The translations under genes and the position numbers were made by a program. This document shows, piece after piece, positions 1 through 64,000 of a stretch of 64,000 nt of DNA (positions are counted from its first letter, which is position 1; each line of letters opens with the position of its first letter). The DNA is from a virus. The DNA lies in the IMG/VR virus record IMGVR_UViG_3300024346_007254, positions 1 to 64,000 of that record; one strand, written 5' to 3'. The notes beneath the pieces are model-generated. The model was not told the origin of the DNA and did no database searches. It saw only the letters and a program-made list of their open reading frames with translations.

Positions 1-6
1 ATGTCA

Positions 7-1119
7 TTAAACTTTCCTTTTAGGTATCTTACTGTCGGCGCTGCTTACACAACTGTCTGTAATACAGGGCATCGGTTTGTCAAACAGCTTAAACCCTGTT
101 TCTATATTACCAAGAGGCACATCGTGGCATGAATAGGAACGTTTGATACTTCCGTCAGGCTCGCGTATAATAATTCCTTGATATCCGGCATTACAACTCC
201 ATCCTTTAAATTTGTTAAAGTTAAAGGCATTAAAGCGCTCGGCCTGATCCATGAACCATTTCTTGCCGTTTTTGTCTTCAAACTCAACTTGCATATGCCA
301 TGGAACACTTGCATCTAGTTTGCCATTAATGCCTTTTGGTATTTCAAATGTAGGCTTTGGACGGTCTGCCCATTTGCGTTTGCTTTCTGTGTAAGCACGT
401 TGTGGCATGCCGTTGTGCAGTCTCTTAAGCATATCGTCTGTATACCCGTCAACGACGCGGCTAGCGGTAGGGTCTGACTGTGGCTTGAGTGTTACGTTAA
501 TATTTTGCTCATGAAAGAACAGTGCGTTAGACCAGTCTTCTTCAAAGTGCTCCGGACGCATTACCATGTTGATTGTAACTTGCACATCGTACTCTTGACA
601 GAAAACTAGCTTGTCTGCAAATTCTTGCATCTTCTCTGTTGTGTTAAGATGCTCTGTGTGTAAGCTTGCTGTAATGCTGGCGCGGTGGAATGGCTTTGCA
701 TACTCTACATATTCTTCAAACCACTTCATATTGCGACTGCAATTAGATGTCATGTGTACTGAAGTATAGTTTGTGTTCGGAGCGTCATCTGAAAGGTGTT
801 TCATAATATCCAAGTAGCCTGGATGGAACGTAGGCTCGCCTCCGCTTAGGGAGAAGTGGAAACTGTTAAATCCGTTGCCTCTAGCTTGTCGTTTAATCTC
901 ATCGATTGTCTTAAGGCAGAGTTCAGTCGGTCTGTGATCTTTTCTATCCGACCTTGCATATGGCCAGCAATAACTACACTTATAATTACAAAACCTACCG
1001 AGTAACCAAGACACAGTGAAAATATCTCTGTAGATGAGAGTTCTTTGGCCCACAGACGTGATATCGTCAAACGGAATTTTTGTAAAATCGTAGTTGCTCC
1101 ATTTTAAATCTTCATTCAT
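7..1119 (-). CDS. Radical SAM protein, type C (Cys-rich C-terminal tail)
   Basis: This 370-residue protein has the radical SAM cluster motif CxxxCxxC at C44, C48 and C51 (CNYKCSYC), followed by a clear GGEP motif. The C-terminus carries a second cysteine set (C309, C331, C352, C357) with a 'GWxC' entry and an 'LGN' turn, as expected for a SPASM/Twitch-like domain holding an auxiliary Fe-S cluster. It should cleave S-adenosylmethionine to start radical chemistry; the substrate is unknown. It is the last gene of the 7972-to-7 minus cluster, but it is set apart from its upstream neighbour by 52 bp holding its own sigma-70 promoter. The ATG at 1119 lies 5 nt below the -10 box and has no Shine-Dalgarno site. 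Confidence 0.88.
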   Translation of the reverse strand: MNEDLKWSNYDFTKIPFDDITSVGQRTLIYRDIFTVSWLLGRFCNYKCSYCWPYARSDRKDHRPTELCLKTIDEIKRQARGNGFNSFHFSLSGGEPTFHPGYLDIMKHLSDDAPNTNYTSVHMTSNCSRNMKWFEEYVEYAKPFHRASITASLHTEHLNTTEKMQEFADKLVFCQEYDVQVTINMVMRPEHFEEDWSNALFFHEQNINVTLKPQSDPTASRVVDGYTDDMLKRLHNGMPQRAYTESKRKWADRPKPTFEIPKGINGKLDASVPWHMQVEFEDKNGKKWFMDQAERFNAFNFNKFKGWSCNAGYQGIIIREPDGSIKRSYSCHDVPLGNIETGFKLFDKPMPCITDSCVSSADSKIPKRKV

Positions 1120-1124
1120 AATTT

Positions 1125-1153
1125 ATTATAGCATCCAATTTATTCTTTGTCAA
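1125..1153 (-). promoter_or_regulatory. Consensus sigma-70 promoter
   Basis: Read on the minus strand there is TTGACA (1153-1148), a 17-bp spacer, then TATAAT (1130-1125). Both hexamers are perfect. The ATG of the downstream rSAM gene starts only 5 nt after the -10 box, so transcription should begin at or next to the start codon, giving a leaderless or nearly leaderless message. This suggests early expression by host RNA polymerase of this one gene, apart from the operon above it. Confidence 0.75.
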
Positions 1154-1171
1154 GTATAGGTATTTAATAGA

Positions 1172-2113
1172 CTATAGTTCTTCTTTTGAAAAATGATCTC
1201 TTTTATTTTCTTTACAAGTGTTTAAACATTTTGGAATTTTATTATCACCAGTCCAGGATTCAATTATATCCGTAAACACTTTTCCTTTGAGTGCTTCTTT
1301 AATACTTACGTTTTCTAGATTAATGTCGTTCATGTAGTCGTGCTCAACTAGTATTTCTTCAAAGCGATCTTTAACTTCACCTGTTACAGAAAATTCTAGC
1401 ATCTTGCTGTTTAGATGACAGCACGGAATAACGTTACCCATATGATTTACAAAGATTCTTTTTTGATTTGAATACTTACAACTTATACAAGGCGACTCGT
1501 CTACTTCTTTTTTCTTGTGCTTCACTCCATTTTTATCATCGCGGTGACTTATGATAGTTTTAAAATCTTTAAACCCTTCAGCTTTAGCTTTTGCTTTTGC
1601 TTCTTCTAGTTGGTGCTCGTTATGTTCAAACACAATAAACTGCCAATTAGATTTGCCGCCCGCTGCATTAAATGCGCGGTAGTTTTTTTCTACCTTTTCA
1701 AAATTAGAACCTTCTCTATAAATTTCACTTGTGCTATCGCTACCGTCAATGCCCCATGTTACTTTGTGGCTTGCAGGCATATGAGTAGCTAACTTTGCCC
1801 ACCATGCTTCGGTTCGCAAACTCCCATTAGTAGCAACGTTTATATGGGCATTCCAATCTGCAAAATGATCAATTATATCAAAAAAGTCAGGATGGGTAGT
1901 AGGCTCGTCGACACTGCCGCAAAAGTTGATAATTTTTATATTAGGAAAGTCTTCTTTAATAAATCTTTTTCTAATAGTATCGATTCCAATATAATGTTTG
2001 TTTAAAATCTTATCAGCTTGTTTTGATATAACTCTAAAACACCCCTTGCAACTTATGTTACAAAAGCTAGTAAGTTCTATATCAATCCATTCTATTGTGT
2101 CAGTTGACCACAT
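1172..2113 (-). CDS. Radical SAM/SPASM-like protein, type B
   Basis: A 313-residue radical SAM protein with C18, C22 and C25 in CxxxCxxC (CNISCKGC). The usual GGE motif is replaced by CGSVDEP, which keeps the extra cysteine found in all type-B proteins of this window. A 'F-x-HNEHQ' segment follows the TNGS strand. The C-terminus has a SPASM-like set: a CxxC (PCISCK), then IPCC, then CLNTC. The start codon overlaps the stop of the upstream gene as TAATG, so translation is probably coupled. Relatives in the window are at 6893, 10034 and 27830. Substrate unknown; SPASM enzymes often act on peptides, but nothing here shows that directly. Confidence 0.87.
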   Translation of the reverse strand: MWSTDTIEWIDIELTSFCNISCKGCFRVISKQADKILNKHYIGIDTIRKRFIKEDFPNIKIINFCGSVDEPTTHPDFFDIIDHFADWNAHINVATNGSLRTEAWWAKLATHMPASHKVTWGIDGSDSTSEIYREGSNFEKVEKNYRAFNAAGGKSNWQFIVFEHNEHQLEEAKAKAKAEGFKDFKTIISHRDDKNGVKHKKKEVDESPCISCKYSNQKRIFVNHMGNVIPCCHLNSKMLEFSVTGEVKDRFEEILVEHDYMNDINLENVSIKEALKGKVFTDIIESWTGDNKIPKCLNTCKENKRDHFSKEEL

Positions 2114-3450
2114 TATGTTATCCTCGTTTCTAAATATTTAATAATATCGGGATGCAAGTATTCGTGATAATCTTGATCCCTTGATTTATCAAATACTGTA
2201 ATTTCCCTCAACATGTTTTGTCTATGTTCGTCAGTTACATCAAAGTCTAAATTTTCTTCTAAGTATTTAATTACATGCTTCACCATAGTTGAGCCGTGGT
2301 CAGCTGCAAGAGTTTGAAAATTTTTGATCAGGTCGAGCTTTATATCTTTTGTTAAGAATTTAACATTAATAAATTTTTCATCTGGCCAAATCAAGTCTAC
2401 AAAAAAGCTACAATTCTCTACTGTATCATTATTTAAAATACGTTCTTTGTACCATTTATAAAGATCGGGAATGTAGTGTGCGTTGAGCGCACTAAGCACT
2501 ATAGTTGGAAATAAATTTAACTTACGATCGTTTTCGTCAAACTTTGCAATTAGGTTATCTAAACTTTTTACAAGACTGTTCCATTTCATTGGGTAACGAA
2601 TATATTCGTAATTTTTTCCAACACTGTCGATGCTTAGATTTAGAGACGGCGCGCCTCTAAATTTTAACATTTTTTTAACTAATTGATTATTAAATTTTGT
2701 TGCATTTGTATGAAAACTTAAATGTATATTTTTGGCAGCGTCAACTTCTATAGCTTTATCTAAAAACTGTAAAAAAGGTTGAACAATTGTAGGTTCACCA
2801 CCAGTTGCTTTAATTTCTCGCAAGTTGTGTATGTTATCTAAAATATTTTGCCATTGCTCGTTACCGTTCCAAAAATGTGACTTGTTGTGAGAATTTGGAC
2901 CTGTATTATGTAAGAAGGTAGGAATATTAGTTAATTGCTTATCAGATTTCCATTCAAACCCACTGATGCCATTAGTGTCTAGATTGTTTTCAATAAAGTA
3001 ATTATAATCGTGTCTAAGCTTATTACTAAGTCCAGGTTGACACATTCTGCATCTAAGGTTACAATTTTCGCCAAGGCTCAGGTCAACACATTGCATCTTC
3101 GGATTATTAACATCAAACTCATTAGCATCAGGAAGGGTAGAAAAAATCCTATAGCTTGTACTGCCTCTGTCTTCCATTTTCCAACAAGTGTTACAAGCTT
3201 GGGGGCGGTTGCCTGCAAGCATTGATTCTCTTATTGCAGTCATTGCAGGTCCATAGAATATCTCCGTGGGCATAATTTTTTTTTCAGACTTAGCAATAAT
3301 GTCTGCTATATGCAGTGGATCGGGGGTCTCGGGCCTTATTGCATTACAACATGGTGCTGCACTTACAATACCTAAGCCGTCTTTCCACTCCTTTAGTGCC
3401 AATTGACTAAAGGGAAAATAGCAAAACGTATTGTCGGTTTCTGGTTTCAT
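2113..3450 (-). CDS. Radical SAM protein with N-terminal SPASM/Twitch-like domain (type A)
   Basis: This 445-residue protein opens with a cysteine-rich domain: C10 (FCYFPF), C34/C35 (APCC) and C86/C89 (CNTCW). This is the order of a SPASM/Twitch domain, but placed before the barrel. The radical SAM motif follows at C130, C134 and C137 (CNLRCRMC), with a later GGEP. A strand reading LNLSIDS is followed by the 'YEYIRYP' signature shared by the type-A proteins here. It overlaps both neighbours by 1 nt (TAATG junctions), so it sits inside a tightly coupled operon. Product and substrate are unknown. Confidence 0.87.
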   Translation of the reverse strand: MKPETDNTFCYFPFSQLALKEWKDGLGIVSAAPCCNAIRPETPDPLHIADIIAKSEKKIMPTEIFYGPAMTAIRESMLAGNRPQACNTCWKMEDRGSTSYRIFSTLPDANEFDVNNPKMQCVDLSLGENCNLRCRMCQPGLSNKLRHDYNYFIENNLDTNGISGFEWKSDKQLTNIPTFLHNTGPNSHNKSHFWNGNEQWQNILDNIHNLREIKATGGEPTIVQPFLQFLDKAIEVDAAKNIHLSFHTNATKFNNQLVKKMLKFRGAPSLNLSIDSVGKNYEYIRYPMKWNSLVKSLDNLIAKFDENDRKLNLFPTIVLSALNAHYIPDLYKWYKERILNNDTVENCSFFVDLIWPDEKFINVKFLTKDIKLDLIKNFQTLAADHGSTMVKHVIKYLEENLDFDVTDEHRQNMLREITVFDKSRDQDYHEYLHPDIIKYLETRIT

Positions 3451-4703
3451 TAATTGTTCTCAGTAGGTATAATCGGAGGAGCCTTTGCTACTTCGTCCAT
3501 ACTGTTTTCAAAAACACTACTATCAATATGATTATAAAGAACATCTTTATAGTTTTCTTTATATGCACTCTTTGGTGCGCAAAGGCCGCAACCACATGTA
3601 GCTTTTGGACAAATAACAGTTGGCATTGTCTTTGACTCAAGGCGTTGTTTTAGATCTGCAATGATTTTATAACCTTCGCTAATCTTTCCAATCGGGCCGC
3701 GTGTTTGATCAAATTTAGCTTGACACGTTTGGTGATGGAATACTTGATCTGTTTGTTGTTCTAAATGCAGGAAGAACCAGTTAACACTGCAATGCCAGCC
3801 TTTAAAGTTTCTAAAGTCAACAAAGGTACTTTTACGATCTTCTCCTTTAGCACTTAGGCACATCTCTCTACTGCCGCAGCACGGTCGTCCAATTGCATAA
3901 CCATCTTTCTTTGGTTTAAGTACAGGAACTGCTTCAGCAACCTTAGTTTCTTCGTTTGTAGGTTCGCCTACAGCACTTAGTTTGTGCGATATTTCTTTTT
4001 CATCATTAAGTTTAGCGTTCTTATACTTCCAGTAGTTTTTCATATAATCAAGTTGTTCTTCAGTATACTGGTGTGCAAAGTCACTAGCACTGCCTGCTTC
4101 TTCTCCAATTACACGCGGTACATACTTTACACCGTTTTCATGCAAAAAATCACATAGCTCTTTGCATTCGTCAAAGTATGCAGCATGAAACATAACATTA
4201 ACACTTACAGTGAAATTATTTGCAGGGCCTTCTTTATGAAACTGCATTATTCTATCTTTAACTTGCTGTTTAAGTTTTTGATTGCTTTCGCTATGATAAC
4301 TAACTGTGGCGTGAGTAAAATGCTTCATTACGTTATCGGCCATCTTCTTGCCCATTGCGCCGTTTGTAGTAAGTGAAAATGTTGCAGTCCACTTGTCACT
4401 ATACCGTTTTTTGTATTCATCTTTAAGATAAATTACAAATGGAACAAAATGAGGGTTAACTGTAGGCTCGCCTCCGGTAAAACTAATAGCGGTATATTTG
4501 TTTTTTCTATATTCCATATATGTATCAATATATTCAAACAAGAAATTTGTGTTAGCTTTTAATTCGTCAAGAGTTGCATGTGGACTAAAGTTATCATGAC
4601 GGTGAACAGGACAATAGCTACAATCATAGTTACATCGTCTTCCAAGATCCCACGACACTTGAAAAACATTTCCAGTAAGCAAGTCTACTGTATCAAAACT
4701 CAT
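3450..4703 (-). CDS. Radical SAM protein, type C, extended Cys-rich tail
   Basis: Starting at the ATG at 4703 the protein has 417 residues. That start gives a 4-nt ATGA overlap with the upstream PP-loop gene; the longer reading frame from 4742 would overlap it by 43 nt and adds an unconserved leader. The rSAM cluster motif is C24, C28, C31 (CNYDCSYC) and GGEP is present. The C-terminal third is rich in cysteine: a CC pair, 'GWHC', 'HHQTC' and a final CPxxxCGCGxC. It shares this tail, including HHQTC and the CGCG block, with the gene at 26785, so the two are close paralogues. Confidence 0.87.
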   Translation of the reverse strand: MSFDTVDLLTGNVFQVSWDLGRRCNYDCSYCPVHRHDNFSPHATLDELKANTNFLFEYIDTYMEYRKNKYTAISFTGGEPTVNPHFVPFVIYLKDEYKKRYSDKWTATFSLTTNGAMGKKMADNVMKHFTHATVSYHSESNQKLKQQVKDRIMQFHKEGPANNFTVSVNVMFHAAYFDECKELCDFLHENGVKYVPRVIGEEAGSASDFAHQYTEEQLDYMKNYWKYKNAKLNDEKEISHKLSAVGEPTNEETKVAEAVPVLKPKKDGYAIGRPCCGSREMCLSAKGEDRKSTFVDFRNFKGWHCSVNWFFLHLEQQTDQVFHHQTCQAKFDQTRGPIGKISEGYKIIADLKQRLESKTMPTVICPKATCGCGLCAPKSAYKENYKDVLYNHIDSSVFENSMDEVAKAPPIIPTENN

Positions 4704-5482
4704 AAAGAATAACCCTTCTTTGCTGCTTCTTCCATTGCCCATTTTCGTTCAGCACACCAAAAACAATTGTTACATACTTCGAGAGGAATACCGTGTTCGT
4801 ATGTGTCCCACGTTATTCCTTCAAATTGGCCTTCGCAACTTCTTGTAGTAGTTAACAAATCTTGCCACCCATTAACAAAATATTGTTCTATAACCCAATC
4901 TTTTTCAACATACTTAAACGGGTGTAGCTGACTCCATTCTTGTTGTTCTGCTGTGGCGTCCTCTATAGATACCTTTCTATCGTGCGGGGCTTTATTCAGC
5001 TTAACATTGGGGTTTTTAGTAACACAATTGTATATGCGAGAAAGATTGTGTCGTTTAAATGCATATTGATTATATGCACTTACCACCATCCTGTCGCCGG
5101 AAAACGCAGGATCTGCTGGGTTTTTATAAGGTCCGGACTCTTCAAATTGAGGTGGAATAAATCCTTCAATGCGTTCGACAATTACATCTGGAAACATTTT
5201 CTTTAATTTATTGTATACATCAATGCTGATGTATCCAGCCCAAGGCCTATCGGTGTAAACACGAACAAACGAAATTATCTTTATCTTTGTCTTGTATCCA
5301 TTTTCTTGAATGTACTTTGCTAACAGTGACGTAAATAACGCACTGTCGGCACCGCCACTTACATTTATTCCAACATAGTCCCAATTCGGATCGAAGCGTA
5401 CAGGCAAGCCATTTAGCTCATGTAACTTATCACTTATGCCAAGTGAATAGAATTTTTTTTGTATTTCATCAAGATTTGTCAT
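4700..5482 (-). CDS. QueC-like PP-loop ATPase
   Basis: A 260-residue N-type ATP pyrophosphatase. The PP-loop SGGADS is at residues 42-47, near the N-terminus. The C-terminus has TRSC (C216), then C237, C240 and C243 in CxxCFWC-x-ER, which matches the zinc site order of QueC (7-cyano-7-deazaguanine synthase). Such enzymes adenylate a carboxylate or amide and then add a nitrogen or sulfur nucleophile. It lies between an rSAM gene downstream (ATGA overlap) and a type-A rSAM gene upstream (14-nt overlap). Sequence between the motifs is not clearly QueC, and no other queuosine-pathway gene is visible, so the substrate is open. Confidence 0.82.
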   Translation of the reverse strand: MTNLDEIQKKFYSLGISDKLHELNGLPVRFDPNWDYVGINVSGGADSALFTSLLAKYIQENGYKTKIKIISFVRVYTDRPWAGYISIDVYNKLKKMFPDVIVERIEGFIPPQFEESGPYKNPADPAFSGDRMVVSAYNQYAFKRHNLSRIYNCVTKNPNVKLNKAPHDRKVSIEDATAEQQEWSQLHPFKYVEKDWVIEQYFVNGWQDLLTTTRSCEGQFEGITWDTYEHGIPLEVCNNCFWCAERKWAMEEAAKKGYSL

Positions 5483-6893
5483 CTAGAGATTCCTTATTAA
5501 ATATATCTTTCATTTCAGGAAACGTTTCAGCAAATGTTATCCCACGTTGTTGATCACATAATCCAAGAAACTCTTTCATTTCGGGTAGACGTTGACTCCA
5601 ATCTTCCGAATCCATAAAGCTAAGTATTCCATCAAGACGTTTGATTCCGTATTCTGCTTCTTGCCATGTTTCATATGTTATTTTTCCTTTGTGCCACTCC
5701 GGTATACCTAGTTCCCAGTTTTCTTCCCACCACGGATACCATGCTTCGTACTTATCTCTGCATTCTTTCTTAAACCAAGTAGGTAGAGCTTTTACATTTA
5801 GGTGTGCCGGCCAGTATACAAAGTGCTGACTTATGCCGCCAGCGCCAAATGGCCACATGTTAACCTTTTTAAAACCTTGCTCAAGTTTCCATTGTATAAA
5901 ATCTGGCAAGTAATATACATTAAGGGCTTGTACTGCGCAAGCAATAGTAACCTCGACATTATCACTTGTTTCGTTATCAAGTATGTGGAACACTTCTTCT
6001 TGACGTGTCCACTTACTAGGATAGCGAATATAATCATTCATCTCTTTAATGCTGTCTATCGAATAGTGAAAACGCACCAGCTTAAATTCTTTCCATAAAT
6101 CAAATAGGTCCTCTCTCCATTCAACTCCATTTGAGTTATAACGAAGTTCAAGGTCTTTTGCATAACCCATTTTAATTGCGTGTTCAAGAATTTCATAATG
6201 TTCCTCAATAATAAGACTTTCGCCGCCTGCAAAATAGATTTGTTGCATAGTCGGCATTTGCTCATAAAACTGTTTCCAGAATGTAGGATTTTGTTTGTGC
6301 CAGTTGTAACTACTGCCGTTAGTACTACCTTTGTCTTCCCACTGCATAATCTCTTTAAGTGATTCGTTTTTAACTGCTGGGAAGATAGCTTTGTAGTCTT
6401 TAATCCAGCCACTGCTATCATGCGGGCTGCACATTACACAAGCAAGCTGACACTTTGTTCCAAAACGCAAATCAATGTATGCTAGGTTTGGGGGCACTTC
6501 GCCATCTTCTTTGGTATCGGCTAGAATCTTTTCAAGGTCTACACGCTGGCTCCAATAGTGTGTTTCCCACTGTCGCTTACTACGATGGCCTGCTGCTTCC
6601 TCTTTGTAGCACTTTAAACAGCTAGGTGGTTTTTCTCCGTTAAGCATTTGCTTTCGGACGTTCTTCATGTAGTTGCTATTCCATGCTGTTTCAAAGTCAC
6701 TTACATTTAGATTGTTAGGCTTGCCATCATCTGTTTTAAGAATGCCTACTTGTCCGCCATGTTCTTTGTCATTTGTTGGGCCAACGCTACTTGCGTTAGC
6801 TGTACAACAAACTCTCATGCTGCCGTCTGGGCGTGTACTTAGGTGTACCCACGGCAGGAGGCAAAACGTCTCGCTCGGTAATTTATCGGTCAT
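5469..6893 (-). CDS. Radical SAM protein with N-terminal SPASM/Twitch-like domain (type A)
   Basis: At 474 residues this is the longest rSAM protein in the window. Its N-terminal cysteine domain has C11 (FCLLPW), C29/C30 (RVCC) and C92/C95 (CLKCY). The SAM-binding CxxxCxxC is C148, C152, C155 (CQLACVMC), followed by 'SPHDSS-x-W-x-KD'. GGES stands in for GGEP. The closest relative is the gene at 29517, which shares the SPHDSS block, the ETxxW linker and the overall length. It overlaps the PP-loop gene downstream by 14 nt and the type-B gene upstream by a TAATG junction. Confidence 0.88.
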   Translation of the reverse strand: MTDKLPSETFCLLPWVHLSTRPDGSMRVCCTANASSVGPTNDKEHGGQVGILKTDDGKPNNLNVSDFETAWNSNYMKNVRKQMLNGEKPPSCLKCYKEEAAGHRSKRQWETHYWSQRVDLEKILADTKEDGEVPPNLAYIDLRFGTKCQLACVMCSPHDSSGWIKDYKAIFPAVKNESLKEIMQWEDKGSTNGSSYNWHKQNPTFWKQFYEQMPTMQQIYFAGGESLIIEEHYEILEHAIKMGYAKDLELRYNSNGVEWREDLFDLWKEFKLVRFHYSIDSIKEMNDYIRYPSKWTRQEEVFHILDNETSDNVEVTIACAVQALNVYYLPDFIQWKLEQGFKKVNMWPFGAGGISQHFVYWPAHLNVKALPTWFKKECRDKYEAWYPWWEENWELGIPEWHKGKITYETWQEAEYGIKRLDGILSFMDSEDWSQRLPEMKEFLGLCDQQRGITFAETFPEMKDIFNKESLDDKS

Positions 6894-7972
6894 TAGTTTC
6901 CTTCAATCTTAATTTCGTTATGGTAAGCTTTGTTCATTCCGCATGTACGAACACAACGAGTTAGGTGCAAGCTGTTTTTAGGATCCCAACTTAATTCTAA
7001 CAGTTCAGTATACCACGGATGTGATAGAATTTCTTCTACAGTGTGATATCTAAGGGAATTCCACGTATCACTAAAAATTGCCAACTTGTCGACTATTTTG
7101 TCTCCATTTTTAATAAATTCTGTCCACAAAAAACAGCATGGCCAAACTTTTAAATCTGCAGATATAAAAATCTCTCCCTCATGGATGTACTTACACGTTA
7201 TACTTTTAATTATAGCATCTTTTTCGTTTTTGTCAATTTCTTTGTTTGAGGAATAATCCTCAATGAATTTATCAAGCTTTTGTACTTGAGCCACTTTACT
7301 GTGTTCTTTAGCACCCGTTGTTGTAACTATTTTTTCTTCTTTGACTATTTTACCATTTTGTTTTTTAGTAATTTGCGATAGCCAATCCTGATAGCTGTTG
7401 CGCATACCAGTACGAGTGGCAAATTTTAATCCTAGCTCTGCGGCGTGCTGGCGAGCAGTGTCTAACTCGTATTCATTATGGTCAAACACAATAAAGATCC
7501 ATGTGCCCGTTGCAATGCCTTCGCCGCCTGCCATGTATGCTTTTACGTTACGCTCAATAACTGAGAATTTTGTATTAACTCTGTATATGTGATTTGTTTC
7601 AGCATGACCATCAATACAAAAGACAACGTCTACATTTTGTGTTTCTTTGCCAACTTTGCCTAATTCTCGCCACCATTCTTCTGTACGGATGCCGCCGTTT
7701 GTGCTTAATTGACAACGGCCACCGTTTGTGGCCAAATATCTAACCATGTCCAGACATTCTACGTTTGCAGCCGGGTCGCCTAATACTCCGCAAAACTTAA
7801 ACGATTTTCCAGTAATGTGTTCTTTTTTAGGAAAGGCTGACTGCAAGTCTTTAAATGTAAAACTTTGAATCTTGTATTCGCCGAGCCGTTGTGTCCTTAG
7901 ACAGCCCGGGCACGCCGCATTACAATCCGACGTGATTTCGAGTTCAATTTTTTTAAGGAAATCAACTGACAT
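6893..7972 (-). CDS. Radical SAM/SPASM-like protein, type B
   Basis: A 359-residue protein and the first gene of the seven-gene minus operon. C17, C21 and C24 form CxxxCxxC (CNAACPGC). The GGE position reads CGVLGDP, the type-B signature. A 'STNGG-IRTEEWW' segment and 'FDHNEYE' are shared with the other type-B members. The C-terminal SPASM-like region contains ITCKY, WPCC and CVRTC. The ATG at 7972 is about 19 nt below the palindromic late promoter, with only a weak purine-rich stretch ahead of it. Confidence 0.87.
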   Translation of the reverse strand: MSVDFLKKIELEITSDCNAACPGCLRTQRLGEYKIQSFTFKDLQSAFPKKEHITGKSFKFCGVLGDPAANVECLDMVRYLATNGGRCQLSTNGGIRTEEWWRELGKVGKETQNVDVVFCIDGHAETNHIYRVNTKFSVIERNVKAYMAGGEGIATGTWIFIVFDHNEYELDTARQHAAELGLKFATRTGMRNSYQDWLSQITKKQNGKIVKEEKIVTTTGAKEHSKVAQVQKLDKFIEDYSSNKEIDKNEKDAIIKSITCKYIHEGEIFISADLKVWPCCFLWTEFIKNGDKIVDKLAIFSDTWNSLRYHTVEEILSHPWYTELLELSWDPKNSLHLTRCVRTCGMNKAYHNEIKIEGN

Positions 7973-7991
7973 TGTGTACGTACTTTACTCT

Positions 7992-8007
7992 CATAAATAT
8001 ATTTATG
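7992..8007. promoter_or_regulatory. Palindromic bidirectional T4-type late promoter
   Basis: The 16-bp sequence CATAAATATATTTATG is a perfect palindrome, so CATAAATA (matching the T4-like late consensus NATAAATA) is read on both strands. On the plus strand it is followed by exactly 5 nt and the ATG of the rSAM gene at 8005; the last three bases of the palindrome are that ATG. On the minus strand it serves the seven-gene operon starting at 7972. One short element therefore probably fires both transcripts under phage late control. Confidence 0.62.
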
Positions 8008-9282
8008 AACTCCGATACACCAGAAAATAAAAACAATGCAATACTTAAGAAATATGGCAAATCCTTTTGTGCTGCGCCGTTTACTAGTTTCCACGAAGGT
8101 GAAAACGGTCTTATCAGTACGTGTTGCAAAACTAGAAATCCTCTTGGGTTTACTTCCCAAAATACTGTAGAAGAAATTCTAAACAGCGCAGAAGCACAGA
8201 AAATTCGTAAAGAATTTCTAGAAGGCAAACGCCCAGAGCAATGCAAGGCTTGCTGGAATCTAGAAGAAAGCGGAAAGATTGCTAGCAACAGACTCCATTC
8301 AAATGATATGGGTGCGGCAGGCATTGACGAAGCTGTCGCAAATACTAACGAAAATGGCTATATGAACAAACAGTTTCCAACATGGCTGGATATCTTATGG
8401 ACTAATAAATGCAATTTTGCGTGTATAGGATGCAAGCCTAGTTTAAGTAGTACAATTGCCAACAACTATATAAAAGAATTTTCTATATTGCACAATCACG
8501 ACTACGCAAAAGAACAATCACATGAATGGAAAAATTCAAATGATAGCAAAATAGATTACGTTCTTAAGCATAGTGATTCTATACACACTATTCACCTTAA
8601 CGGCGGCGAACCATTAATGGCCGAAGACTTGTATGAATTCTTAGAAGTAATGATTAGCAAGGGACTTCACAAGAAAATAAAAATATGGAGTCATACTAAC
8701 GGCAGTGTAAAGAGTTTTAAAGGTAGAGATTTAATACTTGATTATTTTTCTCATTGGGGCAAGAATTGTAAGATTACGTTAAGCAATGACGGACATAGTA
8801 AGTACGGTGAATATATTAGATATGGATACAATGATAAAAAATGGCTGAATACATATGAAAAAATTAAAGAAGCAAAAATAGAATTTAACGTTCAGACCTG
8901 TTTAAATATTTTTAACGTATTGTACTTAGATGAAATTAATGATTGGTATTTTTCTAATATTATCGATAATGAAAAGATTCCATATGGAACATTAACCCTC
9001 TGGACAAATCCAACTCTTAGTATTAGGCTAGCAAATCACATACCTGAACTAAGAGAACAGTCGTTAAACATGTTAACACAGCTTCAATCTAAGAAAAGTA
9101 TGCAGTGGAATAAATCACTAGTTTCAAGTCACCAATGGCTTGAAAATAATACACATGCGGACCAACATCATTTGAAGTCTTTTTATAACGGAGTAGTAGC
9201 GTTAGATGCAAAAAGAAATACAAACTTTTTAGAAACGTTTCCGTTGCTTACAGATTTATACAATTTAGGAAAATCTATTTAA
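8005..9282 (+). CDS. Radical SAM protein with N-terminal SPASM/Twitch-like domain (type A)
   Basis: The 425-residue frame starts at ATG 8005. A TTG at 7972 would add 11 residues but lies upstream of the late promoter and overlaps the neighbouring start. N-terminal cysteines are C22 (FCAAPF), C40/C41 (STCC) and C80/C83 (CKACW). The radical SAM motif is C136, C140, C143 (CNFACIGC), followed by NGGEP and 'YGEYIRYGY'. It stands alone on the plus strand and its 3' end overlaps that of a PP-loop ATPase gene by 8 nt, so an A-type rSAM and a PP-loop gene are again adjacent. Confidence 0.87.
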   Translation: MNSDTPENKNNAILKKYGKSFCAAPFTSFHEGENGLISTCCKTRNPLGFTSQNTVEEILNSAEAQKIRKEFLEGKRPEQCKACWNLEESGKIASNRLHSNDMGAAGIDEAVANTNENGYMNKQFPTWLDILWTNKCNFACIGCKPSLSSTIANNYIKEFSILHNHDYAKEQSHEWKNSNDSKIDYVLKHSDSIHTIHLNGGEPLMAEDLYEFLEVMISKGLHKKIKIWSHTNGSVKSFKGRDLILDYFSHWGKNCKITLSNDGHSKYGEYIRYGYNDKKWLNTYEKIKEAKIEFNVQTCLNIFNVLYLDEINDWYFSNIIDNEKIPYGTLTLWTNPTLSIRLANHIPELREQSLNMLTQLQSKKSMQWNKSLVSSHQWLENNTHADQHHLKSFYNGVVALDAKRNTNFLETFPLLTDLYNLGKSI

Positions 9283-10024
9283 TTCCAGCTTTTTGTTTTC
9301 CCCAATTGCGTTCTTCACACCAAAAACATTCTCCGCATTCTGGAACAAACTGTCCCTCAACATAATTTTCGTATGTTAGATCATCCCATTCCTGTTCACA
9401 GCTACGTGTTGTATTAAGTAAATCGAGTACATTATTATTAGCGTACTGCTTAATAATCCAATCTTTTTCAGTTAATCTAAATGGTGTTAAGAACCATCCA
9501 TTTTCATCTGCGCTTGCAAGAGTATCTATTTCGTATTTTGGAGTGTCCCTTGCAAGAACTCTGCGGGAGTGCTCTAGTCCTGTAGGATTTTTTGTAGTAG
9601 CATTATATATTGCATCATACTTATTTTGAAATTGAAGATAACGACTATAGCTTACCCCTATAACAACATCGCCTGCGCGGCCATTAATTGGTCCGGCAGC
9701 ACTGAGCTCAAGTTCCGGAGGCATATACATAGTATGTCTTTCTCCAATAATTTCTGGAAATCTATTCTTGAGCCAATTATAAACATTTTCTGCAATACTG
9801 TATTGCCAAGGACGTGTTTTCCACATACGGATATATGATAACACATCAACTTGACAATCGTAGTTGTTTTCTTCAATAATTTTACAAACTAAAAATGCTA
9901 ATATTGCACTGTCTGCGCCGCCACTTAAATTAATAACTACCTTTTTCCATTTAGGATTTACTGGTATTGGAAGACCGTCGACGTTGTGCGTTTCTAAATT
10001 AGTGCTATTATATAATTTTTCCAT
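9275..10024 (-). CDS. QueC-like PP-loop ATPase
   Basis: This 249-residue protein has SGGADS at residues 34-39 and the C-terminal metal-site pattern TRSC (C209), C230, C233, C236 (CxECFWC-x-ER). The spacing from the SC pair to the first cysteine of the CxxCxxC block is the same as in the two other PP-loop proteins of the window. 'RMWKTRPWQ' is shared with the copy at 23952. It is the last gene of the 16077-to-9275 minus operon, 9 bp after a type-B rSAM gene. Substrate unknown; an amide- or nitrile-forming step on an activated carboxylate is the family expectation. Confidence 0.82.
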   Translation of the reverse strand: MEKLYNSTNLETHNVDGLPIPVNPKWKKVVINLSGGADSAILAFLVCKIIEENNYDCQVDVLSYIRMWKTRPWQYSIAENVYNWLKNRFPEIIGERHTMYMPPELELSAAGPINGRAGDVVIGVSYSRYLQFQNKYDAIYNATTKNPTGLEHSRRVLARDTPKYEIDTLASADENGWFLTPFRLTEKDWIIKQYANNNVLDLLNTTRSCEQEWDDLTYENYVEGQFVPECGECFWCEERNWGKQKAGIK

Positions 10025-10033
10025 TTTATTTCC

Positions 10034-11113
10034 TTATTTAAACTGTGCAGCAAACGGATCAAACTCTGCTCCACATTTCATAGAACATACTTTTAGCTTA
10101 CCTGATGCACAAGTCGGCTTATTCCAACTTGCTTGTATAGAATCAAATATTCCAGTATCAAACACTGCACGTAGACCATGTATCTTAGCGTTAACTGCAT
10201 CTTTGCCGCCTGCTTCGTCAATAAAGTCCCATACTTGTTCTACTTTTGGATCTTTGTGCCACCACTTGTACATACGACCTGCTGTCCAGCAACACGGCAT
10301 TGCCAATCCTTCTGCTGTAATAAACAAGTTGCCTTCGTCTTTTACTTTACAATTAATAGGTGCAGCATCATAATATGCGTCCATACTACCGTACTTGTCA
10401 ATAATTACATCCTGTTTCTTAAGTGCAGTGTTTTGAAACTTTTCATCAGGCTTTTTAATTTCGTTGGTTTCGTTGCCTTTGCGATCAACTGCTTGGTGCG
10501 ATTCTTTCTTTTCACTGTTAGCAGTAACAAAACGTCCTGTCTTCTTTGCAACGAACCTCTCAAATCCCATTTCTTTACTTAATGCTTCGGCTTCTTCTAC
10601 TTGGTGCTGGTTATGTTCGAAGATGAGGAAGTCCCAACGGGCTCTGCCTCCTGCTGCAATAAAAGCTCGCATTGAGCGTTGCACGTTGTCCCAATTAACG
10701 TTTTGCCTATATATATGGTTGGTATCAGCAAGACCATCCACACTAAAAATGACAGCGCCGCAACGCCCAAAAACGGCTGCAAGTTCTCTCCACCATGTTT
10801 CATTCTTCGCTCCTGCGTTAGTGTTCATACTCAACCACATGTCTTTATTATGACTGCGAAAGTATTCAAAAATTTCTAATGTATCTCTAGCAACAATTGG
10901 ATCACCTAAGTTGCCGCACATATACAATGTCTTAAGCTGCTTGATAAAGCTGGGCTCAAACATTACTTTAATGTCGTCAAGTGTAAGTTCGCTCAAGTCG
11001 ATGTGCGGATTAACTGCTCCGCCGTTTTGATTACGGTCACACATCGGACAAGCTGCTTGACAATTCTGTGTGTTTTCTAAATGAATTACTCTAATATCTT
11101 CGTACTTGTACAT
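10034..11113 (-). CDS. Radical SAM/SPASM-like protein, type B
   Basis: A 359-residue protein beginning 'KYEDIRVIHLENTQNCQ', with C18, C22, C25 in CQAACPMC. The GGE position is CGNLGDP. 'FSVDGLADTNHIYRQN' and 'FEHNQHQVEEA' are conserved with the gene at 27830, its nearest relative. The C-terminal cysteines INCK, MPCCW and CSMKC form the SPASM-like set. It directly abuts the SGNH-like gene upstream without a gap. Function beyond radical SAM chemistry is not predictable from the sequence. Confidence 0.87.
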   Translation of the reverse strand: MYKYEDIRVIHLENTQNCQAACPMCDRNQNGGAVNPHIDLSELTLDDIKVMFEPSFIKQLKTLYMCGNLGDPIVARDTLEIFEYFRSHNKDMWLSMNTNAGAKNETWWRELAAVFGRCGAVIFSVDGLADTNHIYRQNVNWDNVQRSMRAFIAAGGRARWDFLIFEHNQHQVEEAEALSKEMGFERFVAKKTGRFVTANSEKKESHQAVDRKGNETNEIKKPDEKFQNTALKKQDVIIDKYGSMDAYYDAAPINCKVKDEGNLFITAEGLAMPCCWTAGRMYKWWHKDPKVEQVWDFIDEAGGKDAVNAKIHGLRAVFDTGIFDSIQASWNKPTCASGKLKVCSMKCGAEFDPFAAQFK

Positions 11114-11935
11114 TTATTTTAATGCCTTTAAAATTTCTGGAGCAACATAATTAGTCATAAGTTCGGTATTTCCTTTTGGTCCCATGTGGTTGCCGATGTC
11201 AGTCCAGTGTTTATCCAAAAGTCCTGTTTCTTGTACTACAAAATCAACAATGTTAATACTAGGGGCCGTGTTCTTGTCCCAAATTTGCAGCCAAGGATAA
11301 ACAAGATGGGGAATATTTTTATTTTCAATAAGCGCATGAGTATAGTATAATTGAGCCTGTATAGACTCTAGATGATGATACCCCCCTACTTCGCCTACAG
11401 CGTAGACGTTCATCTTATTAAGTAAATCAAATACCCATTTTACTTTTTTAGATATCCTATTCCCTGGCTGACTGGCTATTCCAGGATTTACCCATATTCC
11501 TCCCAAAAGTGGATCAACCCCAAATTTAGGAAGATCACTGTACGGTAACAAATAATGATTGTTGCGAGACTTATTATCACCTGTAGGATGTCTCTGCAGA
11601 TTTCTTGGATCAATTGCATTGAAGAATTTTTTAGAATTAAAAAGTAGACCTAAGCGGTGAGGAGTTGTTACTTGCCAAACAATAAAATCAGGAGTATAAT
11701 ATTCTAAATATTTTTGGATAATCATTGCTTGTGTTGCTACTGAACTACATAAAACTGATACATTGTATAATTCAAAGTCATCTAGGCCGCCTTCTTCTAA
11801 TAGATCATAAAGAATATCCGTCGGAGTTAGGTCGTATGGATTTAAATCTTCCTTTTGAAATTTCTTTAGCTTCTCTACTTTAGAACCGTATAAGCCACGT
11901 GTAAAGCTACATCCAACTACTAATATTTTTTTCAT
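11114..11935 (-). CDS. SGNH/GDSL hydrolase-like protein
   Basis: The 273-residue protein starts MKKILVVGCSFTRG, where GCS replaces the GDS of block I and keeps the serine. A late 'DKHWTDIGNHMGPKGN' segment could supply the catalytic Asp/His. Enzymes of this fold remove or transfer acyl groups, often acetyl groups of glycans, but several phage members are uncharacterised. It has no signal peptide, so it probably acts in the cytoplasm or on virion parts. Its ATG overlaps the stop of the small upstream gene as ATGA. Four further GCS-type proteins lie at 34083, 35857, 37995 and 39683. Confidence 0.6.
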   Translation of the reverse strand: MKKILVVGCSFTRGLYGSKVEKLKKFQKEDLNPYDLTPTDILYDLLEEGGLDDFELYNVSVLCSSVATQAMIIQKYLEYYTPDFIVWQVTTPHRLGLLFNSKKFFNAIDPRNLQRHPTGDNKSRNNHYLLPYSDLPKFGVDPLLGGIWVNPGIASQPGNRISKKVKWVFDLLNKMNVYAVGEVGGYHHLESIQAQLYYTHALIENKNIPHLVYPWLQIWDKNTAPSINIVDFVVQETGLLDKHWTDIGNHMGPKGNTELMTNYVAPEILKALK

Positions 11936-12156
11936 TCATCTAATACCAATTTTACTTGTTTGCCCGGACCTACTTTGCTCGGTAAATCGCCGTAACGATC
12001 TATATACCATTCAATAACAGCTTTGTACCAGTTTTGGCTATTATGATGTGCCTTTTGATTAAACTGCCATATGTTATTGTTTGTTGCTTCCATTGTACTT
12101 AGTGCTCTTGCACTTTCCGTTTGCAACTCTCTTAAACTTAAATCACTTATATCCAA
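11932..12156 (-). CDS. Small protein of unknown function (74 aa)
   Basis: Not recognised. The 74-residue product is mostly predicted-helical, with aromatic residues in the middle (NWYKAVIEWYIDRYG) and a basic C-terminal end (GPGKQVKLV). It contains no cysteine. It overlaps the upstream methyltransferase-like gene by 14 nt and the SGNH-like gene by ATGA, so it is translated as part of the operon. Being small and inside an rSAM-rich operon it could be a substrate or carrier, but it shows no leader/core layout, so this stays a guess. Confidence 0.55.
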   Translation of the reverse strand: MDISDLSLRELQTESARALSTMEATNNNIWQFNQKAHHNSQNWYKAVIEWYIDRYGDLPSKVGPGKQVKLVLDE

Positions 12157-13108
12157 TTTTCATAAACCTTGTATACTTTTCTAATTCAAGTTTTCCTTCG
12201 TAAAGAACTGTTGTCATTGGTGCAGATTTGCTGAACTCTTCGATTGACGAAGAACAGTTAACATGCTCTTCTATTTCAAAATAGTTATTACTTTGAAGTA
12301 TTACTAGTTTGCCATTGGGTATCTTTGCATACCAATCTGTAAAATTTTCAATATGTTCACAGCTTGTATTAATAATTGTATCCGGAACATCTAGCACATT
12401 GCATTCTGAGCCGTCTGCTCTCCTAACTGTGGATACGTGTTCTTCAAAATTAATCGATTGTATATCCTGTGTTGAAGCTTGGAATTTCCAATCATCGATC
12501 ACCCAAGGCTTATTGAACACTTTAGCAATGCCTTCGCATTTAAAATCAATATCAAAACTACGTATCTTGTCAACCTTTATATTTGACTCAAACAACATAA
12601 CTGCTAGAGTAGCATACCATCCTGCACATAAAAATACTGTTCCGAGATCGATTTTAGTTCTCTGAAGTTCTTCAACAAGCCATTGTTTACTTTGTAGCTG
12701 ACCTCTGCTAAAGCAATCTTCGTCTATTTCTATTTCATTAACAAAGAAATTTTTAAATGCAGCAATAAATTGCGTTTCGACATATCGGTCAAGTATAGGC
12801 CAAAGCTTCCATGTATTATCTTCGAGTACAAGTTTTCGTAAGTCGTCGTCATCGATAAGTCTAAATATACTATGCAAATTTTGTTCTGTAACAGCTTTTC
12901 TTAATTCTTCAGTATCATACTTATCAACAATACGAAACAAGCTATGTAAGTTTTTTTCTAGTACTGCTTTACGTAAGTCGTCATTGGCATTGGTCAACCT
13001 AAAAAGACTAGAAATATCTTGGTCGATGTATGTTCGTCTTAAATCTGCCAATTTTATATTAGTATAGTACAGTAATTCAAATCTATCTAATAGTTCAAAA
13101 GTTTTCAT
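12143..13108 (-). CDS. Methyltransferase-like protein with N-terminal LRK repeats
   Basis: About 321 residues from the ATG at 13108, chosen because it forms an ATGA overlap with the upstream stop; an ATG at 13123 is also possible. The N-terminal third has four repeats of 21-24 residues of the form LRKAVxEKNLHSLFRIxD. The rest aligns with the 201-residue protein at 30909: shared blocks are a 'CAGWYATLAVML' strand-loop resembling a SAM-binding motif I, 'INTSCEHI', 'LVILQSNNY' and 'EHVxC'. It is probably a class I SAM-dependent methyltransferase fold, but the glycine-rich loop is poor and activity is uncertain. Confidence 0.55.
   Translation of the reverse strand: MKTFELLDRFELLYYTNIKLADLRRTYIDQDISSLFRLTNANDDLRKAVLEKNLHSLFRIVDKYDTEELRKAVTEQNLHSIFRLIDDDDLRKLVLEDNTWKLWPILDRYVETQFIAAFKNFFVNEIEIDEDCFSRGQLQSKQWLVEELQRTKIDLGTVFLCAGWYATLAVMLFESNIKVDKIRSFDIDFKCEGIAKVFNKPWVIDDWKFQASTQDIQSINFEEHVSTVRRADGSECNVLDVPDTIINTSCEHIENFTDWYAKIPNGKLVILQSNNYFEIEEHVNCSSSIEEFSKSAPMTTVLYEGKLELEKYTRFMKIGYK
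12773..13042 (-). repeat. Four tandem protein repeats (LRK...SLFRL unit)
   Basis: Four consecutive units of 22, 24, 21 and about 23 codons begin LRRTY, LRKAV, LRKAV and LRKLV and end in an SLFRL/SIFRL/WPIL block with acidic residues. The last unit is the most diverged. The units are similar in protein but not identical in DNA, so the expansion is old. The paralogous protein at 30909 lacks them. Confidence 0.7.
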
Positions 13109-13818
13109 AGAGTTAGTTTCCATTTCTCTTTATTATAACACGCATAGCACACACCGTCAATCAATAATTTGTCATTTGTTATTTCGTATCTTACTGGCGG
13201 ATCTGCTTTTGTTGGGTTAGCATAGAACGGACAATGATCGGTTAGCTCTTTAAAAAATGTATTTGCGGGCGCTGATCTTCTGTAAACGCCCGGCGAATCC
13301 GAAAGTGCTGTACTATCAACTGCAAAGTTCATGCCAACAACTTCGGCAACTTCGGTATCTTGTGGAGAAATACATTCAACTGGAAATTTCTTTTTAAACT
13401 TTCCTACAAAGTCTGTAATAACTACAGGCACTGGTTTATTGTACAACTCAGCTACCATTAATCGAGTGCCGCCAGGATGTATTGCAATGTTCATCTTTCC
13501 AAACCAACTTAAACTTACCGGGGAAGTAATTCCAACTCCTGTTTTAATATCGTCGATGATTTTTGATAGAGCATTTAGCTTTCCGATGTGACTGTCATTT
13601 AGCCATGCTTCGTTGCTAAGAACAACATTACTATCTGCAAATAACGAATTAATTAGCCTTGATAGATACATATCGCTGTTATCGTCTGTAAAAGTTTTAC
13701 TAATTTCTGCTAAAGTTAAAAATGATATATAAGTTTTTGTGCCATGAAAATTATCAAACTCATTAGTTAACTCTACAAAATGCTGATAATCTTTTACAGT
13801 ATGAACTTGTAAATCCAT
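13105..13818 (-). CDS. Protein of unknown function (237 aa)
   Basis: Not recognised. The central part contains 'SLSWFGKMNIAIHPGGTRLM', a strand-rich stretch with a possible HPGGTR ligand motif, and the C-terminus has a CYACYNK pair of cysteines. No signal peptide or membrane segment. It overlaps the upstream rSAM gene by 1 nt and the downstream methyltransferase-like gene by 4 or 19 nt, so it belongs to the 16077-to-9275 operon and may act with the rSAM at 13818. Confidence 0.5.
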   Translation of the reverse strand: MDLQVHTVKDYQHFVELTNEFDNFHGTKTYISFLTLAEISKTFTDDNSDMYLSRLINSLFADSNVVLSNEAWLNDSHIGKLNALSKIIDDIKTGVGITSPVSLSWFGKMNIAIHPGGTRLMVAELYNKPVPVVITDFVGKFKKKFPVECISPQDTEVAEVVGMNFAVDSTALSDSPGVYRRSAPANTFFKELTDHCPFYANPTKADPPVRYEITNDKLLIDGVCYACYNKEKWKLTL

Positions 13819-14789
13819 TATTGCTTTACCTCTATTGTAGTTCCTAACATCTGACCAACTTTTGCTTTTGGACTGTTACTCCAAACTAACACTTCGGCGT
13901 CGTCATATAAAAAGTCGCAATCTTTGCAATAAGAAATTTCATCAAATCTTCCTTCTGCATGTTTGGTTCGTAGTTCGTTGTACAAGTCTCCAAAGTATAT
14001 TTCTTCAAAGCTTTGTGTATCGAAGTGCCCGAGCACACTTGCACTCTCGGTAGGCGGTCCGAGCACTTGACAACAAGGCGTTACGGCTGCGCGATGCCCG
14101 TTAATCCCACCTGCTCGTATTGTAAGTTCGTCTGCTGCTGGACGACCGCAACTACGACGTTCTCCTTTTCGTCCATACTCCGGAGAATAGTTTCCGCTCC
14201 AGTTATGCATCTTCCATATAAAGCCTTCGGTACCAACAGGATATACAAAGTTGTTTTGGTATTGTTCAACTTCATAGTCCACTTGTGTTGGATCTAATAT
14301 AAGGTGATAACTGTCAAGATCGCACTTGCTATTTGTTTCTTTAATATATGCTTTTGCTTGTGTTGCATTATTATAAATCAAGTCCCAATTGTCAACGTCC
14401 ATCCATTTAGCATATGTTTCTCTATTGTACCCAATAACACTAAAACGAAACAGCGTTAATCCTGCATCAATACTGTCTTTCATAAGTCTATCTGAAAACT
14501 TACTTCCATTGCTGTAAATAAAGCTTGGCAAGCCACGGCGTGTACATGCTTCGATATATGCAGGAAGGTCTGCTGCCATTGTAGGTTCGCCGCTGCCTTC
14601 TAAATTGATAACAGGCTTTCCATACTTTGGAGTAATTTGATCTAAGATTTCTTCAAACTGCTTGAGTGGCATCTTACGCAAGAATTGTTTCTCTCGGCCG
14701 GGATTAGATTGCGGACACATCTGGCAAGTATAGTTGCAGCCGCCAAATATTTCAATTACAACTCTTTGTAAATTTACATCAGGATTCAT
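13818..14789 (-). CDS. Radical SAM/SPASM protein
   Basis: A 323-residue protein with C18, C22, C25 in CNYTCQMC and a normal-looking GSGEP motif in the next strand (NLEGSGEPTMAADL). It resembles ordinary bacterial SPASM proteins more than the other type-B genes: it lacks the CGxxGDP block and the 'HN-x-HQ' signature. The C-terminal cysteines are a CGRP entry, TPCC and CKDC, with an 'SFEEIYFGDLYNELR' helix typical of SPASM domains. It overlaps the glycosyltransferase-like gene upstream by 11 nt. Confidence 0.87.
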   Translation of the reverse strand: MNPDVNLQRVVIEIFGGCNYTCQMCPQSNPGREKQFLRKMPLKQFEEILDQITPKYGKPVINLEGSGEPTMAADLPAYIEACTRRGLPSFIYSNGSKFSDRLMKDSIDAGLTLFRFSVIGYNRETYAKWMDVDNWDLIYNNATQAKAYIKETNSKCDLDSYHLILDPTQVDYEVEQYQNNFVYPVGTEGFIWKMHNWSGNYSPEYGRKGERRSCGRPAADELTIRAGGINGHRAAVTPCCQVLGPPTESASVLGHFDTQSFEEIYFGDLYNELRTKHAEGRFDEISYCKDCDFLYDDAEVLVWSNSPKAKVGQMLGTTIEVKQ

Positions 14790-16077
14790 TAAATTTTTCT
14801 CTTAACCAATTAAAGTCATTAATCTTCTTTAATGCTTCTTTATCGTTCTGATTTCTTGCGCCATAAGCTGCGCCAGCTTTGGCGCCAGCTAATGCATATT
14901 TACCAAACGGGCGATCTTCGCCTACAGTACACCATGTTTGCAAACGAGTTTGTGTTTCTTCATCTTTTTGTCTGTCAATAACTTTAGAGGAAAGCTTAAC
15001 GCATTCTCTAAATGCACTTTTCCATGTATTATACGGATCGGTATTAAATCCAGTTATGTTGCTAATCTCTTGTACTGCTCTAAACTTGCTGCTAATGCTA
15101 GTTGTCATATCGGGCTTAGATAAGTCCATGTTAACTGTCATTTCGGTTGGCAACAACTTTACACCACCATACCCGTACACCAATCCATTAATAGGATTCT
15201 GGCTGCGCCATACATGAACAATATCTTGATCCCATTTTGGAGCCAAATAATCAAACTTAAAACCGTCTACAATTAGTGCGTCAGCATCTACTACCCAGAA
15301 CATGCTGGTCCTGCATAGCTTTGCTGCTTCAATGTGTGCGTTGTGTATGCCCTTAACACCATGTACACGCTTTGCACGTGGTGCAATCTGCAATAGCTTT
15401 TCGTAGTTTTCGTCTGCATTAGGTTCTTCATAACTCATAAACACTATGTCGTATTCTGTTGGGTTTGCAACAAACTTGAGTTCGTATTCTCTTCTAGTAA
15501 ACTTTGCATCTTTGCTGCACAATACAATACCGTCTTGATGTATTCCGTTAACGTAAGAATGATTAACTTTTCTGTCATATGATTCGTGGTGACTGAAATA
15601 CTTGTCAAATGCAACGTTGCAAGAAGGAGTAATGCCATTAGTAATAATCCAAAACATTTGATACGTTGATTTGTTTAGGGCATCTAAATAATCATCGTAT
15701 GTATTTGTGTGAAAAATTTCATAAGGTGCTGGAACACTAGCAGTAACGTCTACTTCTTTTTTATTCATAAAAAAACGATAGTTGAATTCTCTACTAGTGA
15801 TTGGTGCATGTTTTGGGACTAGTGCTATTCCGTCATACGTCTCGCCATTTTTAAACGTATGTATGTACTCTGTACTCCATTCATCAAGCCGAAAATCAAA
15901 TTGAAACTTGTCATCAACAATAACATCGTCGTATACTGTCCAAAAGAAATCGGTTAATGAAATACGCTGGGCTTCATGGAACGAGGATGCCCGCTTTGCC
16001 AAAGGAAAGCGTTTTTTAAGCTTTGCCCATTCTGGATTATCATAGTTAGTTGGCTGAATAAACACGATATCATACAT
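14779..16077 (-). CDS. Multi-domain glycosyltransferase-like protein
   Basis: 432 residues from the ATG at 16077 (MYDIVFIQP), which lies 7 nt below a perfect sigma-70 -10 box; the longer frame from 16113 would start within the promoter. It appears to hold three related segments: 'YDIVF' at the start and again in the last half, and paired 'DGI-x-L...TSREFNYRF / TRREYELKF' blocks. The last segment (YDIVFMSYEEPNADENY, AKRVHG, VDADALIVD, GLVYGYGG) matches the stand-alone 309-residue protein at 44143. VDAD could be the metal site of a GT-A fold. Sugar donor and acceptor are unknown. Confidence 0.55.
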   Translation of the reverse strand: MYDIVFIQPTNYDNPEWAKLKKRFPLAKRASSFHEAQRISLTDFFWTVYDDVIVDDKFQFDFRLDEWSTEYIHTFKNGETYDGIALVPKHAPITSREFNYRFFMNKKEVDVTASVPAPYEIFHTNTYDDYLDALNKSTYQMFWIITNGITPSCNVAFDKYFSHHESYDRKVNHSYVNGIHQDGIVLCSKDAKFTRREYELKFVANPTEYDIVFMSYEEPNADENYEKLLQIAPRAKRVHGVKGIHNAHIEAAKLCRTSMFWVVDADALIVDGFKFDYLAPKWDQDIVHVWRSQNPINGLVYGYGGVKLLPTEMTVNMDLSKPDMTTSISSKFRAVQEISNITGFNTDPYNTWKSAFRECVKLSSKVIDRQKDEETQTRLQTWCTVGEDRPFGKYALAGAKAGAAYGARNQNDKEALKKINDFNWLREKFNES

Positions 16078-16084
16078 ATACTTA

Positions 16085-16113
16085 ATTATAACATAATAGA
16101 TTTGCCGTGTCAA
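16085..16113 (-). promoter_or_regulatory. Consensus sigma-70 promoter
   Basis: On the minus strand TTGACA (16113-16108), a 17-bp spacer and TATAAT (16090-16085) form a perfect host-type promoter for the eight-gene operon 16077-to-9275. The ATG begins 7 nt after the -10 box, so the message should start at or next to the start codon. It is back to back with a phage late promoter on the other strand 8 bp away. Confidence 0.75.
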
Positions 16114-16120
16114 CTTATTG

Positions 16121-16128
16121 AATAAATA
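16121..16128 (+). promoter_or_regulatory. T4-type late promoter
   Basis: AATAAATA, a full match to NATAAATA, is followed by exactly 5 nt and the ATG of the fibre-like gene at 16134. There is no room for a Shine-Dalgarno leader. The start site expected for a late promoter falls at the A of the ATG. Confidence 0.6.
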
Positions 16129-16133
16129 TTGTA

Positions 16134-17279
16134 ATGATATATGATGGTGGAACTTACAGAATAAATATTGAAGGTGAAGATAGCACCGTAATTCTCGATT
16201 CGTCTACAAACACAATCAAAGCGAATTTAGTAGACATTAATAATCAAACAGCGTTTAATCCAATTAATAGAGAATTTAACGGCGACTTTGTTGGAAATTT
16301 TCGCGGTAACATTGTAAACAGCCAAGGCGACAAACTTTACAACTGGAAAACGCAACAATTAAAAGCTAACATTATAAGCAATGACGGAATCATTTCGTAT
16401 AACTCCGACGCTAACGAATTTTACGGCAAGTTTGTTGGCACACATCTTGGAGATATTGTTAACCAACAAAACGAAATAGTTTACAATGCAGATCAAAGAT
16501 CTTTGTCCGCAAGTCTAAGAAGCATTAATGGCGATCTAGCTTATGACGCAAGTACAAATACTATCATGGCAAATTTTAGTGGAAAGATTATCAATAGTAT
16601 TAATGTTAGTGTACGGAATTCAACAAGTACAAAAACGTTAGTTGATGTAATAAGCGAGACTGTACATGCCCGTGTAATTGGAAATGTTATTTCTAACGAC
16701 GGAGAAACTATAGTTAATGCTACTAGAAACTCCGTTAAGACCAAAACCGTAAAAACTGCAAATCTACGTCCATGGGAATATGACACCGGACTTACTATTG
16801 GACAAAACAACAGCGACCTAACCTTAATATCTGGAAAAAATGGAATTGACATTGTAAAACAAGATCATAGCGATTCTCTCTCACAACGCAACCGAATTAA
16901 TTTTATAACCGATCTTAACGCTGCGTTGAATGAGCGGCTATTAGCAAGTATCGAAGGTACCGGAATTCACAACGGAGAATTATACCAAGGCGGGGTGTTA
17001 GCTTTTGGCATAGACAAAGACTTTAAGGCAAAGGGCGAATTTAGCAGTATTCCTTCTTGGTTTGGAGTGTTTGTTAATGACGGTAGTGCTCCAACTTATG
17101 GAATCGAGAACGCACTAACTCAAAGTTTAATATTTGATCATACTGGCATTTTAAATATTCCAGTATTGAAACTTAGAGGTAAACAGCCAAAAAACCCCGA
17201 AGAGGGTACTATTATCTTTAATAAAAAGCTTAAAAAGTTTCAAGGATATACTGGCGACGAGTGGGTTAATTTACATTAA
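16134..17279 (+). CDS. Fibre-like virion protein
   Basis: This 381-residue protein is made largely of short beta-type repeats of the pattern 'G-I-x-N-x2-G-x3-YN ... F-x-G-x-F-x-G', for example GDFVGNFRGNIVN and GKFVGTHLGDIVN, over roughly residues 40-200. The C-terminus 'GTIIFNKKLKKFQGY' followed by DEWVNL is typical of the end of phage fibre and short-tail-fibre proteins. It sits within the biosynthetic genes, far from the main fibre block, under its own late promoter. A 2OG-oxygenase-like gene follows with a TAATG overlap, so the pair is probably co-expressed. Confidence 0.65.
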   Translation: MIYDGGTYRINIEGEDSTVILDSSTNTIKANLVDINNQTAFNPINREFNGDFVGNFRGNIVNSQGDKLYNWKTQQLKANIISNDGIISYNSDANEFYGKFVGTHLGDIVNQQNEIVYNADQRSLSASLRSINGDLAYDASTNTIMANFSGKIINSINVSVRNSTSTKTLVDVISETVHARVIGNVISNDGETIVNATRNSVKTKTVKTANLRPWEYDTGLTIGQNNSDLTLISGKNGIDIVKQDHSDSLSQRNRINFITDLNAALNERLLASIEGTGIHNGELYQGGVLAFGIDKDFKAKGEFSSIPSWFGVFVNDGSAPTYGIENALTQSLIFDHTGILNIPVLKLRGKQPKNPEEGTIIFNKKLKKFQGYTGDEWVNLH

Positions 17280-17764
17280 TGAAATATATAGGAAATTATC
17301 AATTTGATGGGTTGCGAGAATTAGCAATTATGCACGTCGGATCTAGACGGCCACGCGATATACCCCACAAAGAAAGTTGGGACGGATATACAGCGGCATC
17401 AAAAGCTGGGCATTATGATTTAAATGCAGTGTATTGGGAAATTGTAGAACAAGGACAAATTGATACTGATTTAAAATTTCCGTGGACAAATTCAAACACG
17501 CACTGGTGGATTTCAAAAATGACTCCAGGACAGTTTATGCCGATGCACGTAGATCCAATAGCTGAAAAACGCAAATGCAATAGATACTGGATCCCGTTAC
17601 AAGATTACGAACCAGGACATATCTTTATTTACGATACTGAGTTAATTAAAGATTATGTTGCAGGAGACGTTTATCAGTTCAACGACAGCGACGGTTATCA
17701 CGGCGCTGCAAACATCGGGCACAGCGTTAGATTAGTATTGCAAGTAAACGAATATTTTGACTAA
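17279..17764 (+). CDS. 2-oxoglutarate/Fe(II) oxygenase-like protein
   Basis: A 161-residue jelly-roll protein with the metal-binding HxD in 'MPMHVDP', a middle strand 'YEPGHIFIYD', and a distal histidine in 'YHGAANIGHSVRLVLQV' where the following Arg could bind 2-oxoglutarate. The layout is that of small aspartyl/prolyl hydroxylase-type enzymes. It overlaps the fibre-like gene by TAATG, which raises the possibility that it hydroxylates that protein. The 3' end overlaps the convergent SDR gene by 4 nt, with the two stop codons sharing bases. Confidence 0.6.
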   Translation: MKYIGNYQFDGLRELAIMHVGSRRPRDIPHKESWDGYTAASKAGHYDLNAVYWEIVEQGQIDTDLKFPWTNSNTHWWISKMTPGQFMPMHVDPIAEKRKCNRYWIPLQDYEPGHIFIYDTELIKDYVAGDVYQFNDSDGYHGAANIGHSVRLVLQVNEYFD

Positions 17765-18327
17765 TTCCATCTAACTGACAAATCAGAAATATAACTTTGG
17801 CTATTAAGTACATAATCAACCGCTTCGATTAATTGTTCGCTGTCTGTAAACGGTTCGTTATTACTAGCTTCTAATAGGTTTCCAAATTTTATTAAAATGC
17901 TTTGTGGCATATTATGCCAATTGTTAGTTAAATGGTCATAACAAAGTTCTTTGTGTGCTTTTTCTAAAAGTAATTTCGTACTTACATACTCGCTTTGAAA
18001 TCCACGCAACAGTTGAAGATCGTTGACGCTAAAATCAGTTGCTAATGTTCCAAATGATATAATTTTTTTAATATCAAAATTTGCGTTCTTTTTCCACGTG
18101 TTAAATACTCGAATAGCAAGTTCTGATTGCGAATGCCCAATACATGCAATGTTAAAGAACACATCTGCATCTTTTGCTAATTCAACAACTCGATCACATG
18201 ATTCTTGCGTTAAAAGATCAAACCCATTTGAACGAGATACAACTAACCAGTTGTATTGGTTTTTGTACTTCTCAAAAATGATATTACCAACTGGGTTAGT
18301 CGACCCAGTTATAATTGCTGTTTTCAT
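17761..18327 (-). CDS. Short-chain dehydrogenase-like protein
   Basis: 188 residues, short for the family (about 250). The N-terminal nucleotide-binding motif is TGSTNPVG and the catalytic YxxxK is in 'SEYVSTK'. The segment between is compressed. It would use NAD(P)H to reduce or oxidise a small hydroxy/keto compound if active. It overlaps a second, even shorter SDR-like gene by ATGA; together they might form one heterodimeric enzyme. Confidence 0.6.
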   Translation of the reverse strand: MKTAIITGSTNPVGNIIFEKYKNQYNWLVVSRSNGFDLLTQESCDRVVELAKDADVFFNIACIGHSQSELAIRVFNTWKKNANFDIKKIISFGTLATDFSVNDLQLLRGFQSEYVSTKLLLEKAHKELCYDHLTNNWHNMPQSILIKFGNLLEASNNEPFTDSEQLIEAVDYVLNSQSYISDLSVRWN

Positions 18328-18770
18328 TTGATATTAAATCCTGCAAAAGTAAAATTAGGATTATCAATCCAAAATCTAATTGTATTTCCAATTAGTTTGT
18401 AATTTTTATAGCTGGTGCTAGTTAGTTTTAAATATAGCATCGGATGTGTACTGTGTCTTGACAGTTTAACAAATTCATTTTCTAATGATTCTTTTGTTTT
18501 ACTGTATTTTGGAGTGTCTGGATTATGAAAAGTGCTTGCAATACTGCCACATACTACAATACTACATTTTTTATTCAATCTTTCAAGATAGTCAAGTTGT
18601 GTTCCGTTAGCATATGCATTCAATATAACAAGACTATCTTGTTCGATCGAGCTGCATATATTGTTAATATCTTGCTCTATGTTGTATTCTGGCCTATCAA
18701 ACCCAAAACAATTAAATTCGTGTTTTAAATATAACCCAAGACCGCGTGTGCTTCCTGTTATATACCTCAA
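18324..18770 (-). CDS. Very short SDR-like protein
   Basis: 148 residues with TGSTRGLG at the extreme N-terminus and a 'KYSKTKESL' YxxxK motif, so both hallmark motifs of the short-chain dehydrogenase fold remain within little over half the normal length. The helices after the active site are largely missing. It overlaps the oxygenase-like gene upstream and the second SDR gene downstream by 4 nt each. It could be a minimal enzyme or a structural partner of the protein at 17761. Confidence 0.55.
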   Translation of the reverse strand: MRYITGSTRGLGLYLKHEFNCFGFDRPEYNIEQDINNICSSIEQDSLVILNAYANGTQLDYLERLNKKCSIVVCGSIASTFHNPDTPKYSKTKESLENEFVKLSRHSTHPMLYLKLTSTSYKNYKLIGNTIRFWIDNPNFTFAGFNIK

Positions 18771-19582
18771 TAGTGCTCCAAATGATCAATTCCTAGTGTC
18801 TTTCTAAAGCTGTCACTAAACTTGCAATCAATGCGCAATCCGTATTCAACTTCTTTAGATTCCTCGCCGCCGTGCCAGTCTTCGTCATTCCAAAATGCTG
18901 CATTACAATTTATGTAGTGCTTATTTTCTGTTTCCGGGTCCCAAATATAAAAGCCACGCTTGGTTCTATAACGGATGTGAATAAACTCGTTGTTGTGCTG
19001 CGAGTACTGTTTATCGTCAAAGACTCCATTATTTGCATCGAGGTCTCTGTGTTCAAATGCTCGGCCGTTATGGTCGCAATGGAAAAATATTACTCTGCCA
19101 ATGCGATCAATAATTCCACTAGTTTGTAAATTCTCAACCCATTTTACAATACCCGGAAAGTATACACTCTCTTCCGTCTTTTGTCGTGCAGTGTTACGTT
19201 CATTCCAGTCACCTTGTTCCCAAAGGAAATAATAAATGTAAGGATCGTTTGCGCCCATAGTAGCTTTAAGGTAACGAGTAAAAATGTTACGATTTCTAAA
19301 ATCTTTTAAATCTGTAAAATATAGCTTATCCCCTATAATTCTGATCGGATCATCTTCAGGAAGTTCGAGATATTCTTCAACTGCTTTGTAAATTGGTTTC
19401 CAATCCATTGTATAGCTCATGTCTTTAAAGTCAAATCCAGGAGACATCCAAGTTCCTTCTTTTGCATAATCTCGTGCTAATGCAAAACCCTTTGCTATTT
19501 CAGGATGCAATCCCTTAAATCCGTCAATATCTAAATACGGGTCTAAGTTAATATACGGTCGATTTCCAATTCCTCTTATCAT
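18767..19582 (-). CDS. 2-oxoglutarate/Fe(II) oxygenase-like protein
   Basis: The 271-residue protein has a C-terminal double-stranded beta-helix pattern: 'FEHRDLD' supplies HxD, 'EFIHIRYRTKRGFYI' a core strand, 'DWHGGEE' the second histidine, and 'YGLRIDCKF' an Arg that could hold 2-oxoglutarate. The N-terminal 100 residues are not recognised. It is the first gene of a three-gene minus operon with the two SDR-like genes. Its ATG lies 5 nt below a diverged late-promoter box. Confidence 0.52.
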   Translation of the reverse strand: MIRGIGNRPYINLDPYLDIDGFKGLHPEIAKGFALARDYAKEGTWMSPGFDFKDMSYTMDWKPIYKAVEEYLELPEDDPIRIIGDKLYFTDLKDFRNRNIFTRYLKATMGANDPYIYYFLWEQGDWNERNTARQKTEESVYFPGIVKWVENLQTSGIIDRIGRVIFFHCDHNGRAFEHRDLDANNGVFDDKQYSQHNNEFIHIRYRTKRGFYIWDPETENKHYINCNAAFWNDEDWHGGEESKEVEYGLRIDCKFSDSFRKTLGIDHLEHY

Positions 19583-19587
19583 GTATC

Positions 19588-19604
19588 TATTTACTTGATA
19601 ACTA
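19588..19604. promoter_or_regulatory. Divergent pair of diverged late-promoter boxes
   Basis: Minus strand AGTAAATA (19595-19588) lies 5 nt before the ATG at 19582; plus strand GATAACTA (19597-19604) lies 5 nt before the ATG at 19610. Each has one mismatch to NATAAATA. Alone each is weak; the identical 5-nt spacing to two opposite start codons is what supports them. Confidence 0.42.
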
Positions 19605-19609
19605 AGTGT

Positions 19610-20305
19610 ATGAACATAGATTTTGAATACTACTATAATAATGTGCCCAGCAAGGGTCTCTGCCGTAACAATTTAATTTACACAAGCTTAATGTCTAAAA
19701 ACCAAGATGTATTTTGTCAATGGTACTATAATGATGAAAAATATCACGGGGGACAAAACGAAGTTGTTGACATTGCACTAATGGGTGATAAATGGCGAAG
19801 AGAAATGCATTACTATTATACATTTCAAAGAACTCATAAAGAGCATGTCTTAGACATTTTAGATCTTGACTATATTACAAGAAAAGCGTATTATAAAATA
19901 CAAGGTCCGGACTTTTGGGAGTTATCCAGATGTGACTCTAAAAACTTTGATAGCGTACTTCCAGACTGGCGTGATCAGATGCACAAAATACTGTTTGACT
20001 TACGCAAAGAAAAACTATGGAAGTTTAGCTTACATCCTAGTAGCTATTTCATTGTTGACGGAAAACTAAAGACTACAAACTTTTTCTTTTGTTATAATGA
20101 CAAAGAATACGGTTTTGCAGTATCGGATATACTAAGTCATATTAGTCAAGATCGAAGAAAGCACTTATATCCAACAATGGAAAAACACAATATTATTGTA
20201 GACGAAATTGCTCCATTTAAAAAGCTAAGTCTGTTAGCTTTAGATAGTTTTAGTGATTGCTACGATCAAGAGTTTATTAATAAGGCAAAACAATATTATG
20301 TATAA
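19610..20305 (+). CDS. Unknown protein, possibly kinase-fold
   Basis: 231 residues from the ATG at 19610; a TTG at 19595 is possible but overlaps the promoter box. The middle reads 'MHKILFDLRKEKLWKFSLHP' followed by a strand, 'FIVDGKLKTTNFFFCYN'. This resembles the catalytic-loop and following strand region of small lipopolysaccharide/choline-type kinases, with a His but without an obvious catalytic Asp. The gene at 22591 has the same layout. It starts a three-gene plus operon with GNAT-like and hot-dog-like genes. The assignment is weak. Confidence 0.35.
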   Translation: MNIDFEYYYNNVPSKGLCRNNLIYTSLMSKNQDVFCQWYYNDEKYHGGQNEVVDIALMGDKWRREMHYYYTFQRTHKEHVLDILDLDYITRKAYYKIQGPDFWELSRCDSKNFDSVLPDWRDQMHKILFDLRKEKLWKFSLHPSSYFIVDGKLKTTNFFFCYNDKEYGFAVSDILSHISQDRRKHLYPTMEKHNIIVDEIAPFKKLSLLALDSFSDCYDQEFINKAKQYYV

Positions 20306-20909
20306 AGTTGAGGAATACAATGATAGCTTAGATCTAAGTGATTTTTACAAACTTGCTGACGAAAAAGGATATCATAATAATTCAAGTAAAGAAATACTAG
20401 TAGATACCTTCAAGCATTATGACAGATGGGCTACGTGGTTTCTTTCGACTAACAATCAATTTGTAGGAAGTGTTAGCGCACATAGTCTCGAAGAACTTGG
20501 CATATTAGGTGATTCCTTTAGGATGGCTGCACGAACTTGTGTGTTAGCAGATCTTACAGAACGGCCAAAGCACATGAGATCAACAAATACTATTTTTAAA
20601 CAACATCAACACTTAACAGCACAAGTATTCTATCCACTGTGCATCGAATGGGCAGGACGTGATAAAGATCTCTATATTAGCACAAACGAAAACGAAAGCG
20701 GCAAGCAACGTGCTGTACACCGAATTTATTGTCCTACTTTGCAAGACACTGGAGTTCTCGAAGAACCGATTGAGCTCGAATTTCGATTGAGCATACAAAG
20801 CTTTTGGAAATTTAACGTTGAGACATTTTACGAGCAACTAAATCGAAATTGGTGGCCGGCTGCAAAGAAGGCAGTTGAAGATTGTTTAGGAAAAGAAATT
20901 AAGATATGA
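20298..20909 (+). CDS. GNAT-like acyltransferase candidate
   Basis: The ATG at 20298 gives 203 residues and an 8-nt overlap with the gene upstream; the frame from 20253 is too long at its 5' end. A strand 'FVGSVSAHSLEELG' followed by 'CVLADLTERPKHM' resembles the acetyl-CoA-binding core region of GNAT N-acetyltransferases, but the usual R/QxxGxG/A loop is not clear. The C-terminus 'NWWPAAKKAVEDCLGK' is distinctive. It overlaps the next gene by 4 nt. Confidence 0.38.
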   Translation: MYKVEEYNDSLDLSDFYKLADEKGYHNNSSKEILVDTFKHYDRWATWFLSTNNQFVGSVSAHSLEELGILGDSFRMAARTCVLADLTERPKHMRSTNTIFKQHQHLTAQVFYPLCIEWAGRDKDLYISTNENESGKQRAVHRIYCPTLQDTGVLEEPIELEFRLSIQSFWKFNVETFYEQLNRNWWPAAKKAVEDCLGKEIKI

Positions 20910-21568
20910 ATGATAAGCTAGTACTCGGAATGCCTCACTTATTAAGTAATTTTGATCTTAATTTAAATCATATTGCTAAGATATTTGGCGACAATCACTG
21001 GCATTATATGTCAGACCGTCCGAGCGACAGTTACATTAACAATAATAGAATTTATCAAAGCTTTTTAAGAATCGATTTTTCTATAAAAGATAATTTCAAC
21101 GAGGATGACGAATTTGATGTAAATATAGTCGGAGACTATGTTGATGACTATATCTTTCGTACTAATCACACTTTCGGCAATAATTCTATCTCTATGTACA
21201 CTATTGGTATCTATATGGAGAATGAAAAAATACAAAAGGCAAGACGCCTGGGTAAGAAGGATCAGGCGTTTTGGTTAAGTCATAAGGCGAAAAAAAAGAA
21301 CACACGTACTGTGTTAGAACCTGTAGACTTTCCAACTTACTATAATATCGATTTCAACTGTGCAAAAATACTCTATTGCGCAAACTATCTAAAATTTATA
21401 TACCAATATTGTGATGTAAAAGATATTGATCCAATTATTACTCGAATTGATTATTTTGGAAATATCTCCCCAAAAGCTGTATTGACTGTCGGTAAAAGCA
21501 ACAACGATTTTGTTATACTCGAAAATGACAGACTTATAGCAAGTGTAGAATACCTACCAAAGGTTTAA
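20906..21568 (+). CDS. Hot-dog-fold protein resembling the LnmK/Pnap_2097 group
   Basis: 220 residues. The start 'LGMPHLLSNFDLNLNHIAK' and 'GDNHWHYMS' recall the opening of LnmK/Pnap_2097-type double hot-dog proteins, which are acyltransferase/decarboxylase relatives found in natural-product clusters. The match is from memory of the family's GMPHL and GDxHW blocks. The rest is strand-rich and consistent with that fold. Next to a GNAT-like gene, a role in making or moving an acyl group is plausible. Its 3' end overlaps the convergent gene by 15 nt. Confidence 0.42.
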   Translation: MNDKLVLGMPHLLSNFDLNLNHIAKIFGDNHWHYMSDRPSDSYINNNRIYQSFLRIDFSIKDNFNEDDEFDVNIVGDYVDDYIFRTNHTFGNNSISMYTIGIYMENEKIQKARRLGKKDQAFWLSHKAKKKNTRTVLEPVDFPTYYNIDFNCAKILYCANYLKFIYQYCDVKDIDPIITRIDYFGNISPKAVLTVGKSNNDFVILENDRLIASVEYLPKV

Positions 21569-22087
21569 AAGATACTTTGGTTGTAGTCCACAATTTGATC
21601 CGGCATGCCAAAGTTTGCGACTGCTCCACATATAAGTAGAACCTTGCGGTCTATTATAAAATGCTTCATCGCCTGCAATAAAGATATGCCCAACTGCGGG
21701 CTGTCCTATGTGGCAATGATAGCGTACACAATCATCTAAGACGTCATCCTTGTCATTAACGTCCCAGTGTACTGGAGCATAATTTCCAACGTGTATGCAG
21801 CTAATCCAAGCTGTGTGATAATTTTCAATCTCAAAAAAATCAACAAACTTCTTGATTACCAATTCGTCAAACTGTTGACCCGGAAAATACATATCCCATC
21901 CAAGTGTTCCGCCGTCTGCAATAGGTTTGTAATTTCCTTTTTCCCACAATTTAGTAACTTCGTTAACGCCATCTAGCTTGTCGCCTTTTTTGTGACGTGG
22001 TCCGACATAAGCAGGCTCAGTGTTATCTAAATCTGCAATAACTGCATCCCAATTTAAATTTGAACAATTTCCAATAAAATTAATCAT
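21554..22087 (-). CDS. 2-oxoglutarate/Fe(II) oxygenase-like protein
   Basis: 177 residues with 'PVHWDVND' (HxD metal motif), a strand 'AVGHIFIAGDEAFYN' and 'LWHAGSNCG' carrying the distal histidine. The adjacent gene at 22080 has the same blocks (PWHWDVND, FGHVFLVEDKCYYN, YHAKSNSG), so the two are tandem duplicates. It overlaps that gene by 8 nt. The C-terminal Arg expected to bind 2-oxoglutarate is replaced by Lys (QPKYLLNLW), which may alter cofactor binding. Confidence 0.55.
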   Translation of the reverse strand: MINFIGNCSNLNWDAVIADLDNTEPAYVGPRHKKGDKLDGVNEVTKLWEKGNYKPIADGGTLGWDMYFPGQQFDELVIKKFVDFFEIENYHTAWISCIHVGNYAPVHWDVNDKDDVLDDCVRYHCHIGQPAVGHIFIAGDEAFYNRPQGSTYMWSSRKLWHAGSNCGLQPKYLLNLW

Positions 22088-22598
22088 TTGGTTTTCCTAA
22101 AAAATGCATCATGTAAAATGGATCAGATCCGCTGTTTGATTTAGCATGATAGCTATTCCAATTGTCCCATTTAATTATTGTTCCTTGTTCTTGATTGTAA
22201 TAACATTTGTCCTCAACGAGGAACACATGTCCAAATCTAAACTTTCGTCGGTCAAGAAAACAACTCCACCTTACTAGCTCACCATCGGCTAGCCATTCGT
22301 CGGTGCGATCATTAACGTCCCAATGCCACGGCGCAGTTTTTCCAGGCATAAGTTTACTAACCCATGCATACCGAGGGGTAGCGTTTACTTCTCTTGCAAA
22401 CCAATCTACAAAAAGTTTGTCTGGATAATAATTAATCCACTCAACATTTGTTAAATCATAACCTGCTGTTTTCCAGGTATCTAGTATTTCCGTATACGGA
22501 TCAGTTGGACCTGTTGCTCGTTTAAGAATGCCTGTAGCATTATTTGCAATTCCGTTAGTGCAACTTAGCATAATACTATTACAAGCAATTTTATTCAT
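22080..22598 (-). CDS. 2-oxoglutarate/Fe(II) oxygenase-like protein
   Basis: 172 residues from the ATG at 22598, which overlaps the upstream stop by 8 nt; the longer frame from 22622 adds 8 residues inside the neighbour. It keeps HWD (PWHWDVND) and 'YHAKSNSG', but the position after it reads DPFYMMHF, with no Arg or Lys for 2-oxoglutarate. It is therefore either a diverged oxygenase or a non-catalytic partner of its neighbour at 21554. Confidence 0.52.
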   Translation of the reverse strand: MNKIACNSIMLSCTNGIANNATGILKRATGPTDPYTEILDTWKTAGYDLTNVEWINYYPDKLFVDWFAREVNATPRYAWVSKLMPGKTAPWHWDVNDRTDEWLADGELVRWSCFLDRRKFRFGHVFLVEDKCYYNQEQGTIIKWDNWNSYHAKSNSGSDPFYMMHFLGKPND

Positions 22599-23268
22599 TA
22601 AACAGTTCCTTATATACTCCAAGCAAGGAGTTGTTGCCCCAATTAGTAATTCTTAATGTATGTTTGAATAATACTTCGAGATCTAGCATATCGTCTTTGA
22701 CAAATCCAGGAATTTTTAATTTGTCTTTGTTATTCATGTTTAGGATAACGTCTAGATTCCTTTTTTCAGTAACAGGATTAGCTATTTCTGTTGTTCCGTA
22801 CCAATCAAATGTTCTCATATTGTCGTTGTTGTCAACATAGTGACAGTGAGGATACATTGTTATTTTGTAATAACCAAATTTGTGCTGATCTAAAATAATA
22901 GACTTTATCTTATCGCCCCACGAGTTTGGGTGATGATTGCAGCCATAGATATGTTGATTACAACTTAGTTCGTACCATTTAATATATACTCGTTTTTTCT
23001 TATAGTCAATCTCTATTATTTCAGGAGCATAGGGTTTGTCTTTAAAAATATTTAAATATTTTAGTTCTCTTTCAAAGAAATAATCAGCTGCTTCTTTTGT
23101 ATAATCAAGGCGCACATGATCTCGACGTTGATATTTGTTTCGCCAATCAAAGTTTAAGCAAAACGTTTTGCCATCTCGACTGATTAACGGTTCGTAAGAC
23201 TGTTGTGCCATACCTAATGTTCCATCAGGAGTATACTTAAGGTAAGGGTGCCAGTCATTAATATTCAT
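22591..23268 (-). CDS. Unknown protein, possibly kinase-fold
   Basis: 225 residues. 'RELKYLNIFKDKPYAPEIIE' looks like the helix-strand pair after the ATP-binding lysine of small kinases, and 'QHKFGYYKITMYPHCHYVD' followed by 'NMRTFDWYG' resembles a catalytic loop and a DFG-like turn (FDW). It parallels the gene at 19610. Catalytic residues are not convincing, so it may be a pseudokinase. It overlaps both operon neighbours by 8-11 nt. Confidence 0.38.
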   Translation of the reverse strand: MNINDWHPYLKYTPDGTLGMAQQSYEPLISRDGKTFCLNFDWRNKYQRRDHVRLDYTKEAADYFFERELKYLNIFKDKPYAPEIIEIDYKKKRVYIKWYELSCNQHIYGCNHHPNSWGDKIKSIILDQHKFGYYKITMYPHCHYVDNNDNMRTFDWYGTTEIANPVTEKRNLDVILNMNNKDKLKIPGFVKDDMLDLEVLFKHTLRITNWGNNSLLGVYKELFNE

Positions 23269-23911
23269 AAGAAAATTCCTTTGGTAGAAGATTCTTTAAT
23301 ACCGGAACATATGCCTCTTCGATATCAAACTTTACGCTTGTTTGTCCTTGTTTAAAATTTGTAATAATTCCAGATTTATTTGCAATGTTTAACCACGGGC
23401 TTAAAGTGTTGTCAAATTTAAAACGTGGATTCTTGCCACGAGCAGTTATAAGCACAGTTACAGGCGATGAAATTTTATTATTAATTAAAAGTTTTCTTAC
23501 AACAAGTTGCTTTCGGTCATATTCGCCAAAATTAACTGCAGAATGGCGAGGACTTGCATCCATGTCATACCAAATTCCATCTGGTTTCAAAAAGAAATTT
23601 TGATTATTATCTAAGTTTACTAATGCTGCACAATCGCCCGAAAGGTTTAAATGATACCTGTCATCAATGTCACTGTGTGAATAGTAGCACGAACCACTCT
23701 TAAGTGTAATGATTCTTGCTTCTCCTGTGTTAGGTGGAAGTACAGACAGCACTTCTTCTATTGCAGTACCTTTATATTCATCTAGTATAACCCAGGGATC
23801 ATAAAAGAAATCGCCAGTGGGTTTATTTAATATTAATTTGTCAGAATTACCAAAAGTACTACAATCGTGTAGTAAACTTAGATTGACTTTATGCCTAGTT
23901 TCGTGTATCAT
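23258..23911 (-). CDS. Aspartyl/asparaginyl beta-hydroxylase-like protein
   Basis: The start at 23911 gives 217 residues. The much longer frame from 24076 overlaps the divergent PP-loop gene and is a shadow there. Conserved AspH-type residues are visible: 'SHSDIDDRYHLNLSG' (HxD plus RYH), 'GIWYDMDASPRHSAVN' (second His) and 'DRKQLVVRKL' (Arg). It should hydroxylate an Asp/Asn-type side chain or a similar substrate. It heads a four-gene minus operon containing two more oxygenase-like genes. Confidence 0.6.
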   Translation of the reverse strand: MIHETRHKVNLSLLHDCSTFGNSDKLILNKPTGDFFYDPWVILDEYKGTAIEEVLSVLPPNTGEARIITLKSGSCYYSHSDIDDRYHLNLSGDCAALVNLDNNQNFFLKPDGIWYDMDASPRHSAVNFGEYDRKQLVVRKLLINNKISSPVTVLITARGKNPRFKFDNTLSPWLNIANKSGIITNFKQGQTSVKFDIEEAYVPVLKNLLPKEFSYEY

Positions 23912-23916
23912 GTTTA

Positions 23917-23924
23917 TATTTATA
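23917..23924 (-). promoter_or_regulatory. T4-type late promoter
   Basis: On the minus strand TATAAATA is a perfect late box, followed by exactly 5 nt and the ATG at 23911. No Shine-Dalgarno site fits between them. Confidence 0.6.
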
Positions 23925-23938
23925 TGCTCAGTTTTTAG

Positions 23939-23946
23939 GTTAAATA
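23939..23946 (+). promoter_or_regulatory. Probable diverged late promoter
   Basis: GTTAAATA (one mismatch to NATAAATA) is followed by 5 nt and the ATG at 23952, mirroring the stronger box on the opposite strand 15 bp away. It would drive the PP-loop/rSAM plus operon. Confidence 0.42.
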
Positions 23947-23951
23947 AAAGT

Positions 23952-24647
23952 ATGATAGTTGACAAATTAGACATCCCACTTGACAAAAGGTGGAGGCGCA
24001 TCGGTATTAGTTTAAGTGGCGGCGCAGATAGTGCATTGCTTGCATACCTAATCTTAAAGAACACTAACGCAAGCATATTCTTTACAACACAAATACGTAT
24101 GTGGAAAACTCGGCCTTGGCAGCGTTATGTTGCAAAGGATGTAGTAAGCTGGTTTAGAGAACACTTTAATAATACCATTGAACACGTCGAAAACTTTATT
24201 CCGCCGGAATTAGAAGAGCCAACAAGCCCTCTTATTACAGACGAGTACGGCAAGCAAAAACCTGGGAATAGAATTATACTAAGGGCGCACAATGAATTTG
24301 TAGCGCATACTTACAAACTCGACGCTTGGTATGCAGGAGTTAATTTAAATCCAACAGAGAAGTTTGATGGTGCGCCGCCCGACAGAGACCAAAGCTTCAT
24401 TCCACTAAATCTTTCGCATATGGGGGTACAAGTACTGCACCCATTTGTTAACACCAGGAAAGACTGGATTATACGCCAGTACATAAATCTCGGAATTGGC
24501 GACTTACTTGAAATTACACGAAGTTGCGAGGGTGAATTTAAAAACTTAGACTACACCAATTACACTCCGTACCAACAAGTTCCAATTTGCAAAACATGCT
24601 TCTGGTGTAACGAAAGAGAATGGGGTGTGCATAATGCATTCAAGTAA
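23952..24647 (+). CDS. QueC-like PP-loop ATPase
   Basis: 231 residues from the ATG at 23952. SGGADS lies at residues 22-27, the shortest leader of the three PP-loop proteins here. The C-terminal site is TRSC (C192) with C213, C216 and C219 in CKTCFWCNER. 'RMWKTRPWQ' and 'PPELE' are shared with the copy at 9275. It heads a four-gene plus operon and overlaps a type-A rSAM gene by 14 nt, repeating the pairing seen at 4700/5469. Confidence 0.82.
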   Translation: MIVDKLDIPLDKRWRRIGISLSGGADSALLAYLILKNTNASIFFTTQIRMWKTRPWQRYVAKDVVSWFREHFNNTIEHVENFIPPELEEPTSPLITDEYGKQKPGNRIILRAHNEFVAHTYKLDAWYAGVNLNPTEKFDGAPPDRDQSFIPLNLSHMGVQVLHPFVNTRKDWIIRQYINLGIGDLLEITRSCEGEFKNLDYTNYTPYQQVPICKTCFWCNEREWGVHNAFK

Positions 24648-25899
24648 AACTTTCTGTATGCATCCGTTTACAGGATTGGCTACAAGAGAAGATGGCGCTA
24701 TTAAAGTTTGCTGTCGCAGTCATTCTGTAGGCTGGATACAAAACGAAACACTCGAAGAGGCGTGGAATAATGACGCCATGCGTACTATACGACGTCAAGT
24801 GCTTAACAACGAACGCCCAGAAGCTTGCATTCCATGTTTTAATTTAGAAGACCAGGGTGTAGAGAGTTTGCGACAAAGACACATACGCGATAGTTTTCCT
24901 GATTCGCGGATCAATTTATATCCAAATGCACTTGACAGTTTAAACGATGATTACAGTATGCCGTTTGAAATGCCTACTATTGAGATTAAAATAAACAATC
25001 TGTGTAATCTAAAATGTCGTATGTGTAATCCTCTAGATAGTACACAATGGAAGGACTGGCTCGAAGTTGAAGAGTTTTACAAAGCAGAGGACAACTACTT
25101 AGTTGATGCTGTGCGCAACTTAGGATTAACAAAAGCACCGTATGTAGGATTGTTTGAAGGACGTGATGACTTTTGGGAGAACCTAGAAAAGCTATTGCCA
25201 TATTTTAGACGTGTAGAGTTTGCAGGCGGCGAGCCATTAATGGATCCTAATCATTACAAAATATTAGACCTGCTTGCTAAGAACGGTGAAAATATAGAAC
25301 TAAAATATGCAACAAACGGAACAGTAACAGGAATTAAGGGCGGACGCACCATTCACGACTATTGGCCGAAGTTTAAGAGCATAGTTGTTAATGTAAGCAT
25401 TGACGGGTTACACGATGTTTATGAATATATTAGAGGCAACGGTAAGTTTGAGGACGTAGAAAAAAATGTTAAAGTATTTAAAAGTTTTCCAAACGTAAAA
25501 TACGTAGTCGGTGCGTGTACTGTGCAAGTCGGAAACATAATGCAATTACATGAAATTATTCCATACTTTTTAAATACAATGGGTATTGTGTTTTATAGTC
25601 ATCGTGTAAACTATCCTAATGTTCTTAGCGCACAATGCATTCCAGCAAAGTTAAAACTCAAAGCAATCCGAAGCCTCGAAATGCTTAAAGCAGAGGTAGG
25701 CGATTATCCTATAATGAATACACACAAAGATCTACTTCCAACAACATTGCGCGGCATTGAAGATAACATTAACTTTTTAGAAAGTAGAGATCTTAGCGAT
25801 AAATGGGCTGACACTCTCAAGTTCAACCAGCGTCTTGATAAAACTCGTAACCAAGGGCCGATGGAAAATATTATAAAGGATTTCAGACCTTATGTATAA
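24634..25899 (+). CDS. Radical SAM protein with N-terminal SPASM/Twitch-like domain (type A)
   Basis: 421 residues from the ATG at 24634 (a GTG at 24625 is the alternative). N-terminal cysteines: C8 (FCMHPF), C26/C27 (KVCC), C65/C68 (CIPCF), with 'TLEEAWNNDAM' as the SPASM-type helix between them. The radical motif is C124, C128, C131 (CNLKCRMC), then GGEP and 'VYEYIRGNG'. Its nearest layout relatives are the genes at 8005 and 2113. It overlaps the next rSAM gene by 8 nt. Confidence 0.88.
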   Translation: MHSSKTFCMHPFTGLATREDGAIKVCCRSHSVGWIQNETLEEAWNNDAMRTIRRQVLNNERPEACIPCFNLEDQGVESLRQRHIRDSFPDSRINLYPNALDSLNDDYSMPFEMPTIEIKINNLCNLKCRMCNPLDSTQWKDWLEVEEFYKAEDNYLVDAVRNLGLTKAPYVGLFEGRDDFWENLEKLLPYFRRVEFAGGEPLMDPNHYKILDLLAKNGENIELKYATNGTVTGIKGGRTIHDYWPKFKSIVVNVSIDGLHDVYEYIRGNGKFEDVEKNVKVFKSFPNVKYVVGACTVQVGNIMQLHEIIPYFLNTMGIVFYSHRVNYPNVLSAQCIPAKLKLKAIRSLEMLKAEVGDYPIMNTHKDLLPTTLRGIEDNINFLESRDLSDKWADTLKFNQRLDKTRNQGPMENIIKDFRPYV

Positions 25900-26797
25900 A
25901 GTCGAAAATCGATGGCCGCATTATTACGATAGCTGTAAGATAGAATGGAATCTTGGGAAGCGTTGCAATCTTGATTGTACGTATTGCCCGTCCGAAATCC
26001 ATGACTATACTAGTCCTCACACAGATATTAATATTTTAAAGAAAACAATTGATGTTATTAGCACAATTCCAAATGCTAGGGTTAGTTTAACCGGCGGTGA
26101 GCCATGTGTACATCCTAAAATCTTAGAGTTGCTTTATTACCTTAGAAAAAAAGTCGGATGGATTAATTTAACAACTAATGCTACTCGGAGTCATGAATTT
26201 TATTTAGAATTACCAGTTGACCATATTGTTTTTAGTTTGCACTTTGAACATCCAAAATGGGAAACTCGATTAAACAACATTATTAAATTTGTTAGAGATA
26301 ACAGAAATTCAACAGATGCGCCAAACATAAAATACCACATAAACATTATGGCGCATCACGATTACATGAGTCGTGCTAGGAATGCAGTCGAAACCCTTAG
26401 TTTCTTTAAAGCAAATTATACAGTGCGCAGAATACGCTGGACTGAAAAGCATGACTGGTTTGATGATTTAAAATACAAGCCAGAAGATTTACAATGGCTA
26501 ATTGATACAGAAACTACCGCTGATTTTAATACATTAATCGATAGCAGAACTTTAACTCATACAAACGATTTACTTAAAGAAAACAAAAATAAGTTCGAAG
26601 GGTGGTCTTGTCGTGCAGGTATAGAAAGCCTAATGATAAATTGGGACGGCGATGTTCATCGTGCTACTTGCAGAGTAGGCGGCAGTTTAGGGAATATATA
26701 CAACGGAACATTTGACATTCCAACAGAACCGATTACATGCACCAGAAAATGGTGTACATGTGCAGCAGATGTGAATATTACAAAATGGAAAAAGTAA
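25892..26797 (+). CDS. Radical SAM protein, type C (compact)
   Basis: At 301 residues this is the smallest rSAM protein in the window. CxxxCxxC is C25, C29, C32 (CNLDCTYC) with GGEP in the next strand and TTNAT after it. The tail has C240, C260, C283, C288 and C290, spaced almost as in the protein at 38725, so the two share one auxiliary-cluster architecture. It overlaps both neighbours (8 and 13 nt). Confidence 0.88.
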   Translation: MYKVENRWPHYYDSCKIEWNLGKRCNLDCTYCPSEIHDYTSPHTDINILKKTIDVISTIPNARVSLTGGEPCVHPKILELLYYLRKKVGWINLTTNATRSHEFYLELPVDHIVFSLHFEHPKWETRLNNIIKFVRDNRNSTDAPNIKYHINIMAHHDYMSRARNAVETLSFFKANYTVRRIRWTEKHDWFDDLKYKPEDLQWLIDTETTADFNTLIDSRTLTHTNDLLKENKNKFEGWSCRAGIESLMINWDGDVHRATCRVGGSLGNIYNGTFDIPTEPITCTRKWCTCAADVNITKWKK

Positions 26798-27861
26798 CAG
26801 CAATTGACTTAGTAAAGCCCGAACCATTTATGGTTACGTGGGACATTGGCAGGCGTTGCAACTTTGATTGTACGTATTGTGAAAGTACTCGACACAATAC
26901 CTACAGTCCACCGACTGTTTATAGAGAGCTAGTGGATACATTTGATTTTATTAAAACGTACACTGAGCTATATAATAGAGATTCAGTTAACCTTAACTTT
27001 ACAGGTGGCGAGCCAACAGTGAATCCAAACTTTTGGAATTTAGTTAACCATATAAAAAACCATACTAACTTCGGAGTTGGACTAACTACAAACGGAACGT
27101 GGGATCCTAAGCGTACTGATTTTATTTTAGAGAACATGAACGGAGTTACAATTAGCTGGCATGCCGAAGCACATGAGCAATTACGCGAGCGAGCAATAGA
27201 TAACGCCATAGCACTGCACACAAGCGGGCTGTGGGCTACGGTCAATGTAATGATGCATGCCGACCACTGGGATACTGCGGTAGACGCCTACAACCGCTTA
27301 AAAGCTGCTGGAGTAACAGCTAATCCTGTTCCACTAGGTGACGGTAACATTGGAAATACTAACTGGTTTAAAGATACCGAAGGAGTGTTACGTCGTACTA
27401 GCCATGAATATACAAAAGAACAGATAAGTTGGTTTTGGAACGAAAAAGGCATCTCTAAAGAAGTAGGTGATCAGATATTAGCCGGTAACGAAATGGGAAG
27501 AAGTTGCTGCGGCAATAGATGCTTAAAAGGCAAGATCAATAGCTGGAAACCTGTAGAGCACGTAGACAATCATTTTAAAGATTGGCTTTGTACTGTTAAC
27601 TGGTATTTTATGCATATTGACCAACACACTAAAGATGTGTTCCATCATCAAACATGCCAGGCAACATTTAAACAGACACGTGGACCAATTGGATCTTTAA
27701 AGCGTAAAGATTTAATTTTTGATAACGTTAAAAGATACATGCAATCACCAACGCCTATTGTGTGTCCTAACATGCGCTGCGGGTGCGGAATGTGTGTTCC
27801 TAAAGCAAAAGATCAAATCGATTTTGATCCTATGTGGAAGTTAGTGACTGGTAATCAGTAA
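26785..27861 (+). CDS. Radical SAM protein, type C, extended Cys-rich tail
   Basis: 358 residues from the ATG at 26785, which overlaps the upstream stop by 13 nt; the frame from 26737 starts inside the neighbour. C25, C29, C32 (CNFDCTYC) and GGEP are intact. The tail carries SCCGNRC, 'DWLC', 'HHQTC' and CPNMRCGCGMC, matching the protein at 3450. 'GRxCC' and 'QTRGPIGS' are also shared. The 3' end runs 32 nt into the convergent type-B gene. Confidence 0.88.
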   Translation: MEKVTAIDLVKPEPFMVTWDIGRRCNFDCTYCESTRHNTYSPPTVYRELVDTFDFIKTYTELYNRDSVNLNFTGGEPTVNPNFWNLVNHIKNHTNFGVGLTTNGTWDPKRTDFILENMNGVTISWHAEAHEQLRERAIDNAIALHTSGLWATVNVMMHADHWDTAVDAYNRLKAAGVTANPVPLGDGNIGNTNWFKDTEGVLRRTSHEYTKEQISWFWNEKGISKEVGDQILAGNEMGRSCCGNRCLKGKINSWKPVEHVDNHFKDWLCTVNWYFMHIDQHTKDVFHHQTCQATFKQTRGPIGSLKRKDLIFDNVKRYMQSPTPIVCPNMRCGCGMCVPKAKDQIDFDPMWKLVTGNQ

Positions 27862-28894
27862 AGTTATCAGTTGGACTAGCTAGTATCTTTCCACAGGTTC
27901 TACTACAAGTCCAAAGCTTCTTTGTGTTCCAGTAATATTCCCAAACACTTTGAAAGCTGTCTTTTTCTAATACCGTTTCAATCCCTTGCAATGCATTAGT
28001 ATCACCAAGTTTTTCAACAAGTTCTGCGTATTGTTTTTTAATTACTCTATTAGCTTGTGATAAGTTATCTTCTTTGCGATAATATTCATACGGAATAACA
28101 GCAAGAAAGCAACAAGGCAATATTGTTTTGTGTGCATCAATATAAATCTCATTTGCATGTTGTGCCTGGCATGAAATATTAGAAGAATTAACTACTTCCT
28201 CAATTTTAGTTAAGTCAGTTGCATCAAAAAACTCAATGCTTGCAGCAGGGGCTTTTTCTAAGTTATATAAGACATTTTCATTTTTGTCTAGTACAGGAAA
28301 TACAGGTTCAAATACAAATCTACTGCTATCCTTTACACTAAAATTTTTGAATCCTAAGTTTTGTGCAGTTTGTTTAGCTGCGTAAACTTGATGCGCATTG
28401 TGTTTAAATCTAATAAAGGACCAATCGGCATTTCCACCTGCATCAATAAATGCTTTAGCGTTGTCTAATATTTTTTGATAATCAGTGCCGCGGCGGTAAA
28501 TTGCATGGGTATCAGCAAGGCCGTCGATTGCAAAAACAACACGATGTTGTGGCGGCATAATCTTTGCTAAGTTTGCCCAATATTCAACTGATCGAAGACT
28601 TCCGTTTGTATGCACGTCAACAAAAATATCAAAATGGTTTAATGATTCAACCATTAAATGAAAATCTTGATTAAGCAATGGGTCGCCGTAATTGCCACAA
28701 AACATTATCTTGCTTAATTGTGCTTTTAAATCATCGTTAACAATTTGATTAAATTCATTTAACGTCCAATCCGATATCTTTAAATACGGGTTGTCTATTT
28801 CGCCACGATAGTTCCTACTACACATAGGACATGCTGCTTGACATCTATTTGTTATTTCAAGATGTAAATTTTTTAATTTGGAATATTTAAACAT
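27830..28894 (-). CDS. Radical SAM/SPASM-like protein, type B
   Basis: 354 residues, closest to the protein at 10034: C18, C22, C25 in CQAACPMC, then CGNYGDP, 'FAIDGLADTHAIYRRG' and 'FKHNAHQVYAA'. The C-terminal set is ISCQ, LPCCF and CSRTCG. It is the last gene of a six-gene minus operon and overlaps the degenerate rSAM-like gene upstream by 22 nt, which suggests the two are made together. Confidence 0.87.
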   Translation of the reverse strand: MFKYSKLKNLHLEITNRCQAACPMCSRNYRGEIDNPYLKISDWTLNEFNQIVNDDLKAQLSKIMFCGNYGDPLLNQDFHLMVESLNHFDIFVDVHTNGSLRSVEYWANLAKIMPPQHRVVFAIDGLADTHAIYRRGTDYQKILDNAKAFIDAGGNADWSFIRFKHNAHQVYAAKQTAQNLGFKNFSVKDSSRFVFEPVFPVLDKNENVLYNLEKAPAASIEFFDATDLTKIEEVVNSSNISCQAQHANEIYIDAHKTILPCCFLAVIPYEYYRKEDNLSQANRVIKKQYAELVEKLGDTNALQGIETVLEKDSFQSVWEYYWNTKKLWTCSRTCGKILASPTDNFTDYQSLTST

Positions 28895-29520
28895 TCGCCT
28901 AAAATAATATCCCCGGTATGTGCATCAATGTATATATGTGTTCCTAAACTATCAGCAACATAATGTATCCATGCGTCATCAGGATGCTGCTTAATTGGGT
29001 TTAAAAGATATTCCTTTTCTGTTATTGTATATTCCTTGCCAATCGGCTTTGTAAAAATTAAGAAGTCGTGCCTGCCTTCTTGAAAAAAGTCAACTAGTTC
29101 AGTGCAAGTTTCAAACGCTTCTACATCTACAAGTATATTAACATTAACTAAAACATTCATTTCATACAAATATTCAGCCACGTTGCGAGCTTTAACTTTT
29201 TTGATTGTTTTGTAATTTACAATTAAATTAACACGGTCGAGTACTCTTCCTGCCTTTGTCCACCAGATAATACCATTTGAACCATCTGAATCTATTTCAA
29301 GAATACATTTATACGTGTTTTTTAAATAGTCGCACAACAACAAAAAGTTATCACATGTTTCCGGTGCTGCAATGTTAAACTTAATAGTAACAAGCTCATC
29401 TTTTTTAAGTAGACAAGAGATATCTTCTTTTACAGTTTCTAATTCTAATTTCTTAGTTGTGCCAATGTCAAATTCTATTTTTTTAATAATTTTTAAATCT
29501 TTTTTGTGTAAATTCATCAT
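28873..29520 (-). CDS. Degenerate radical-SAM-like protein without the cluster motif
   Basis: 215 residues from the ATG at 29520, which forms an ATGA overlap with the gene upstream. The middle, 'LEIDSDGSNGIIWWTKAG' followed by 'LDRVNLIVNY', matches the 'TNGS-x4-WW-x-LA ... V-x-F-x-IDG' strand-helix-strand of type-B proteins, and 'VLVNVNILVD' continues the barrel. No CxxxCxxC and no GGE motif are present. It is either a decayed rSAM gene or a catalytically dead partner subunit. Intact overlaps with both neighbours argue that it is still translated. Confidence 0.5.
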   Translation of the reverse strand: MMNLHKKDLKIIKKIEFDIGTTKKLELETVKEDISCLLKKDELVTIKFNIAAPETCDNFLLLCDYLKNTYKCILEIDSDGSNGIIWWTKAGRVLDRVNLIVNYKTIKKVKARNVAEYLYEMNVLVNVNILVDVEAFETCTELVDFFQEGRHDFLIFTKPIGKEYTITEKEYLLNPIKQHPDDAWIHYVADSLGTHIYIDAHTGDIILGECLNIPN

Positions 29521-30908
29521 AATAAGTGTGCCAATTCCGGAAATACTTTTTTAGCACTAACACCGCGTATTGCGTCCAGCTTAGTTACATATTCTTTAAA
29601 GTCAGGAAGTAGATATGAATTGTCTTGTGCATTCATATGATTTAGCACTCCTTCCCAACGTGCCCAGCCATACGGATTATTATCCCAAAATCCTTCTGAT
29701 TCGTGATGTGCTTTTAGATATCCTTTAAAACTCATAAAGTTTTCTTCTACTTCTTTTTTATCATCCTTAGGTAACATTTGTATACTTAAAAAGGTCGGAA
29801 TATATAACAGGTGCATGTTAAATAGTCCGCCGCCATGTAGAACAAAGGACGTCATTTCAGTATTAACTTTTTTAAAGTTTTGAGACATTTTCCAATACGC
29901 AAAATCAGGTAAGTGTTTAACATTAAAGATTTGTATTGCGGTTGCAATCGACGGAGATATATTATACGGAGAGTTGTCTAACATATGCATAGTCTCTTCA
30001 ATTGTATTCCAGTCACTTGGATGTCGAATGTATGCATTTCGTTGTCCGGTTGCATCAATACTTACACCAACTTTTACTTGCTGAAAGTAATTCCATAACT
30101 CCATTAAATCTTTGTCAATAAGTAATCCGTTTGTATTATAGCGTAGAATAATGTTTTTGGCATATCCTGATTTTACAATTTGTTCAATAAATTCTTTATG
30201 CTGCTTAATCATTAACGGCTCGCCACCGGCAAAATATACTTCTTTTAAATAGGGAATCTGTCTGTACATTTGATCCCAAAACTCTGGGTTTTCATGCCAT
30301 TTGTTATTAAATGTCATCTTGTCCCATTGTAATTGATCCTTAACTGTTTCACTTTCTAGTTGAGGAAATAGTTCTTGCCAATCTTTGACCCATTTACTAC
30401 TATCATGCGGACTGCACATAACGCACTTGATGTTACAAGTGTGTCCGAGACGTAAGTCAAGGTATTGTAGTTTATCCGGAACCCTGCCCTCTGGTGTTGT
30501 ATTAGATAGTAACTCGGTTAGATCTAAGTCACGCCTTGCTATCCATGCAGAAGTTTCCCACAAGCGTTTGCTTGCAACTCCTTTTGCTTCTTCTTCAAAG
30601 CATTTCGTACAACTAGCAGGAATGTTTCCTTCCATCATTGTTGTACGCACAGATCTCATGTAATCACTGTTCCATGCTTCAAGTGGTGTCATTTTTGCAA
30701 AATTAGAAGGATTACCGTTAACGTCTTTTACTAATCCTATAGTATGATCAGTGCCTGCGCCGCTGGCATTTGCAGAACAACAAAGGCGCATATCCCCATT
30801 TGGTCTAGTTGCTAAATGTATCCACGGAAGAGCGCACATTGTTTTTGTACCGGATTCTTCAATCACGTGCTGCCAATGTTCCATTATTCTTTGGCTGGAA
30901 TTTGACAT
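29517..30908 (-). CDS. Radical SAM protein with N-terminal SPASM/Twitch-like domain (type A)
   Basis: 463 residues. N-terminal cysteines C25 (MCALPW), C43/C44 (RLCC) and C100/C103 (CTKCF), then the radical motif C158, C162, C165 (CNIKCVMC) and 'SPHDSSKWVKD'. GGEP is intact. Long stretches parallel the protein at 5469 (for example 'LPWIHLATRPNGDMRLCC' against 'LPWVHLSTRPDGSMRVCC'), so they are recent paralogues. The start abuts the methyltransferase-like gene with no gap. Confidence 0.88.
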   Translation of the reverse strand: MSNSSQRIMEHWQHVIEESGTKTMCALPWIHLATRPNGDMRLCCSANASGAGTDHTIGLVKDVNGNPSNFAKMTPLEAWNSDYMRSVRTTMMEGNIPASCTKCFEEEAKGVASKRLWETSAWIARRDLDLTELLSNTTPEGRVPDKLQYLDLRLGHTCNIKCVMCSPHDSSKWVKDWQELFPQLESETVKDQLQWDKMTFNNKWHENPEFWDQMYRQIPYLKEVYFAGGEPLMIKQHKEFIEQIVKSGYAKNIILRYNTNGLLIDKDLMELWNYFQQVKVGVSIDATGQRNAYIRHPSDWNTIEETMHMLDNSPYNISPSIATAIQIFNVKHLPDFAYWKMSQNFKKVNTEMTSFVLHGGGLFNMHLLYIPTFLSIQMLPKDDKKEVEENFMSFKGYLKAHHESEGFWDNNPYGWARWEGVLNHMNAQDNSYLLPDFKEYVTKLDAIRGVSAKKVFPELAHLL

Positions 30909-31514
30909 CTACTTTCTTCCAATCACTAAAAATCTATTATATAACGGCAACTCTAAAGTTTCCTTACAATATATACTATTTAATCCGCAAAAATCAGCAA
31001 ACTTATCTGCATCAACTTCACAGCGTACATGCTCCGGAAGGGAAGTATAATTATTGCTCTGCAAAATAACTAAACTGCTATCAGGTACACGAGATAACCA
31101 TAAGTCGTAATGATCACGTGTTAAATGTTCAGTACTTGTGTTAATTACATATTCGGGTTCTGTTTCATAATTCCATGCTGCCATGTCAGAGGTATGTGCA
31201 TGAAAGCGGCTTTCCATTTCAAACCTCTTGTTAATCATATTAGCAACTTCTTCGCAGCCTGGATCAATATCAATACTATCTATGTGATTAATTGGAATTT
31301 GGCTGTTAAACATCAAGCTTGCAAGCACTCCGTTCCATCCGCCGTGTATAACAGCGTTAGCAGGTTCAGAGTGTGCATATTTTTGCAAATGTTCAATTAG
31401 CCAAACTTTGCTATAAACTTGACCACGCCAAAAGCTTTCCAATGTGCCAAAGTAGTTTTCACTTTGTCTAATTGCATCCATCCAAAAAATAACATCTTCT
31501 ATTTCTACTTTCAT
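30909..31514 (-). CDS. Methyltransferase-like protein
   Basis: 201 residues, a shorter paralogue of the protein at 12143 without its repeats. Shared blocks: 'HGGWNGVLASLMF' (motif-I position), 'IDSIDIDPGCEEVA' (acidic end of strand 2, expected to bind the SAM ribose), 'INTSTEH', 'LVILQSNNY' and 'EHVRC'. The fit to a class I methyltransferase is better here than in the repeat-bearing copy. It lies between an epimerase gene (ATGA overlap) and a type-A rSAM gene. Confidence 0.58.
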   Translation of the reverse strand: MKVEIEDVIFWMDAIRQSENYFGTLESFWRGQVYSKVWLIEHLQKYAHSEPANAVIHGGWNGVLASLMFNSQIPINHIDSIDIDPGCEEVANMINKRFEMESRFHAHTSDMAAWNYETEPEYVINTSTEHLTRDHYDLWLSRVPDSSLVILQSNNYTSLPEHVRCEVDADKFADFCGLNSIYCKETLELPLYNRFLVIGRK

Positions 31515-32428
31515 GGGTTTAATAAAATCTTTTTCCAGTGTTCTATAGTTTTAGCAATACCTTCTTCGTATGAGACTTTAGGTGCCCATCCAGTTTTTTC
31601 TGTAATCAAATTATGATTGCTGTTAAGCCACCATATTTCTCCATGGCGTGGATCTTTGGTATCCCAATTAATAGTGCCCTTCCAGTCTAGCTGCTCGGCA
31701 ATATAATTTGCACAATCTCTAATTTTGCGAGGATCGTCTGGACCAATTGTAAAGATGTTTCCTTTACAAGTATCTCTGTTTTCAATAACAGCCATCCATG
31801 CATCTAACAAATCGTCAATATAGATAAAGTTACGATATGGTTCGGCATATCCAAGATTACATTCATCACTTGTTAGCATTTGTGCTATGATGTGCTCAGT
31901 TATAAAAAAATCGTTATCCTTGCGCCCATAAGCATTTGTTTGTCTAAAGCTAGCCCACTCTAGTCCGTATGCACGTTCGGCGTACTCGAGATACTTTTCA
32001 CAGCCATACTTAGCAACTGCATACGGCGCGTTAGGATGAGGTTGCGTATGCTCGTCAAATGCAACACGGGTTGTGTATGTACCTGTATTTTCAACTTCGT
32101 CGCTAATTGGTTGCCAACCGTAAACTTCCATTGTGCTAGCAAATACAAAGTATGGCATTGGATCAACTTGTCGACATGCTTCAATTAAGTTAACTGTTCC
32201 TACATAGTTCACCTCACTAAAACTAACCTGCTCGTAAAAGCTTTTTTGTACTTCTGTTCGTGCTGCTAGGTGCACCACAATATCCGGAGCAACTGCTTTC
32301 ACTTCGTCTTGTACTGCAAGGTGATCTGTTAAGTCACTTTTGAGATCAACAACTTCTCCTAGTTGTAGCAAGCGAGGCAGCAAATGCTGTCCAATAAATC
32401 CGCTTGCGCCTGTAAGTAATATTTTCAT
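31511..32428 (-). CDS. NAD-dependent sugar epimerase/dehydratase (extended SDR)
   Basis: 305 residues with the Rossmann motif GASGFIGQHL at residues 7-16, 'FASTMEVYG' and the catalytic 'YAVAKYGCEKY' (YxxxK). 'GRKDNDFFITEHI' and 'RNFIYIDDLLDAW' are typical of nucleotide-sugar epimerases and dehydratases. Length is normal for the family. It probably converts an NDP-sugar for the neighbouring glycosyltransferase-like gene (ATGA overlap upstream). Confidence 0.85.
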   Translation of the reverse strand: MKILLTGASGFIGQHLLPRLLQLGEVVDLKSDLTDHLAVQDEVKAVAPDIVVHLAARTEVQKSFYEQVSFSEVNYVGTVNLIEACRQVDPMPYFVFASTMEVYGWQPISDEVENTGTYTTRVAFDEHTQPHPNAPYAVAKYGCEKYLEYAERAYGLEWASFRQTNAYGRKDNDFFITEHIIAQMLTSDECNLGYAEPYRNFIYIDDLLDAWMAVIENRDTCKGNIFTIGPDDPRKIRDCANYIAEQLDWKGTINWDTKDPRHGEIWWLNSNHNLITEKTGWAPKVSYEEGIAKTIEHWKKILLNP

Positions 32429-33486
32429 TTTTGTACCTTTTTTAAAAAATTATAATTATCGGGAATTCTTTTTATATCAAATGTTTGATGATAGTGTTCA
32501 CGCTGATCAATATCAGGAATACCTTGGATTGCATCAAGAATGGAATCAGAGGCGTGCTCGTTTGTTTGAACAATGTTTAACAGGTTATTAAAATTGTAAA
32601 GAACTTTCTTTTGTAATTTATTTTGTAATTCTGTTATATCGTATTGACAAAGTTTGGCAACTTCTTTCATAAACATTTCACAACGCTTTTCGTCATCAAG
32701 CTCTTTATCAAATGAATAATCTATTACTTCGTCAAACAGTTTAAATCCCATTTTCTTTAAATATCGATGAGTATAAGGAGCACCAGATATTAAAAACGGA
32801 CGTTGATGATAAATTGGAACATAAGTTTTTTCTGTAATAAACAATGCACGTGGATGCGACTCGCTAATAATGCTAAACAAACTATCTTTAAATTCTTCAG
32901 GAGGAATAAAGATATTTAGAAATGAATGGAATTTTTTAGCTTCGATCCATTTTTGATCGAATTCCATTCTTTCAGGCGTCCACCATTTAAAGTCATATTG
33001 ATAACTCCACTCCTCGGTATTATGCCAACTTATAAATCCATGTTGAAATAAATTTTCTTTGTACATGTAATCAATAAACATGCACCTCCACGGATGTGCC
33101 CTGCCGTTTAAACTAGTAAAATGTTTAGTAATTTCTTTATTATGTCCGAACGGTCTGACTTGATTTTCAAAAGAATGACGAAGAACAAAGTTAGCAAAAA
33201 AGGTGGGCCAGCTTCCAGTTACTTCCGGAACGCTATTTAGAAAATAGTTTGGACTTAACTTACTGTCTAATACTGCGCCTGTGATAATTTCTAATTTAAC
33301 ATTATGAAAATCTAAGAATCGTTTGAAAAGCGTAAATGATGTAGGATCGGTATAGAGGGTGGCAGCTTCCCATTCCTCTGGAGAAAAAACTATCAACTTT
33401 TCAGGTTTATTATCCGATTCAATGAGATCAACTAGATCTTTAAGTTCGGATGCGCCCCAAGGGAAAAAATATTCTACGCTGCTCAT
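32425..33486 (-). CDS. Glycosyltransferase-like protein (SEKT...RPF type)
   Basis: 353 residues and first gene of the six-gene minus operon. The key block is 'ITEKTYVPIYHQRPFLISGA' with 'LKKMGFKLFDEVIDYSFD', which resembles the donor-binding region of GT-B enzymes of the fucosyltransferase kind (E-K-T/Y-x-P...PI). The protein at 36677 shares 'SEKTLNAIINQRPFIMCG' and 'REMGFQTFDGYW'. N-terminal parts are not recognisable. Donor and acceptor unknown. Confidence 0.55.
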   Translation of the reverse strand: MSSVEYFFPWGASELKDLVDLIESDNKPEKLIVFSPEEWEAATLYTDPTSFTLFKRFLDFHNVKLEIITGAVLDSKLSPNYFLNSVPEVTGSWPTFFANFVLRHSFENQVRPFGHNKEITKHFTSLNGRAHPWRCMFIDYMYKENLFQHGFISWHNTEEWSYQYDFKWWTPERMEFDQKWIEAKKFHSFLNIFIPPEEFKDSLFSIISESHPRALFITEKTYVPIYHQRPFLISGAPYTHRYLKKMGFKLFDEVIDYSFDKELDDEKRCEMFMKEVAKLCQYDITELQNKLQKKVLYNFNNLLNIVQTNEHASDSILDAIQGIPDIDQREHYHQTFDIKRIPDNYNFLKKVQK

Positions 33487-33494
33487 TGTATACC

Positions 33495-33502
33495 TATAAA
33501 TA
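33495..33502 (+). promoter_or_regulatory. T4-type late promoter
   Basis: TATAAATA, a perfect match, ends 4 nt before the ATG at 33507. As at other divergent starts here, no ribosome-binding leader fits. Confidence 0.58.
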
Positions 33503-33506
33503 TGTT

Positions 33507-34097
33507 ATGTTCGAAATAGTAACAGAATTTGAAAATAAAATTGCTGAGTTCTTTGGTGCGCCGTATGCAGTGTCAACTGATTGCTGTACGCATGCCATAG
33601 AACTGTCTTTATTATACACTAATCCTCGACGTTTGTCTATACCTTATTACAATTACTTATCTATACCTATGACAGCTAAAAAATTAAATTTGAACTGGAC
33701 ATGGCACGATAAGCATTGGGAAGAATATTACAAATTAGAATTTACAAATATCTACGATGCTGCTGTGCTTTGGAAACAGAACAGTTACATCAAAGGATCG
33801 TTTATGTGTTTAAGTTTTCAATACCGAAAGCACCTTAGTCTAGGACGAGGAGGCATGATACTAACTGATGACCGTACTGCATACACAGACTTGATTAAGT
33901 TAGGATATGATGGTAGGACACGAGATAAGCCCTGGGCAGAACAAGAAGTTGATTCACTTGGTTATCACTATTATATGACACCCGAAATTGCACAAACTGG
34001 GTTAGATAAATTGCCCAGTGCAATTGCTTCTACTCCAAAAAAGTGGAGTTGGAAAGACTATCCAGATTTAAGAAATATGCCATTATTCGCCAAATGA
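33507..34097 (+). CDS. Short DegT/DnrJ/EryC1-type aminotransferase
   Basis: 196 residues from the ATG at 33507; the frame from 33450 begins inside the divergent gene. The start 'EFENKIAEFFGAPYAVSTDC' matches the PLP-domain opening of sugar aminotransferases, and 'SFQYRKHLSLGRGGMI' holds the PLP lysine followed by the GRGG turn. About half the usual length (370 or more): the C-terminal domain is missing. It could be a minimal sugar or amino-sugar aminotransferase, or need a host partner. The end overlaps the convergent SGNH-like gene by 15 nt. Confidence 0.68.
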   Translation: MFEIVTEFENKIAEFFGAPYAVSTDCCTHAIELSLLYTNPRRLSIPYYNYLSIPMTAKKLNLNWTWHDKHWEEYYKLEFTNIYDAAVLWKQNSYIKGSFMCLSFQYRKHLSLGRGGMILTDDRTAYTDLIKLGYDGRTRDKPWAEQEVDSLGYHYYMTPEIAQTGLDKLPSAIASTPKKWSWKDYPDLRNMPLFAK

Positions 34098-34856
34098 TCT
34101 AACATTAACAGTTTCAAACACCGTTGGATATTCTTGACTTAAAAGAACATTAATTGCAGGAATCAATTTGTCAAAGTTTTTATTTTTTTGAGCAATAGCT
34201 TTTATGTCATTGTGTATTTTTGTGAATGTTTCTTTAGTTGAATCTTTTATTAGCCTACCTACATCACTGTAAATTGTCTCTGCTATCTCCAAATGTTTTA
34301 GCACGTCGGGATGAAAATCGCCCTCTACAGTACCAAAAGCCGGAGTTTTATGATCTTCGATTTTTAAGAATTTCATCGTAGGAAATGCAGTCGAATATAA
34401 CTGAAACATTTTTTGATTTGGAGTTTTAACAACACGGTCTTCGTCTACAAAGAGTCTAAATCCTGTTGCTTGCCATGATACATTGTAAAGCCTATTAGCA
34501 CAGATTATTGCTGTAGAATTTTTAACAGCATCGTTATCAGAATCCCAATACTTTTTTATAAATCTCTTATCATAGCCAGCACTTCCGGGGTTTAGAACAG
34601 ATCCGTTTGGAAGCCAATTGCCATCTTTTATTCTATCTTCCCTGCTCCAACTGGACCAAAGTATATAAATTTGATCGTCATCTTTAAATTTGTGAATTAG
34701 ATCTGCCTCAAGAAGGCGGTGGAAAATTCCTACGTTTCCTAAACCAGCAAGCGCATAATTACAATACTCAATTCCTTGATCGTATGCAATTATGTCTGCC
34801 CAGGTCGGCCAGCAGTACTGTGTAAAACTGCATCCAAAAGTAAAAATTCTACTCAT
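34083..34856 (-). CDS. SGNH/GDSL hydrolase-like protein
   Basis: 257 residues with 'IFTFGCSFTQY' (GCS block I) at the start, 'NYALAGLGN' as a block II-like Gly/Asn loop, and 'GDFHPDVLKHLE' as the D-x-H block. A strand 'IYILWSSWSRED' lies between. Unlike most starts nearby, it has a proper leader: a TATAAATA box at 34881-34888 and AAGGA ahead of the ATG. It is a single-gene unit. Confidence 0.6.
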   Translation of the reverse strand: MSRIFTFGCSFTQYCWPTWADIIAYDQGIEYCNYALAGLGNVGIFHRLLEADLIHKFKDDDQIYILWSSWSREDRIKDGNWLPNGSVLNPGSAGYDKRFIKKYWDSDNDAVKNSTAIICANRLYNVSWQATGFRLFVDEDRVVKTPNQKMFQLYSTAFPTMKFLKIEDHKTPAFGTVEGDFHPDVLKHLEIAETIYSDVGRLIKDSTKETFTKIHNDIKAIAQKNKNFDKLIPAINVLLSQEYPTVFETVNVRSFGE

Positions 34857-34863
34857 ATCATTC

Positions 34864-34888
34864 CTTAAATATAGTATGAGTATTTATA
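34864..34888. promoter_or_regulatory. Divergent late promoters
   Basis: Minus strand TATAAATA (34888-34881) is a full match and lies 24 nt before the ATG at 34856, with AAGGA between. It is embedded in codons 2-5 of the amidinotransferase gene on the other strand. Plus strand CTTAAATA (34864-34871, one mismatch) lies 4 nt before the amidinotransferase ATG at 34876. Confidence 0.5.
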
Positions 34889-35883
34889 GCACCAATGAGT
34901 GGGATCCACTAAAGAAGGTTGTAGTAGGCGTAGCCGATTATGCACGTATTCCAGAAATGGACAAAAGTTTACGTTGTATCAATTATGCAGACAGAGACAA
35001 TGTAAACGATGTAGTTGCTGGGTTGTATCCCCAACAGGTTGTAGACGAAAGTAATGAAGATCTAGAAACATTTGTTAAGTTTTTAGAAGGAGAAAGTGTT
35101 GAAGTTGTAAGACCTAAGCGCACTCCGGATGTAAAATATTATAACTATTGTCCTAGAGATACTGTGTTTGTACACGGTACTAAAGCACTTGCTGCACCAA
35201 TGGCACTCGAATCAAGAGCCGAAGAGTGGAAATATTTACTGCCAGGTGCAGCACCAATTGAAATCGGTGCAAGGACTAGTAGAGAAGGGTTATATGACGA
35301 GTCATGTGTAGGCAATCCTGATAAACTTGCACTCACTGAGACTTCGCCTTGTTTCGACGCTGCTAATGCTATCAAAGCTAATGATGACGTATTGTACTTG
35401 GTCAGCAATAGTGGCAATAAAGCTGGCGCTACATATTTACAAGATTGGATTAACAAGCCTAGAAACAATTTTGTCGATCCTGGAAATATTAAAGTTCATA
35501 CACTCGAAAATGTTTATAGCTACATGCATATCGATAGCACTATTGCGTTTTTAAGAGAGGGGCTGTTGCTTGCTAATCCAAGTCGTATTAAAGACAAAGA
35601 CATGCTGCCTGCCCCATTTAATAATTGGGATATAATTTGGGCACCCGAACCAGTTGATGCAGGACATTATCCCGGACTGTGTAATAGTAGCATTTGGACA
35701 TGGAACGTAAACTTGTTCAGCGTCAACCCAAACCTAGTCGTGTTAGAGGAACATCAGGTGCCTACGCGCGACGCACTGGAGGCATACGGTATCGAGTGCG
35801 CTATGTTGCCACTAAGACACGCACGCACGTTAGGTGGGTGTTTTCACTGTTGCACGCTAGACCTTGTGCGTAAAGTTTCCTGA
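34876..35883 (+). CDS. Amidinotransferase family protein (glycine/inosamine-phosphate type)
   Basis: 335 residues from the ATG at 34876. The start 'NEWDPLKKVVVGVADYARIP' is the typical opening of glycine- and scyllo-inosamine-type amidinotransferases. 'HIDSTIAFLREGLLLANP' carries the catalytic His and Asp, and the end 'RTLGGCFHCCTLDL' the catalytic Cys (C325; the family's GGGFHC becomes GGCFHC). It would transfer an amidino group from arginine to an amine. It is monocistronic and its 3' end overlaps an SGNH-like gene by 27 nt. The acceptor is unknown; an amino sugar made with the aminotransferase at 33507 is one option. Confidence 0.82.
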   Translation: MSIYSTNEWDPLKKVVVGVADYARIPEMDKSLRCINYADRDNVNDVVAGLYPQQVVDESNEDLETFVKFLEGESVEVVRPKRTPDVKYYNYCPRDTVFVHGTKALAAPMALESRAEEWKYLLPGAAPIEIGARTSREGLYDESCVGNPDKLALTETSPCFDAANAIKANDDVLYLVSNSGNKAGATYLQDWINKPRNNFVDPGNIKVHTLENVYSYMHIDSTIAFLREGLLLANPSRIKDKDMLPAPFNNWDIIWAPEPVDAGHYPGLCNSSIWTWNVNLFSVNPNLVVLEEHQVPTRDALEAYGIECAMLPLRHARTLGGCFHCCTLDLVRKVS

Positions 35884-36645
35884 GTCGATAATTTTAATAA
35901 GCCGTTCGGCAGTATCAGAATGAAAGCCAGGGCCGTCGTGGTCAAAATCACGTGCTCGATCTTTAATGTCCGGACTAACAAACCAAAGCTTGCGAGAACT
36001 AATGATGACCTCTTGTTCAATGTCGTCGTCCCAGGTCCAGTTAAATACCGGAACGCCTAGCGATTCCCAAATGTTATTGAAATTTTCAAACCAGATAAAG
36101 TTGTTAAAACTCATTTCAGCAGTATCGACTATATATCGTTTACCCCACCATCTTCCGTCATGCGTTGGAGTTTCGGACATATCATTAAATTCTAAAAACT
36201 TTTGTTCAGTAGAAGCAAACATTTTTCTTGATTTTTGAGGCCACTGTACTATAACTAACTTTGGCAAGGGTAACTTATTAGTTTTCCATAAGGTAGTATT
36301 GTAGTATTGTATATCCATTCCAGTAGCACCTTTGGCGCAATTATATAAATCAAGATTTAGATGAGTTTTTAGAGTGTGGTTCCAAATTTGATCTTCGCAA
36401 AGTCCTATGCCTTCGGTATAACTGCATCCAAAAGTTAAAAGAAAATCGTCATTAAGATCCTCGATGTTTTTTGTTCTATGCCCATATTTGTTAAATTTGT
36501 ATTCAATCTCATATTCAAATTGTTTTTGAAATTCGAGAGGTTGTTTTAAAAACTTTTTCTCAGAATCAGCACTATACCATTTTAAGGTTTGGTTTGCACG
36601 ATCCGTGTCGCACAGTAAAGGTTTATCGCGATACCATTGTAGCAT
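35857..36645 (-). CDS. SGNH/GDSL hydrolase-like protein
   Basis: 262 residues from the ATG at 36645 (AGGAAC Shine-Dalgarno site upstream). The 342-residue frame from 36885 includes 80 residues antisense to the divergent gene and is rejected. 'FLLTFGCSYTEGIG' is block I, 'YNCAKGATGMD' a block II-like loop, 'VIVQWPQKSRKM' a strand, and 'DHDGPGFHSDTAERLIKII' the D-x-H region. The N-terminus 'WYRDKPLLCDTDRANQTLKW' is extra relative to the other copies. Confidence 0.6.
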   Translation of the reverse strand: MLQWYRDKPLLCDTDRANQTLKWYSADSEKKFLKQPLEFQKQFEYEIEYKFNKYGHRTKNIEDLNDDFLLTFGCSYTEGIGLCEDQIWNHTLKTHLNLDLYNCAKGATGMDIQYYNTTLWKTNKLPLPKLVIVQWPQKSRKMFASTEQKFLEFNDMSETPTHDGRWWGKRYIVDTAEMSFNNFIWFENFNNIWESLGVPVFNWTWDDDIEQEVIISSRKLWFVSPDIKDRARDFDHDGPGFHSDTAERLIKIIDSGNFTHKV

Positions 36646-36655
36646 TTTAGTTCCT

Positions 36656-36676
36656 AATAAATATATTGTATTTACA
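36656..36676. promoter_or_regulatory. Divergent late promoters
   Basis: Plus strand AATAAATA (36656-36663, full match) precedes the glycosyltransferase-like gene. Minus strand TGTAAATA (36676-36669, one mismatch) lies 23 nt before the ATG at 36645. Confidence 0.48.
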
Positions 36677-38050
36677 TTGGAGTTGATAGATTTGTTTTCA
36701 GAATGGTTTGGCGGAATATTTTTTCGTGCTAGGGGAAAACTATCCCCTAAGTTAGTTTTACAGGATGGCACTCTAATCGTAAATCCTGATGTACAAAAGT
36801 ACGATGTCTTAAGAGAATTGCTTGAGGAATCGCAGTTAAAGTTCGAAGACCGCCCGATGATATTGTATAACGGTACGCATAACATTCATCACCTAGACAA
36901 GTTGTTTGTTACAGATCATTATCGCAAAGTATTACAAAATAATCAAGTTGCTGTGTACTTTTTTGAACCATTAACACACTACGATCCTAGTGACGGGTCG
37001 CATCCGCACATTATAAAAATTGATAATGCAGATAACGAGATCGAGCAGGTAAGATGTCACGAACTTGATAGTTTACAGGAATGGGCAACTGCCAACGAGA
37101 TTAACGATATATGTGTTTATTGTACTGATTACAAATCATGGGAATATTATCAACCCTTGTACCCAAAACTAAAGCTATTTTCATTTGATCTGTTTGTTTC
37201 TTGGTATGTTGATCGTGCTACATTATTTGAAAAAAGACATCCATCTGGGCCATTGCCACAAAAACTATATGCTGATAAAATTATAAAAAAATTCTGGTCA
37301 GGTGCTTGGCGATACGAACCTTATAGAAACTTTATATCAGCATACTTAGCCGGGCGTGGAATTGCACAGGAAAGCCACGTGAGTTTTTATTTTAAGGTTC
37401 CAAATCGTGAATTGAGAGATAGGCTTTGGTTTGACTGGGAAACGTTTCATAAAAAGCATCCTATGGTTGCAAATACTGTTATGCAAGGAAATCAGATATT
37501 GCAAGAAATTGTTCCATTGTCAATTGAAGTTGAAAACCCAAAAGCTCTAGACGAAAGTAGAAACGATCCTGAAATTTGCACCAATGGAGAATTTAATATA
37601 AGAGGAGATCAAAATCCGGTTAAGTCATATAAAGAATCGTTTTGTGTTATTATACAAGAATCAAGGTTTAGTCAGCCATGGCCAAATATTAGTGAAAAAA
37701 CTCTCAATGCAATAATCAATCAACGACCTTTTATTATGTGCGGGCCGCCGGGCACGTTGCATATGCTAAGAGAAATGGGGTTTCAAACATTTGACGGTTA
37801 CTGGCCAGAAGATTATGATGAGATTGTATCAAATCAAGATCGATTAGCAAGAATATGCGAAGTTATTGATTACGTTAATTCTTTTAGTATTGATGATTTA
37901 AAACAAGTATACGGTAATATGCAGTCTATTTTGTTTCATAATAACGAAAAGATTAAAGACGTAAATAATTTTTATTTTAATCTAAATGACAACCTTAAGA
38001 GAAATTTTCAAGATATAAAAGATCAGCCCAATAATCGTGGGCTGCTTTAG
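36677..38050 (+). CDS. Glycosyltransferase-like protein (SEKT...RPF type)
   Basis: About 457 residues if translation begins at the TTG at 36677 (LELIDLF...). No in-frame ATG exists between the divergent gene's start and this point, and a GTG at 36605 lies inside that gene, so the start is uncertain. The C-terminal domain has 'ISEKTLNAIINQRPFIMCGP' and 'LREMGFQTFDGYWPEDYD', shared with the protein at 32425. The N-terminal half (LYNGTHNIHHLDKLF and following) is unrecognised. The 3' end overlaps the convergent SGNH-like gene by 56 nt, the largest such overlap in the window. Confidence 0.52.
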   Translation: MELIDLFSEWFGGIFFRARGKLSPKLVLQDGTLIVNPDVQKYDVLRELLEESQLKFEDRPMILYNGTHNIHHLDKLFVTDHYRKVLQNNQVAVYFFEPLTHYDPSDGSHPHIIKIDNADNEIEQVRCHELDSLQEWATANEINDICVYCTDYKSWEYYQPLYPKLKLFSFDLFVSWYVDRATLFEKRHPSGPLPQKLYADKIIKKFWSGAWRYEPYRNFISAYLAGRGIAQESHVSFYFKVPNRELRDRLWFDWETFHKKHPMVANTVMQGNQILQEIVPLSIEVENPKALDESRNDPEICTNGEFNIRGDQNPVKSYKESFCVIIQESRFSQPWPNISEKTLNAIINQRPFIMCGPPGTLHMLREMGFQTFDGYWPEDYDEIVSNQDRLARICEVIDYVNSFSIDDLKQVYGNMQSILFHNNEKIKDVNNFYFNLNDNLKRNFQDIKDQPNNRGLL

Positions 38051-38762
38051 TATGGTGCCAATATTCTTGTCCGTCGACACTAAACCCCTGATCCAAGCAA
38101 TGTTCAAAGAATGATAACTTACTATTGTTGTATCCAATAAATCTTTCTTTAATAATCTTATTCTGATAATATTCATAACGAGCACCGGTTGCACACGATT
38201 GAAATGCATTTTTAAAAATAAAAGGAAATCTGTTTGCTTCAAGTATTGTTTGCAAATTAATGATATTTAAATATCGATTAACTTCCCAATGCTCATTACT
38301 AATAAACATCGACTTCGATAATGTTTTAGCATTCCTTCTTAAATTGCTTGGAAAAACAGGAGCATAATGGTCCGGATGTATGTGTCCAACATTTCTGTCC
38401 GCTACATAAGGAAGAAATTGCCAATAGTTGTCAGTTTTAGAATGATCAAAAAATATTTCAGATCTACTGCTTCCTGTCCAGTGTATTAAGTATAAAGTAC
38501 GCTTGGCCATTGCGGCATGATCTAACATCCACATTGACGTAGTACGATTTATATAATCATTACTTGCACCCGGGAGTGCAAGGTTAGTGTATACAACACC
38601 TAGTTTTCTAGCTAACTGTGCTCCAAAGCAATTGTCGCGATTATAGTTGCCTTCGCCAATGCCCGAGCCTTCAATTTCGCTGCCGGCGGTATGGCTACAT
38701 CCATTAATTAAAATATGCTCAAAGTCATATTTTTTCTTTCGGAATGATAATATCTGTGCCAC
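37995..38762 (-). CDS. SGNH/GDSL hydrolase-like protein
   Basis: 255 residues. 'ILINGCSHTAGSEIEGSG' is block I, here with GCSH, 'NLALPGASNDYI' is a clear block II, and 'LYLIHWTGSSRSE' follows. The C-terminal 'YWHHTKAAHDYWADLL' would carry the catalytic His. It is the last gene of the eleven-gene minus operon and overlaps the rSAM gene upstream by 38 nt. The upstream residues before GCS are longer than in its relatives. Confidence 0.6.
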   Translation of the reverse strand: MAQILSFRKKKYDFEHILINGCSHTAGSEIEGSGIGEGNYNRDNCFGAQLARKLGVVYTNLALPGASNDYINRTTSMWMLDHAAMAKRTLYLIHWTGSSRSEIFFDHSKTDNYWQFLPYVADRNVGHIHPDHYAPVFPSNLRRNAKTLSKSMFISNEHWEVNRYLNIINLQTILEANRFPFIFKNAFQSCATGARYEYYQNKIIKERFIGYNNSKLSFFEHCLDQGFSVDGQEYWHHTKAAHDYWADLLYLENFS

Positions 38763-39690
38763 AGTGACAATGCTCCTTACTACAAATTACAGGCTTAAGA
38801 TTAAGTTTTAGATCTTTGTCTAAAATGTTTCCGTGTCTATTTCCAACTCCGCAACTAGCACTGCTTATTTGTCCAATTGGGTTGATGAACAAAGCGTCAT
38901 CAACTGAACACTTCCATCCTTTAAAAAAATTCTGTCTTGCTGCTATTATTTCATTACTATTTACCGGACGAGTTGTACCGTTATTATAATGTGCAATACT
39001 GATTGCTTTATTAGTTCTATGCGGCTTGGGTATACGCATTACTGTTTCAAATTGTGCTTCTGCAAGAAACTTTTCTTTAGCAGGATCTTTGTATTTCCAT
39101 GGACCTGCATTAACGCTCATTTCATCAAACAAAGGTGTCCATTCTAAATTGTAGTTTGGTACTTCTTGTCTTACACGTTCGCCAAAATCAACTACCTCCC
39201 AAAAACGCTCTTCGTGCATTAACATTTTTGTGCATAGATAATCTACCTTATCGCATAAAAATTGTGCATTTTCAATGTATCTATCTTTTTTACAAAACTC
39301 AACGTGAAAGCTTGCTACAATATCATCAAACAAATGATAGTGCTGTTCCCAATATTTTAGTGGTCTTGACAAATTGGTATTAATTGCTACTGTTAACTTG
39401 TCGCCCATTTGTTCTTTTAAATATTCAGTGAGTGGAATAAAGTTTTCCCAATATGCAGGTTCGCCGCCACTAAGAAAAATCTTAAAATATCGATACCCCC
39501 TGTCCTCGTATTGACGGAATATATCCATTACATTTTTCTTGTATAAATCTAGGTTGCCGTTGTTTTTGCTGTCGCCTGCCCAATTGCCTGGATTGCAATA
39601 ACTGCATTGAAAATTGCAGAAGTTATTCACTTGCCATGTTATGCTAAGGTACGGTTCGGCCATTGGAGTTATTTTAGTTAGTTTATTCAT
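38725..39690 (-). CDS. Radical SAM protein, type C (compact)
   Basis: 321 residues with C25, C29, C32 (CNFQCSYC), 'LSGGEPAYW' and the tail cysteines C261, C280, C303, C308 and C310. 'GWKC', 'HGNI' and CxxxxCHC match the tail of the protein at 25892. It overlaps SGNH-like genes on both sides (38 and 8 nt), so it is sandwiched between two hydrolase-like genes. Confidence 0.88.
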   Translation of the reverse strand: MNKLTKITPMAEPYLSITWQVNNFCNFQCSYCNPGNWAGDSKNNGNLDLYKKNVMDIFRQYEDRGYRYFKIFLSGGEPAYWENFIPLTEYLKEQMGDKLTVAINTNLSRPLKYWEQHYHLFDDIVASFHVEFCKKDRYIENAQFLCDKVDYLCTKMLMHEERFWEVVDFGERVRQEVPNYNLEWTPLFDEMSVNAGPWKYKDPAKEKFLAEAQFETVMRIPKPHRTNKAISIAHYNNGTTRPVNSNEIIAARQNFFKGWKCSVDDALFINPIGQISSASCGVGNRHGNILDKDLKLNLKPVICSKEHCHCGTDIIIPKEKI

Positions 39691-40273
39691 TTATTAATTT
39701 AAACAATCTTTTTGCAAATATATCATGGGTTCTTTTATTAGGGTGTCCATCTTTTAACGCTTTGTAATAACCAAATTTTTTAAAAACAATATCTATATTT
39801 ACATTGTTCCAGCTTGGTGGATTTTTAATTATTAATTTATTATATGTATGCAAACTATTAATTGTTTGGCTAACTCTATTTTTTAAAAAGTAATTAGCTA
39901 AGTTAGCATTCATAAAAAAATCTAAACAATCATCGTAGTCGTTTTGATACTTAGCAAAAAACCTCTGCCATACTTCTTCTTCTTGCCAGGAAGCTAGTTG
40001 TTCCCAATAGCGTCCATTCCAGACTCCTCTACGAGAAGGAATGGACCAATTTATTACAACAATGTCTGTTTTTCTAAACTCTGTTTCAAGTACTGTTGCT
40101 GTTATTTGCTTAGAAGATGCTCCGGTATCGGACCTATTAAGTTCTTCTCTTCCAAGCATATTTGATAACGTAGTAGAGAATCCAAGCTTGCTAGGAGGAT
40201 CATTGACTGTTAAGCAGTCATCTAATTCTAATCCATATACGTGACTGCATCCAAATGTAACTAATCTAGGCAT
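39683..40273 (-). CDS. Short SGNH/GDSL hydrolase-like protein
   Basis: 196 residues, the shortest of the five. 'RLVTFGCSHVYGLELDD' is block I, 'RSDTGASSKQI' the block II loop, 'IVVINWSIPSRRG' a strand and 'LKDGHPNKRTHDIFAKRL' the D-x-H block. The 8-nt overlap with the type-A rSAM gene upstream is the same kind of junction used by the next three upstream pairs. Confidence 0.6.
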   Translation of the reverse strand: MPRLVTFGCSHVYGLELDDCLTVNDPPSKLGFSTTLSNMLGREELNRSDTGASSKQITATVLETEFRKTDIVVINWSIPSRRGVWNGRYWEQLASWQEEEVWQRFFAKYQNDYDDCLDFFMNANLANYFLKNRVSQTINSLHTYNKLIIKNPPSWNNVNIDIVFKKFGYYKALKDGHPNKRTHDIFAKRLFKLINE

Positions 40274-41549
40274 ATTTGCGTAACCAAGTCATTTCCGGAT
40301 AAACGGACCAAAAGTCCTCTTTACGATGAATGTCCAATCTATGATTATTATCAAAAAACTGCTTGAGTTTGGCCTCATCTAATTTGCCAGTATTCATAAA
40401 TTGTATAACGCTATCAATTTTTCCAATTACATCCTTAATTACTTCCGGACGTGCTTCTGCACGTTCTTTAATCTTGTCAAATGCCCATGCTTTATAATCG
40501 ATATATTTTGATCTTAATTCTATTTTAATATCTTCCGGTATGTTATCAATTCGCATAAAATCAGGATCGGTAAGGATATTCAGTCTACAATTTTCAATAT
40601 CTACTAACCCACGTTCTACCCAATCCATATGAAAATCTGGCCAATTCCATGCATTGTATAAACTAATAGTCGGCGTTAATTCAAAGTGTACATGAGGCAC
40701 TTTCTCAAGCATTTCAATTCTGTTACGTTCAATTTGATTCCAGTCGGTGCCATTCCTGCTGTATTCAGCTCTTGTTCCATTGGAATCAAGACTACCGCTA
40801 ACTTGGATATCTTCAAATTCTTTCCAGTATTCGATTATTGACTTTTGTTTGTATTTAAAGTTACTAAAATTAGTAGTGTAACGTAACCGCACATCTTTTT
40901 TACCAGTTTCAATCCAATAATCAAGTATTTTGTAATGCTCGTCTGTAATAAGTGCTTCGCCGCCTGCCCAATACACTTCTTCGACATCGGGCAAATATTT
41001 TTGCAGATCTTCCCAAAAGTTGTTTTCTTTTGCAATATTAACTACAATCTTGCCATCGTTTTTTAACATACGAGCAAGTTCGTGTTCGCCGTACAAGTCT
41101 TTAAATTCTTTAGCATGTTGACTGCTAAGTTCTGGACCACAAGTATGACATTTCATGTTGCAAATATTTGAGAAGCGTATGTCTAAGTATGCCATGCGCA
41201 AATTATCAATACTTCCGTCGGCATTTGTATTTTCAACTAGATCAAAGTGTTTGTCACCAAACCATTGATTATGATTCTTGCGCAACGTCCAAGTATTTGA
41301 TCGATTTTCTAGTTCGTAGCAACGTTTGCATACATCACGCTTTTCTCCGTTAAGCATTGCTAGTCGAAGATCCTTGTATTCGTCACTATTCCATACTTCA
41401 GCAATGCTTTTATTTTTTACATTGCCAAACGGCTTATCCGAATCAGCAATACAACAAGGCATTGCATTGCCGTTTGGCCAAACGTGCATGTGAACCCACG
41501 GTAAAATGCAGAATGCTTTATTCTGTGTTAATAACTCTTTTTTATCCAT
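40266..41549 (-). CDS. Radical SAM protein with N-terminal SPASM/Twitch-like domain (type A)
   Basis: 427 residues. The N-terminal domain shows the SPASM layout well: C14 (FCILPW), 'PNGNAMPCC' (C32/C33), 'FGNVKNKSIAEVWNSDEY' and C74/C77 (CKRCY). The radical motif is C130, C134, C137 (CNMKCHTC). GGEA replaces GGEP. With the next gene upstream it forms a close pair (both start MDKK-x-LLT, and share 'DIRFSNICNMKC' or a near copy). Confidence 0.88.
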   Translation of the reverse strand: MDKKELLTQNKAFCILPWVHMHVWPNGNAMPCCIADSDKPFGNVKNKSIAEVWNSDEYKDLRLAMLNGEKRDVCKRCYELENRSNTWTLRKNHNQWFGDKHFDLVENTNADGSIDNLRMAYLDIRFSNICNMKCHTCGPELSSQHAKEFKDLYGEHELARMLKNDGKIVVNIAKENNFWEDLQKYLPDVEEVYWAGGEALITDEHYKILDYWIETGKKDVRLRYTTNFSNFKYKQKSIIEYWKEFEDIQVSGSLDSNGTRAEYSRNGTDWNQIERNRIEMLEKVPHVHFELTPTISLYNAWNWPDFHMDWVERGLVDIENCRLNILTDPDFMRIDNIPEDIKIELRSKYIDYKAWAFDKIKERAEARPEVIKDVIGKIDSVIQFMNTGKLDEAKLKQFFDNNHRLDIHRKEDFWSVYPEMTWLRKYA

Positions 41550-42768
41550 TTAACATTACAGCCAATTCAGGAAATACTTTAGCGAAATCTTCGTTGCGTA
41601 TTTTATCTCTTCGGTGCGTATGATGCAAAAATTGCTCTTTTTGGTCATGCCATTGATCTTGCTGGGTAGTAAAAGTTATTGCATCGCGTACATGCATAGC
41701 TTGATACCAATCGTGCTCAATCATATAACTGTGAAGGTCGATTAACTTTTCCGTACCTATAACTTTTAAATGTGTTGGTAGTATTGTTGAAGCATAGTAT
41801 TCCGGAGTCAACGCTCTATAGATACTTATCATGTCCTTTTTTCGTAGTAAGTCTTTATCCATCATGTACTGGAAAAAGTCCGAAAGTGTAACATAATTAA
41901 AAACACTCAAAACTGTGTTATATTGGTAGTCAATGTAATCCAGGTCGCGTATGCTTTTTAGATTGCTTTCAACAACACCCCAATCAGTGCCGTGCCTTAT
42001 GTATTCGGCGCGTTCGCCGTAATGATCAATGCTTGCACTAATTTCAACACGCTTAAATCTGCTCCACAAATCAAGTATGTTGTGCTTCTTGTATTTGAGG
42101 TTGCTCATATTAGTATTGTAGCGCAATGTAATTTCACTGTTTCTACCAGTGCGAATCATTTCTTCTAATATGATATAATGCTCTTCTGTAATAAGAGGTT
42201 CTCCGCCAGCAAAATATGCAAGTTCCATGTGCGGGACTTGCGACTTTATTTCGTCTAATAATTTGCCTGTATTATCTGCATGATTAATAACACGATATCC
42301 GGTTTCAACGTTATCATGTTGCTTCATTTCTTGTGCCCATTGACTGCTAAATTCAGAGCCACAAGTACGACACTTCATATTGCAAATATTACTAAATCTT
42401 ACATCGAAATATTTCATACGGAATTCTGGTAAAGATCCGTCTGTGCTTGTTGGGGTTACAAGTTCATCAAAGTCCTTGCCAAAATGCTCTAGGCTATATT
42501 TTCTAAAACTGAAAGGTGAGCTTTCTTCATGCTTGTAGCAATATGTGCATATGCTGCTTTCTTTGCCAGCAAGCATATCAAGTCGCAATTGCTTCATTTT
42601 GTCATTGTTAAAAATGTCTTTTAAGCTTGCATCCTTAACGTTAGCAAACGGCTCAGTATAATCACTGCTACAACACGGATACACGTTTCCTAGAGGAGTC
42701 ACATTTAAGTGCATCCACGGAAACATGCAAAAAGTTTTACTATCAGTTAGTAATTGTTTTTTATCCAT
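41542..42768 (-). CDS. Radical SAM protein with N-terminal SPASM/Twitch-like domain (type A)
   Basis: 408 residues from the ATG at 42768, which overlaps the upstream stop by 8 nt and has AAAGAAG ahead of it; the frame from 42792 adds 8 residues inside the neighbour. N-terminal cysteines C14, C32/C33 and C74/C77 fall at exactly the same positions as in the gene at 40266. The radical motif is C129, C133, C136 (CNMKCRTC) and GGEP is intact. The two genes are a tandem duplication. Confidence 0.88.
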   Translation of the reverse strand: MDKKQLLTDSKTFCMFPWMHLNVTPLGNVYPCCSSDYTEPFANVKDASLKDIFNNDKMKQLRLDMLAGKESSICTYCYKHEESSPFSFRKYSLEHFGKDFDELVTPTSTDGSLPEFRMKYFDVRFSNICNMKCRTCGSEFSSQWAQEMKQHDNVETGYRVINHADNTGKLLDEIKSQVPHMELAYFAGGEPLITEEHYIILEEMIRTGRNSEITLRYNTNMSNLKYKKHNILDLWSRFKRVEISASIDHYGERAEYIRHGTDWGVVESNLKSIRDLDYIDYQYNTVLSVFNYVTLSDFFQYMMDKDLLRKKDMISIYRALTPEYYASTILPTHLKVIGTEKLIDLHSYMIEHDWYQAMHVRDAITFTTQQDQWHDQKEQFLHHTHRRDKIRNEDFAKVFPELAVMLNG

Positions 42769-44143
42769 TTGCTTCTTTGCGGCAAAGTTCAAAGAATTCT
42801 GTCATTTCTGGAAAAGTAGCTTCGAAATCATTGCCACGTCTGCGATCTTGTTCCTTAAAATAGTTCCAAAAATCTCGGCGGCCTTCCATTAGCTTATTTT
42901 CGTCATATGTTGTGTTCTTCATGTAGTCAACTACACGACGGAATTTTTCATATTCAATTTCAGAAAAATGTACCTTACTCCCTTCCTGCATATTATCTTT
43001 AATAAATTGTAGATGACTTTCCATGTAAGGAATGTAATCTTCTTTTGGAAGAATATTTATGTCGTATTGCAACGGTTCTTTTAAATAAGGTGTATCAAAG
43101 TGAATGCGCTGCCAACGGCCACTATTTATATCGTTGTATTTCTGCCTCCATTCGAGTATCTTTTCAAGAAGTGTTTGGAAAGTTGTTACAGAGAACAGAT
43201 TGAAAGTAATCATAAACGTAACCGGTGCAGTTGTATTTGTTAAAAAGTAGTCAAGATTTCTTTCAAAAACTTCAAGGTCAAGTCCGTCGCGAATATATTC
43301 AGCACGTTCATTCCAAGTATCTACGCTAGTAAACAGTTTGAAGTGCTTAATTTTGTTTTGCGATATAAGACTGTTAACGCCGTCAGTAAACTTTTCTAGC
43401 TGCTTTTCTTTACCACCTAAATTGCTGTTAACATTTAATTCAAGGTTTGGCTTAGGCTCTTTTTCGAGCTCTTCGAACAGTCTATATGTGCTTTTTTGTA
43501 TTGTAGGTTCGCCGCCTGTTACACGCAGGATATTAAGCGTTTTGCTAACTTCCGGCCACCATTTCCACCATGCGCGAACGTAGGGGTTTGTTTCTTCTTC
43601 GTATACTTTAAACCAGTCTACATCACAGCGGTGATTTTTAGACATATCGTACGGTCCGTGCTGACGTATTTCAGCATGATAGCGACTGCTTGCTTTAGGG
43701 TGACAATATCCGCATCTAAAATTACATTCGTTTCCAAAGCTAACTTCAATATACTCAGGGTTCACGTCAAAGTCCCAAGGATTAAATTTAATCTCTTTTA
43801 GGCGATCTTCGCTGTGTATTGAGGCGCTGCGTATGTGCCTGTCACTAACATAGTCTTTGCCCATGTTTTCAATGTTCCAGCAATACTGACAACCTTCAGG
43901 CTGCTTACCTTCTAGCATCATTTTGCGCTCTAGCTTTTTATGCTTGGTATTATGCAACGCGCTCGGATTAGTTAACAGTTCATCAACATCAATTTTATGA
44001 GGTGCTGGATGATAGCAACTATGAGTTTCACCTGTCTGCAAATATATTGTAGTATGATACCATTTAGCATAGCAGAATGTAGGCGAAAAATGCCTATCTG
44101 TAATCTCATTTAGGTATTTGATTTTATCTGTTTGAAATGACAT
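42761..44143 (-). CDS. Radical SAM protein with diverged N-terminal Twitch-like domain (type A)
   Basis: 460 residues. The N-terminal cysteines are C24 (FCYAKW), a single C43 (HSCYH, where other type-A proteins have CC) and C85/C88 (CQYCW). The radical motif is C140, C144, C147 (CNFRCGYC), then 'TGGEPTI' and 'RAEYIRDG'. The loss of one cysteine may change the auxiliary cluster. It overlaps the glycosyltransferase-like gene upstream by 1 nt and the tandem rSAM pair downstream by 8 nt. Confidence 0.87.
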   Translation of the reverse strand: MSFQTDKIKYLNEITDRHFSPTFCYAKWYHTTIYLQTGETHSCYHPAPHKIDVDELLTNPSALHNTKHKKLERKMMLEGKQPEGCQYCWNIENMGKDYVSDRHIRSASIHSEDRLKEIKFNPWDFDVNPEYIEVSFGNECNFRCGYCHPKASSRYHAEIRQHGPYDMSKNHRCDVDWFKVYEEETNPYVRAWWKWWPEVSKTLNILRVTGGEPTIQKSTYRLFEELEKEPKPNLELNVNSNLGGKEKQLEKFTDGVNSLISQNKIKHFKLFTSVDTWNERAEYIRDGLDLEVFERNLDYFLTNTTAPVTFMITFNLFSVTTFQTLLEKILEWRQKYNDINSGRWQRIHFDTPYLKEPLQYDINILPKEDYIPYMESHLQFIKDNMQEGSKVHFSEIEYEKFRRVVDYMKNTTYDENKLMEGRRDFWNYFKEQDRRRGNDFEATFPEMTEFFELCRKEANG

Positions 44144-45072
44144 TAAGTCTCTCTATCAATAAATTGCTGTCCGGCATTTCTTGCAGGATTTTGGTATACT
44201 GTTTTGAAGAACTTGCTTTGACCCGGATCAAGTGGATGTTCTGCAATTGGTAATTCCAGTTCATTAATGATCAATGAGCCCATTTCTTTAATCGAATAAA
44301 GCAAGCTATCTTCAGAAAGCCCACTTACGTTCTCATCCCAATACTTATTCAAATACTTAAAATCTCTTACATTAATAAAGTCCCAGTCTGTGCGCATCGT
44401 CTTGTACAAGCCTTCTCTTGCACCATAGATTGCCCACATGCCGTTTTCAACATCTGCACCTGCCATTAACCAAATATATAACCTGTGCATGTTTTTCCAA
44501 TGATTTTTTTGGAATGCTTCCAGAGATGGTTTTAGGCCTCTGTCAAGTGACATTTTTACACCCTCCCTAAAGCCGGCGCGCCATGCTTGCTGCGGAGTAG
44601 CGTTGTTAAAGATTTCACTATAACAGCTATTCATTTGAATATATTCAATGTCCCAACAAAAATCTACTTGTGCATGTGGATTGTTAGGATCGGCGTTTTC
44701 GTGTGTACGCATATTGAGTACGTATTCTTTTGGCCAACATTTTAAGCCACCGTTACCGTACATTAACCCGTTGATATGATTTTTAGCTGTCCAGCTAATG
44801 ACACATTTTTCAAGCTCTTTGTGTTCATCAAAGTCAAATTCCTTTGTTAAGAATTCTTGCTTGATAATATTGTCGCCGTCGACTGTTATAAATCTATCTG
44901 TCTCTGAAATTCTTGCACATTCTTTGTGGGCAGCATCACTACCTTCAATTCCGTGTACACGTTTTGCCCATGGAATTTTTTTGCAAAGATCTGCATAATT
45001 TTTTTCGGCATTAGGCTCGTCGTAAGACAGGTAGATAATGTCGTAGTCTAATACTCTAAAACTTTTACGCAT
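44143..45072 (-). CDS. Glycosyltransferase-like protein, single domain
   Basis: 309 residues, equivalent to the last segment of the protein at 14779: 'YDIIYLSYDEPNAEKNY', 'AKRVHGIEG', 'ITVDGDNIIK', 'INGLMYGNGGLKCWP'. VDGD would be the acidic metal motif of a GT-A-like fold. The 8-nt overlap with the gene upstream favours the ATG at 45072. Substrates unknown. Confidence 0.55.
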   Translation of the reverse strand: MRKSFRVLDYDIIYLSYDEPNAEKNYADLCKKIPWAKRVHGIEGSDAAHKECARISETDRFITVDGDNIIKQEFLTKEFDFDEHKELEKCVISWTAKNHINGLMYGNGGLKCWPKEYVLNMRTHENADPNNPHAQVDFCWDIEYIQMNSCYSEIFNNATPQQAWRAGFREGVKMSLDRGLKPSLEAFQKNHWKNMHRLYIWLMAGADVENGMWAIYGAREGLYKTMRTDWDFINVRDFKYLNKYWDENVSGLSEDSLLYSIKEMGSLIINELELPIAEHPLDPGQSKFFKTVYQNPARNAGQQFIDRET

Positions 45073-45649
45073 AAATTACCTCATGTTGATAAGACTCAAG
45101 TCTCTTTATAGTATATACGCTTAATGCGTTTGGGTCAAGCTCAATTTCGGTTTCGAAAGGTATTTTTACTGATTTATTTTCAACTAATTTGTTTAATTTT
45201 AAAATAACAACTCTTTCTAAAATATGAGGATCGTTATATTTGGTAATGCTAAACATTAGGGTCTTTTCTAACGATATTGACTTTTCTTTGAAATTTTCTC
45301 TTATACCTTCGTCGAGTATAATTTTCCATTCTTTATTTTCAATATCTTGTATTACCTTTATGTCGGCTCTTTGATCGTCTTTTCTTTTGATATAATGTAT
45401 CTGATTGTTAATGTCAAATACTACATCTTCGTCGTTGTATCTATGTTTAAGAACATACTTTTTGCTAACAGTATCAAAGATAACGTGATAATGGAACATT
45501 TGTTCTTTACCGCTTATCATTCCTGCAACTTCTTCATTGGACACTTGAATATAATTGCCCGTAACTGTGTTTCTGTTACTTACACTTAATATATTACCGT
45601 CGTCATCAAAGTAAACATACCTTCTTTGTGGTATTACTATTGTTTCCAT
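45065..45649 (-). CDS. Protein of unknown function (194 aa)
   Basis: Not recognised. The protein is strand-rich and charged, starting 'RRYVYFDDDGNILSVSN', with no cysteine and no membrane segment. It directly abuts the glycosyltransferase-like gene upstream (no gap) and overlaps the one downstream by 8 nt. A minor virion or scaffold role, or a non-catalytic partner of these enzymes, would both fit. Confidence 0.5.
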   Translation of the reverse strand: METIVIPQRRYVYFDDDGNILSVSNRNTVTGNYIQVSNEEVAGMISGKEQMFHYHVIFDTVSKKYVLKHRYNDEDVVFDINNQIHYIKRKDDQRADIKVIQDIENKEWKIILDEGIRENFKEKSISLEKTLMFSITKYNDPHILERVVILKLNKLVENKSVKIPFETEIELDPNALSVYTIKRLESYQHEVIYA

Positions 45650-46492
45650 TTAAAGTCCTAAATAATTTTCGTATATTTTTATTATTTTGTCGTCGACAAA
45701 GTCTTTTTCAGTATAATGAAAAATTCCACGTTGTTTATAATTGCCAATTTTTAAATTCAAATCTCTGTCAAGATATACACCAACTTTATCCTGCCATCTG
45801 TCAGTTATTAACATCTTCCAATCTTGTGCATGGGTTTTCATATGCACAAAATATGGATAGCTAGTAGGACTAGTTATTTTGTCTTCGCATCCTAAGATTC
45901 TAGTAACAATAGCTGCACTCACATCAACACTGGGATATTTTTGAAAATACTTTCCGCCTGCGAACTGTCCGTAAAACAATTCCCAATTATTCATTACTAT
46001 CTCTAACCATTTGTAAAATTCGTGTGCTTCTTCACTTTTTTCAAAGTAATGAAATCCACTATACAAATCGGGCAAATTATGATTTCTAAACGCTTTTCTA
46101 TAATGCACACTAGTTAGTGGAGTGCCTCGATATGTTATCGTTTTAGTAGTAAAGAATACTTTTTTCTTTTGTAAAAAATCCCACCAATGACTAATGTCGT
46201 CAAGTACTAACATATCGGTATCAAGTACTATAGTTCTATCATACGGAGTAGCATGATAAATCTTCCAACGGTTCTCAACTTTCCAAAAAGAATTTGCTGC
46301 TTGGTCATCCCAAGGAATTGTAACTATGTCATCAAATACTTTTTTTTGTTTTTGAGAAACTGTGTCGTTTGATATTAATGCTATTTTAGAATTAGGATTT
46401 GATGCACGAATACTTAGAGCGCACAAATAAGCTTGCTCAACATAATCGTACTCACCGTTTTGCGCTAGTAAAGTAAAATTAATTGAGGTCAT
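45650..46492 (-). CDS. GT-A-type glycosyltransferase-like protein
   Basis: 280 residues from the ATG at 46492, overlapping the upstream stop by 14 nt; the frame from 46513 extends further into that gene. 'RTIVLDTDMLVLDDI' contains a DxD metal motif after a hydrophobic strand, the signature of nucleotide-sugar transferases of the GT8-like kind. 'YLCALSIRASNPNSKIALIS' is the donor-binding start. The next gene upstream is its paralogue. Confidence 0.68.
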   Translation of the reverse strand: MTSINFTLLAQNGEYDYVEQAYLCALSIRASNPNSKIALISNDTVSQKQKKVFDDIVTIPWDDQAANSFWKVENRWKIYHATPYDRTIVLDTDMLVLDDISHWWDFLQKKKVFFTTKTITYRGTPLTSVHYRKAFRNHNLPDLYSGFHYFEKSEEAHEFYKWLEIVMNNWELFYGQFAGGKYFQKYPSVDVSAAIVTRILGCEDKITSPTSYPYFVHMKTHAQDWKMLITDRWQDKVGVYLDRDLNLKIGNYKQRGIFHYTEKDFVDDKIIKIYENYLGL

Positions 46493-47312
46493 CAATAATC
46501 CTGTTAAGTCCAAACTTATTCATAATATGTACGTTGCCACTGAATTTTACAGGAAAATGTTCAGAAGTATTTTCTTTTTCAATTAAGAATAAAAAATCTT
46601 CTTCGTCAATTTTTTCAACATGATCTCTATCAGTAATAAAATGTTTCTTGCCCGGCATTGGTTTAATTAGGCCGCCGTCTACGTGCCCGTTCATAATATG
46701 TGCAGCAATACTAAATGCAAAATCATTACGGAAAACTGCGGAGGTTATTTGATACACATTTCGATAATGTTGCCAGTGTTCCTGTATGTGTTTTACTAAG
46801 TCAAAAAAGCATTTGTTAGTATCACTCTTTTTAAAAAAGACACAAGTAGCCCAATAAAATGTCGGTCCGGTTTCACTTATAAATTTAAATTCATCAAGAT
46901 CACGCCATCTAGAAAAATCTGTAGCATCTTTATACATCATTAGTCCGTGTTCTTGCGAAAAGCATTCATTTAACAAATCATTAGAAACTATATAATCTGT
47001 GTCAAGCAACAGCGTTTCAGTGTACGGTGTTAGGTCGTATGCGTTAAAGCGACTAGTATTTTTAAATTCAAGACTCTTTCTAGCATATATACCATCGTTG
47101 TATTTCTTAAATGTGAAATCTTCATCACTAATTTTTAAGATCTTATCAAAAGGATGATTTGGATACTTTTTTGTAAGGTAGGTAGAATTGTCTGTAAGAA
47201 CACTAACCGGAATATCCATATACTTTTTGATTCTGCTTGCAGCAAAAACAGCTTGTTTAATATAATCAATTTGGCTGTTGTTTCTTGCAATTAAAAGGGC
47301 GCCCCTACTCAA
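46479..47312 (-). CDS. GT-A-type glycosyltransferase-like protein
   Basis: 277 residues. 'LIARNNSQIDYIKQAVFAAS', 'SVLTDN' and 'ETLLLDTDYIVSND' (DxD) repeat the layout of the protein at 45650. 'GPTFYWATCVFFKKSD' is the acceptor-side strand. The pair may add successive sugars. Its start overlaps a small conserved gene by 4 nt (ATGA-type). Confidence 0.66.
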   Translation of the reverse strand: MSRGALLIARNNSQIDYIKQAVFAASRIKKYMDIPVSVLTDNSTYLTKKYPNHPFDKILKISDEDFTFKKYNDGIYARKSLEFKNTSRFNAYDLTPYTETLLLDTDYIVSNDLLNECFSQEHGLMMYKDATDFSRWRDLDEFKFISETGPTFYWATCVFFKKSDTNKCFFDLVKHIQEHWQHYRNVYQITSAVFRNDFAFSIAAHIMNGHVDGGLIKPMPGKKHFITDRDHVEKIDEEDFLFLIEKENTSEHFPVKFSGNVHIMNKFGLNRIIDDLN

Positions 47313-47653
47313 CTAACGATACCTTCTACAGTTCGATTAACCTTTAGTTTATTGTATTCAGTGTAATACTTATTTGAAGCTTTATAATAATTGCTTACCA
47401 CATCTTGTGTAAACTTTTCAAGTTCTTCAACAAAAATAGGAATTGAGTTATCATCAACTAACACAGTTTCTGTCTGTTTAAGTTGTAGCAGAGATTGACA
47501 GAAACTAATAAGTCCTTGCGAAACTGTAAACTGGCCGCCATTATAGAAAAACAACAAGTCATTCTCGTATTGTTCTTTTAACACTCTTTTTTGCGACTCA
47601 AGTGTAATCATATAATTACTAAAGTCGAGCGCTGCTTTTAATCTGTCGTCCAT
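47309..47653 (-). CDS. Small protein of unknown function (114 aa)
   Basis: Not recognised with certainty. 114 residues, largely helical ('LESQKRVLKEQYENDLLFFY', 'KASNKYYTEYNKLKVNRT'), no cysteine beyond one. It is the first gene after the fibre block, with its own promoter region and a good AGGAG Shine-Dalgarno site, and leads into the glycosyltransferase/rSAM operon. Confidence 0.55.
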   Translation of the reverse strand: MDDRLKAALDFSNYMITLESQKRVLKEQYENDLLFFYNGGQFTVSQGLISFCQSLLQLKQTETVLVDDNSIPIFVEELEKFTQDVVSNYYKASNKYYTEYNKLKVNRTVEGIVS

Positions 47654-47668
47654 AAAAACTCCTGTTGT

Positions 47669-47702
47669 AATTTATACTACAACATTATCCTCTTTTTGTC
47701 AA
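47669..47702 (-). promoter_or_regulatory. Composite promoter upstream of the 11-gene operon
   Basis: Minus strand TTGACA (47702-47697), 17-bp spacer, then TAGTAT (47679-47674, 4 of 6 to consensus), overlapping TATAAATT (47676-47669, 7 of 8 to the late consensus). An AGGAG site precedes the ATG at 47653. Either host or phage polymerase forms could use it. An inverted repeat (TGTTGTA / TACAACA, 47663-47684) encloses the late-type box. Confidence 0.5.
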
Positions 47703-47707
47703 TTATT

Positions 47708-48706
47708 TTATGCTGGTGGCGAAGCGTTGTTTGCACTTAGATTAACCACTGTGGCTATTGTTGGTGCTGCTATGTCTACCGCAGTGTAAGTAACTGTGTC
47801 GTATACAAAACTACTATCCGGTCTAAACGTATTAACGTTGCTAGTTGTTGTGCCCGATACTTCCTCGTCGACCAGTGTGCCAGTGTCGAGGTCGCCAAAC
47901 GTTATCCTAAATCTCAAAACAGTATCACTTACAATGCGTCCCTCAATAGTGTATTCATTTGCTGAATATACCCCAGAGCCCGTCTTACTAAGAAATTCTT
48001 GATACGTTCCTGTTAAATCATCATATCCACTATTTACGGCAGGAGTACCGGAATCAGCAGTTAGTCTATATTTGTCAAGCTTAATTGTTCCCATACTACT
48101 GAGCATTGCAGCCCAATCAGCATCCTTAGATCCAGTTCCGCCTGTTAGTGCTGCTGAAAATCTTAATTCTCCGCCTGCTGCAAAATAAGCATCTCGTGCC
48201 GCAAGACTTGCAAATGTAAAAGTAACTACGTGATATATACTCGTTGGTTCGGTAGCTGTGCCAGTTCCCCAATTTGTTGCGCGGGTTCCTGCAACGTTTG
48301 TTCCTAGTGAAAAACTACTATCAGGCCAACCTGTTGTGCTACCGTCAAAGTTACTAACATCAATAATTACAAGTTCGTAATCATTTAAACTTTGTTCAGT
48401 TCCATCAACTGGTGTAGCTTTTGCGCCAGTTGTTTGGTTATATGTCTGGGATGTATTTGCGCCAACTGTTTGTCCTGTAGGCGGGACAGCTATAAGAACA
48501 GATGCAAGGCCACGCTGATGTACATGTACGCTTTGCGCATCAAGGTAAAGTTGTAACATTTGCGCCGAAGTTACACGATTGACTCCGCTACTAACTGTAG
48601 TAGAACGCATAGTCTGGCCGTATTGTGTAAAATAAATCGCAGAAAGAGTAGATCTAAAACTATTATATTCAGATGCTAATATCGATGTACCCGAACTTAC
48701 TGCCAT
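47708..48706 (-). CDS. Virion structural (fibre-associated) protein
   Basis: 332 residues rich in Ser/Thr/Gly. A paralogue of the next gene upstream: both begin 'AV..G..I...Y', contain an 'FA-x-LAARDAYFAAGGELRF' or similar block, 'DWA-x-LSS-x-GT' and 'SKTGSG-x-YS'. This kind of protein is common next to tail fibres in marine T4-like phages; exact role unknown. A late promoter and AGGAGT site precede it. Confidence 0.62.
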   Translation of the reverse strand: MAVSSGTSILASEYNSFRSTLSAIYFTQYGQTMRSTTVSSGVNRVTSAQMLQLYLDAQSVHVHQRGLASVLIAVPPTGQTVGANTSQTYNQTTGAKATPVDGTEQSLNDYELVIIDVSNFDGSTTGWPDSSFSLGTNVAGTRATNWGTGTATEPTSIYHVVTFTFASLAARDAYFAAGGELRFSAALTGGTGSKDADWAAMLSSMGTIKLDKYRLTADSGTPAVNSGYDDLTGTYQEFLSKTGSGVYSANEYTIEGRIVSDTVLRFRITFGDLDTGTLVDEEVSGTTTSNVNTFRPDSSFVYDTVTYTAVDIAAPTIATVVNLSANNASPPA

Positions 48707-48727
48707 AAAAAGACTCCTTCAACAATG

Positions 48728-48735
48728 TATTTATT
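48728..48735 (-). promoter_or_regulatory. T4-type late promoter
   Basis: Minus strand AATAAATA (full match) is 21 nt before the ATG at 48706, with AGGAGT (48718-48713) between, so this gene has a normal leader, unlike the accessory genes. Confidence 0.62.
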
Positions 48736-48740
48736 GCCAA

Positions 48741-49625
48741 TTAAGCCAATGTGATAGTAGTCTGATATAACGGTGCTGGAAGAGTTACATAAAATCCTGT
48801 TGCACGCTGCTCAGAAATAATACTTCTAACAGTACCAGTTACGCTTTCGTCAACAAATCCGTTTTCGCCGTCATTGAATGTAATTTTAAAAGTTATTACA
48901 GGTGAATTAGCTGCGGCAAGTGCTTCGATTATGTAAGTACTATCTGAATAAGTTCCTGATCCGCTTTTACTAAAAATTGTCTGGAAACTACTAGTTAATT
49001 CAAAGTTACCGATTGTAGAACCATTGCCAGTACCTGTTACTGTTGTTTGACTATAATCAAAAACAACAGTTCCAATAGAACTAAGTAACCCTGCCCAATC
49101 TGTAGATTTGGCATTTGTACCGTTAATAAGCGATGCTGCAAAACGTATTTGGCCACCACTATTGAAAAAATGACGGCGGGCATCAAAATTAGAAAAAGTT
49201 ACAGTAAATTCATGTGTTATAAATTGTGACGGATCGCCTGATCCTCCCCAGCTAGCTGTTCTGCTAGAATCAAGTACTTGAGAGGTAGTAATTTCGCCGA
49301 TGTCAATTCTAAATCTATTATTGGCGTCGCCAACCTCTTGTATTATACTTTCGTATTCAGCATAAACTGCGTCAGTGATGTCATCTTGTGTAACTACTGA
49401 AGTTAACGACGGCGGCACCATTCCTGTCTGGTGTGCATAACATTTAGTAACATCACCTTGCAGTCTTTGCATATGAGTAGCATTGACTCTGTTGCCCGAT
49501 GCAAGCGCAATGCTTTGGACAGATTGCCCATAACCAAAAGTGGTATCTCCATTTCCTAGCGTTCTAACAATTGCACTTTGAAGTGTATTGTATCTTGCTA
49601 CTGAGATTATATCGCCTACTGCCAT
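48741..49625 (-). CDS. Virion structural (fibre-associated) protein
   Basis: 294 residues. 'FSNFDARRHFFNSGGQIRFA', 'DWAGLLSSIGTVVFD' and 'SKSGSGTYSDSTYII' align with the neighbour at 47708, marking a tandem duplication. The C-terminal part ('ITFNDGENGFVDESVTGT') is also shared. No catalytic motif is visible. It is preceded by a late promoter that overlaps the stop of the gene upstream. Confidence 0.62.
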   Translation of the reverse strand: MAVGDIISVARYNTLQSAIVRTLGNGDTTFGYGQSVQSIALASGNRVNATHMQRLQGDVTKCYAHQTGMVPPSLTSVVTQDDITDAVYAEYESIIQEVGDANNRFRIDIGEITTSQVLDSSRTASWGGSGDPSQFITHEFTVTFSNFDARRHFFNSGGQIRFAASLINGTNAKSTDWAGLLSSIGTVVFDYSQTTVTGTGNGSTIGNFELTSSFQTIFSKSGSGTYSDSTYIIEALAAANSPVITFKITFNDGENGFVDESVTGTVRSIISEQRATGFYVTLPAPLYQTTITLA

Positions 49626-49651
49626 CTATTCATCCTAAAAACTGCTAGTAT

Positions 49652-49659
49652 TATTTATA
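49652..49659 (-). promoter_or_regulatory. T4-type late promoter
   Basis: Minus strand TATAAATA (full match) spans the stop codon of the upstream fibre gene and lies 26 nt before the ATG at 49625. Confidence 0.62.
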
Positions 49660-51106
49660 CTTTCAGTACACACTCGACTAACTTTTCACCATCGTCACTG
49701 TTTGATTCGAGAGCAATTCCAACTAATGCAGTAGTTGTTATAGTAGTACATACCCCAGCATCCATTGCATATACAGCTTGTCCTTTTTTAACTGGACCTT
49801 TTACTCTTACTGGTAAACGGCCCTTAAGACCAATGTACTGGCCTTCAGCTTCGCTATTCATCATGTATGCCGGATCAGTTGACACTACTCCAATGCAATG
49901 GCTGCTTGCCGTTGCTGGGCACACTTCATGTCCGTCACAAGCACAAACTGCTACGGCTGTTCCTGCTGGAAGCTCTTCTTTTGTAGTATACTTCTCTGCA
50001 AGGTCTGCATAACGCGCTGTTGTAGCTGTACCTTGGAAAAGGACTGCTGTGAGGTTACCGCTTGTGTCTCTTGCAGCTATAGTGTTCGCTGCGGCCGCTG
50101 TTGACGCCGAACGATATGTTCCGCTAACTGATAGAGTGTTTGCTTGGGTTGCTGTACCGGTAAATGTAGTAGCGTGTACGTTACTCCATTTACGTGCAGC
50201 GGAACCTAATGCATATGTGTTATCGCTTCCTGGATAAATTCCAGTATTTTCAATAGTTGTTGTAAGAATATTGCTCGAATTGTAAATTCTAAAATTGTCT
50301 CTTACTAATGTTATCATAGGAGTTGAATTATCTGCATCAATTTTTACAATTAAATCTTGTTCATTACCGAGTGTAAACCCAGCATCGCCAAATGTTACAA
50401 TGCCTGTAAAGTCAGCATCGTTAGTAGTTAAAAATTCACTTGCTGGGATGCCGTCTAGTGTAATAGCATTACTTGCTGTACCCCAAAATCTATGGTCCGA
50501 AGATGTAACACCGTTTGTAGACGAAGTAGTATTTACAAGAGTCACACCTTGCTTAACTTCATCAAAACCAGTAATTGCCGATCCCGAAGCAATAGTAAAC
50601 TCAGTAGAACTAATCAAGAAGATAATTTCATCTTCGATAGTACCGGCAATAACAGCGTTTGTGCCACTATTTGTATCAGTTAGGGTTAATGATTGCATCT
50701 GAGTAACACCAGTACCTGCACCCTGAGGACCAACTAGGATCCATTCGTTTGATGCATTTCTTGCATAAAGTTGGTTTGCTGTGTTGTTCCACCAAAGTTC
50801 ACCTTCGACAAGACCTGTTGGTTGGGTAGAACTTACTTCAGCACTACTAGTAGTTTTCCATCTAGTTCCGTCAAAAACTTTAATTTTTGAACTGTTGCTG
50901 TCATACCATATCATTCCACTAATTGGTCTAGTAGGTGCGTTTGCTCCTGCAAAATTCTCTAGCAAAAACAGAAAGTTTTCGTTTTGTGCTTCGCCGTAAC
51001 CGGCAAAGTTTTTACCAATGAATTTCACCTCGGTAACTTGGTCTACAGTTCCATCTTCAACCGTAGTTAAAACTGTACCATTGTATCTATTAATAATGTA
51101 AGCCAT
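49655..51106 (-). CDS. Tail fibre-like protein
   Basis: 483 residues. The N-terminal 70 residues ('EVKFIGKNFAGYGEAQNENF', 'GMIWYDSNSSKIKVFDG') are shared with the two genes upstream and probably anchor the fibre. The C-terminus has 'RYADLAEKYTTKEELPAGTA' with 'VCACDGHEVCPATASSHCIG', which resembles the conserved end domain of phage spike proteins that carry 'ADLAE'; several cysteines there are unusual for a fibre. It has its own late promoter and AGAGGGG site. Confidence 0.75.
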   Translation of the reverse strand: MAYIINRYNGTVLTTVEDGTVDQVTEVKFIGKNFAGYGEAQNENFLFLLENFAGANAPTRPISGMIWYDSNSSKIKVFDGTRWKTTSSAEVSSTQPTGLVEGELWWNNTANQLYARNASNEWILVGPQGAGTGVTQMQSLTLTDTNSGTNAVIAGTIEDEIIFLISSTEFTIASGSAITGFDEVKQGVTLVNTTSSTNGVTSSDHRFWGTASNAITLDGIPASEFLTTNDADFTGIVTFGDAGFTLGNEQDLIVKIDADNSTPMITLVRDNFRIYNSSNILTTTIENTGIYPGSDNTYALGSAARKWSNVHATTFTGTATQANTLSVSGTYRSASTAAAANTIAARDTSGNLTAVLFQGTATTARYADLAEKYTTKEELPAGTAVAVCACDGHEVCPATASSHCIGVVSTDPAYMMNSEAEGQYIGLKGRLPVRVKGPVKKGQAVYAMDAGVCTTITTTALVGIALESNSDDGEKLVECVLKV

Positions 51107-51135
51107 TTATGGATTAACCCCTCTGCAATTAATAG

Positions 51136-51143
51136 TATTTATC
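51136..51143 (-). promoter_or_regulatory. T4-type late promoter
   Basis: Minus strand GATAAATA (full match) lies 29 nt before the ATG at 51106. A strong AGAGGGG (51124-51118) Shine-Dalgarno site is 11 nt from the ATG. Confidence 0.6.
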
Positions 51144-51145
51144 GG

Positions 51146-52951
51146 TTAAACGCTAGAAACTAAGTTTGACTCAAACGCCCACTGATTAGAACCATTAACA
51201 ATAAATCTTTTTAATGAACGTGTAACAGACATTGTAACTGTTTCAATTGTATCCGAAAACCCAATGTCTTCAAGGACTGATTGGTTTTCACTACCGTTTT
51301 TATCAACTGAAACAAATGACTTTGCAAGTCCATCGGTGCTGTTATAAGTAATCTGTCCACTGTACTCTGTACAATGCACTCTAGCGTACACACCTGTGTT
51401 TTTAGTTATCGCAGGTACTAAGTCATCGAGAACTGATGCAATTTGTACATCTGAAAGTCCTGTTGTATCCAATGATAGGAAAATATCTTCGTCGAGACTT
51501 TTTTGATCAACATATTCCTTTGTTGCTACGTGGCTTGGATCATCACTAACGTCCGGCGTACCTACACCAATAATTTTACGAGAATCGGTAACTTGTATAT
51601 CTGCCGAACTAGTAATAACTAATTGAGTCGTTGTTGTAATAGTTGAACCGTTTAGATTAATATTATCAACATCAAGGTTTGTTAGTGTACCAATAGTTGT
51701 TAATCCAGCGGCTGTTGTAACTGTTGAACTAAGGGTAGTTGCTGACAATAAGTTTGCGCCATTAATCTTGTACCACGTGCCATCGATATCAAAATTAGAT
51801 GTGCTAGTCCAGGAATCGGTTGCCAGCGACCATGTAAGACTTTTGTCATTACCAGTTGCTTTTACAGTAATGCCGGCGCCGTCAAGATCTCCATCAGTTA
51901 ACAATGTACTATCTGATGAAAATGCAAGTTCGATATTTTTATCTTCAACTCTCAAAGTAGCTACGTCAACATACGTTGCATCGCCTTCAACTCTTAAATC
52001 ACCTGTAACTCTTAAATCACCTGTAACGTCAAGAGTGTATGCAGGAGAGCTTTGAAAAATACCAACACGGTTTGTGCTATTGTCAACAGTTAGATAATCA
52101 ACATAAGTTGGAATACTTGTAGTTCCTTTGTTAATTTGGAATTTTATATCTGAGCTACCTGTTTGGTTTCTTAGTACTACTGTACTGCCATCAATTCTAG
52201 CGTTAAAATCAAAATTGTCGCCAATAATTACACCACGGTCGTCTTTAACATGCAAGAATCCTTCAGAGGTATTGCCGCCGCCGGCAGGATTAGTTCTTAA
52301 AAATTCAGTAGAACTAAATCCACCTAGCTGATTGGCTGATTGTGCAGTACCGCGATATACAAAGTCAGTGTAAACATCACTAATGTTAATACCTTGTTCA
52401 AGTGTACTTCCAAAATCTTGGATGCCGGATGCAAGTGTAAATGATTCTCTGCTTATAATTGCCACAGCTTGTGCGCCGATCATTATTCTTGCAATTACTT
52501 TTGGATTACCAAATTGATCTAATACCGTTTGAATATCAAATCCAGATAGGCCCTGGCTTGCTGTATATGCTGGGCCTGCAAGGAAAATATCTTCTCCATC
52601 GGTAAACTTTAATTGTTTGTTTGCTGTATCAATCCAAAGTTCGCCTTCAACAAGACTTGGAGGTGTTCCTGACGAAACAATAGTTGCGTTAGTTGATTTA
52701 AAAGTCTCGCCGTCAAAGATTTTCAATCTTGCTTCAGATGTATCATACCATAGTTGTCCTCTGATAGGATTGCCCGGGGCAGAGGAGTTAGCAAAATTTT
52801 CAAGTACCTTTACAAAGTTTTCATTAAATGCTTCTCCGTAACCTGTAAAATTTCGACCGATAAGAGTTAAGTCAGTAGTATCTACGTCAATCCTACCGTC
52901 AATTAAGTCTACTAGTAAAGTTCCATCTGTTGTATTAATTTTATAACTCAT
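51146..52951 (-). CDS. Tail fibre-like protein
   Basis: 601 residues. N-terminal anchor block 'TLIGRNFTGYGEAFNENFVK' and 'IRGQLWYDTSEARLKIFDG'. The middle has 'RVGIFQSSPAYTLDVTGDLR' followed by 'VTGDLRVEGD' repeats, typical of trimeric fibre shafts. The C-terminus 'ATKEYVDQKS' and beyond is a distal region without recognisable binding domain. It overlaps the gene upstream by TAATG. Confidence 0.76.
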   Translation of the reverse strand: MSYKINTTDGTLLVDLIDGRIDVDTTDLTLIGRNFTGYGEAFNENFVKVLENFANSSAPGNPIRGQLWYDTSEARLKIFDGETFKSTNATIVSSGTPPSLVEGELWIDTANKQLKFTDGEDIFLAGPAYTASQGLSGFDIQTVLDQFGNPKVIARIMIGAQAVAIISRESFTLASGIQDFGSTLEQGINISDVYTDFVYRGTAQSANQLGGFSSTEFLRTNPAGGGNTSEGFLHVKDDRGVIIGDNFDFNARIDGSTVVLRNQTGSSDIKFQINKGTTSIPTYVDYLTVDNSTNRVGIFQSSPAYTLDVTGDLRVTGDLRVEGDATYVDVATLRVEDKNIELAFSSDSTLLTDGDLDGAGITVKATGNDKSLTWSLATDSWTSTSNFDIDGTWYKINGANLLSATTLSSTVTTAAGLTTIGTLTNLDVDNINLNGSTITTTTQLVITSSADIQVTDSRKIIGVGTPDVSDDPSHVATKEYVDQKSLDEDIFLSLDTTGLSDVQIASVLDDLVPAITKNTGVYARVHCTEYSGQITYNSTDGLAKSFVSVDKNGSENQSVLEDIGFSDTIETVTMSVTRSLKRFIVNGSNQWAFESNLVSSV

Positions 52952-54990
52952 TAAAAGACTCCGGTATAGATAATAAAGCTAACAGTTGCAAACGGTGGTG
53001 TATGCGATATTGGCTCTTGAGTGGCAAAATCTTGTATGCCTTCGGTTCTTGTTATGCCAGAACCAGTTGACCCATCGTTTGTGTACGGCACTGCTGTTGA
53101 TGCTGTATCTGTTGTACCTGCTGTTGTAGTTGTAGCATAAAACTGTGTTCCTGCATCGCCTTGTAAACTGTGATAGTGTTCCGGCAGTTGTTCTTCTAGT
53201 AGAAGTTCACTTTCCTTGCCGCCATAATTACCAATTGTTTGTGCTGCACCATCAAGAAGAACTCTATTTCCAGTAGTTGCACCTGCTAAGTGTCCTAGTA
53301 GTGTTCTACCTCTTAAATCGGGCACCAAGAATGTTAATGATGGTGTTGCTGTTACACCAAAACTCGATCCAATTACATTATACAAATCTTCGTACGCTGA
53401 AATATTCCATTCAGTTCCAGTACAAAGTATCCAACCTGCAGGGGCTGCTGAGCCGCCGAACGGTAGAATAGTTCCAACTGGAGTAAGCGGGCCTTGGGCT
53501 GCGTTAGGAATAACACTTAACAAGTTTTCTTGTTGTATTTTTCTTAAACCAATTCCGTCTCTGTTAATTAGAATTTCGTCAGTATTCAATACATTAGTAA
53601 TTTCATCTTTTGATCCTACAAAAGAATCGTCTAATGTTGTTGTAAATGTTTTTGTTAGTCCGCCTGCGCTACCATCAAATTGAAAACTTGGAGAAGTAAC
53701 ATCTCCGGTCATTTGGAATGTTGTAGGACTAGTAATCTTACCAGCACTTGATGCAGATCCAGTAATGTTGCCCGAAAGATCACCTGTAAATGCTCCAGTG
53801 AATCTGTTAGCAAACACATTATTAAATCTTGTTCCAGTAGTACCGATGTTGGTTGTTCCGCTAGATACCGGCAATACGTTTCCAACTGTTGTTTGCCCAC
53901 TCACTTCAAGTGTGCCTCCGATTGTTGTTGCGCCAGCAACTTCCAATGTGCTTAAAGTTTTAATAAATCCGGATGCAGTAATAGAACCTACTGCGCCGCC
54001 ATGGGCTGCTACTGAAATATTTCCTTGAACATCAAGAGCCTGTGTAGGAATTCTACTAGCATTACCAATTGCAATGTTTGTGTTATTATAAATTCTTAAT
54101 GCTGTTGTCGAAACTCCAACATTGTTAACTCTAACATCAATGCCGCCATCTGATGCACTATTTCTTACCTCTGAAAAACTTCCTGATGACGAAAGTGTTA
54201 ATCTTGACGATTCGCCAATACTAATACCAGTATTACTTAAAATTCTTATTGATTGCTGGAAGGTGTTTGCTTGACTTAGTCTTGCAAAATCTGTTGCAGG
54301 CACATCTGAGCCATTAAGAATTAAATTTTCAGCTGACTGCGAAACTCCATAGAATTTTCCTACTGCCGATCCACCGTATGTTGCATCTGTAAGAGAACTG
54401 CTTACGTTAATACCCGGACGTATTTTTGAAAATCCAGAAATTCCTATCTTAGGTGTAAATTCTGCCTTGGAAATGATTGAAATAATTTGCCCGTTAACAT
54501 AGTTAACTAACACCTTTCGGGTTTGGTTGGCTGTATCTACATATTCTTCTACTCGTTGCCCGCTAATGCCACCGTTGTCGTCAGTTGCAGTTTCTGGACC
54601 AACTAATATCCAGCCCGATCCACTATAAAGAAAAAGCTGTTGTGTTGAGGTATTTGACCATAGGTCGCCAAGAGTACTTGCCGATACGTCAGGTTCTACT
54701 GAAGCTTTCTTTAATCCGCTTGCACTAACCCATTGTGTACCGTCATACAATTTTAACTGTGTAGCATTGTCAGTGTTGTCATACCAAAGCTGTCCTTCGA
54801 TAGGATTCTCCGGTGAGGTATTGTCTGCAAAATTTTCTAACAGATTTAAAAAGTTTTCATTAACTGGTTTACCATAACTTGTAACGTTTCGACCAACAAG
54901 CGTTAAACTAGTTTCGTTGTTATTCGAATCGTCATCAACAGTTATTGAGCCTTTGTTAACAAAATCTGTAAAATTTATCTGTGTGCTCAT
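52951..54990 (-). CDS. Tail fibre-like protein with phage tail-collar domain
   Basis: 679 residues. Starts with the shared anchor 'TLVGRNVTSYGKPVNENFLN'. Residues about 530-630 form a tail-collar domain: 'PVGTILPFGGSAAPAGWILC', 'PDLRGRTLLGH' and 'EEQLPEHYHSL', with histidines that in T4 gp12-like proteins bind metal. The shaft carries 'ALDVQGNIS' and repeated 'GGTLEVSGQTT' units. It is a candidate distal host-binding fibre. GAGGGA precedes the ATG, 2 nt after the upstream stop. Confidence 0.8.
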   Translation of the reverse strand: MSTQINFTDFVNKGSITVDDDSNNNETSLTLVGRNVTSYGKPVNENFLNLLENFADNTSPENPIEGQLWYDNTDNATQLKLYDGTQWVSASGLKKASVEPDVSASTLGDLWSNTSTQQLFLYSGSGWILVGPETATDDNGGISGQRVEEYVDTANQTRKVLVNYVNGQIISIISKAEFTPKIGISGFSKIRPGINVSSSLTDATYGGSAVGKFYGVSQSAENLILNGSDVPATDFARLSQANTFQQSIRILSNTGISIGESSRLTLSSSGSFSEVRNSASDGGIDVRVNNVGVSTTALRIYNNTNIAIGNASRIPTQALDVQGNISVAAHGGAVGSITASGFIKTLSTLEVAGATTIGGTLEVSGQTTVGNVLPVSSGTTNIGTTGTRFNNVFANRFTGAFTGDLSGNITGSASSAGKITSPTTFQMTGDVTSPSFQFDGSAGGLTKTFTTTLDDSFVGSKDEITNVLNTDEILINRDGIGLRKIQQENLLSVIPNAAQGPLTPVGTILPFGGSAAPAGWILCTGTEWNISAYEDLYNVIGSSFGVTATPSLTFLVPDLRGRTLLGHLAGATTGNRVLLDGAAQTIGNYGGKESELLLEEQLPEHYHSLQGDAGTQFYATTTTAGTTDTASTAVPYTNDGSTGSGITRTEGIQDFATQEPISHTPPFATVSFIIYTGVF

Positions 54991-54992
54991 TA

Positions 54993-55604
54993 TTATCCCT
55001 CGCTCAACCCGCTAAGGCTTTGTACTCTAACAGTATAGTCAATTTGAATTAGTCTGTTCAAACTTTTCTGTACAGGATGGAAAATAACATGAGTTAAAAG
55101 CCTTCCTGTGCCTGTTGAACTAAACCCTCGTAGTCCTAATTCATCAAAAACATAAATTTGATCTGTGTTTGTTGCTGTATCAAATGCGTCTTGGCCGTTA
55201 GGCTCGCCGTAGTCTAACAAACAACTAACTAAAATATCAGTATAATTGGTTCCTGAAACATGTCTAATTTCAGTTTTATTTCTAGTAGGATCTAAGTTGT
55301 TAACACTTCTATCGTCAATAACTTTTGAATAAGTTTCGTTGTACAAGCTAGCATTTGTGCCAACTGTATTCGGAGTCAAATATGTAATGATGCCTGTTGG
55401 ATCTACACTCGTGCCGCCGTTGCCGAAGCTTAATTCATATACAAATCCTTGACCAGAATTGGCCAAGCTTTCTGCTAATGATAAACTCATGTTTTCATAA
55501 TGAATAGCATTACGCTTGTTAATAAAAGTTTCTCCCGAAGAAGGATCAAATATTTTAATATGACCTTCTACATGTAAACCACTGTAATCTTTTAAATCTG
55601 TCAT
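54993..55604 (-). CDS. Virion structural protein
   Basis: 203 residues from the ATG at 55604 (AGGTGG ahead of it); a GTG at 55613 adds three residues. 'VEGHIKIFDPSSGETFINKR' followed by 'NAIHYENMSLSLAESLAN' is strand-rich and looks like a small baseplate or fibre-junction protein of marine T4-like phages. The gene lies between the giant protein and the collar-domain fibre. Precise role unknown. Confidence 0.6.
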   Translation of the reverse strand: MTDLKDYSGLHVEGHIKIFDPSSGETFINKRNAIHYENMSLSLAESLANSGQGFVYELSFGNGGTSVDPTGIITYLTPNTVGTNASLYNETYSKVIDDRSVNNLDPTRNKTEIRHVSGTNYTDILVSCLLDYGEPNGQDAFDTATNTDQIYVFDELGLRGFSSTGTGRLLTHVIFHPVQKSLNRLIQIDYTVRVQSLSGLSEG

Positions 55605-55621
55605 TCCTACCACCTATACTG

Positions 55622-55629
55622 TATTTATT
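55622..55629 (-). promoter_or_regulatory. T4-type late promoter
   Basis: Minus strand AATAAATA (full match) overlaps the stop codon of the giant gene and lies 17 nt before the ATG at 55604. Confidence 0.58.
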
Positions 55630-58600
55630 TAGGTAACTCTATTGTTGCTTCTCGCAAGAAATTGCCTATTGCATTTTTCGATCTAGCCAAAGATTTTCCT
55701 GATTCATTCCACACTTTACCAATTTTTCTTAGTACGCGAACCTGTGTTTCTGGTGCAGGTTGCAGGGACGAATCCAAAATAATCATATTTCCGTCTAGAA
55801 TATATTCTGGGGCTAAAGTTTCGTCGCCGGCTGGGCTATCTTGAGCAATTGATGGATTAAATCTTTCAACTGCAACCTTTCTAAGTCTGCGACCGCCAAC
55901 AAACACATCAATTTCGTTAATGCTAGATGGTGTAAAATTAAGTTCATAATCAATACTTCCATCAGACATAATTATCTGAGTCAATGTTGTGTCGTTATAA
56001 TTAATATTTTCCTCTGGGCCTTGGCCGTATGCTATTATGCCTTCGTTGTATGTATCTCTAACACCTGTTCCGAGAGTACCTCTTCTTAGCTGTCTTACTG
56101 TGTTGCCTTGTACTTCAAAGTACTCAATTCTTTCGCCTTCGATGAATAGTACTCCAGGTATATTTCTTGTTTTGTCAGGTTGGAAAATTCCGCTTGTGTC
56201 TTCCAAAACAATTCTCACATCATAGTAATTTAGCGGAGATGCTAGTTTATAACTGTTATCCTGGTTAAGTCTCTTGTAATGAGTTCTATTCAACATATCC
56301 TTGAAAATTCTATAACCAAACTTTTTAGTTACTGGTTGAGCGCCAAACTGTATTACGTCAATTACGTCGCCAATTTCAGGATCGTTAGTTAGTTGCACAG
56401 CGTCAAGAGATATAGCCAGGCTATAATCAACATTTGGAGTCAACAAGGTTCCATTTAGTGCCACCCATGCATAGTTTGCATTTGTAATGGTTCCTCTTAG
56501 CGGAATATATCCACTCGAAATTAAGTTTCTAGTAGTAGACTCGCTTGGAGAGATATCCAACGGAACCTCGTTAACAACTTTGTAAGTAAATCGTTCAAAA
56601 TTATTAACGTCGTGATTACTAAATTGATATATTTCAACTGTTGAATCTGCTGCCGGTGCTTCAGCAAATGTTAGTGTTTCGCCTGATGTATAGATTACAT
56701 CGTCAACAGTTAGAACGGTGCTGTCAGCATCGTCAACTGATGCAACAAACTGGTCTCCATTAATAAATGCGTCTCTGATATCTTCTCGTATACTTTGAAT
56801 TACAACTATGTTACTATTTACAGATACAATTGTTCCTGTGTAAATAGTGCTTGTAGCTAGTGATTCTAATGTTAATTCTCCACCAACCTCTGCGTAGTTT
56901 GAAATTGTGTCGCTGTCGAATTCAATTTGTGTGTCTACAAAGTAATATTCAGCGTTCTTAATTACATAGATGTCTAGTCGTGTGCCTGCAGGGGCTACAT
57001 CTGGAGTAAGTAATTCTACTCTTACGTTTAATGGATCAAAGCTATATAGCGTTGATGACAATTGTACATAATCGGCAAATACTAGGACGTCTACGCTTTC
57101 CAAATCCTCTCCAGTAAACTGCCATTCTTCGATGTCATAAACTCTTGATGCTGTAGTAGTGTAAGAAACACTGTATCCTGGATTTAGAATTGTGTTGTCA
57201 ACTTTAACAAGAATGTTATGCGAGATTGGTTCTTTACTAAACGGCACTGGAATTATTTCGCCATCAAATTGATAAGTTTTAGTTATACCATCTGGAATAA
57301 ATGTTCTATCAATAATAACTTCGCTATAAGTCTTAACATTAGTACCGTAAACACTGTACTGAACAAAATCGCCTTCGGCTAACAGACCTTGTGCAAAAAC
57401 AATTTTTAATCTATCTACAAATCCATCTGTTGCGTCGGATTGAAGTAAAGTATATCCTTCACGAGCAACTTCGCCATTGACTAGAACTAGTGCAGAAAGT
57501 TCATCAGTCCAAGTTGCCGAAGTTACAAAAGTAATCGTACTTCCGTCGGAAACAAATGTGTTAGTATCGATTAGATCTGCGCCATTAGTTCCAATAGTTG
57601 TTATAGCAAGACTTGCACCTGTATTTGTATTATTATCATTATACAACAGTAATTCATTTTCAAAGTCAATTGAATAAGAATCGTTACCTAATATAACGTT
57701 GTTAATTTTAACAATGATTCCTTCGTTGCTTTGTGGCATTCCTGGTAGTGGAAATTCTGTAGTCACTCCGTCAAGTCTGTAGTTTGCAGTTGCAATAACT
57801 CCAATACCTTCAGATGGTCTATGATATACACGAATATCTAATGTGTCAACAATCTCTCCAGGAACAAGTTCTTCGGGTCCTTTTGAAGTAGTTGGAGTAA
57901 CAAAACCGTCGCCGTCGATATTAATTTCTCCTGCATCAATGCCAGTTGCAGTTGAATATGCAAGATTGCCGCCTTCTAATTGAGTGTCGAAGTTTATAGC
58001 ACTACTTGCGCCATCGCTTGTGCTCTTTCTAATTACAATAAGGTCGCCAATTTCGGTTGTGATTTCTTCACTAATTGTAATTGTGGTTGTAACACCATCG
58101 CCAACAATTGTTTGCATAATTGCATTTGGGTTTTGAGTTGGAGTGCTTCCATCATATACAGGATCATCAAGTCTGATTCCATTTCTATAGAAGTTATACT
58201 CTGCGCCGTCTTCAAGTGGCTGACTTAGCTCAAATATAACAGTACTTCCATCTAGCACAAAAACTTCATCTTGTGCATCGTCAAATGTATCCCACGGAAG
58301 AGATGCCCATCCAGCAACGTCCCAGCCTTGCTCATTTCCAAAGTCAAAGCTATCAATTTGTACGCCGCTGTATTCAACACCGTCCATTAATTGAGACAAG
58401 TCTTTACCTAGCATACCAGTTGTTGGATTATAGAAGAAGTTAATTCTGTCTGCTGCTTGTAGCAACGAAACTTCCTTCTTATATTGAATTTCGATAACTG
58501 CATCTTCACCAGGTGCTTCTGCAAAATCAATAAATCCTGTAAATCTGTCATATCCTTTTGAAGTGTCAAGATCATTTCCGACATCAAAAGAACTTTCAAG

Positions 58601-61600
58601 CTGTTCAATACCGTTAACAATTATAGTGTAATTAGAAGTGTTAACGCTCATTGGCCATTGTAGTTCAAATTTTTCTCTAGCAGATGTACCTACAAACGTT
58701 TCTGTTTTATCTAATTCTGTAAACAAGTAAGATCCGCTTACTCTATCAAACTTGATAGTCATATGCATTCCACGAACTTTACCATTGCCTAGAATTGCAA
58801 CAGCTTTTGCAGGGCGACCAAATTGATCAACAGCGCCAACAATGTTAATAGTTGGAGCAGTATAATAAGTAGATCCAGTATTTTCTATTTCAATTGAACG
58901 AACTGTTCCTCTGCTTACGAATGCCGTTGCTACTGTTCCTTTATTTCCTTCGATCTCAATTGTTGGAGTTTCAAGGTAGCCCTGACCTGCATCTGCAATA
59001 TCAATTCTTACAATTTCGTATCCGTTATTGTTAGTCCATTGGTTAAACGGTTCTTCAAAGTATAGGCCGCCAACACCAAATAATGCATCGCCATTTTGAG
59101 TTGCAATATTTGTTAAAATACTTCTTGTTACAGCATCATAAGACGGCGGTAAATCAAAGTCCGTTGTTAGGGTTTCAGTCGGTTCTAATTTTTCATAAGA
59201 ACTAATGTATTCTCGAACTTTTGTTTTGTATGGCTTAACTTCGTTAACATAATCTTCGTAATTTTCTAAGTTGTCATTTTGGAAGGTAACTTTTTGTGTT
59301 AGTTCACCAAGATTGTGCTTGGCTCTTACAAAGCTAGTTTTAAACGCCCAATCAATATCTGCTTGCTCAGAAAATGCATATCTCATACTTGCAAAGAATA
59401 ACTTGTTCCATTCAACTGCTAAGTCTCCAATAAACAAATCGTCTCTTAAAGAAGTTAAGATATTTCTTAATTCAACTACCGGTTCTCTGTCATAAAAAGC
59501 ACTGTCGTAAATATTAGAATCAAATCCGCTAGTTGTAGAAGCATAATCGTACAATCTAGTCGAAAGCTGGATTGTTCCATCTTGTCTACCAATTGTTTCA
59601 AAGTTAACAGTAAAATCTTGTGTAAATTGATCGTCAACTTTACGTAGAAGTAACCAACCTCCTGATCCAACACTTTCAACTTTTATAATATCACCAATTT
59701 CAGCATCGATACTTGCTAACTCAAAAGTCTGTGCTAGTATTCGGTTGATTGCTGTTTGAGAACTATATCCTTCTGCGTACCAATCTGCATAATCCCAGTA
59801 ACGTGTTGTATCAAACGCTTGGTTGTCTGAGCGTGACCATTCCTGCGATGTTTTATCCCAAGTATAAATTGCCCAACGACCGCCTATTTCCTCATCACTG
59901 TTAACAAGAACACTAAATTTTCTAACTGTTAATTTAGTATTACTAGTGTAATTTTTTCCACCGTTTTTAATGTTAACACTTGTAACTTGTCCAAGATTAT
60001 TAATTGTGGTTTGGATTACAGCTGACGCGCCTTTATTGTCACTGATCTTTACAGTAGGTGCAACAGAATATCCTCTACCAGAGTTAATAATGTTAACTCC
60101 GACAATTCGAGTATTTTCAATAACCGGTTCTAATATTGCTTGCTCTACTTTAGCAACGCCAACAAATCTTAACTGAGCAACACTATCAATTACGCTATCG
60201 TACTTTCCTTCAACAGTTAAAGGTGGTTCGTCTTTTAGTAATAGAGATGTAAAATCTTTTCCATCAACTACTTGAGTGTTTACTAGAACGTCATTAACTC
60301 TTTCCACAACCTGCTTAACTGCTTCAAGTCTGTTAATAAACATACTCTGGCGAGGGAAGTTTAGAATTCCGTACTTTTGCTTTACAGGAAGTTCTGGATC
60401 CGGAACGTTGTTGTTATTTTGATCATATCCAACTAAGCTGTCAACCCACTTAGATTGAACCTCGACATTAATAATACTAGTGTCAAGTCCTTCAGTAACT
60501 AGCTGATATTCTCTGTGTAGGTTTGTTTGTAAAGTAGGATCCTTAGCAAAGCTAAAGTGCAAAATAGTATTTGTACCTTCTACAAAGCTTCTTGAATTAT
60601 AAATTGCAAACTTATTTGTGTCAAGCGGTGCAACAAATCGGTATCCCGAATTTGCAGGATCTCTAATAATTTCTGCAACGTCAAATGCGCTCAATCTTCT
60701 AGTACGAAGTTGTGGAACAATTCTTTTATTCTTAACCCAATAGAAGTATTTTGTACTAAATGTTCTTGAGATATTGTCGTAAACTCTCTTTGAACTGTAA
60801 ACACTATTGCCGTACAATGTAGTACCGCTAATGTTTTTAGCAAAGCCTTCGTTTGTATCAGCAAGACGGTTCCAATCTGATGGAAGTAAATCAGTGCTTA
60901 TCCATTCGTATACATCAACTGACGAACCAGGCGTGATTCTATTCCAATTGTTTGCTCTATACTGAGACTCGCCTTGGTAAGGATTGTACCAGCTTACAGT
61001 GCTTAGATCCCACCATAGCTGCCCCACTTGCTTGTCTGTCCAGTTTGATTCACTATCAACTACTACACCCTGCACTCCTGCTGTATTAATCGAGTACACT
61101 GCTGGATCATAGAAAGTTTTATAATCAAGTTCTTGCTCAGCAGGACCTGCAATTTTACCTTGTCTTGGATCTACAATATCAAGTTCAGCAATAATATCAT
61201 TTAAATCTTTTGAGTACAAGAAGCAACGTGAAATCTTTGAGATATCAATTTTGCCGTCTTCTTGTGTAATAAGTGTCCAGCTATTAGCATTTCTTTCTGC
61301 TCGCATATCAACAAACATTCCAACCGTTGAATCGTTGTCGACATAATTTCCAACAAGGTCATCATTTGTTAATGCCGGATTTAATTTAGGCAATCCGATG
61401 TAGATATGGTTATCAATTAATTTAAAGTTTGAAAGACTATTAAACTTTGTGTCTCTATTATAATTGATATCTTCAGCAAAGATGAATGCATTTCCAATTT
61501 GTTGGAAGAGAGCAATTCTTCCAGTATCGGCACGCTTAGTCATAAATCGTGTTGTTCCGCCATCGTATGTTGTGCTAACTTCGCTACGAGTAGTATTTTG

Positions 61601-64000
61601 ATCAAACACATAAGACGAAACAAAATTAGTATCCAATGTAAAGTAATTGTCAAACGTTGTAAAGATTCTAGTATCAGTATTCTTTCCTGAGATAGCAACT
61701 TTGTTTCCGTAAAACGATACTCCAGTACCAAATGCTTCATTCTTTTCATCAAACGGACTTCTTAGAGTTTGACCGATTTCGTATTGTGTGTTATCATTTT
61801 GGTCGTAGATATAAACAACACCCGAATCGATACCTTCGTCATCGTTGCGTGGTGCTGCAACAGCAAGCTTATTACCTTGTTCGTTAAGTGCAATAACATA
61901 TCCAAAAGTTTCTAGGCTGTCGTCGGTATCAATTTTCTGTGAGAAACCAAACCTATCAGAAACAAATCTGTAGATAATAATCTTTTCAATATCGTCTTCA
62001 ATTGCGGCAACTGCTAATACATCACCAAGGCGGTTTACAGTAAATTTGTCTCCGATGTTTGTAGCGTCTGCATAAACTCCGTTTTCGCTATCTGAAAGAA
62101 CAGGTGAATTTGGTCTTGGAATAAATCCAGTATGTTCTGGATAATCTGTAGTTACCAGAGTTTCCCAATCAATGCTGTCAATTGCGCCGGGTGCATTAAC
62201 AATTGCTTTCTTAAATTCGCCAGCAGTATAAACAATTTCGCCAGCATAATAATCAAACGACACATTATAAATGCCTCTGTAAGAACTATCGGCTGTCCAA
62301 GAAAATTCACCACTTAAATTATCAAAGAAATAAATTCTTCCTTTTGATATATTTTCCTCACCAGGTGCGCCAACAAATAAACGTGTTCTTCCAAGTGCAT
62401 CTCTTCTTAGTTCAACCTTGTAACCAAATCTTTCATTGTCAGTTGGATCTGGACTTGTAATAATATGCTTCAGAGTGTAAGTGCTGTTAACTGCTTTTTC
62501 ATAAAGGAATACAACTCCCTGACGTGTAAGCCCACTTTCAATTCCTCCAGAATCCGAACTAGCTTCAAGAATATTAACTTGTTCCCAGTTTGTATCAGTA
62601 GGAGAAATAACTGCCGGTGCTGGATTAACACTAACTAGCGCTCTCCAGAATGTGTTTCTATCTTTAACAATGTATCCTGCTTCGTATCTTTCTCCCGGTA
62701 CTAAATCACCGTCGTAGAAAGTTTTAGCGTTACTTGCATGTGGAGCACCAACAGCAATAAATTCACCATTACTACTGATTGACACATCAAATCCAAATAA
62801 GCTGTTGCTGTCAACTGAATCTGTTGCTGTAATTGCCTGAAGGAGAGTTAAAACTGAATTTTCAGCAAATCTTCTGTAAATTCTAACTACTGGATCTAAA
62901 TCTCTTTCAGGTGCGCCCATTATAATAATACTGTTATTATCAATTGCATCAAAGCTTGTTGCAAATCCATCACCGTCACCAGTTGGGTTTGGAATTTCTT
63001 CTAATAAGCTATAGATGTTTTCATTCTCGTAAACGCCCCAGCGCGATTCACCTGTATCATCAAGCCAAATTCTATCATTTAGATCAACTTTGATATCAGT
63101 AATGTTGCTGTTAAGATCGTCAGCATCGTCAAATCTTCTTCTAACAAATCGAGTAACTGCTAGAGTACTGCTATCTGTAAATTCTTGTACGTTAACTGGC
63201 GAATCTGTTAGTATTACAATCTTGTCAAGTGATGCATAAGTTACTTTAAAGAAACCATTAATGTCCGGTATGCCGCTCTTAATTCCAATAACTTCATCTT
63301 TTTCAAAGTCACTAAACTTGTCAAGTGTAATCACAAAGCCTACTCGATTTCCAGGATCATAAGGAAGGAATTCGTCATCCGGTATTGCAGGTTCGATATT
63401 GACAATTTCGTATTCAGTGTTAACATAACGCGACACTGTCCAAGATTGTTGTTGATCCTTAATCCAAACAAATTCACCAATTAGAATATCGTCAATTGAC
63501 AATTGAAGTAATTGCTCGTCGCTAATAGCAAGGAAAGAAACATCCTTATCACGTACATAGCCACTATCTTTTACATACATTTCTGAGTTAACGTTTTCAG
63601 TAAACAAGTTCTGATGATCGTAATCATCAGGCTTAATGTAAGTTTGGTACGGAGCAAATTCATAAACTAGATCAGTTCTAGTTGACGAAAGGTTATCAAC
63701 TAGTTCAATTAATTGCGGCTCAAGTCTGTACTTGCCTTCATTGAGATTAAATTCTACTTCTTGTAGATTATTAACTGAACCATATTGTCCTAAACGAATT
63801 GCCCATTCTTCAAAAAATTCCAAGCTATCCTTGTTTGCCGAACTTAGGGCATCAAACAATTTAGTTAACGAATTTAAAGTACCTTTGTCTTGTATAAATC
63901 CTTGGTAGAACTTATACTGACTAACACTATCTGGAATGATATTAGCAAGATATTCTCTCTTCTGATATCCAATAAGGTGTTGTCCGAGACGCTGTTGTTC
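55625..64000 (-). CDS. Giant virion protein, partial (5' end beyond window)
   Basis: The frame is open to the window edge: the 47 codons between 63859 and 64000 read through without a stop, and no convincing start is seen, so at least 2,791 residues are encoded. Roughly the second and third tenths carry FG-GAP/propeller-like repeats ('SIIIMGAPERD', 'GEFIAVGAPHASN', 'RLFVGAPGEE'). The middle has two 'G-x-GY-x2-P-T-x-I' repeats ('SGRGYSVAPTVKI', 'AGQGYLETPTIEI'). The last third repeats a beta module with 'VNG...Y' and 'AP..G..V.I'. No protease, lysin or membrane segment is seen. It is probably a large baseplate, tail or adhesion protein. Confidence 0.72.
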   Translation of the reverse strand, partial: EQQRLGQHLIGYQKREYLANIIPDSVSQYKFYQGFIQDKGTLNSLTKLFDALSSANKDSLEFFEEWAIRLGQYGSVNNLQEVEFNLNEGKYRLEPQLIELVDNLSSTRTDLVYEFAPYQTYIKPDDYDHQNLFTENVNSEMYVKDSGYVRDKDVSFLAISDEQLLQLSIDDILIGEFVWIKDQQQSWTVSRYVNTEYEIVNIEPAIPDDEFLPYDPGNRVGFVITLDKFSDFEKDEVIGIKSGIPDINGFFKVTYASLDKIVILTDSPVNVQEFTDSSTLAVTRFVRRRFDDADDLNSNITDIKVDLNDRIWLDDTGESRWGVYENENIYSLLEEIPNPTGDGDGFATSFDAIDNNSIIIMGAPERDLDPVVRIYRRFAENSVLTLLQAITATDSVDSNSLFGFDVSISSNGEFIAVGAPHASNAKTFYDGDLVPGERYEAGYIVKDRNTFWRALVSVNPAPAVISPTDTNWEQVNILEASSDSGGIESGLTRQGVVFLYEKAVNSTYTLKHIITSPDPTDNERFGYKVELRRDALGRTRLFVGAPGEENISKGRIYFFDNLSGEFSWTADSSYRGIYNVSFDYYAGEIVYTAGEFKKAIVNAPGAIDSIDWETLVTTDYPEHTGFIPRPNSPVLSDSENGVYADATNIGDKFTVNRLGDVLAVAAIEDDIEKIIIYRFVSDRFGFSQKIDTDDSLETFGYVIALNEQGNKLAVAAPRNDDEGIDSGVVYIYDQNDNTQYEIGQTLRSPFDEKNEAFGTGVSFYGNKVAISGKNTDTRIFTTFDNYFTLDTNFVSSYVFDQNTTRSEVSTTYDGGTTRFMTKRADTGRIALFQQIGNAFIFAEDINYNRDTKFNSLSNFKLIDNHIYIGLPKLNPALTNDDLVGNYVDNDSTVGMFVDMRAERNANSWTLITQEDGKIDISKISRCFLYSKDLNDIIAELDIVDPRQGKIAGPAEQELDYKTFYDPAVYSINTAGVQGVVVDSESNWTDKQVGQLWWDLSTVSWYNPYQGESQYRANNWNRITPGSSVDVYEWISTDLLPSDWNRLADTNEGFAKNISGTTLYGNSVYSSKRVYDNISRTFSTKYFYWVKNKRIVPQLRTRRLSAFDVAEIIRDPANSGYRFVAPLDTNKFAIYNSRSFVEGTNTILHFSFAKDPTLQTNLHREYQLVTEGLDTSIINVEVQSKWVDSLVGYDQNNNNVPDPELPVKQKYGILNFPRQSMFINRLEAVKQVVERVNDVLVNTQVVDGKDFTSLLLKDEPPLTVEGKYDSVIDSVAQLRFVGVAKVEQAILEPVIENTRIVGVNIINSGRGYSVAPTVKISDNKGASAVIQTTINNLGQVTSVNIKNGGKNYTSNTKLTVRKFSVLVNSDEEIGGRWAIYTWDKTSQEWSRSDNQAFDTTRYWDYADWYAEGYSSQTAINRILAQTFELASIDAEIGDIIKVESVGSGGWLLLRKVDDQFTQDFTVNFETIGRQDGTIQLSTRLYDYASTTSGFDSNIYDSAFYDREPVVELRNILTSLRDDLFIGDLAVEWNKLFFASMRYAFSEQADIDWAFKTSFVRAKHNLGELTQKVTFQNDNLENYEDYVNEVKPYKTKVREYISSYEKLEPTETLTTDFDLPPSYDAVTRSILTNIATQNGDALFGVGGLYFEEPFNQWTNNNGYEIVRIDIADAGQGYLETPTIEIEGNKGTVATAFVSRGTVRSIEIENTGSTYYTAPTINIVGAVDQFGRPAKAVAILGNGKVRGMHMTIKFDRVSGSYLFTELDKTETFVGTSAREKFELQWPMSVNTSNYTIIVNGIEQLESSFDVGNDLDTSKGYDRFTGFIDFAEAPGEDAVIEIQYKKEVSLLQAADRINFFYNPTTGMLGKDLSQLMDGVEYSGVQIDSFDFGNEQGWDVAGWASLPWDTFDDAQDEVFVLDGSTVIFELSQPLEDGAEYNFYRNGIRLDDPVYDGSTPTQNPNAIMQTIVGDGVTTTITISEEITTEIGDLIVIRKSTSDGASSAINFDTQLEGGNLAYSTATGIDAGEINIDGDGFVTPTTSKGPEELVPGEIVDTLDIRVYHRPSEGIGVIATANYRLDGVTTEFPLPGMPQSNEGIIVKINNVILGNDSYSIDFENELLLYNDNNTNTGASLAITTIGTNGADLIDTNTFVSDGSTITFVTSATWTDELSALVLVNGEVAREGYTLLQSDATDGFVDRLKIVFAQGLLAEGDFVQYSVYGTNVKTYSEVIIDRTFIPDGITKTYQFDGEIIPVPFSKEPISHNILVKVDNTILNPGYSVSYTTTASRVYDIEEWQFTGEDLESVDVLVFADYVQLSSTLYSFDPLNVRVELLTPDVAPAGTRLDIYVIKNAEYYFVDTQIEFDSDTISNYAEVGGELTLESLATSTIYTGTIVSVNSNIVVIQSIREDIRDAFINGDQFVASVDDADSTVLTVDDVIYTSGETLTFAEAPAADSTVEIYQFSNHDVNNFERFTYKVVNEVPLDISPSESTTRNLISSGYIPLRGTITNANYAWVALNGTLLTPNVDYSLAISLDAVQLTNDPEIGDVIDVIQFGAQPVTKKFGYRIFKDMLNRTHYKRLNQDNSYKLASPLNYYDVRIVLEDTSGIFQPDKTRNIPGVLFIEGERIEYFEVQGNTVRQLRRGTLGTGVRDTYNEGIIAYGQGPEENINYNDTTLTQIIMSDGSIDYELNFTPSSINEIDVFVGGRRLRKVAVERFNPSIAQDSPAGDETLAPEYILDGNMIILDSSLQPAPETQVRVLRKIGKVWNESGKSLARSKNAIGNFLREATIELPK

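Follow-up and report, generated by a model that had tools for sequence, protein, structure and literature searches.

An island of 18 radical SAM genes beside the tail-fibre genes of a large virus: order-conserved modules and a candidate glycan-tailoring pathway

What would a bacterial virus do with 18 radical SAM genes in a single stretch of its genome? The window (the whole stretch of DNA analysed, 64,000 nucleotides) is a contig of an uncultured bacterial virus, and the genes lie in an island of about 44 kb adjoining tail-fibre genes. Clusters of this kind have been noted as oddities since 2010, and we found no assigned function for phage radical SAM clusters in the literature.

The radical SAM genes and their virus

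A sequence-only reading had listed 18 genes with a CxxxCxxC motif, and ORFs are present at all 18 places, three of the listed starts (8005, 24634 and 26785) lying inside ORFs that open at 7972, 24625 and 26737. The motif occurs in 18 of the 60 called proteins, against a mean of 0.12 and a maximum of 2 in 200 shuffles. A first scan with PF04055 (Radical_SAM) matched 17 places, 15 of them above the curated cut-off; with the 18th gene (10034-11113, E 1.2e-6, slightly under it), 15 genes stand above the threshold and three below. Around the motif each of the 18 can be aligned with its paralogues, and each carries auxiliary-cluster cysteines. Judged by motif and PF04055-type barrel, they are genuine members of the radical SAM superfamily.

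The diversity claimed for these genes holds in that several kinds are present, but it amounts to three expanded families: A (NF033640 N-twitch, eight genes), B (five) and C (five). The Cys set is N-terminal in family A, where one paired cysteine is missing from g49, and C-terminal in families B and C; GGE is kept in A and C and absent from B. Three family A genes were scanned against NF033640 (cut-off 170 bits), and all exceeded it (g06, 424 bits; g48, 387; g49, 307), whereas sampled B and C genes reached at most 54 bits, far under the cut-off. The NF033640 entry gives no function, and the B and C matches to NCBIfam peptide maturases, MoaA, viperin and others assign none because all fall far below their cut-offs. 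The ORFs are intact and conserved, as in g06, which shares 90% amino-acid identity over 467 residues with an independent contig (L126), synonymous sites being saturated. A 19th related ORF, g34 (28873..29520, minus strand), aligns with family C, closest to g04 (BLAST E 4e-4), and has lost CxxxCxxC. In 50,697 phage records, tblastn with g06 matched two Vibrio phages.

Baseplate genes on the contig bear out its earlier assignment to a phage, and the contig represents what lies downstream of baseplate and fibre genes in a large myovirus related to T4. Its gp6 is nearest to gp6 of the jumbo phages SCTP-2 and Atu_ph07, which makes the earlier comparison with marine T4-like phages too narrow. A pelagimyophage identity, our first guess from gene layout, is weakened for the same reason. 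Three mutually homologous fibre proteins (g57-g59, 49655..54990, minus strand; Atu_ph07 fibre-like gene, E 2e-42) form the island border. With regard to the VrlC-gp14 placement that marks the pelagimyophage host recognition cluster, one side of the island has a very large structural gene and the baseplate, and the contig stops before the other end.

Three modules and their partner genes

Three modules with conserved gene order were found in many independent IMG/VR contigs of aquatic viruses, for which the totals for family A, the methyltransferase-like family (MT) and gp6 are lower bounds. Module I runs fibres-g55-g54-GT53-GT52-g51-GT16-A-A-A-C, module II comprises hydroxylases/kinases-PP-A-C and C-A-MT-B-C-GT16, and module III runs GT16-MT-g12-B-B-A-A-PP-A-C. 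The partners of the radical SAM genes are a PP-loop enzyme (PP), a methyltransferase, beta-hydroxylase-like and kinase-like proteins, and glycosyltransferases; a GT16 gene is present in every arrangement and a GT8-like gene in module I. Neighbour counts (radical SAM genes in 80/80 MT-anchored loci among the matches listed; the conserved partner g21, 18767..19582, minus, possibly an oxygenase by sequence, in 40/80 PP-anchored loci) are not independent, because radical SAM, PP or MT anchors were used to pick most of the loci and several loci nearly duplicate one another.

In module III (window coordinates, with strand), the family C genes are g01 (7..1119, minus; PF04055 E 7e-14, with CNYKCSYC, GGE and C-terminal Cys) and g04 (3450..4742, minus; PF04055 E 3e-12). 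Family A is represented by g03 (2113..3450, minus; N-terminal Cys domain, PF04055 E 3e-9, placed by the family alignment), g06 (5469..6893, minus; NF033640 E 5e-127, SPASM at the N-terminus) and g08 (7972..9282, plus; PF04055 and SPASM). Family B comprises g02 (1172..2113, minus; PF04055 and PF13186 SPASM), the SPASM-like g07 (6893..7972, minus; PF04055 E 0.0013, below cut-off, and BLAST 1e-35 to other B), g10 (10034..11113, minus) and the divergent g15 (13818..14789, minus; PF04055 E 8e-13, SPASM). A small conserved protein, g12 (11932..12156, minus), adjoins the methyltransferase-like g13 (12143..13123, minus; N-terminal repeats, 34% identity to g36, fold suggested by sequence motifs) and recurs between MT and B genes. 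The module ends with a GT-A-like glycosyltransferase of family GT16, g16 (14779..16113, minus; homologous to g50, invariants including DxD-type D65/D67). At the II/III join lies the putative fibre-like g17 (16134..17279, plus), and the GT16-g17 adjacency recurs in independent contigs.

Module II opens with candidate oxygenases and kinases. The 2OG-oxygenase-like g18 (17279..17764, plus), g25 (21554..22087, minus) and g26 (22080..22622, minus) are homologous to one another, and their family has a weak PDB beta-hydroxylase match (E 0.03). A kinase-like fold is predicted for g22 (19595..20305, plus), whose family profile matches protein kinases at E 1e-6, and for g27 (22591..23268, minus), from the family profile against protein kinases. 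For the Asp/Asn beta-hydroxylase-like g28 (stretch that entered its family alignment, 23258..23998, minus), the family profile matches 7v4f Beta-hydroxylase at E 2e-17. Downstream of the third PP copy follow family A g30 (24625..25899, plus; PF04055, SPASM), which groups with the post-PP gene of other phages, family C g31 (25892..26797, plus; PF04055) and g32 (26737..27861, plus; PF04055 E 4e-16, the best of the record), family B g33 (27830..28894, minus; PF04055 E 1e-12), family A g35 (29517..30908, minus; PF04055, 42% identity to g06) and the methyltransferase-like g36 (30909..31514, minus), conserved in a 26-sequence family. Three further genes fit sugar or amidino chemistry: an NAD-dependent sugar epimerase/dehydratase, g37 (31511..32428, minus; PF01370 E 3e-40), a short DegT-type aminotransferase-like protein, g39 (33450..34097, plus; PF01041 E 9e-15), and an amidinotransferase-like protein, g41 (34792..35883, plus; phrog_25854 E 1e-25, putative glycine amidinotransferase of phage CP220 E 2e-17).

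Module I contains family C g45 (38725..39690, minus; PF04055) and three family A genes: g47 (40266..41549, minus; PF04055 E 7e-5, below cut-off, 36% identity to g48), g48 (41542..42792, minus; NF033640 E 8e-116) and g49 (42761..44143, minus; NF033640 E 2e-91), the last forming a single clade with same-position genes. Next to them are the second GT16 gene, g50 (44143..45072, minus; model pLDDT 89, PDB glycosyltransferases best at TM ~0.3), the GT8-like g52 (45650..46513, minus; family profile matches glycogenin, E 4e-6) and a probable GT-A glycosyltransferase, g53 (46479..47312, minus; BLAST to g52 E 2e-5, DTD motif).

The PP-loop enzyme is a divergent QueC-like ATP pyrophosphatase with three copies in the window: g05 (4700..5482, minus; invariant S.G.DS and four Cys, AlphaFold pLDDT 93), g09 (9275..10024, minus; 39% identity to g05, profile E 5.5e-101) and g29 (23895..24647, plus; profile E 2.7e-98). 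QueC (2pg3) is the best PDB match of the AlphaFold model and Cap9 the second; PDB profile searches gave no match for PP or g38. SGGxDS is present in 35/36 family members and SxGxDS in 36/36, and 35/36 have C(x)15-30CxxCxxC. The enzyme shares the PP-loop, four-Cys set and fold of the QueC/Cap9/QatC family but lacks the canonical QueC Cys spacing and substrate motifs, and we regard its family as a candidate for a new branch within the QueC fold. In the records retrieved by way of gp6, 11/11 PP genes lie no more than 2 kb from a radical SAM gene (against an expectation of 2.3 at up to 5 kb), and relatives contain PP fused to radical SAM (A-PP, n=2; B-PP, n=1). Neither PP nor g28 had a tblastn match in the 50,697 phage records. 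A tblastn genome scan was likewise empty, but the description of PP as virus-only was dropped, since two Bdellovibrionota MAGs proved, in profile searches, to contain PP-like genes.

What the island may make

The sequence of a radical SAM enzyme does not by itself tell sugar from peptide substrates. We give an even chance to a glycan-tailoring pathway acting on the host surface or the fibres, because glycosyltransferases are linked to radical SAM genes both in the phage modules and in Bdellovibrionota. In the phage modules the fold match of GT16 is weak, with low TM scores only against solved glycosyltransferases, and PDB profile searches retrieved nothing credible for MT or GT16. In six Bdellovibrionota MAGs, GT2 genes were found within 5 kb of an N-twitch radical SAM gene 14 times against 2.0 expected (Poisson p 3e-8, which ignores the clustering of GT genes; one of the six MAGs shows no GT2 linkage). 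These bacterial clusters likewise bring together A, B, C, MT and GT16, with PP-like genes in two MAGs, but lie on chromosomal contigs with GT2 genes and have an order unlike that of the phages. NDP-sugar dehydrogenase-like genes also recur near modules, one cluster in 37 loci. NAD-epimerase genes in nine records were no nearer to islands than expected by chance (6/16 within 5 kb against 4.4 expected, p 0.26).

In such a pathway, the specialised radical SAM enzymes of the three modules would work with the PP-loop enzyme, MT, hydroxylases, kinase-like proteins and glycosyltransferases, building and tailoring one or more unusual surface glycans. We infer that the radical SAM steps would make hard-to-reach C-H changes on sugar intermediates, that the PP-loop enzyme would activate a carboxylate, and that the product would either alter the surface of the infected host and so keep rival phages out, or serve as decoration on the fibres of the phage itself. 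More tentatively, the island may represent a viral pathway that is widespread yet undescribed. Radical SAM enzymes, each specific to its position, would act in it with a new class of QueC-like enzyme to build a novel glycan or an altered virion structure, which would govern host or rival-phage attachment. If a surface glycan is made or fibres are modified, this would be relevant to the host range of phages and to their competition in seas and lakes.

The beta-hydroxylase-like partners could equally indicate protein modification. Radical SAM/SPASM enzymes, with PP-loop enzyme, MT and beta-hydroxylases, would then modify tail-fibre proteins or other proteins of the virion in a RiPP-like manner, which would make fibres more stable or tune adsorption. 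SPASM-type radical SAM enzymes often modify peptides, the island borders fibre genes, and at the equivalent place in Atu_ph07 a protein ending CHSSCHASCHNSRSRR has as neighbours radical SAM/SPASM proteins that resemble peptide maturases; the Atu_ph07 radical SAM proteins, however, are only distant relatives of families A-C. The QueC relatives Cap9, the second structural match of PP, and QatC modify proteins (PMC11996544, PMC13279940). Against this, fibre proteins of the window contain few cysteines or none, a simple tail scan, narrow enough to miss Cys-poor substrates, found no Cys-rich or repeat-type substrate in the modules, and the glycosyltransferases would need a separate reason. Modification of virion proteins is in our judgement rather unlikely.

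Another possibility is that a hypervariable island amplifies paralogues without distinct roles, as three expanded families, variable copy number and the degenerate g34 might suggest; the radical SAM clusters of Campylobacter phages CP220 and CPt10 were described as interchangeable and probably non-essential (PMC2853527). Yet all 46 genes for which there is a match have a pN lower than pS (a crude measure, pS being saturated), and gene order and PP fusions recur. Among the family A copies sampled from different phages, those at the same gene position mostly fall together (19 label changes, compared with 49 on average after shuffling), and this speaks for division of labour. Together with the tight co-occurrence of partner genes, this grouping favours the multi-step pathway proposed from sequence, and redundant cargo seems improbable. 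With conserved modules, linked partners, fusions and copies specific to their positions, what had been a count of genes becomes a defined, testable pathway.

Hypermodification of nucleobases, in which a QueE-like radical SAM and a QueC-like enzyme would yield a 7-deazaguanine-type base in phage DNA or tRNA, is at least as improbable, even though QueC is the nearest structure to PP. The canonical QueC C(x)8CxxCxxC zinc motif, YxQxHxxE, VPxRN and YPDC (from PMC13329287) each occur in 0/36 PP family members, and QueD (PF01242) was detected in 5/15 PP-bearing relatives (6/18 relatives), never near a PP gene, in records that may be fragments. Misassembly of unrelated contigs, raised earlier as a concern, has no observation in its favour and can practically be dismissed because gene order is conserved across both joins in independent contigs (L254-L261 for I-II; L142, L160 and L167 for II-III).

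Parallels in other phages

It is already known that phages can have several radical SAM genes clustered near their tail genes; new here are three order-conserved modules with tightly linked partners, PP fusions and position-specific copies. Density in itself is not unprecedented: published phages carry 8-12 radical SAM genes, and IMG/VR relatives reach at least 22, the highest number per relative among the matches listed. The T4-like contig TARA_ERS488813_N000010 has 12 (PMC5332604) and Aeromonas phage 332-Vera eight among structural genes (PMC12390700); both resemble the window in having many such genes in one large phage, but the accessible parts of these sources describe no module structure or partners.

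CP220 and CPt10 have 11-12 radical SAM genes per ~178 kb (PMC2853527). Five radical SAM genes are clustered there, together with genes for a putative amidinotransferase and for NDP-sugar-transferase-like proteins, in the interval separating the baseplate from the fibre genes, and the window's B, C and g41 profiles match. The sequences are distant, and the stretch examined yielded no PP-loop, MT or family A gene. The pelagimyophage host recognition cluster is hypervariable, lies beside fibre genes, averages 44.6 kb and contains glycosyltransferases and radical SAM cassettes (PMC7029224). In Pelagibacter phage Mosig this cluster includes genes like B, C and MT but only two radical SAM matches were obtained, and the window's gp6 is nearer to jumbo phages. 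In both cultured phages, CP220 and Mosig, radical SAM and sugar-type genes are paired next to fibre or baseplate genes.

Radical SAM families in the window

The sequence-only reading had claimed 18 intact radical SAM genes, and these ORFs proved intact and real by motif count, PF04055 search and family alignments. CxxxCxxC occurs in 18 of the 60 called proteins of the window (shuffled mean, 0.12). PF04055 matched 17 places, 15 of them above the curated cut-off, and the remaining gene (10034-11113; E 1.2e-6) lies 0.2 bit under it. All-against-all comparison and alignments divide the 18 genes, numbered here in window order, into family A (g03, g06, g08, g30, g35, g47, g48 and g49), family B (g02, g07, g10, g33 and the divergent g15) and family C (g01, g04, g31, g32 and g45). 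Auxiliary cysteines are N-terminal to CxxxCxxC in family A and C-terminal to it in B and C. Among the family A members sampled, g06, g48 and g49 passed the NF033640 N-twitch cut-off. A degenerate relative, g34 (28873-29520), aligns with family C without CxxxCxxC; still an open frame, it may be a non-catalytic partner.

Conserved modules and phage relatives

The source record is an IMG/VR fragment of 74,882 bases. Right of the window are encoded a gp6-like protein (1144 aa), recognized by sequence match, and a gp25-like protein and a structural protein of 3112 aa, both identified from layout and size. The gp6-like protein is nearest, at 35-36% identity, to those of two phages of 440-490 kb, Salicola phage SCTP-2 and Agrobacterium phage Atu_ph07. 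Radical SAM genes are carried by 16 of the 20 contigs, some of them near copies, listed by a gp6 search alone, which is blind to radical SAM; all 11 contigs longer than 70 kb carry them (5-19 each, among the matches listed). Related contigs listed via family A or the PP-loop enzyme PP have 3-22 each. Among the cultured phages checked, matches number 11 in CP220, six in Vibrio K566, four in Atu_ph07, two in Mosig and zero in SCTP-2.

Three gene arrangements recur across ~240 IMG/VR loci, 80 listed for each anchor: family A, PP (divergent, QueC-like; g05, g09 and g29) and MT (methyltransferase-like; g13 and g36). Module I follows the fibres and comprises GT53 (g53), GT52 (g52), g51, the GT-A-like glycosyltransferase GT16, several A, C, followed by SGNH-like genes and g38. 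Module II combines hydroxylase-like and kinase-like genes with PP-A-C and an opposing set, C-A-MT-B-C-GT16. Module III runs GT16, MT, g12 (a small conserved protein), B, B, A, A, PP, A, C. All three are present in the window, locally rearranged, and the joins between them are also found in other contigs, so misassembly, which the sequence-only reading had named among its refuters, is unlikely. The SGNH-like hydrolase-type proteins (34083-34856, 35857-36885, 37995-38762 and 39683-40273), assigned by motif only, recur across phages in module I. One DegT-type aminotransferase-like ORF (33450-34097) is just 215 aa long, and its family match is split into two pieces; it is either truncated or a new short form.

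When 74 family A proteins, taken mostly from positions in modules I and II, are placed on a tree, the position label has to change 19 times, versus 49 in shuffles. Position I1 forms a single clade of 12 members, and the II_a and II_b clades each reach 12/13, the main exception being locus L106, whose labels are apparently swapped. Later module I positions intermix, partly because their numbers come from a simple count and copy number is variable, and several long branches are unsure. This pattern supports distinct family A lineages having been kept over time, from which distinct chemistry does not follow. In codon comparisons with the closest match, pN was below pS in 46/46 genes with a match, with synonymous sites mostly saturated and some closest matches being paralogues.

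Partner enzymes and candidate function

In the PP family the PP-loop and Cys residues are invariant, and the structure model (pLDDT 93) is nearest to QueC, with Cap9 second. Of the 172 positions directly adjoining 86 PP genes, 77 are occupied by family A, and in the gp6-found records listed, each of the 11 PP matches has a radical SAM gene no more than 2 kb away. Natural fusions join PP to family A in two loci and to family B in one (together L096:8249-10732, L098 and L132). Phages with multiple radical SAM genes are already known (PMC2853527, PMC5332604, PMC7029224, PMC12390700); the modules, the PP-loop partner and the fusions were not found described in the literature searched, which omits many subscription papers and preprints.

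All 80 MT loci listed also hold radical SAM genes. The g28 family profile matched solved beta-hydroxylases (E 2e-17), the kinase-like g22 and g27 gave a partial-fold match to protein kinases (E 1e-6), and the match of the 2OG-oxygenase-like g18 family was weak. The g52 family matched glycogenin, and the GT16 model matched glycosyltransferases at E 8e-5 and TM ~0.3.

Gene linkage makes glycan tailoring the best-supported candidate function of the island, although epimerases are not concentrated at islands, which counts against it. The main rival, that the island enzymes modify virion proteins, is plausible because at the equivalent place in Atu_ph07 peptide-maturase-like radical SAMs adjoin a protein whose tail reads CHSSCHASCH. 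Two findings speak against a 7-deazaguanine pathway: the canonical QueC motifs (as defined in PMC13329287) are missing from PP, and QueD is absent or distant in relatives.

In Atu_ph07 (NC_042013.1; L415:15998-23647), the radical SAM/SPASM proteins gp165, gp168 and gp171 and a fourth match flank gp170 (296 aa, C-terminal end CHSSCHASCHNSRSRR) and gp172, cupin/hydroxylase-like by sequence. The arrangement resembles a RiPP-type maturation cassette located behind the fibre gene.

Cellular relatives

Six Bdellovibrionota-type MAGs hold 10-33 N-twitch matches per genome, counting those below the cut-off. Families A, B and C, MT and GT16 occur together in such MAGs, with PP-like genes in two. Across the six, 14 GT2 genes lie within 5 kb of N-twitch genes versus 2.0 expected when clustering is ignored; one MAG has no GT2 near its N-twitch genes. 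Large N-twitch arrays are found in Bdellovibrionota-type MAGs (L241-L249 and G070-G079), and G074:C1 holds over a dozen such genes in ~30 kb. Five loci filed under bacterial MAGs (L218, L190, L194, L213 and L219) have phage fibre genes or phage-order modules and are probably misbinned or integrated phage DNA.

Follow-up and report, generated by a model that had tools for sequence, protein, structure and literature searches.

Three QueC-like genes (Q1, Q2 and Q3) in a 64,000-nucleotide stretch of viral DNA (the window; positions 1 to 64,000 of IMG/VR record IMGVR_UViG_3300024346_007254) apparently represent a so far undescribed, virus-only branch of QueC-type PP-loop ATPases, carried by uncultivated viruses of bacteria. 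On balance, we favor the reading that this branch supplies an ATP-dependent carboxylate-activating ligase to a modular radical-SAM cassette. The proteins combine a QueC-like fold, as modelled for Q3, and an ATP-pyrophosphate loop with four cysteines that never vary and correspond to the zinc site of QueC. They are closely coupled to N-Twitch radical-SAM enzymes, fusions included, and their sequences lack the QueC pocket motifs. The relevant features are as follows.

4700..5482, minus strand: Q1, QueC-like PP-loop ATPase, 260 aa (open reading frame; motifs; homology to Q2 and Q3)
9275..10024, minus strand: Q2, QueC-like PP-loop ATPase, 249 aa (open reading frame; motifs; Pfam QueC 15.4 bits, below cut-off; PHROG QueC-like, E 4e-7)
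23952..24647, plus strand: Q3, QueC-like PP-loop ATPase, 231 aa, modelled (open reading frame; Pfam QueC 19.6 bits, cut-off 22; structure model)
24015..24032, plus strand: SGGADS ATP-pyrophosphate loop of Q3, residues 22–27 (invariant 46/46)
24516..24617, plus strand: TRSC...CxxCFWCxER of Q3, residues 189–222, putative zinc site (Cys192, 213, 216 and 219 and Glu193 invariant 46/46)
5469..6893, minus strand: N-Twitch radical-SAM gene adjoining Q1 (NF033640, 424 bits)
8005..9282, plus strand: N-Twitch radical-SAM gene convergent with Q2 (NF033640, 263 bits)
24634..25899, plus strand: N-Twitch radical-SAM gene after Q3, modelled (NF033640, 326 bits)
3450..4742, minus strand: radical-SAM gene overlapping the 3' end of Q1 (PF04055, 47.7 bits)
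10034..11113, minus strand: radical-SAM gene directly upstream of Q2 (PF04055, 29.3 bits, just below the 29.5 cut-off)
25892..26797, plus strand: third gene of the frequent arrangement Q, N-Twitch, radical-SAM (PF04055, 41.9 bits; neighbourhoods)
26737..27861, plus strand: further radical-SAM gene in the same run as Q3 (PF04055, 53.6 bits)
49655-54990: tail-fibre and virion families of the window

The Q family extends to at least 534 IMG/VR stretches. No relatives were found in 84,980 prokaryote genomes, nor did 50,697 phage records contain any match to Q2 or Q3, and a full-text search of open-licence PMC papers did not find a radical-SAM-linked viral QueC branch. For comparison within the family, 90 Q frames in 81 sources (best 80 of 341 relatives) were reduced to 47 non-redundant sequences at 75% identity; 46 of these form alignment A2, L031:1943-2548 being left out as too divergent. 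A further set retained 29 of 77 sequences at 80% identity, applied also against the first set (best 80 of at least 534 relatives). The N-Twitch set retained 61 of 80 genes at 90% (best 80 of at least 569 relatives), of which four were cut upstream, leaving 57 usable, and 52 of the 61 loci had enough upstream DNA for the upstream-context comparison. Alignment A4 includes one unrelated sequence, L003, which is absent from A7. Of 121 genes collected near Q, 106 were scanned, five genes of the window and ten others being left out.

The length of Q3 was counted from an inner ATG, the mechanically called frame starting at a GTG at 23817. The original observation that SGGADS, TRSC and CxxCFWCxER occur in all three proteins was borne out: the motifs begin at residues 42, 213 and 237 in Q1, 34, 206 and 230 in Q2, and 22, 189 and 213 in Q3. 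In each protein the CxxC block begins, at its first Cys, 22 residues after the Ser of TRSC, as claimed; across the family this spacing is the commonest form, not a constant, being found in 31 of the 47 non-redundant Q sequences (best 80 of 341 relatives), with the remainder ranging from 11 to 30, mostly 29. Pairwise BLASTP of Q1, Q2 and Q3 gave E values of 1e-47 to 4e-59 at 34–39% identity, so their likeness reflects homology and not chance. Their best PF06508 score, that of Q3, falls under the Pfam cut-off, and in PADLOC only Q2 (E 0.005) and Q3 (E 0.012) matched QueC, both weakly. In a selection test, Q3 differed from a 74% homologue (L103) at 44, 30 and 129 first, second and third codon positions, respectively.

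Each Q gene had been noted to touch an N-Twitch gene, and all three pairs indeed overlap, with every partner scoring above the curated cut-off of NCBIfam N_Twi_rSAM (NF033640), 170 bits. Q1 follows its partner on the same strand (14-nt overlap), Q2 is convergent with its partner (8 nt), and Q3 precedes its partner on the same strand (14 nt), so that among the window genes only Q3 shows the order dominant in the family. Radical-SAM genes abound in the window: PF04055 matches 18 proteins at E ≤ 0.01, 15 of them above the Pfam cut-off. Three adjacencies in one genome are therefore only moderately surprising; the strong evidence for pairing comes from the relatives. An N-Twitch gene lies next downstream on the same strand in 33 of the 47 non-redundant Q (best 80 of 341 relatives), against a mean of 6.3 and a maximum of 14 in 2,000 gene-order shuffles, and follows Q in 26 of the 29 further non-redundant cases (best 80 of at least 534 relatives). 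By the ORF starts used, the two genes overlap in 31 of the 33 pairs. Q-following genes cluster in the N-Twitch tree (16 label changes; the minimum of 500 shuffles was 23), with the neighbours of Q1 and Q2 placed elsewhere. Two proteins are fusions of N-Twitch and Q (L007, 831 aa; L009, 836 aa), and a third joins Q to another radical-SAM type (L043, 627 aa). In the reverse view, Q is directly upstream of 25 of the 57 usable non-redundant N-Twitch genes (best 80 of at least 569 relatives), and 26 have no Q within the flank searched, of up to 3 kb. The pairing is real but not obligate. In the partner of Q3, the CX3CX2C radical-SAM cluster motif (C124/128/131) and N-terminal Cys 8, 26, 65 and 68 are invariant in 41 of 41 sequences.

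Searching the Q profile against PDB sequences gave matches only at the PP-loop level (best E 0.11; Cap9, E 2.8), making structure comparison necessary. The AlphaFold2 model of Q3 (pLDDT 96.1) has a Rossmann-like PP-ATPase domain and a C-terminal putative zinc unit. VIA-align comparison yielded Z 15.2 with QueC 3bl5 (179 residues aligned, 3.6 Å), 14.3 with QueC 2pg3, 13.9 with Cap9 (169 residues, 3.0 Å) and 13.0 with QatC (169 residues, 3.2 Å); the QueC, Cap9 and QatC alignments cover 169–181 residues, running from model residues 13–15 to 227–231. The likeness to QueC noted at the outset is supported at the level of the modelled fold. MesJ/TilS (Z 13.8) and LarE (Z 13.2) are level with Cap9 and QatC to within one Z unit; the fold by itself therefore does not pick out the QueC reaction. 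Foldseek placed Cap9 first (E 4e-6), and in a viral structure library Q3 matched many phage QueC models, with a best TM of 0.64 over the query.

The four cysteines do not constitute a novelty of the active site: they correspond to the standard zinc site of the QueC family with a longer loop, as in QatC. The zinc motif of QueC is described as C(x)8CxxCxxC (PMC13329287). Q keeps the same order of cysteines, all invariant, with a putative zinc loop of 20 residues in Q1–Q3, rather than 8, and mostly of 20 or 27–28 residues in relatives; the spacing reported for QatC, C(x)19CGxC (PMC13329287), is similarly long. The first putative zinc Cys is followed by Glu, as in the CE(x)6CxxCxxC motif of Cap9, of which the CE and three further Cys are present and invariant in Q at a different spacing. 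QueC has CY at this point, and its Tyr is reported to be essential (PMC13329287).

The remainder of the pocket appears changed. Invariant in all 46 aligned Q sequences (from the best 80 of 341 relatives) are SGGADS, TRSCE and the three further Cys, as well as K170, P164, N133 and E221, and an invariant Lys aligns with K165 of QueC. Alignment A2 has no conserved columns, in any register, for the QueC motifs YxQxHxxE, VPxRN and YPDC; neither Y-x-D nor R-N columns are conserved, and the YxDC base-binding motif of Cap9 has no conserved counterpart. RxWxxRPW, NP and MxxRD are conserved in their place. By profile, Q aligns only weakly with E. coli QueC (probability 9% and P 0.0035 in local mode) and the Pfam scores lie below cut-off, which makes equivalences beyond the ATP loop and the Cys uncertain. 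In Cap9, and by analogy in QueC, the base of 7-carboxy-7-deazaguanine (CDG) is described as being held by Tyr and Asp (PMC13279940); the loss of these residues from Q fits the proposal of another carboxylate. The original idea of radical-SAM and ATPase chemistry parallel to that of QueE and QueC on such a substrate is thus supported in part, by the QueC-type fold with its ATP loop and zinc-type set of four Cys, the radical-SAM coupling and the missing CDG-holding residues.

A radical-SAM gene lies near Q, as queE often does with queC, but the partner is an N-Twitch protein and not QueE. Cap9 of type IV CBASS is likewise a single compact QueC-like domain; however, it keeps YxDC and is reported to sit with a CD-NTase (PMC13329287), whereas Q sits with radical-SAM genes, and no CD-NTase was present among the Pfam matches at E ≤ 0.01 of the 106 scanned neighbours. 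QatC of the qatABCD defence system, in which the CDG-binding residues are reported to be replaced too, is described as extended at both termini and partnered by QatB (PMC13279940), whereas the 231-residue Q3 has no such extensions, its residues 13 to 229 aligning with QatC 147–370. The WbpG-type N-sugar amidotransferases (PF06508 cluster 5), QueC-superfamily members that make surface polysaccharide and so provide a precedent for the suspected setting, differ by their described Cys pattern, CxxC(x)6CxC (PMC13329287).

Three alternatives to the carboxylate-activating ligase were weighed. The first, which we regard as unlikely, is that a peptide or virion protein is the target of the radical-SAM enzymes and carries an amide or other bond formed by Q. 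The model of the Q3 partner resembles the RiPP maturase SkfB (Z 12.3), also its best PDB sequence match (E 3e-5), the N-terminus of a protein is the target of Cap9 and, it is suspected, of QatC (PMC13279940), and genes resembling 2OG Asp/Asn hydroxylases form a frequent class among the neighbours of Q (13 of 106). Against this, BlsE (Z 12.5) and DesII (Z 11.4) score about level with SkfB, and a conserved small precursor gene is absent beside most Q: the sole widely conserved small protein (73–96 aa), present at 10 of 40 loci and adjoining a different gene, was rejected as a RiPP precursor. BlsE and DesII act on sugar compounds. An N-terminal Gly acceptor among the neighbours was also set aside, as only 4 of 106 begin with Met-Gly, the Cap9/QatC acceptor signature, the starts being first-start-codon guesses.

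We also doubt that Q acts on CDG, whether by replacing a missing QueC or by conjugating CDG to protein as Cap9 does. The gene content of Q-carrying records is partly in keeping with such a role: FolE and QueE occur together in 10 of 31 records, FolE in 6 of 7 further records and in 11 of 13 records longer than 110 kb, and QueC above the Pfam cut-off in 0 of 31 and 0 of 7, with sub-threshold QueC matches in 4 of the 31 (E 2e-5 to 9e-4). Cap9, the best Foldseek match, also shares the CE motif, but its base-holding Tyr and Asp, as described (PMC13279940), have no conserved counterpart in Q. A marker gene from a Q-carrying phage was used to compare FolE and Q across related records. Among 9 of 11 marker records longer than 59 kb, FolE was present in 7 and Q clearly in 1, plus one weak, partial match; L184 and L185 had been omitted as the records of L029 and L037, in which Q and FolE were known, and once they are added, 9 of 11 records have FolE and 3 of 11 a clear Q, the marker being identical in these three. 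Two shorter marker records, L208 and L253, belong to the contigs of L030 and L069, which are also Q carriers. Five marker records, all fragments, contain FolE and no Q match. The record of the window, itself a fragment, has no FolE, QueD or TGT match, and Synechococcus phage BUCT-ZZ01 is annotated with QueE, QueD and FolE in a phage collection in which Q2 and Q3 had no match. Since FolE occurs with and without Q in the phage lineage, Q is probably not the missing QueC of that lineage. TGT had no match in any of the 31 Q-carrying records, and with FolE found both with and without Q, the suggestion of modified bases in phage DNA gained no specific support. Following the QueC, QueD, FolE, TGT, QueE and marker searches, a canonical queuosine or DNA-deazaguanine role was kept as a rival only. 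Separately, TGT and QueC protein probes from phage Moby, used with no positive control, gave no match in 15 records, a result that carries no weight.

It is improbable that Q and N-Twitch genes are linked only as exchangeable cargo of a variable region, serving unrelated pathways: N-Twitch genes often occur without Q, and their cassettes hold an upstream gene (U) and GDSL-type genes in varied combinations, but the co-directional, mostly overlapping arrangement in 33/47 and 26/29 non-redundant cases, the clustering of Q-following genes in the N-Twitch tree beyond any shuffle and the fusion of two radical-SAM types to Q all count against it. U (about 284 aa) was suspected to be a PLP enzyme from a SLSKGLGLGWNRIG stretch, a candidate role dropped when searches of NCBIfam, Pfam and PDB sequences brought up no useful match.

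The genomic setting bears on what the favored ligase might modify. Sugar enzymes and a weak GT8 match were found, and the Pfam scan of the 106 neighbours in relatives revealed 2OG hydroxylases, sulfotransferases and GDSL proteins; no ammonia-supplying amidotransferase was among these matches. Tail-fibre-like genes lie 25–45 kb from the Q genes, making the link to surface recognition loose, and the radical-SAM run extends to 44143, less than 6 kb from them. Radical-SAM genes also matched pVip in PADLOC; they were not counted as pVip members on that basis. The pelagimyophage host recognition cluster is similar, being a large variable region where radical-SAM cassettes occur alongside tail fibres and glycosyltransferases; in the parts of its description cited here, no QueC-like partner is mentioned and no radical-SAM function is proposed (PMC7029224).

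In the proposed mechanism, Q would follow QueC and Cap9 in using ATP to activate a carboxylate as an acyl-adenylate, which would then be joined to an amine or ammonia. More tentatively, the carboxylate would be one other than CDG, the radical-SAM partner might make or later alter it, and the product may decorate a phage or host surface molecule. Surface decoration is suggested by the location of the cassettes in a variable region with tail-fibre-like, sugar-nucleotide, GDSL-type, sulfotransferase and 2OG-hydroxylase genes; as an optional cassette module, Q would contribute one of several tailoring steps. Peptides, lipids or nucleotides can likewise be targets of radical-SAM proteins, which counts against the surface reading. 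A bolder version, which we offer as speculation, is that the virus runs a two-enzyme chemistry of its own along the lines of QueE-QueC and of protein deazaguanylation: a radical rearrangement by the N-Twitch enzyme might yield a carboxylate not known from cells, which Q, fused or adjacent, might adenylate and attach to a macromolecule of the phage or its host (a tail fibre, a surface glycan or the N-terminus of a protein), for host recognition or for excluding rival phages.

The QueC scaffold was recently found modifying protein in bacterial immunity, in Cap9, and QatC is suspected of the same (PMC13279940). On the virus side, a branch that pairs with a radical-SAM enzyme and conserves pocket motifs of its own would add another use to this scaffold. 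Q offers a concrete, testable partner for the unexplained radical-SAM genes of aquatic T4-like phages, and its natural fusions provide a single polypeptide for substrate finding. Together, Q and its radical partner point to an unrecognised chemical modification made during infection.

The window spans bases 1–64,000 of a virus record 74,882 bases long and contains three QueC-like PP-loop ATPase genes (Q1–Q3), whose products are homologous with 34–39% identity. The SGGADS, TRSC and CxxCFWCxER motifs were found where the original prediction had placed them, with an equal spacing of 22 residues from the TRSC Ser to the CxxC block. Each Q gene overlaps a gene scoring above the NCBIfam N_Twi_rSAM cut-off (N-Twitch), in agreement with the adjacency described there:

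4700–5482 (−), Q1
5469–6893, N-Twitch radical-SAM gene
8005–9282, N-Twitch radical-SAM gene
9275–10024 (−), Q2
23952–24647 (+), Q3
24634–25899, N-Twitch radical-SAM gene

Because 18 window proteins matched Radical_SAM at E≤0.01, adjacency in this single genome is only suggestive.

We examined the linkage in 47 non-redundant Q genes from 40 loci, drawn from the best-scoring 80 of 341 relatives and, like all linkage sets except the reciprocal one below, selected for carrying Q. The next downstream gene was a same-strand N-Twitch in 33 of 47, whereas 2,000 within-locus gene-order shuffles averaged 6.3 such pairs and never exceeded 14. Of these pairs, 31 overlapped (upper limits, as the longest ORF starts were used), one was separated by 1 nt and one by 777 nt. 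Counting neighbors or fusions, 39 of 47 had an N-Twitch partner and 41 of 47 any radical-SAM partner. A second Q set gave same-strand downstream N-Twitch in 26/29. Two related contigs, 72% identical along nearly their full length, encode N-Twitch and Q as a single protein (831 and 836 aa), and a third contig fuses Q to a different radical-SAM protein. In a tree of 109 N-Twitch genes, those following Q clustered (16 changes, versus a minimum of 23 in 500 shuffles), and one clade (support 0.76) had Q within two genes upstream in 24/27 members. Reciprocally, among 57 testable non-redundant loci of the N-Twitch clade, 25 had Q immediately before the N-Twitch gene, 6 had it at another position in the flank and 26 had none.

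Gene order around N-Twitch was examined in 52 non-redundant loci with at least 2 kb of upstream DNA. The arrangements were U>N-Twitch (13), Q>N-Twitch (13), U>Q>N-Twitch (9) and U>GDSL>N-Twitch (6, GDSL being a weak Pfam match), together with five loci lacking U, Q and GDSL and six further loci, all containing Q. N-Twitch is therefore the core gene of the cassette, and Q one of its interchangeable steps. U is a conserved protein of ~284 aa located upstream of Q or N-Twitch (for example, 7148–8005 of related stretch L023), with 73 invariant columns among 20 aligned sequences (alignment A7) and no useful match in Pfam, NCBIfam or PDB sequences.

An AlphaFold2 model of Q3, built with 46 family members, reached a pLDDT of 96.1. 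Foldseek against solved structures returned Cap9 as the top match (E 4e-6), while VIA-align ranked QueC first (3bl5, Z 15.2; 2pg3, Z 14.3), followed by Cap9 (13.9), MesJ/TilS (13.8), LarE (13.2) and QatC (13.0), the last four tying within one Z unit. The alignments to QueC, Cap9 and QatC start at the ATP loop and reach the C-terminal Cys region. Invariant in 46/46 Q sequences were SGGADS, Cys192, Cys213, Cys216, Cys219, Glu193, Lys170, Asn133 and Pro164. The essential Tyr189 following the first zinc Cys of QueC is replaced by Glu in Q, as in Cap9, and Q shares with QatC a long zinc loop (putative zinc site). PMC13329287 defines the QueC signature motifs as YxQxHxxE, VPxRN and YPDC. A conserved Tyr-x-Asp pair, an Arg-Asn pair and YxQxHxxE were absent from the Q alignment in any register; in a weak profile alignment to E. 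coli QueC, YxQxHxxE was matched by RxWxxRPW and VPxRN by [SP]G[DN], while YPDC lay close to MxxRD. In the Cap9 structure, as described in PMC13279940, the 7-deazaguanine is held by the Tyr and Asp of a YPDC-type motif, which have counterparts in QueC.

These residues bear on whether Q fills the place of a missing QueC, acting on 7-carboxy-7-deazaguanine (CDG). FolE was frequent in Q-carrying records (10/31, the same ten encoding true QueE, and 6/7 further records) and QueD matched in 4/31, while QueC above cut-off was found in 0/31 and 0/7, and TGT in 0/31, a pattern that at first suggested Q in the role of the absent QueC. However, when long records were collected through a marker gene, seven of nine contained FolE, and Q was clear in one, with a weak, partial match in one more; including two known Q carriers brings these counts to 9/11 for FolE and 3/11 for clear Q. 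Five marker-found records had FolE and no Q match. This comparison is soft, the records being fragments and the marker coming from a Q-carrying phage, and it indicates that FolE is not tied to Q. Since the base-binding residues are also missing from Q, CDG becomes a less likely substrate.

A phosphoribosyltransferase-like gene lies near FolE and QueE in Q-carrying T4-like phages, in which QueC and TGT gave no match:

L091 3677–4219 and 6885–7949, FolE/QueE/phosphoribosyltransferase-like regions
L093 5027–7918, same type
L094 5731–8686, same type
L097 5748–10161, same type

The L093 copy matched Pfam PF00156 (E 1e-9) and the remaining copies were judged by eye. Synechococcus phage BUCT-ZZ01 carries QueE, guanine phosphoribosyltransferase, QueD and FolE together. 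The phosphoribosyltransferase-like gene may load deazaguanine into nucleotides instead of performing base exchange.

The radical-SAM run of the window ends at 44143, less than 6 kb from tail-fibre-like genes, which lie 25–45 kb from the Q genes. The surrounding features are:

31511, sugar-nucleotide epimerase, among or beside radical-SAM genes
33450, DegT-type aminotransferase, likewise
45650, weakly GT8-like gene, likewise
49655–54990 and 55625–63859, tail-fibre and virion families

Among 106 neighboring genes of Q scanned in relatives (of 121 collected), 13 matched Asp/Asn hydroxylase, and one or two each matched sulfotransferase, GDP-mannose dehydratase, UDP-glucose dehydrogenase, B12-binding and GDSL families. 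A comparable setting has been described for aquatic T4-like myophages, whose 'host recognition cluster' contains radical-SAM cassettes and glycosyltransferases (PMC7029224).

Several further proteins were observed. A 74-aa protein (11932–12156), conserved in 10/40 loci, overlaps the 3' end of a conserved gene (12143–13123). Inside the radical-SAM region, a 381-aa protein with short repeats (16134–17279) looks tail-fibre-like by eye and had no Pfam or PHROG match. One small family (17279–17764, 21554–22087 and 22080–22622), present in 23 loci and without a Pfam match, appears by eye to be of 2OG-Fe oxygenase type. Different proteins with PP-loop-like SGGxDS motifs occur in related phages at L092 1188–2042 (Pfam QueC 20.2 bits, under cut-off) and L100 2311–3231 and 3237–4394, the last without a Pfam match. 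A 100-aa protein (L086 7718–8020), from a phage with many Fe-S enzymes, may be an A-type Fe-S carrier, judging from its motif.

Q3 and Q2 scored under the Pfam QueC cut-off (19.6 and 15.4 bits), Q1 had no Pfam QueC match, and PHROG 'QueC-like' matches were weak (E 2e-7 to 0.009). A pattern-plus-tblastn scan of IMG/VR found 341 Q-related stretches, a number that rose to at least 534 once the profile was improved. Neither of the two alignments used detected a relative in prokaryote genomes (one per species, 84,980 species), and tblastn against 50,697 phage records gave no match to Q2 (E≤0.001) or Q3 (E≤0.1). Within reach of these scans, all known members of the family come from uncultivated viruses. 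A large structural protein from the part of the record beyond the window matched 62 phage records; the 15 listed were large myophages (33–36% identity), several annotated as baseplate wedge. An ORF of ~4,570 codons runs in frame over the window edge (55625–64000, continuing to L081 5337), and the portion within the window matches PHROG families of virion structure and head closure.

The N-Twitch model (pLDDT 92.5) matched the radical-SAM cores of BlsE (Z 12.5), SkfB (12.3), anSME (11.4), DesII (11.4), viperin (11.3) and MoaA (11.2). These include enzymes of peptides, sugars and nucleotides; therefore, the model does not choose a substrate. Q apparently represents a new, virus-only QueC-like branch, strongly but not obligately linked to N-Twitch radical-SAM enzymes. 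The linkage, the ATP-loop motif and the missing CDG-binding residues fit the proposed radical-SAM and ATPase chemistry on another carboxylate; the fold, motifs and linkage suggest that Q would catalyze ATP-dependent carboxylate activation in series with the radical step.
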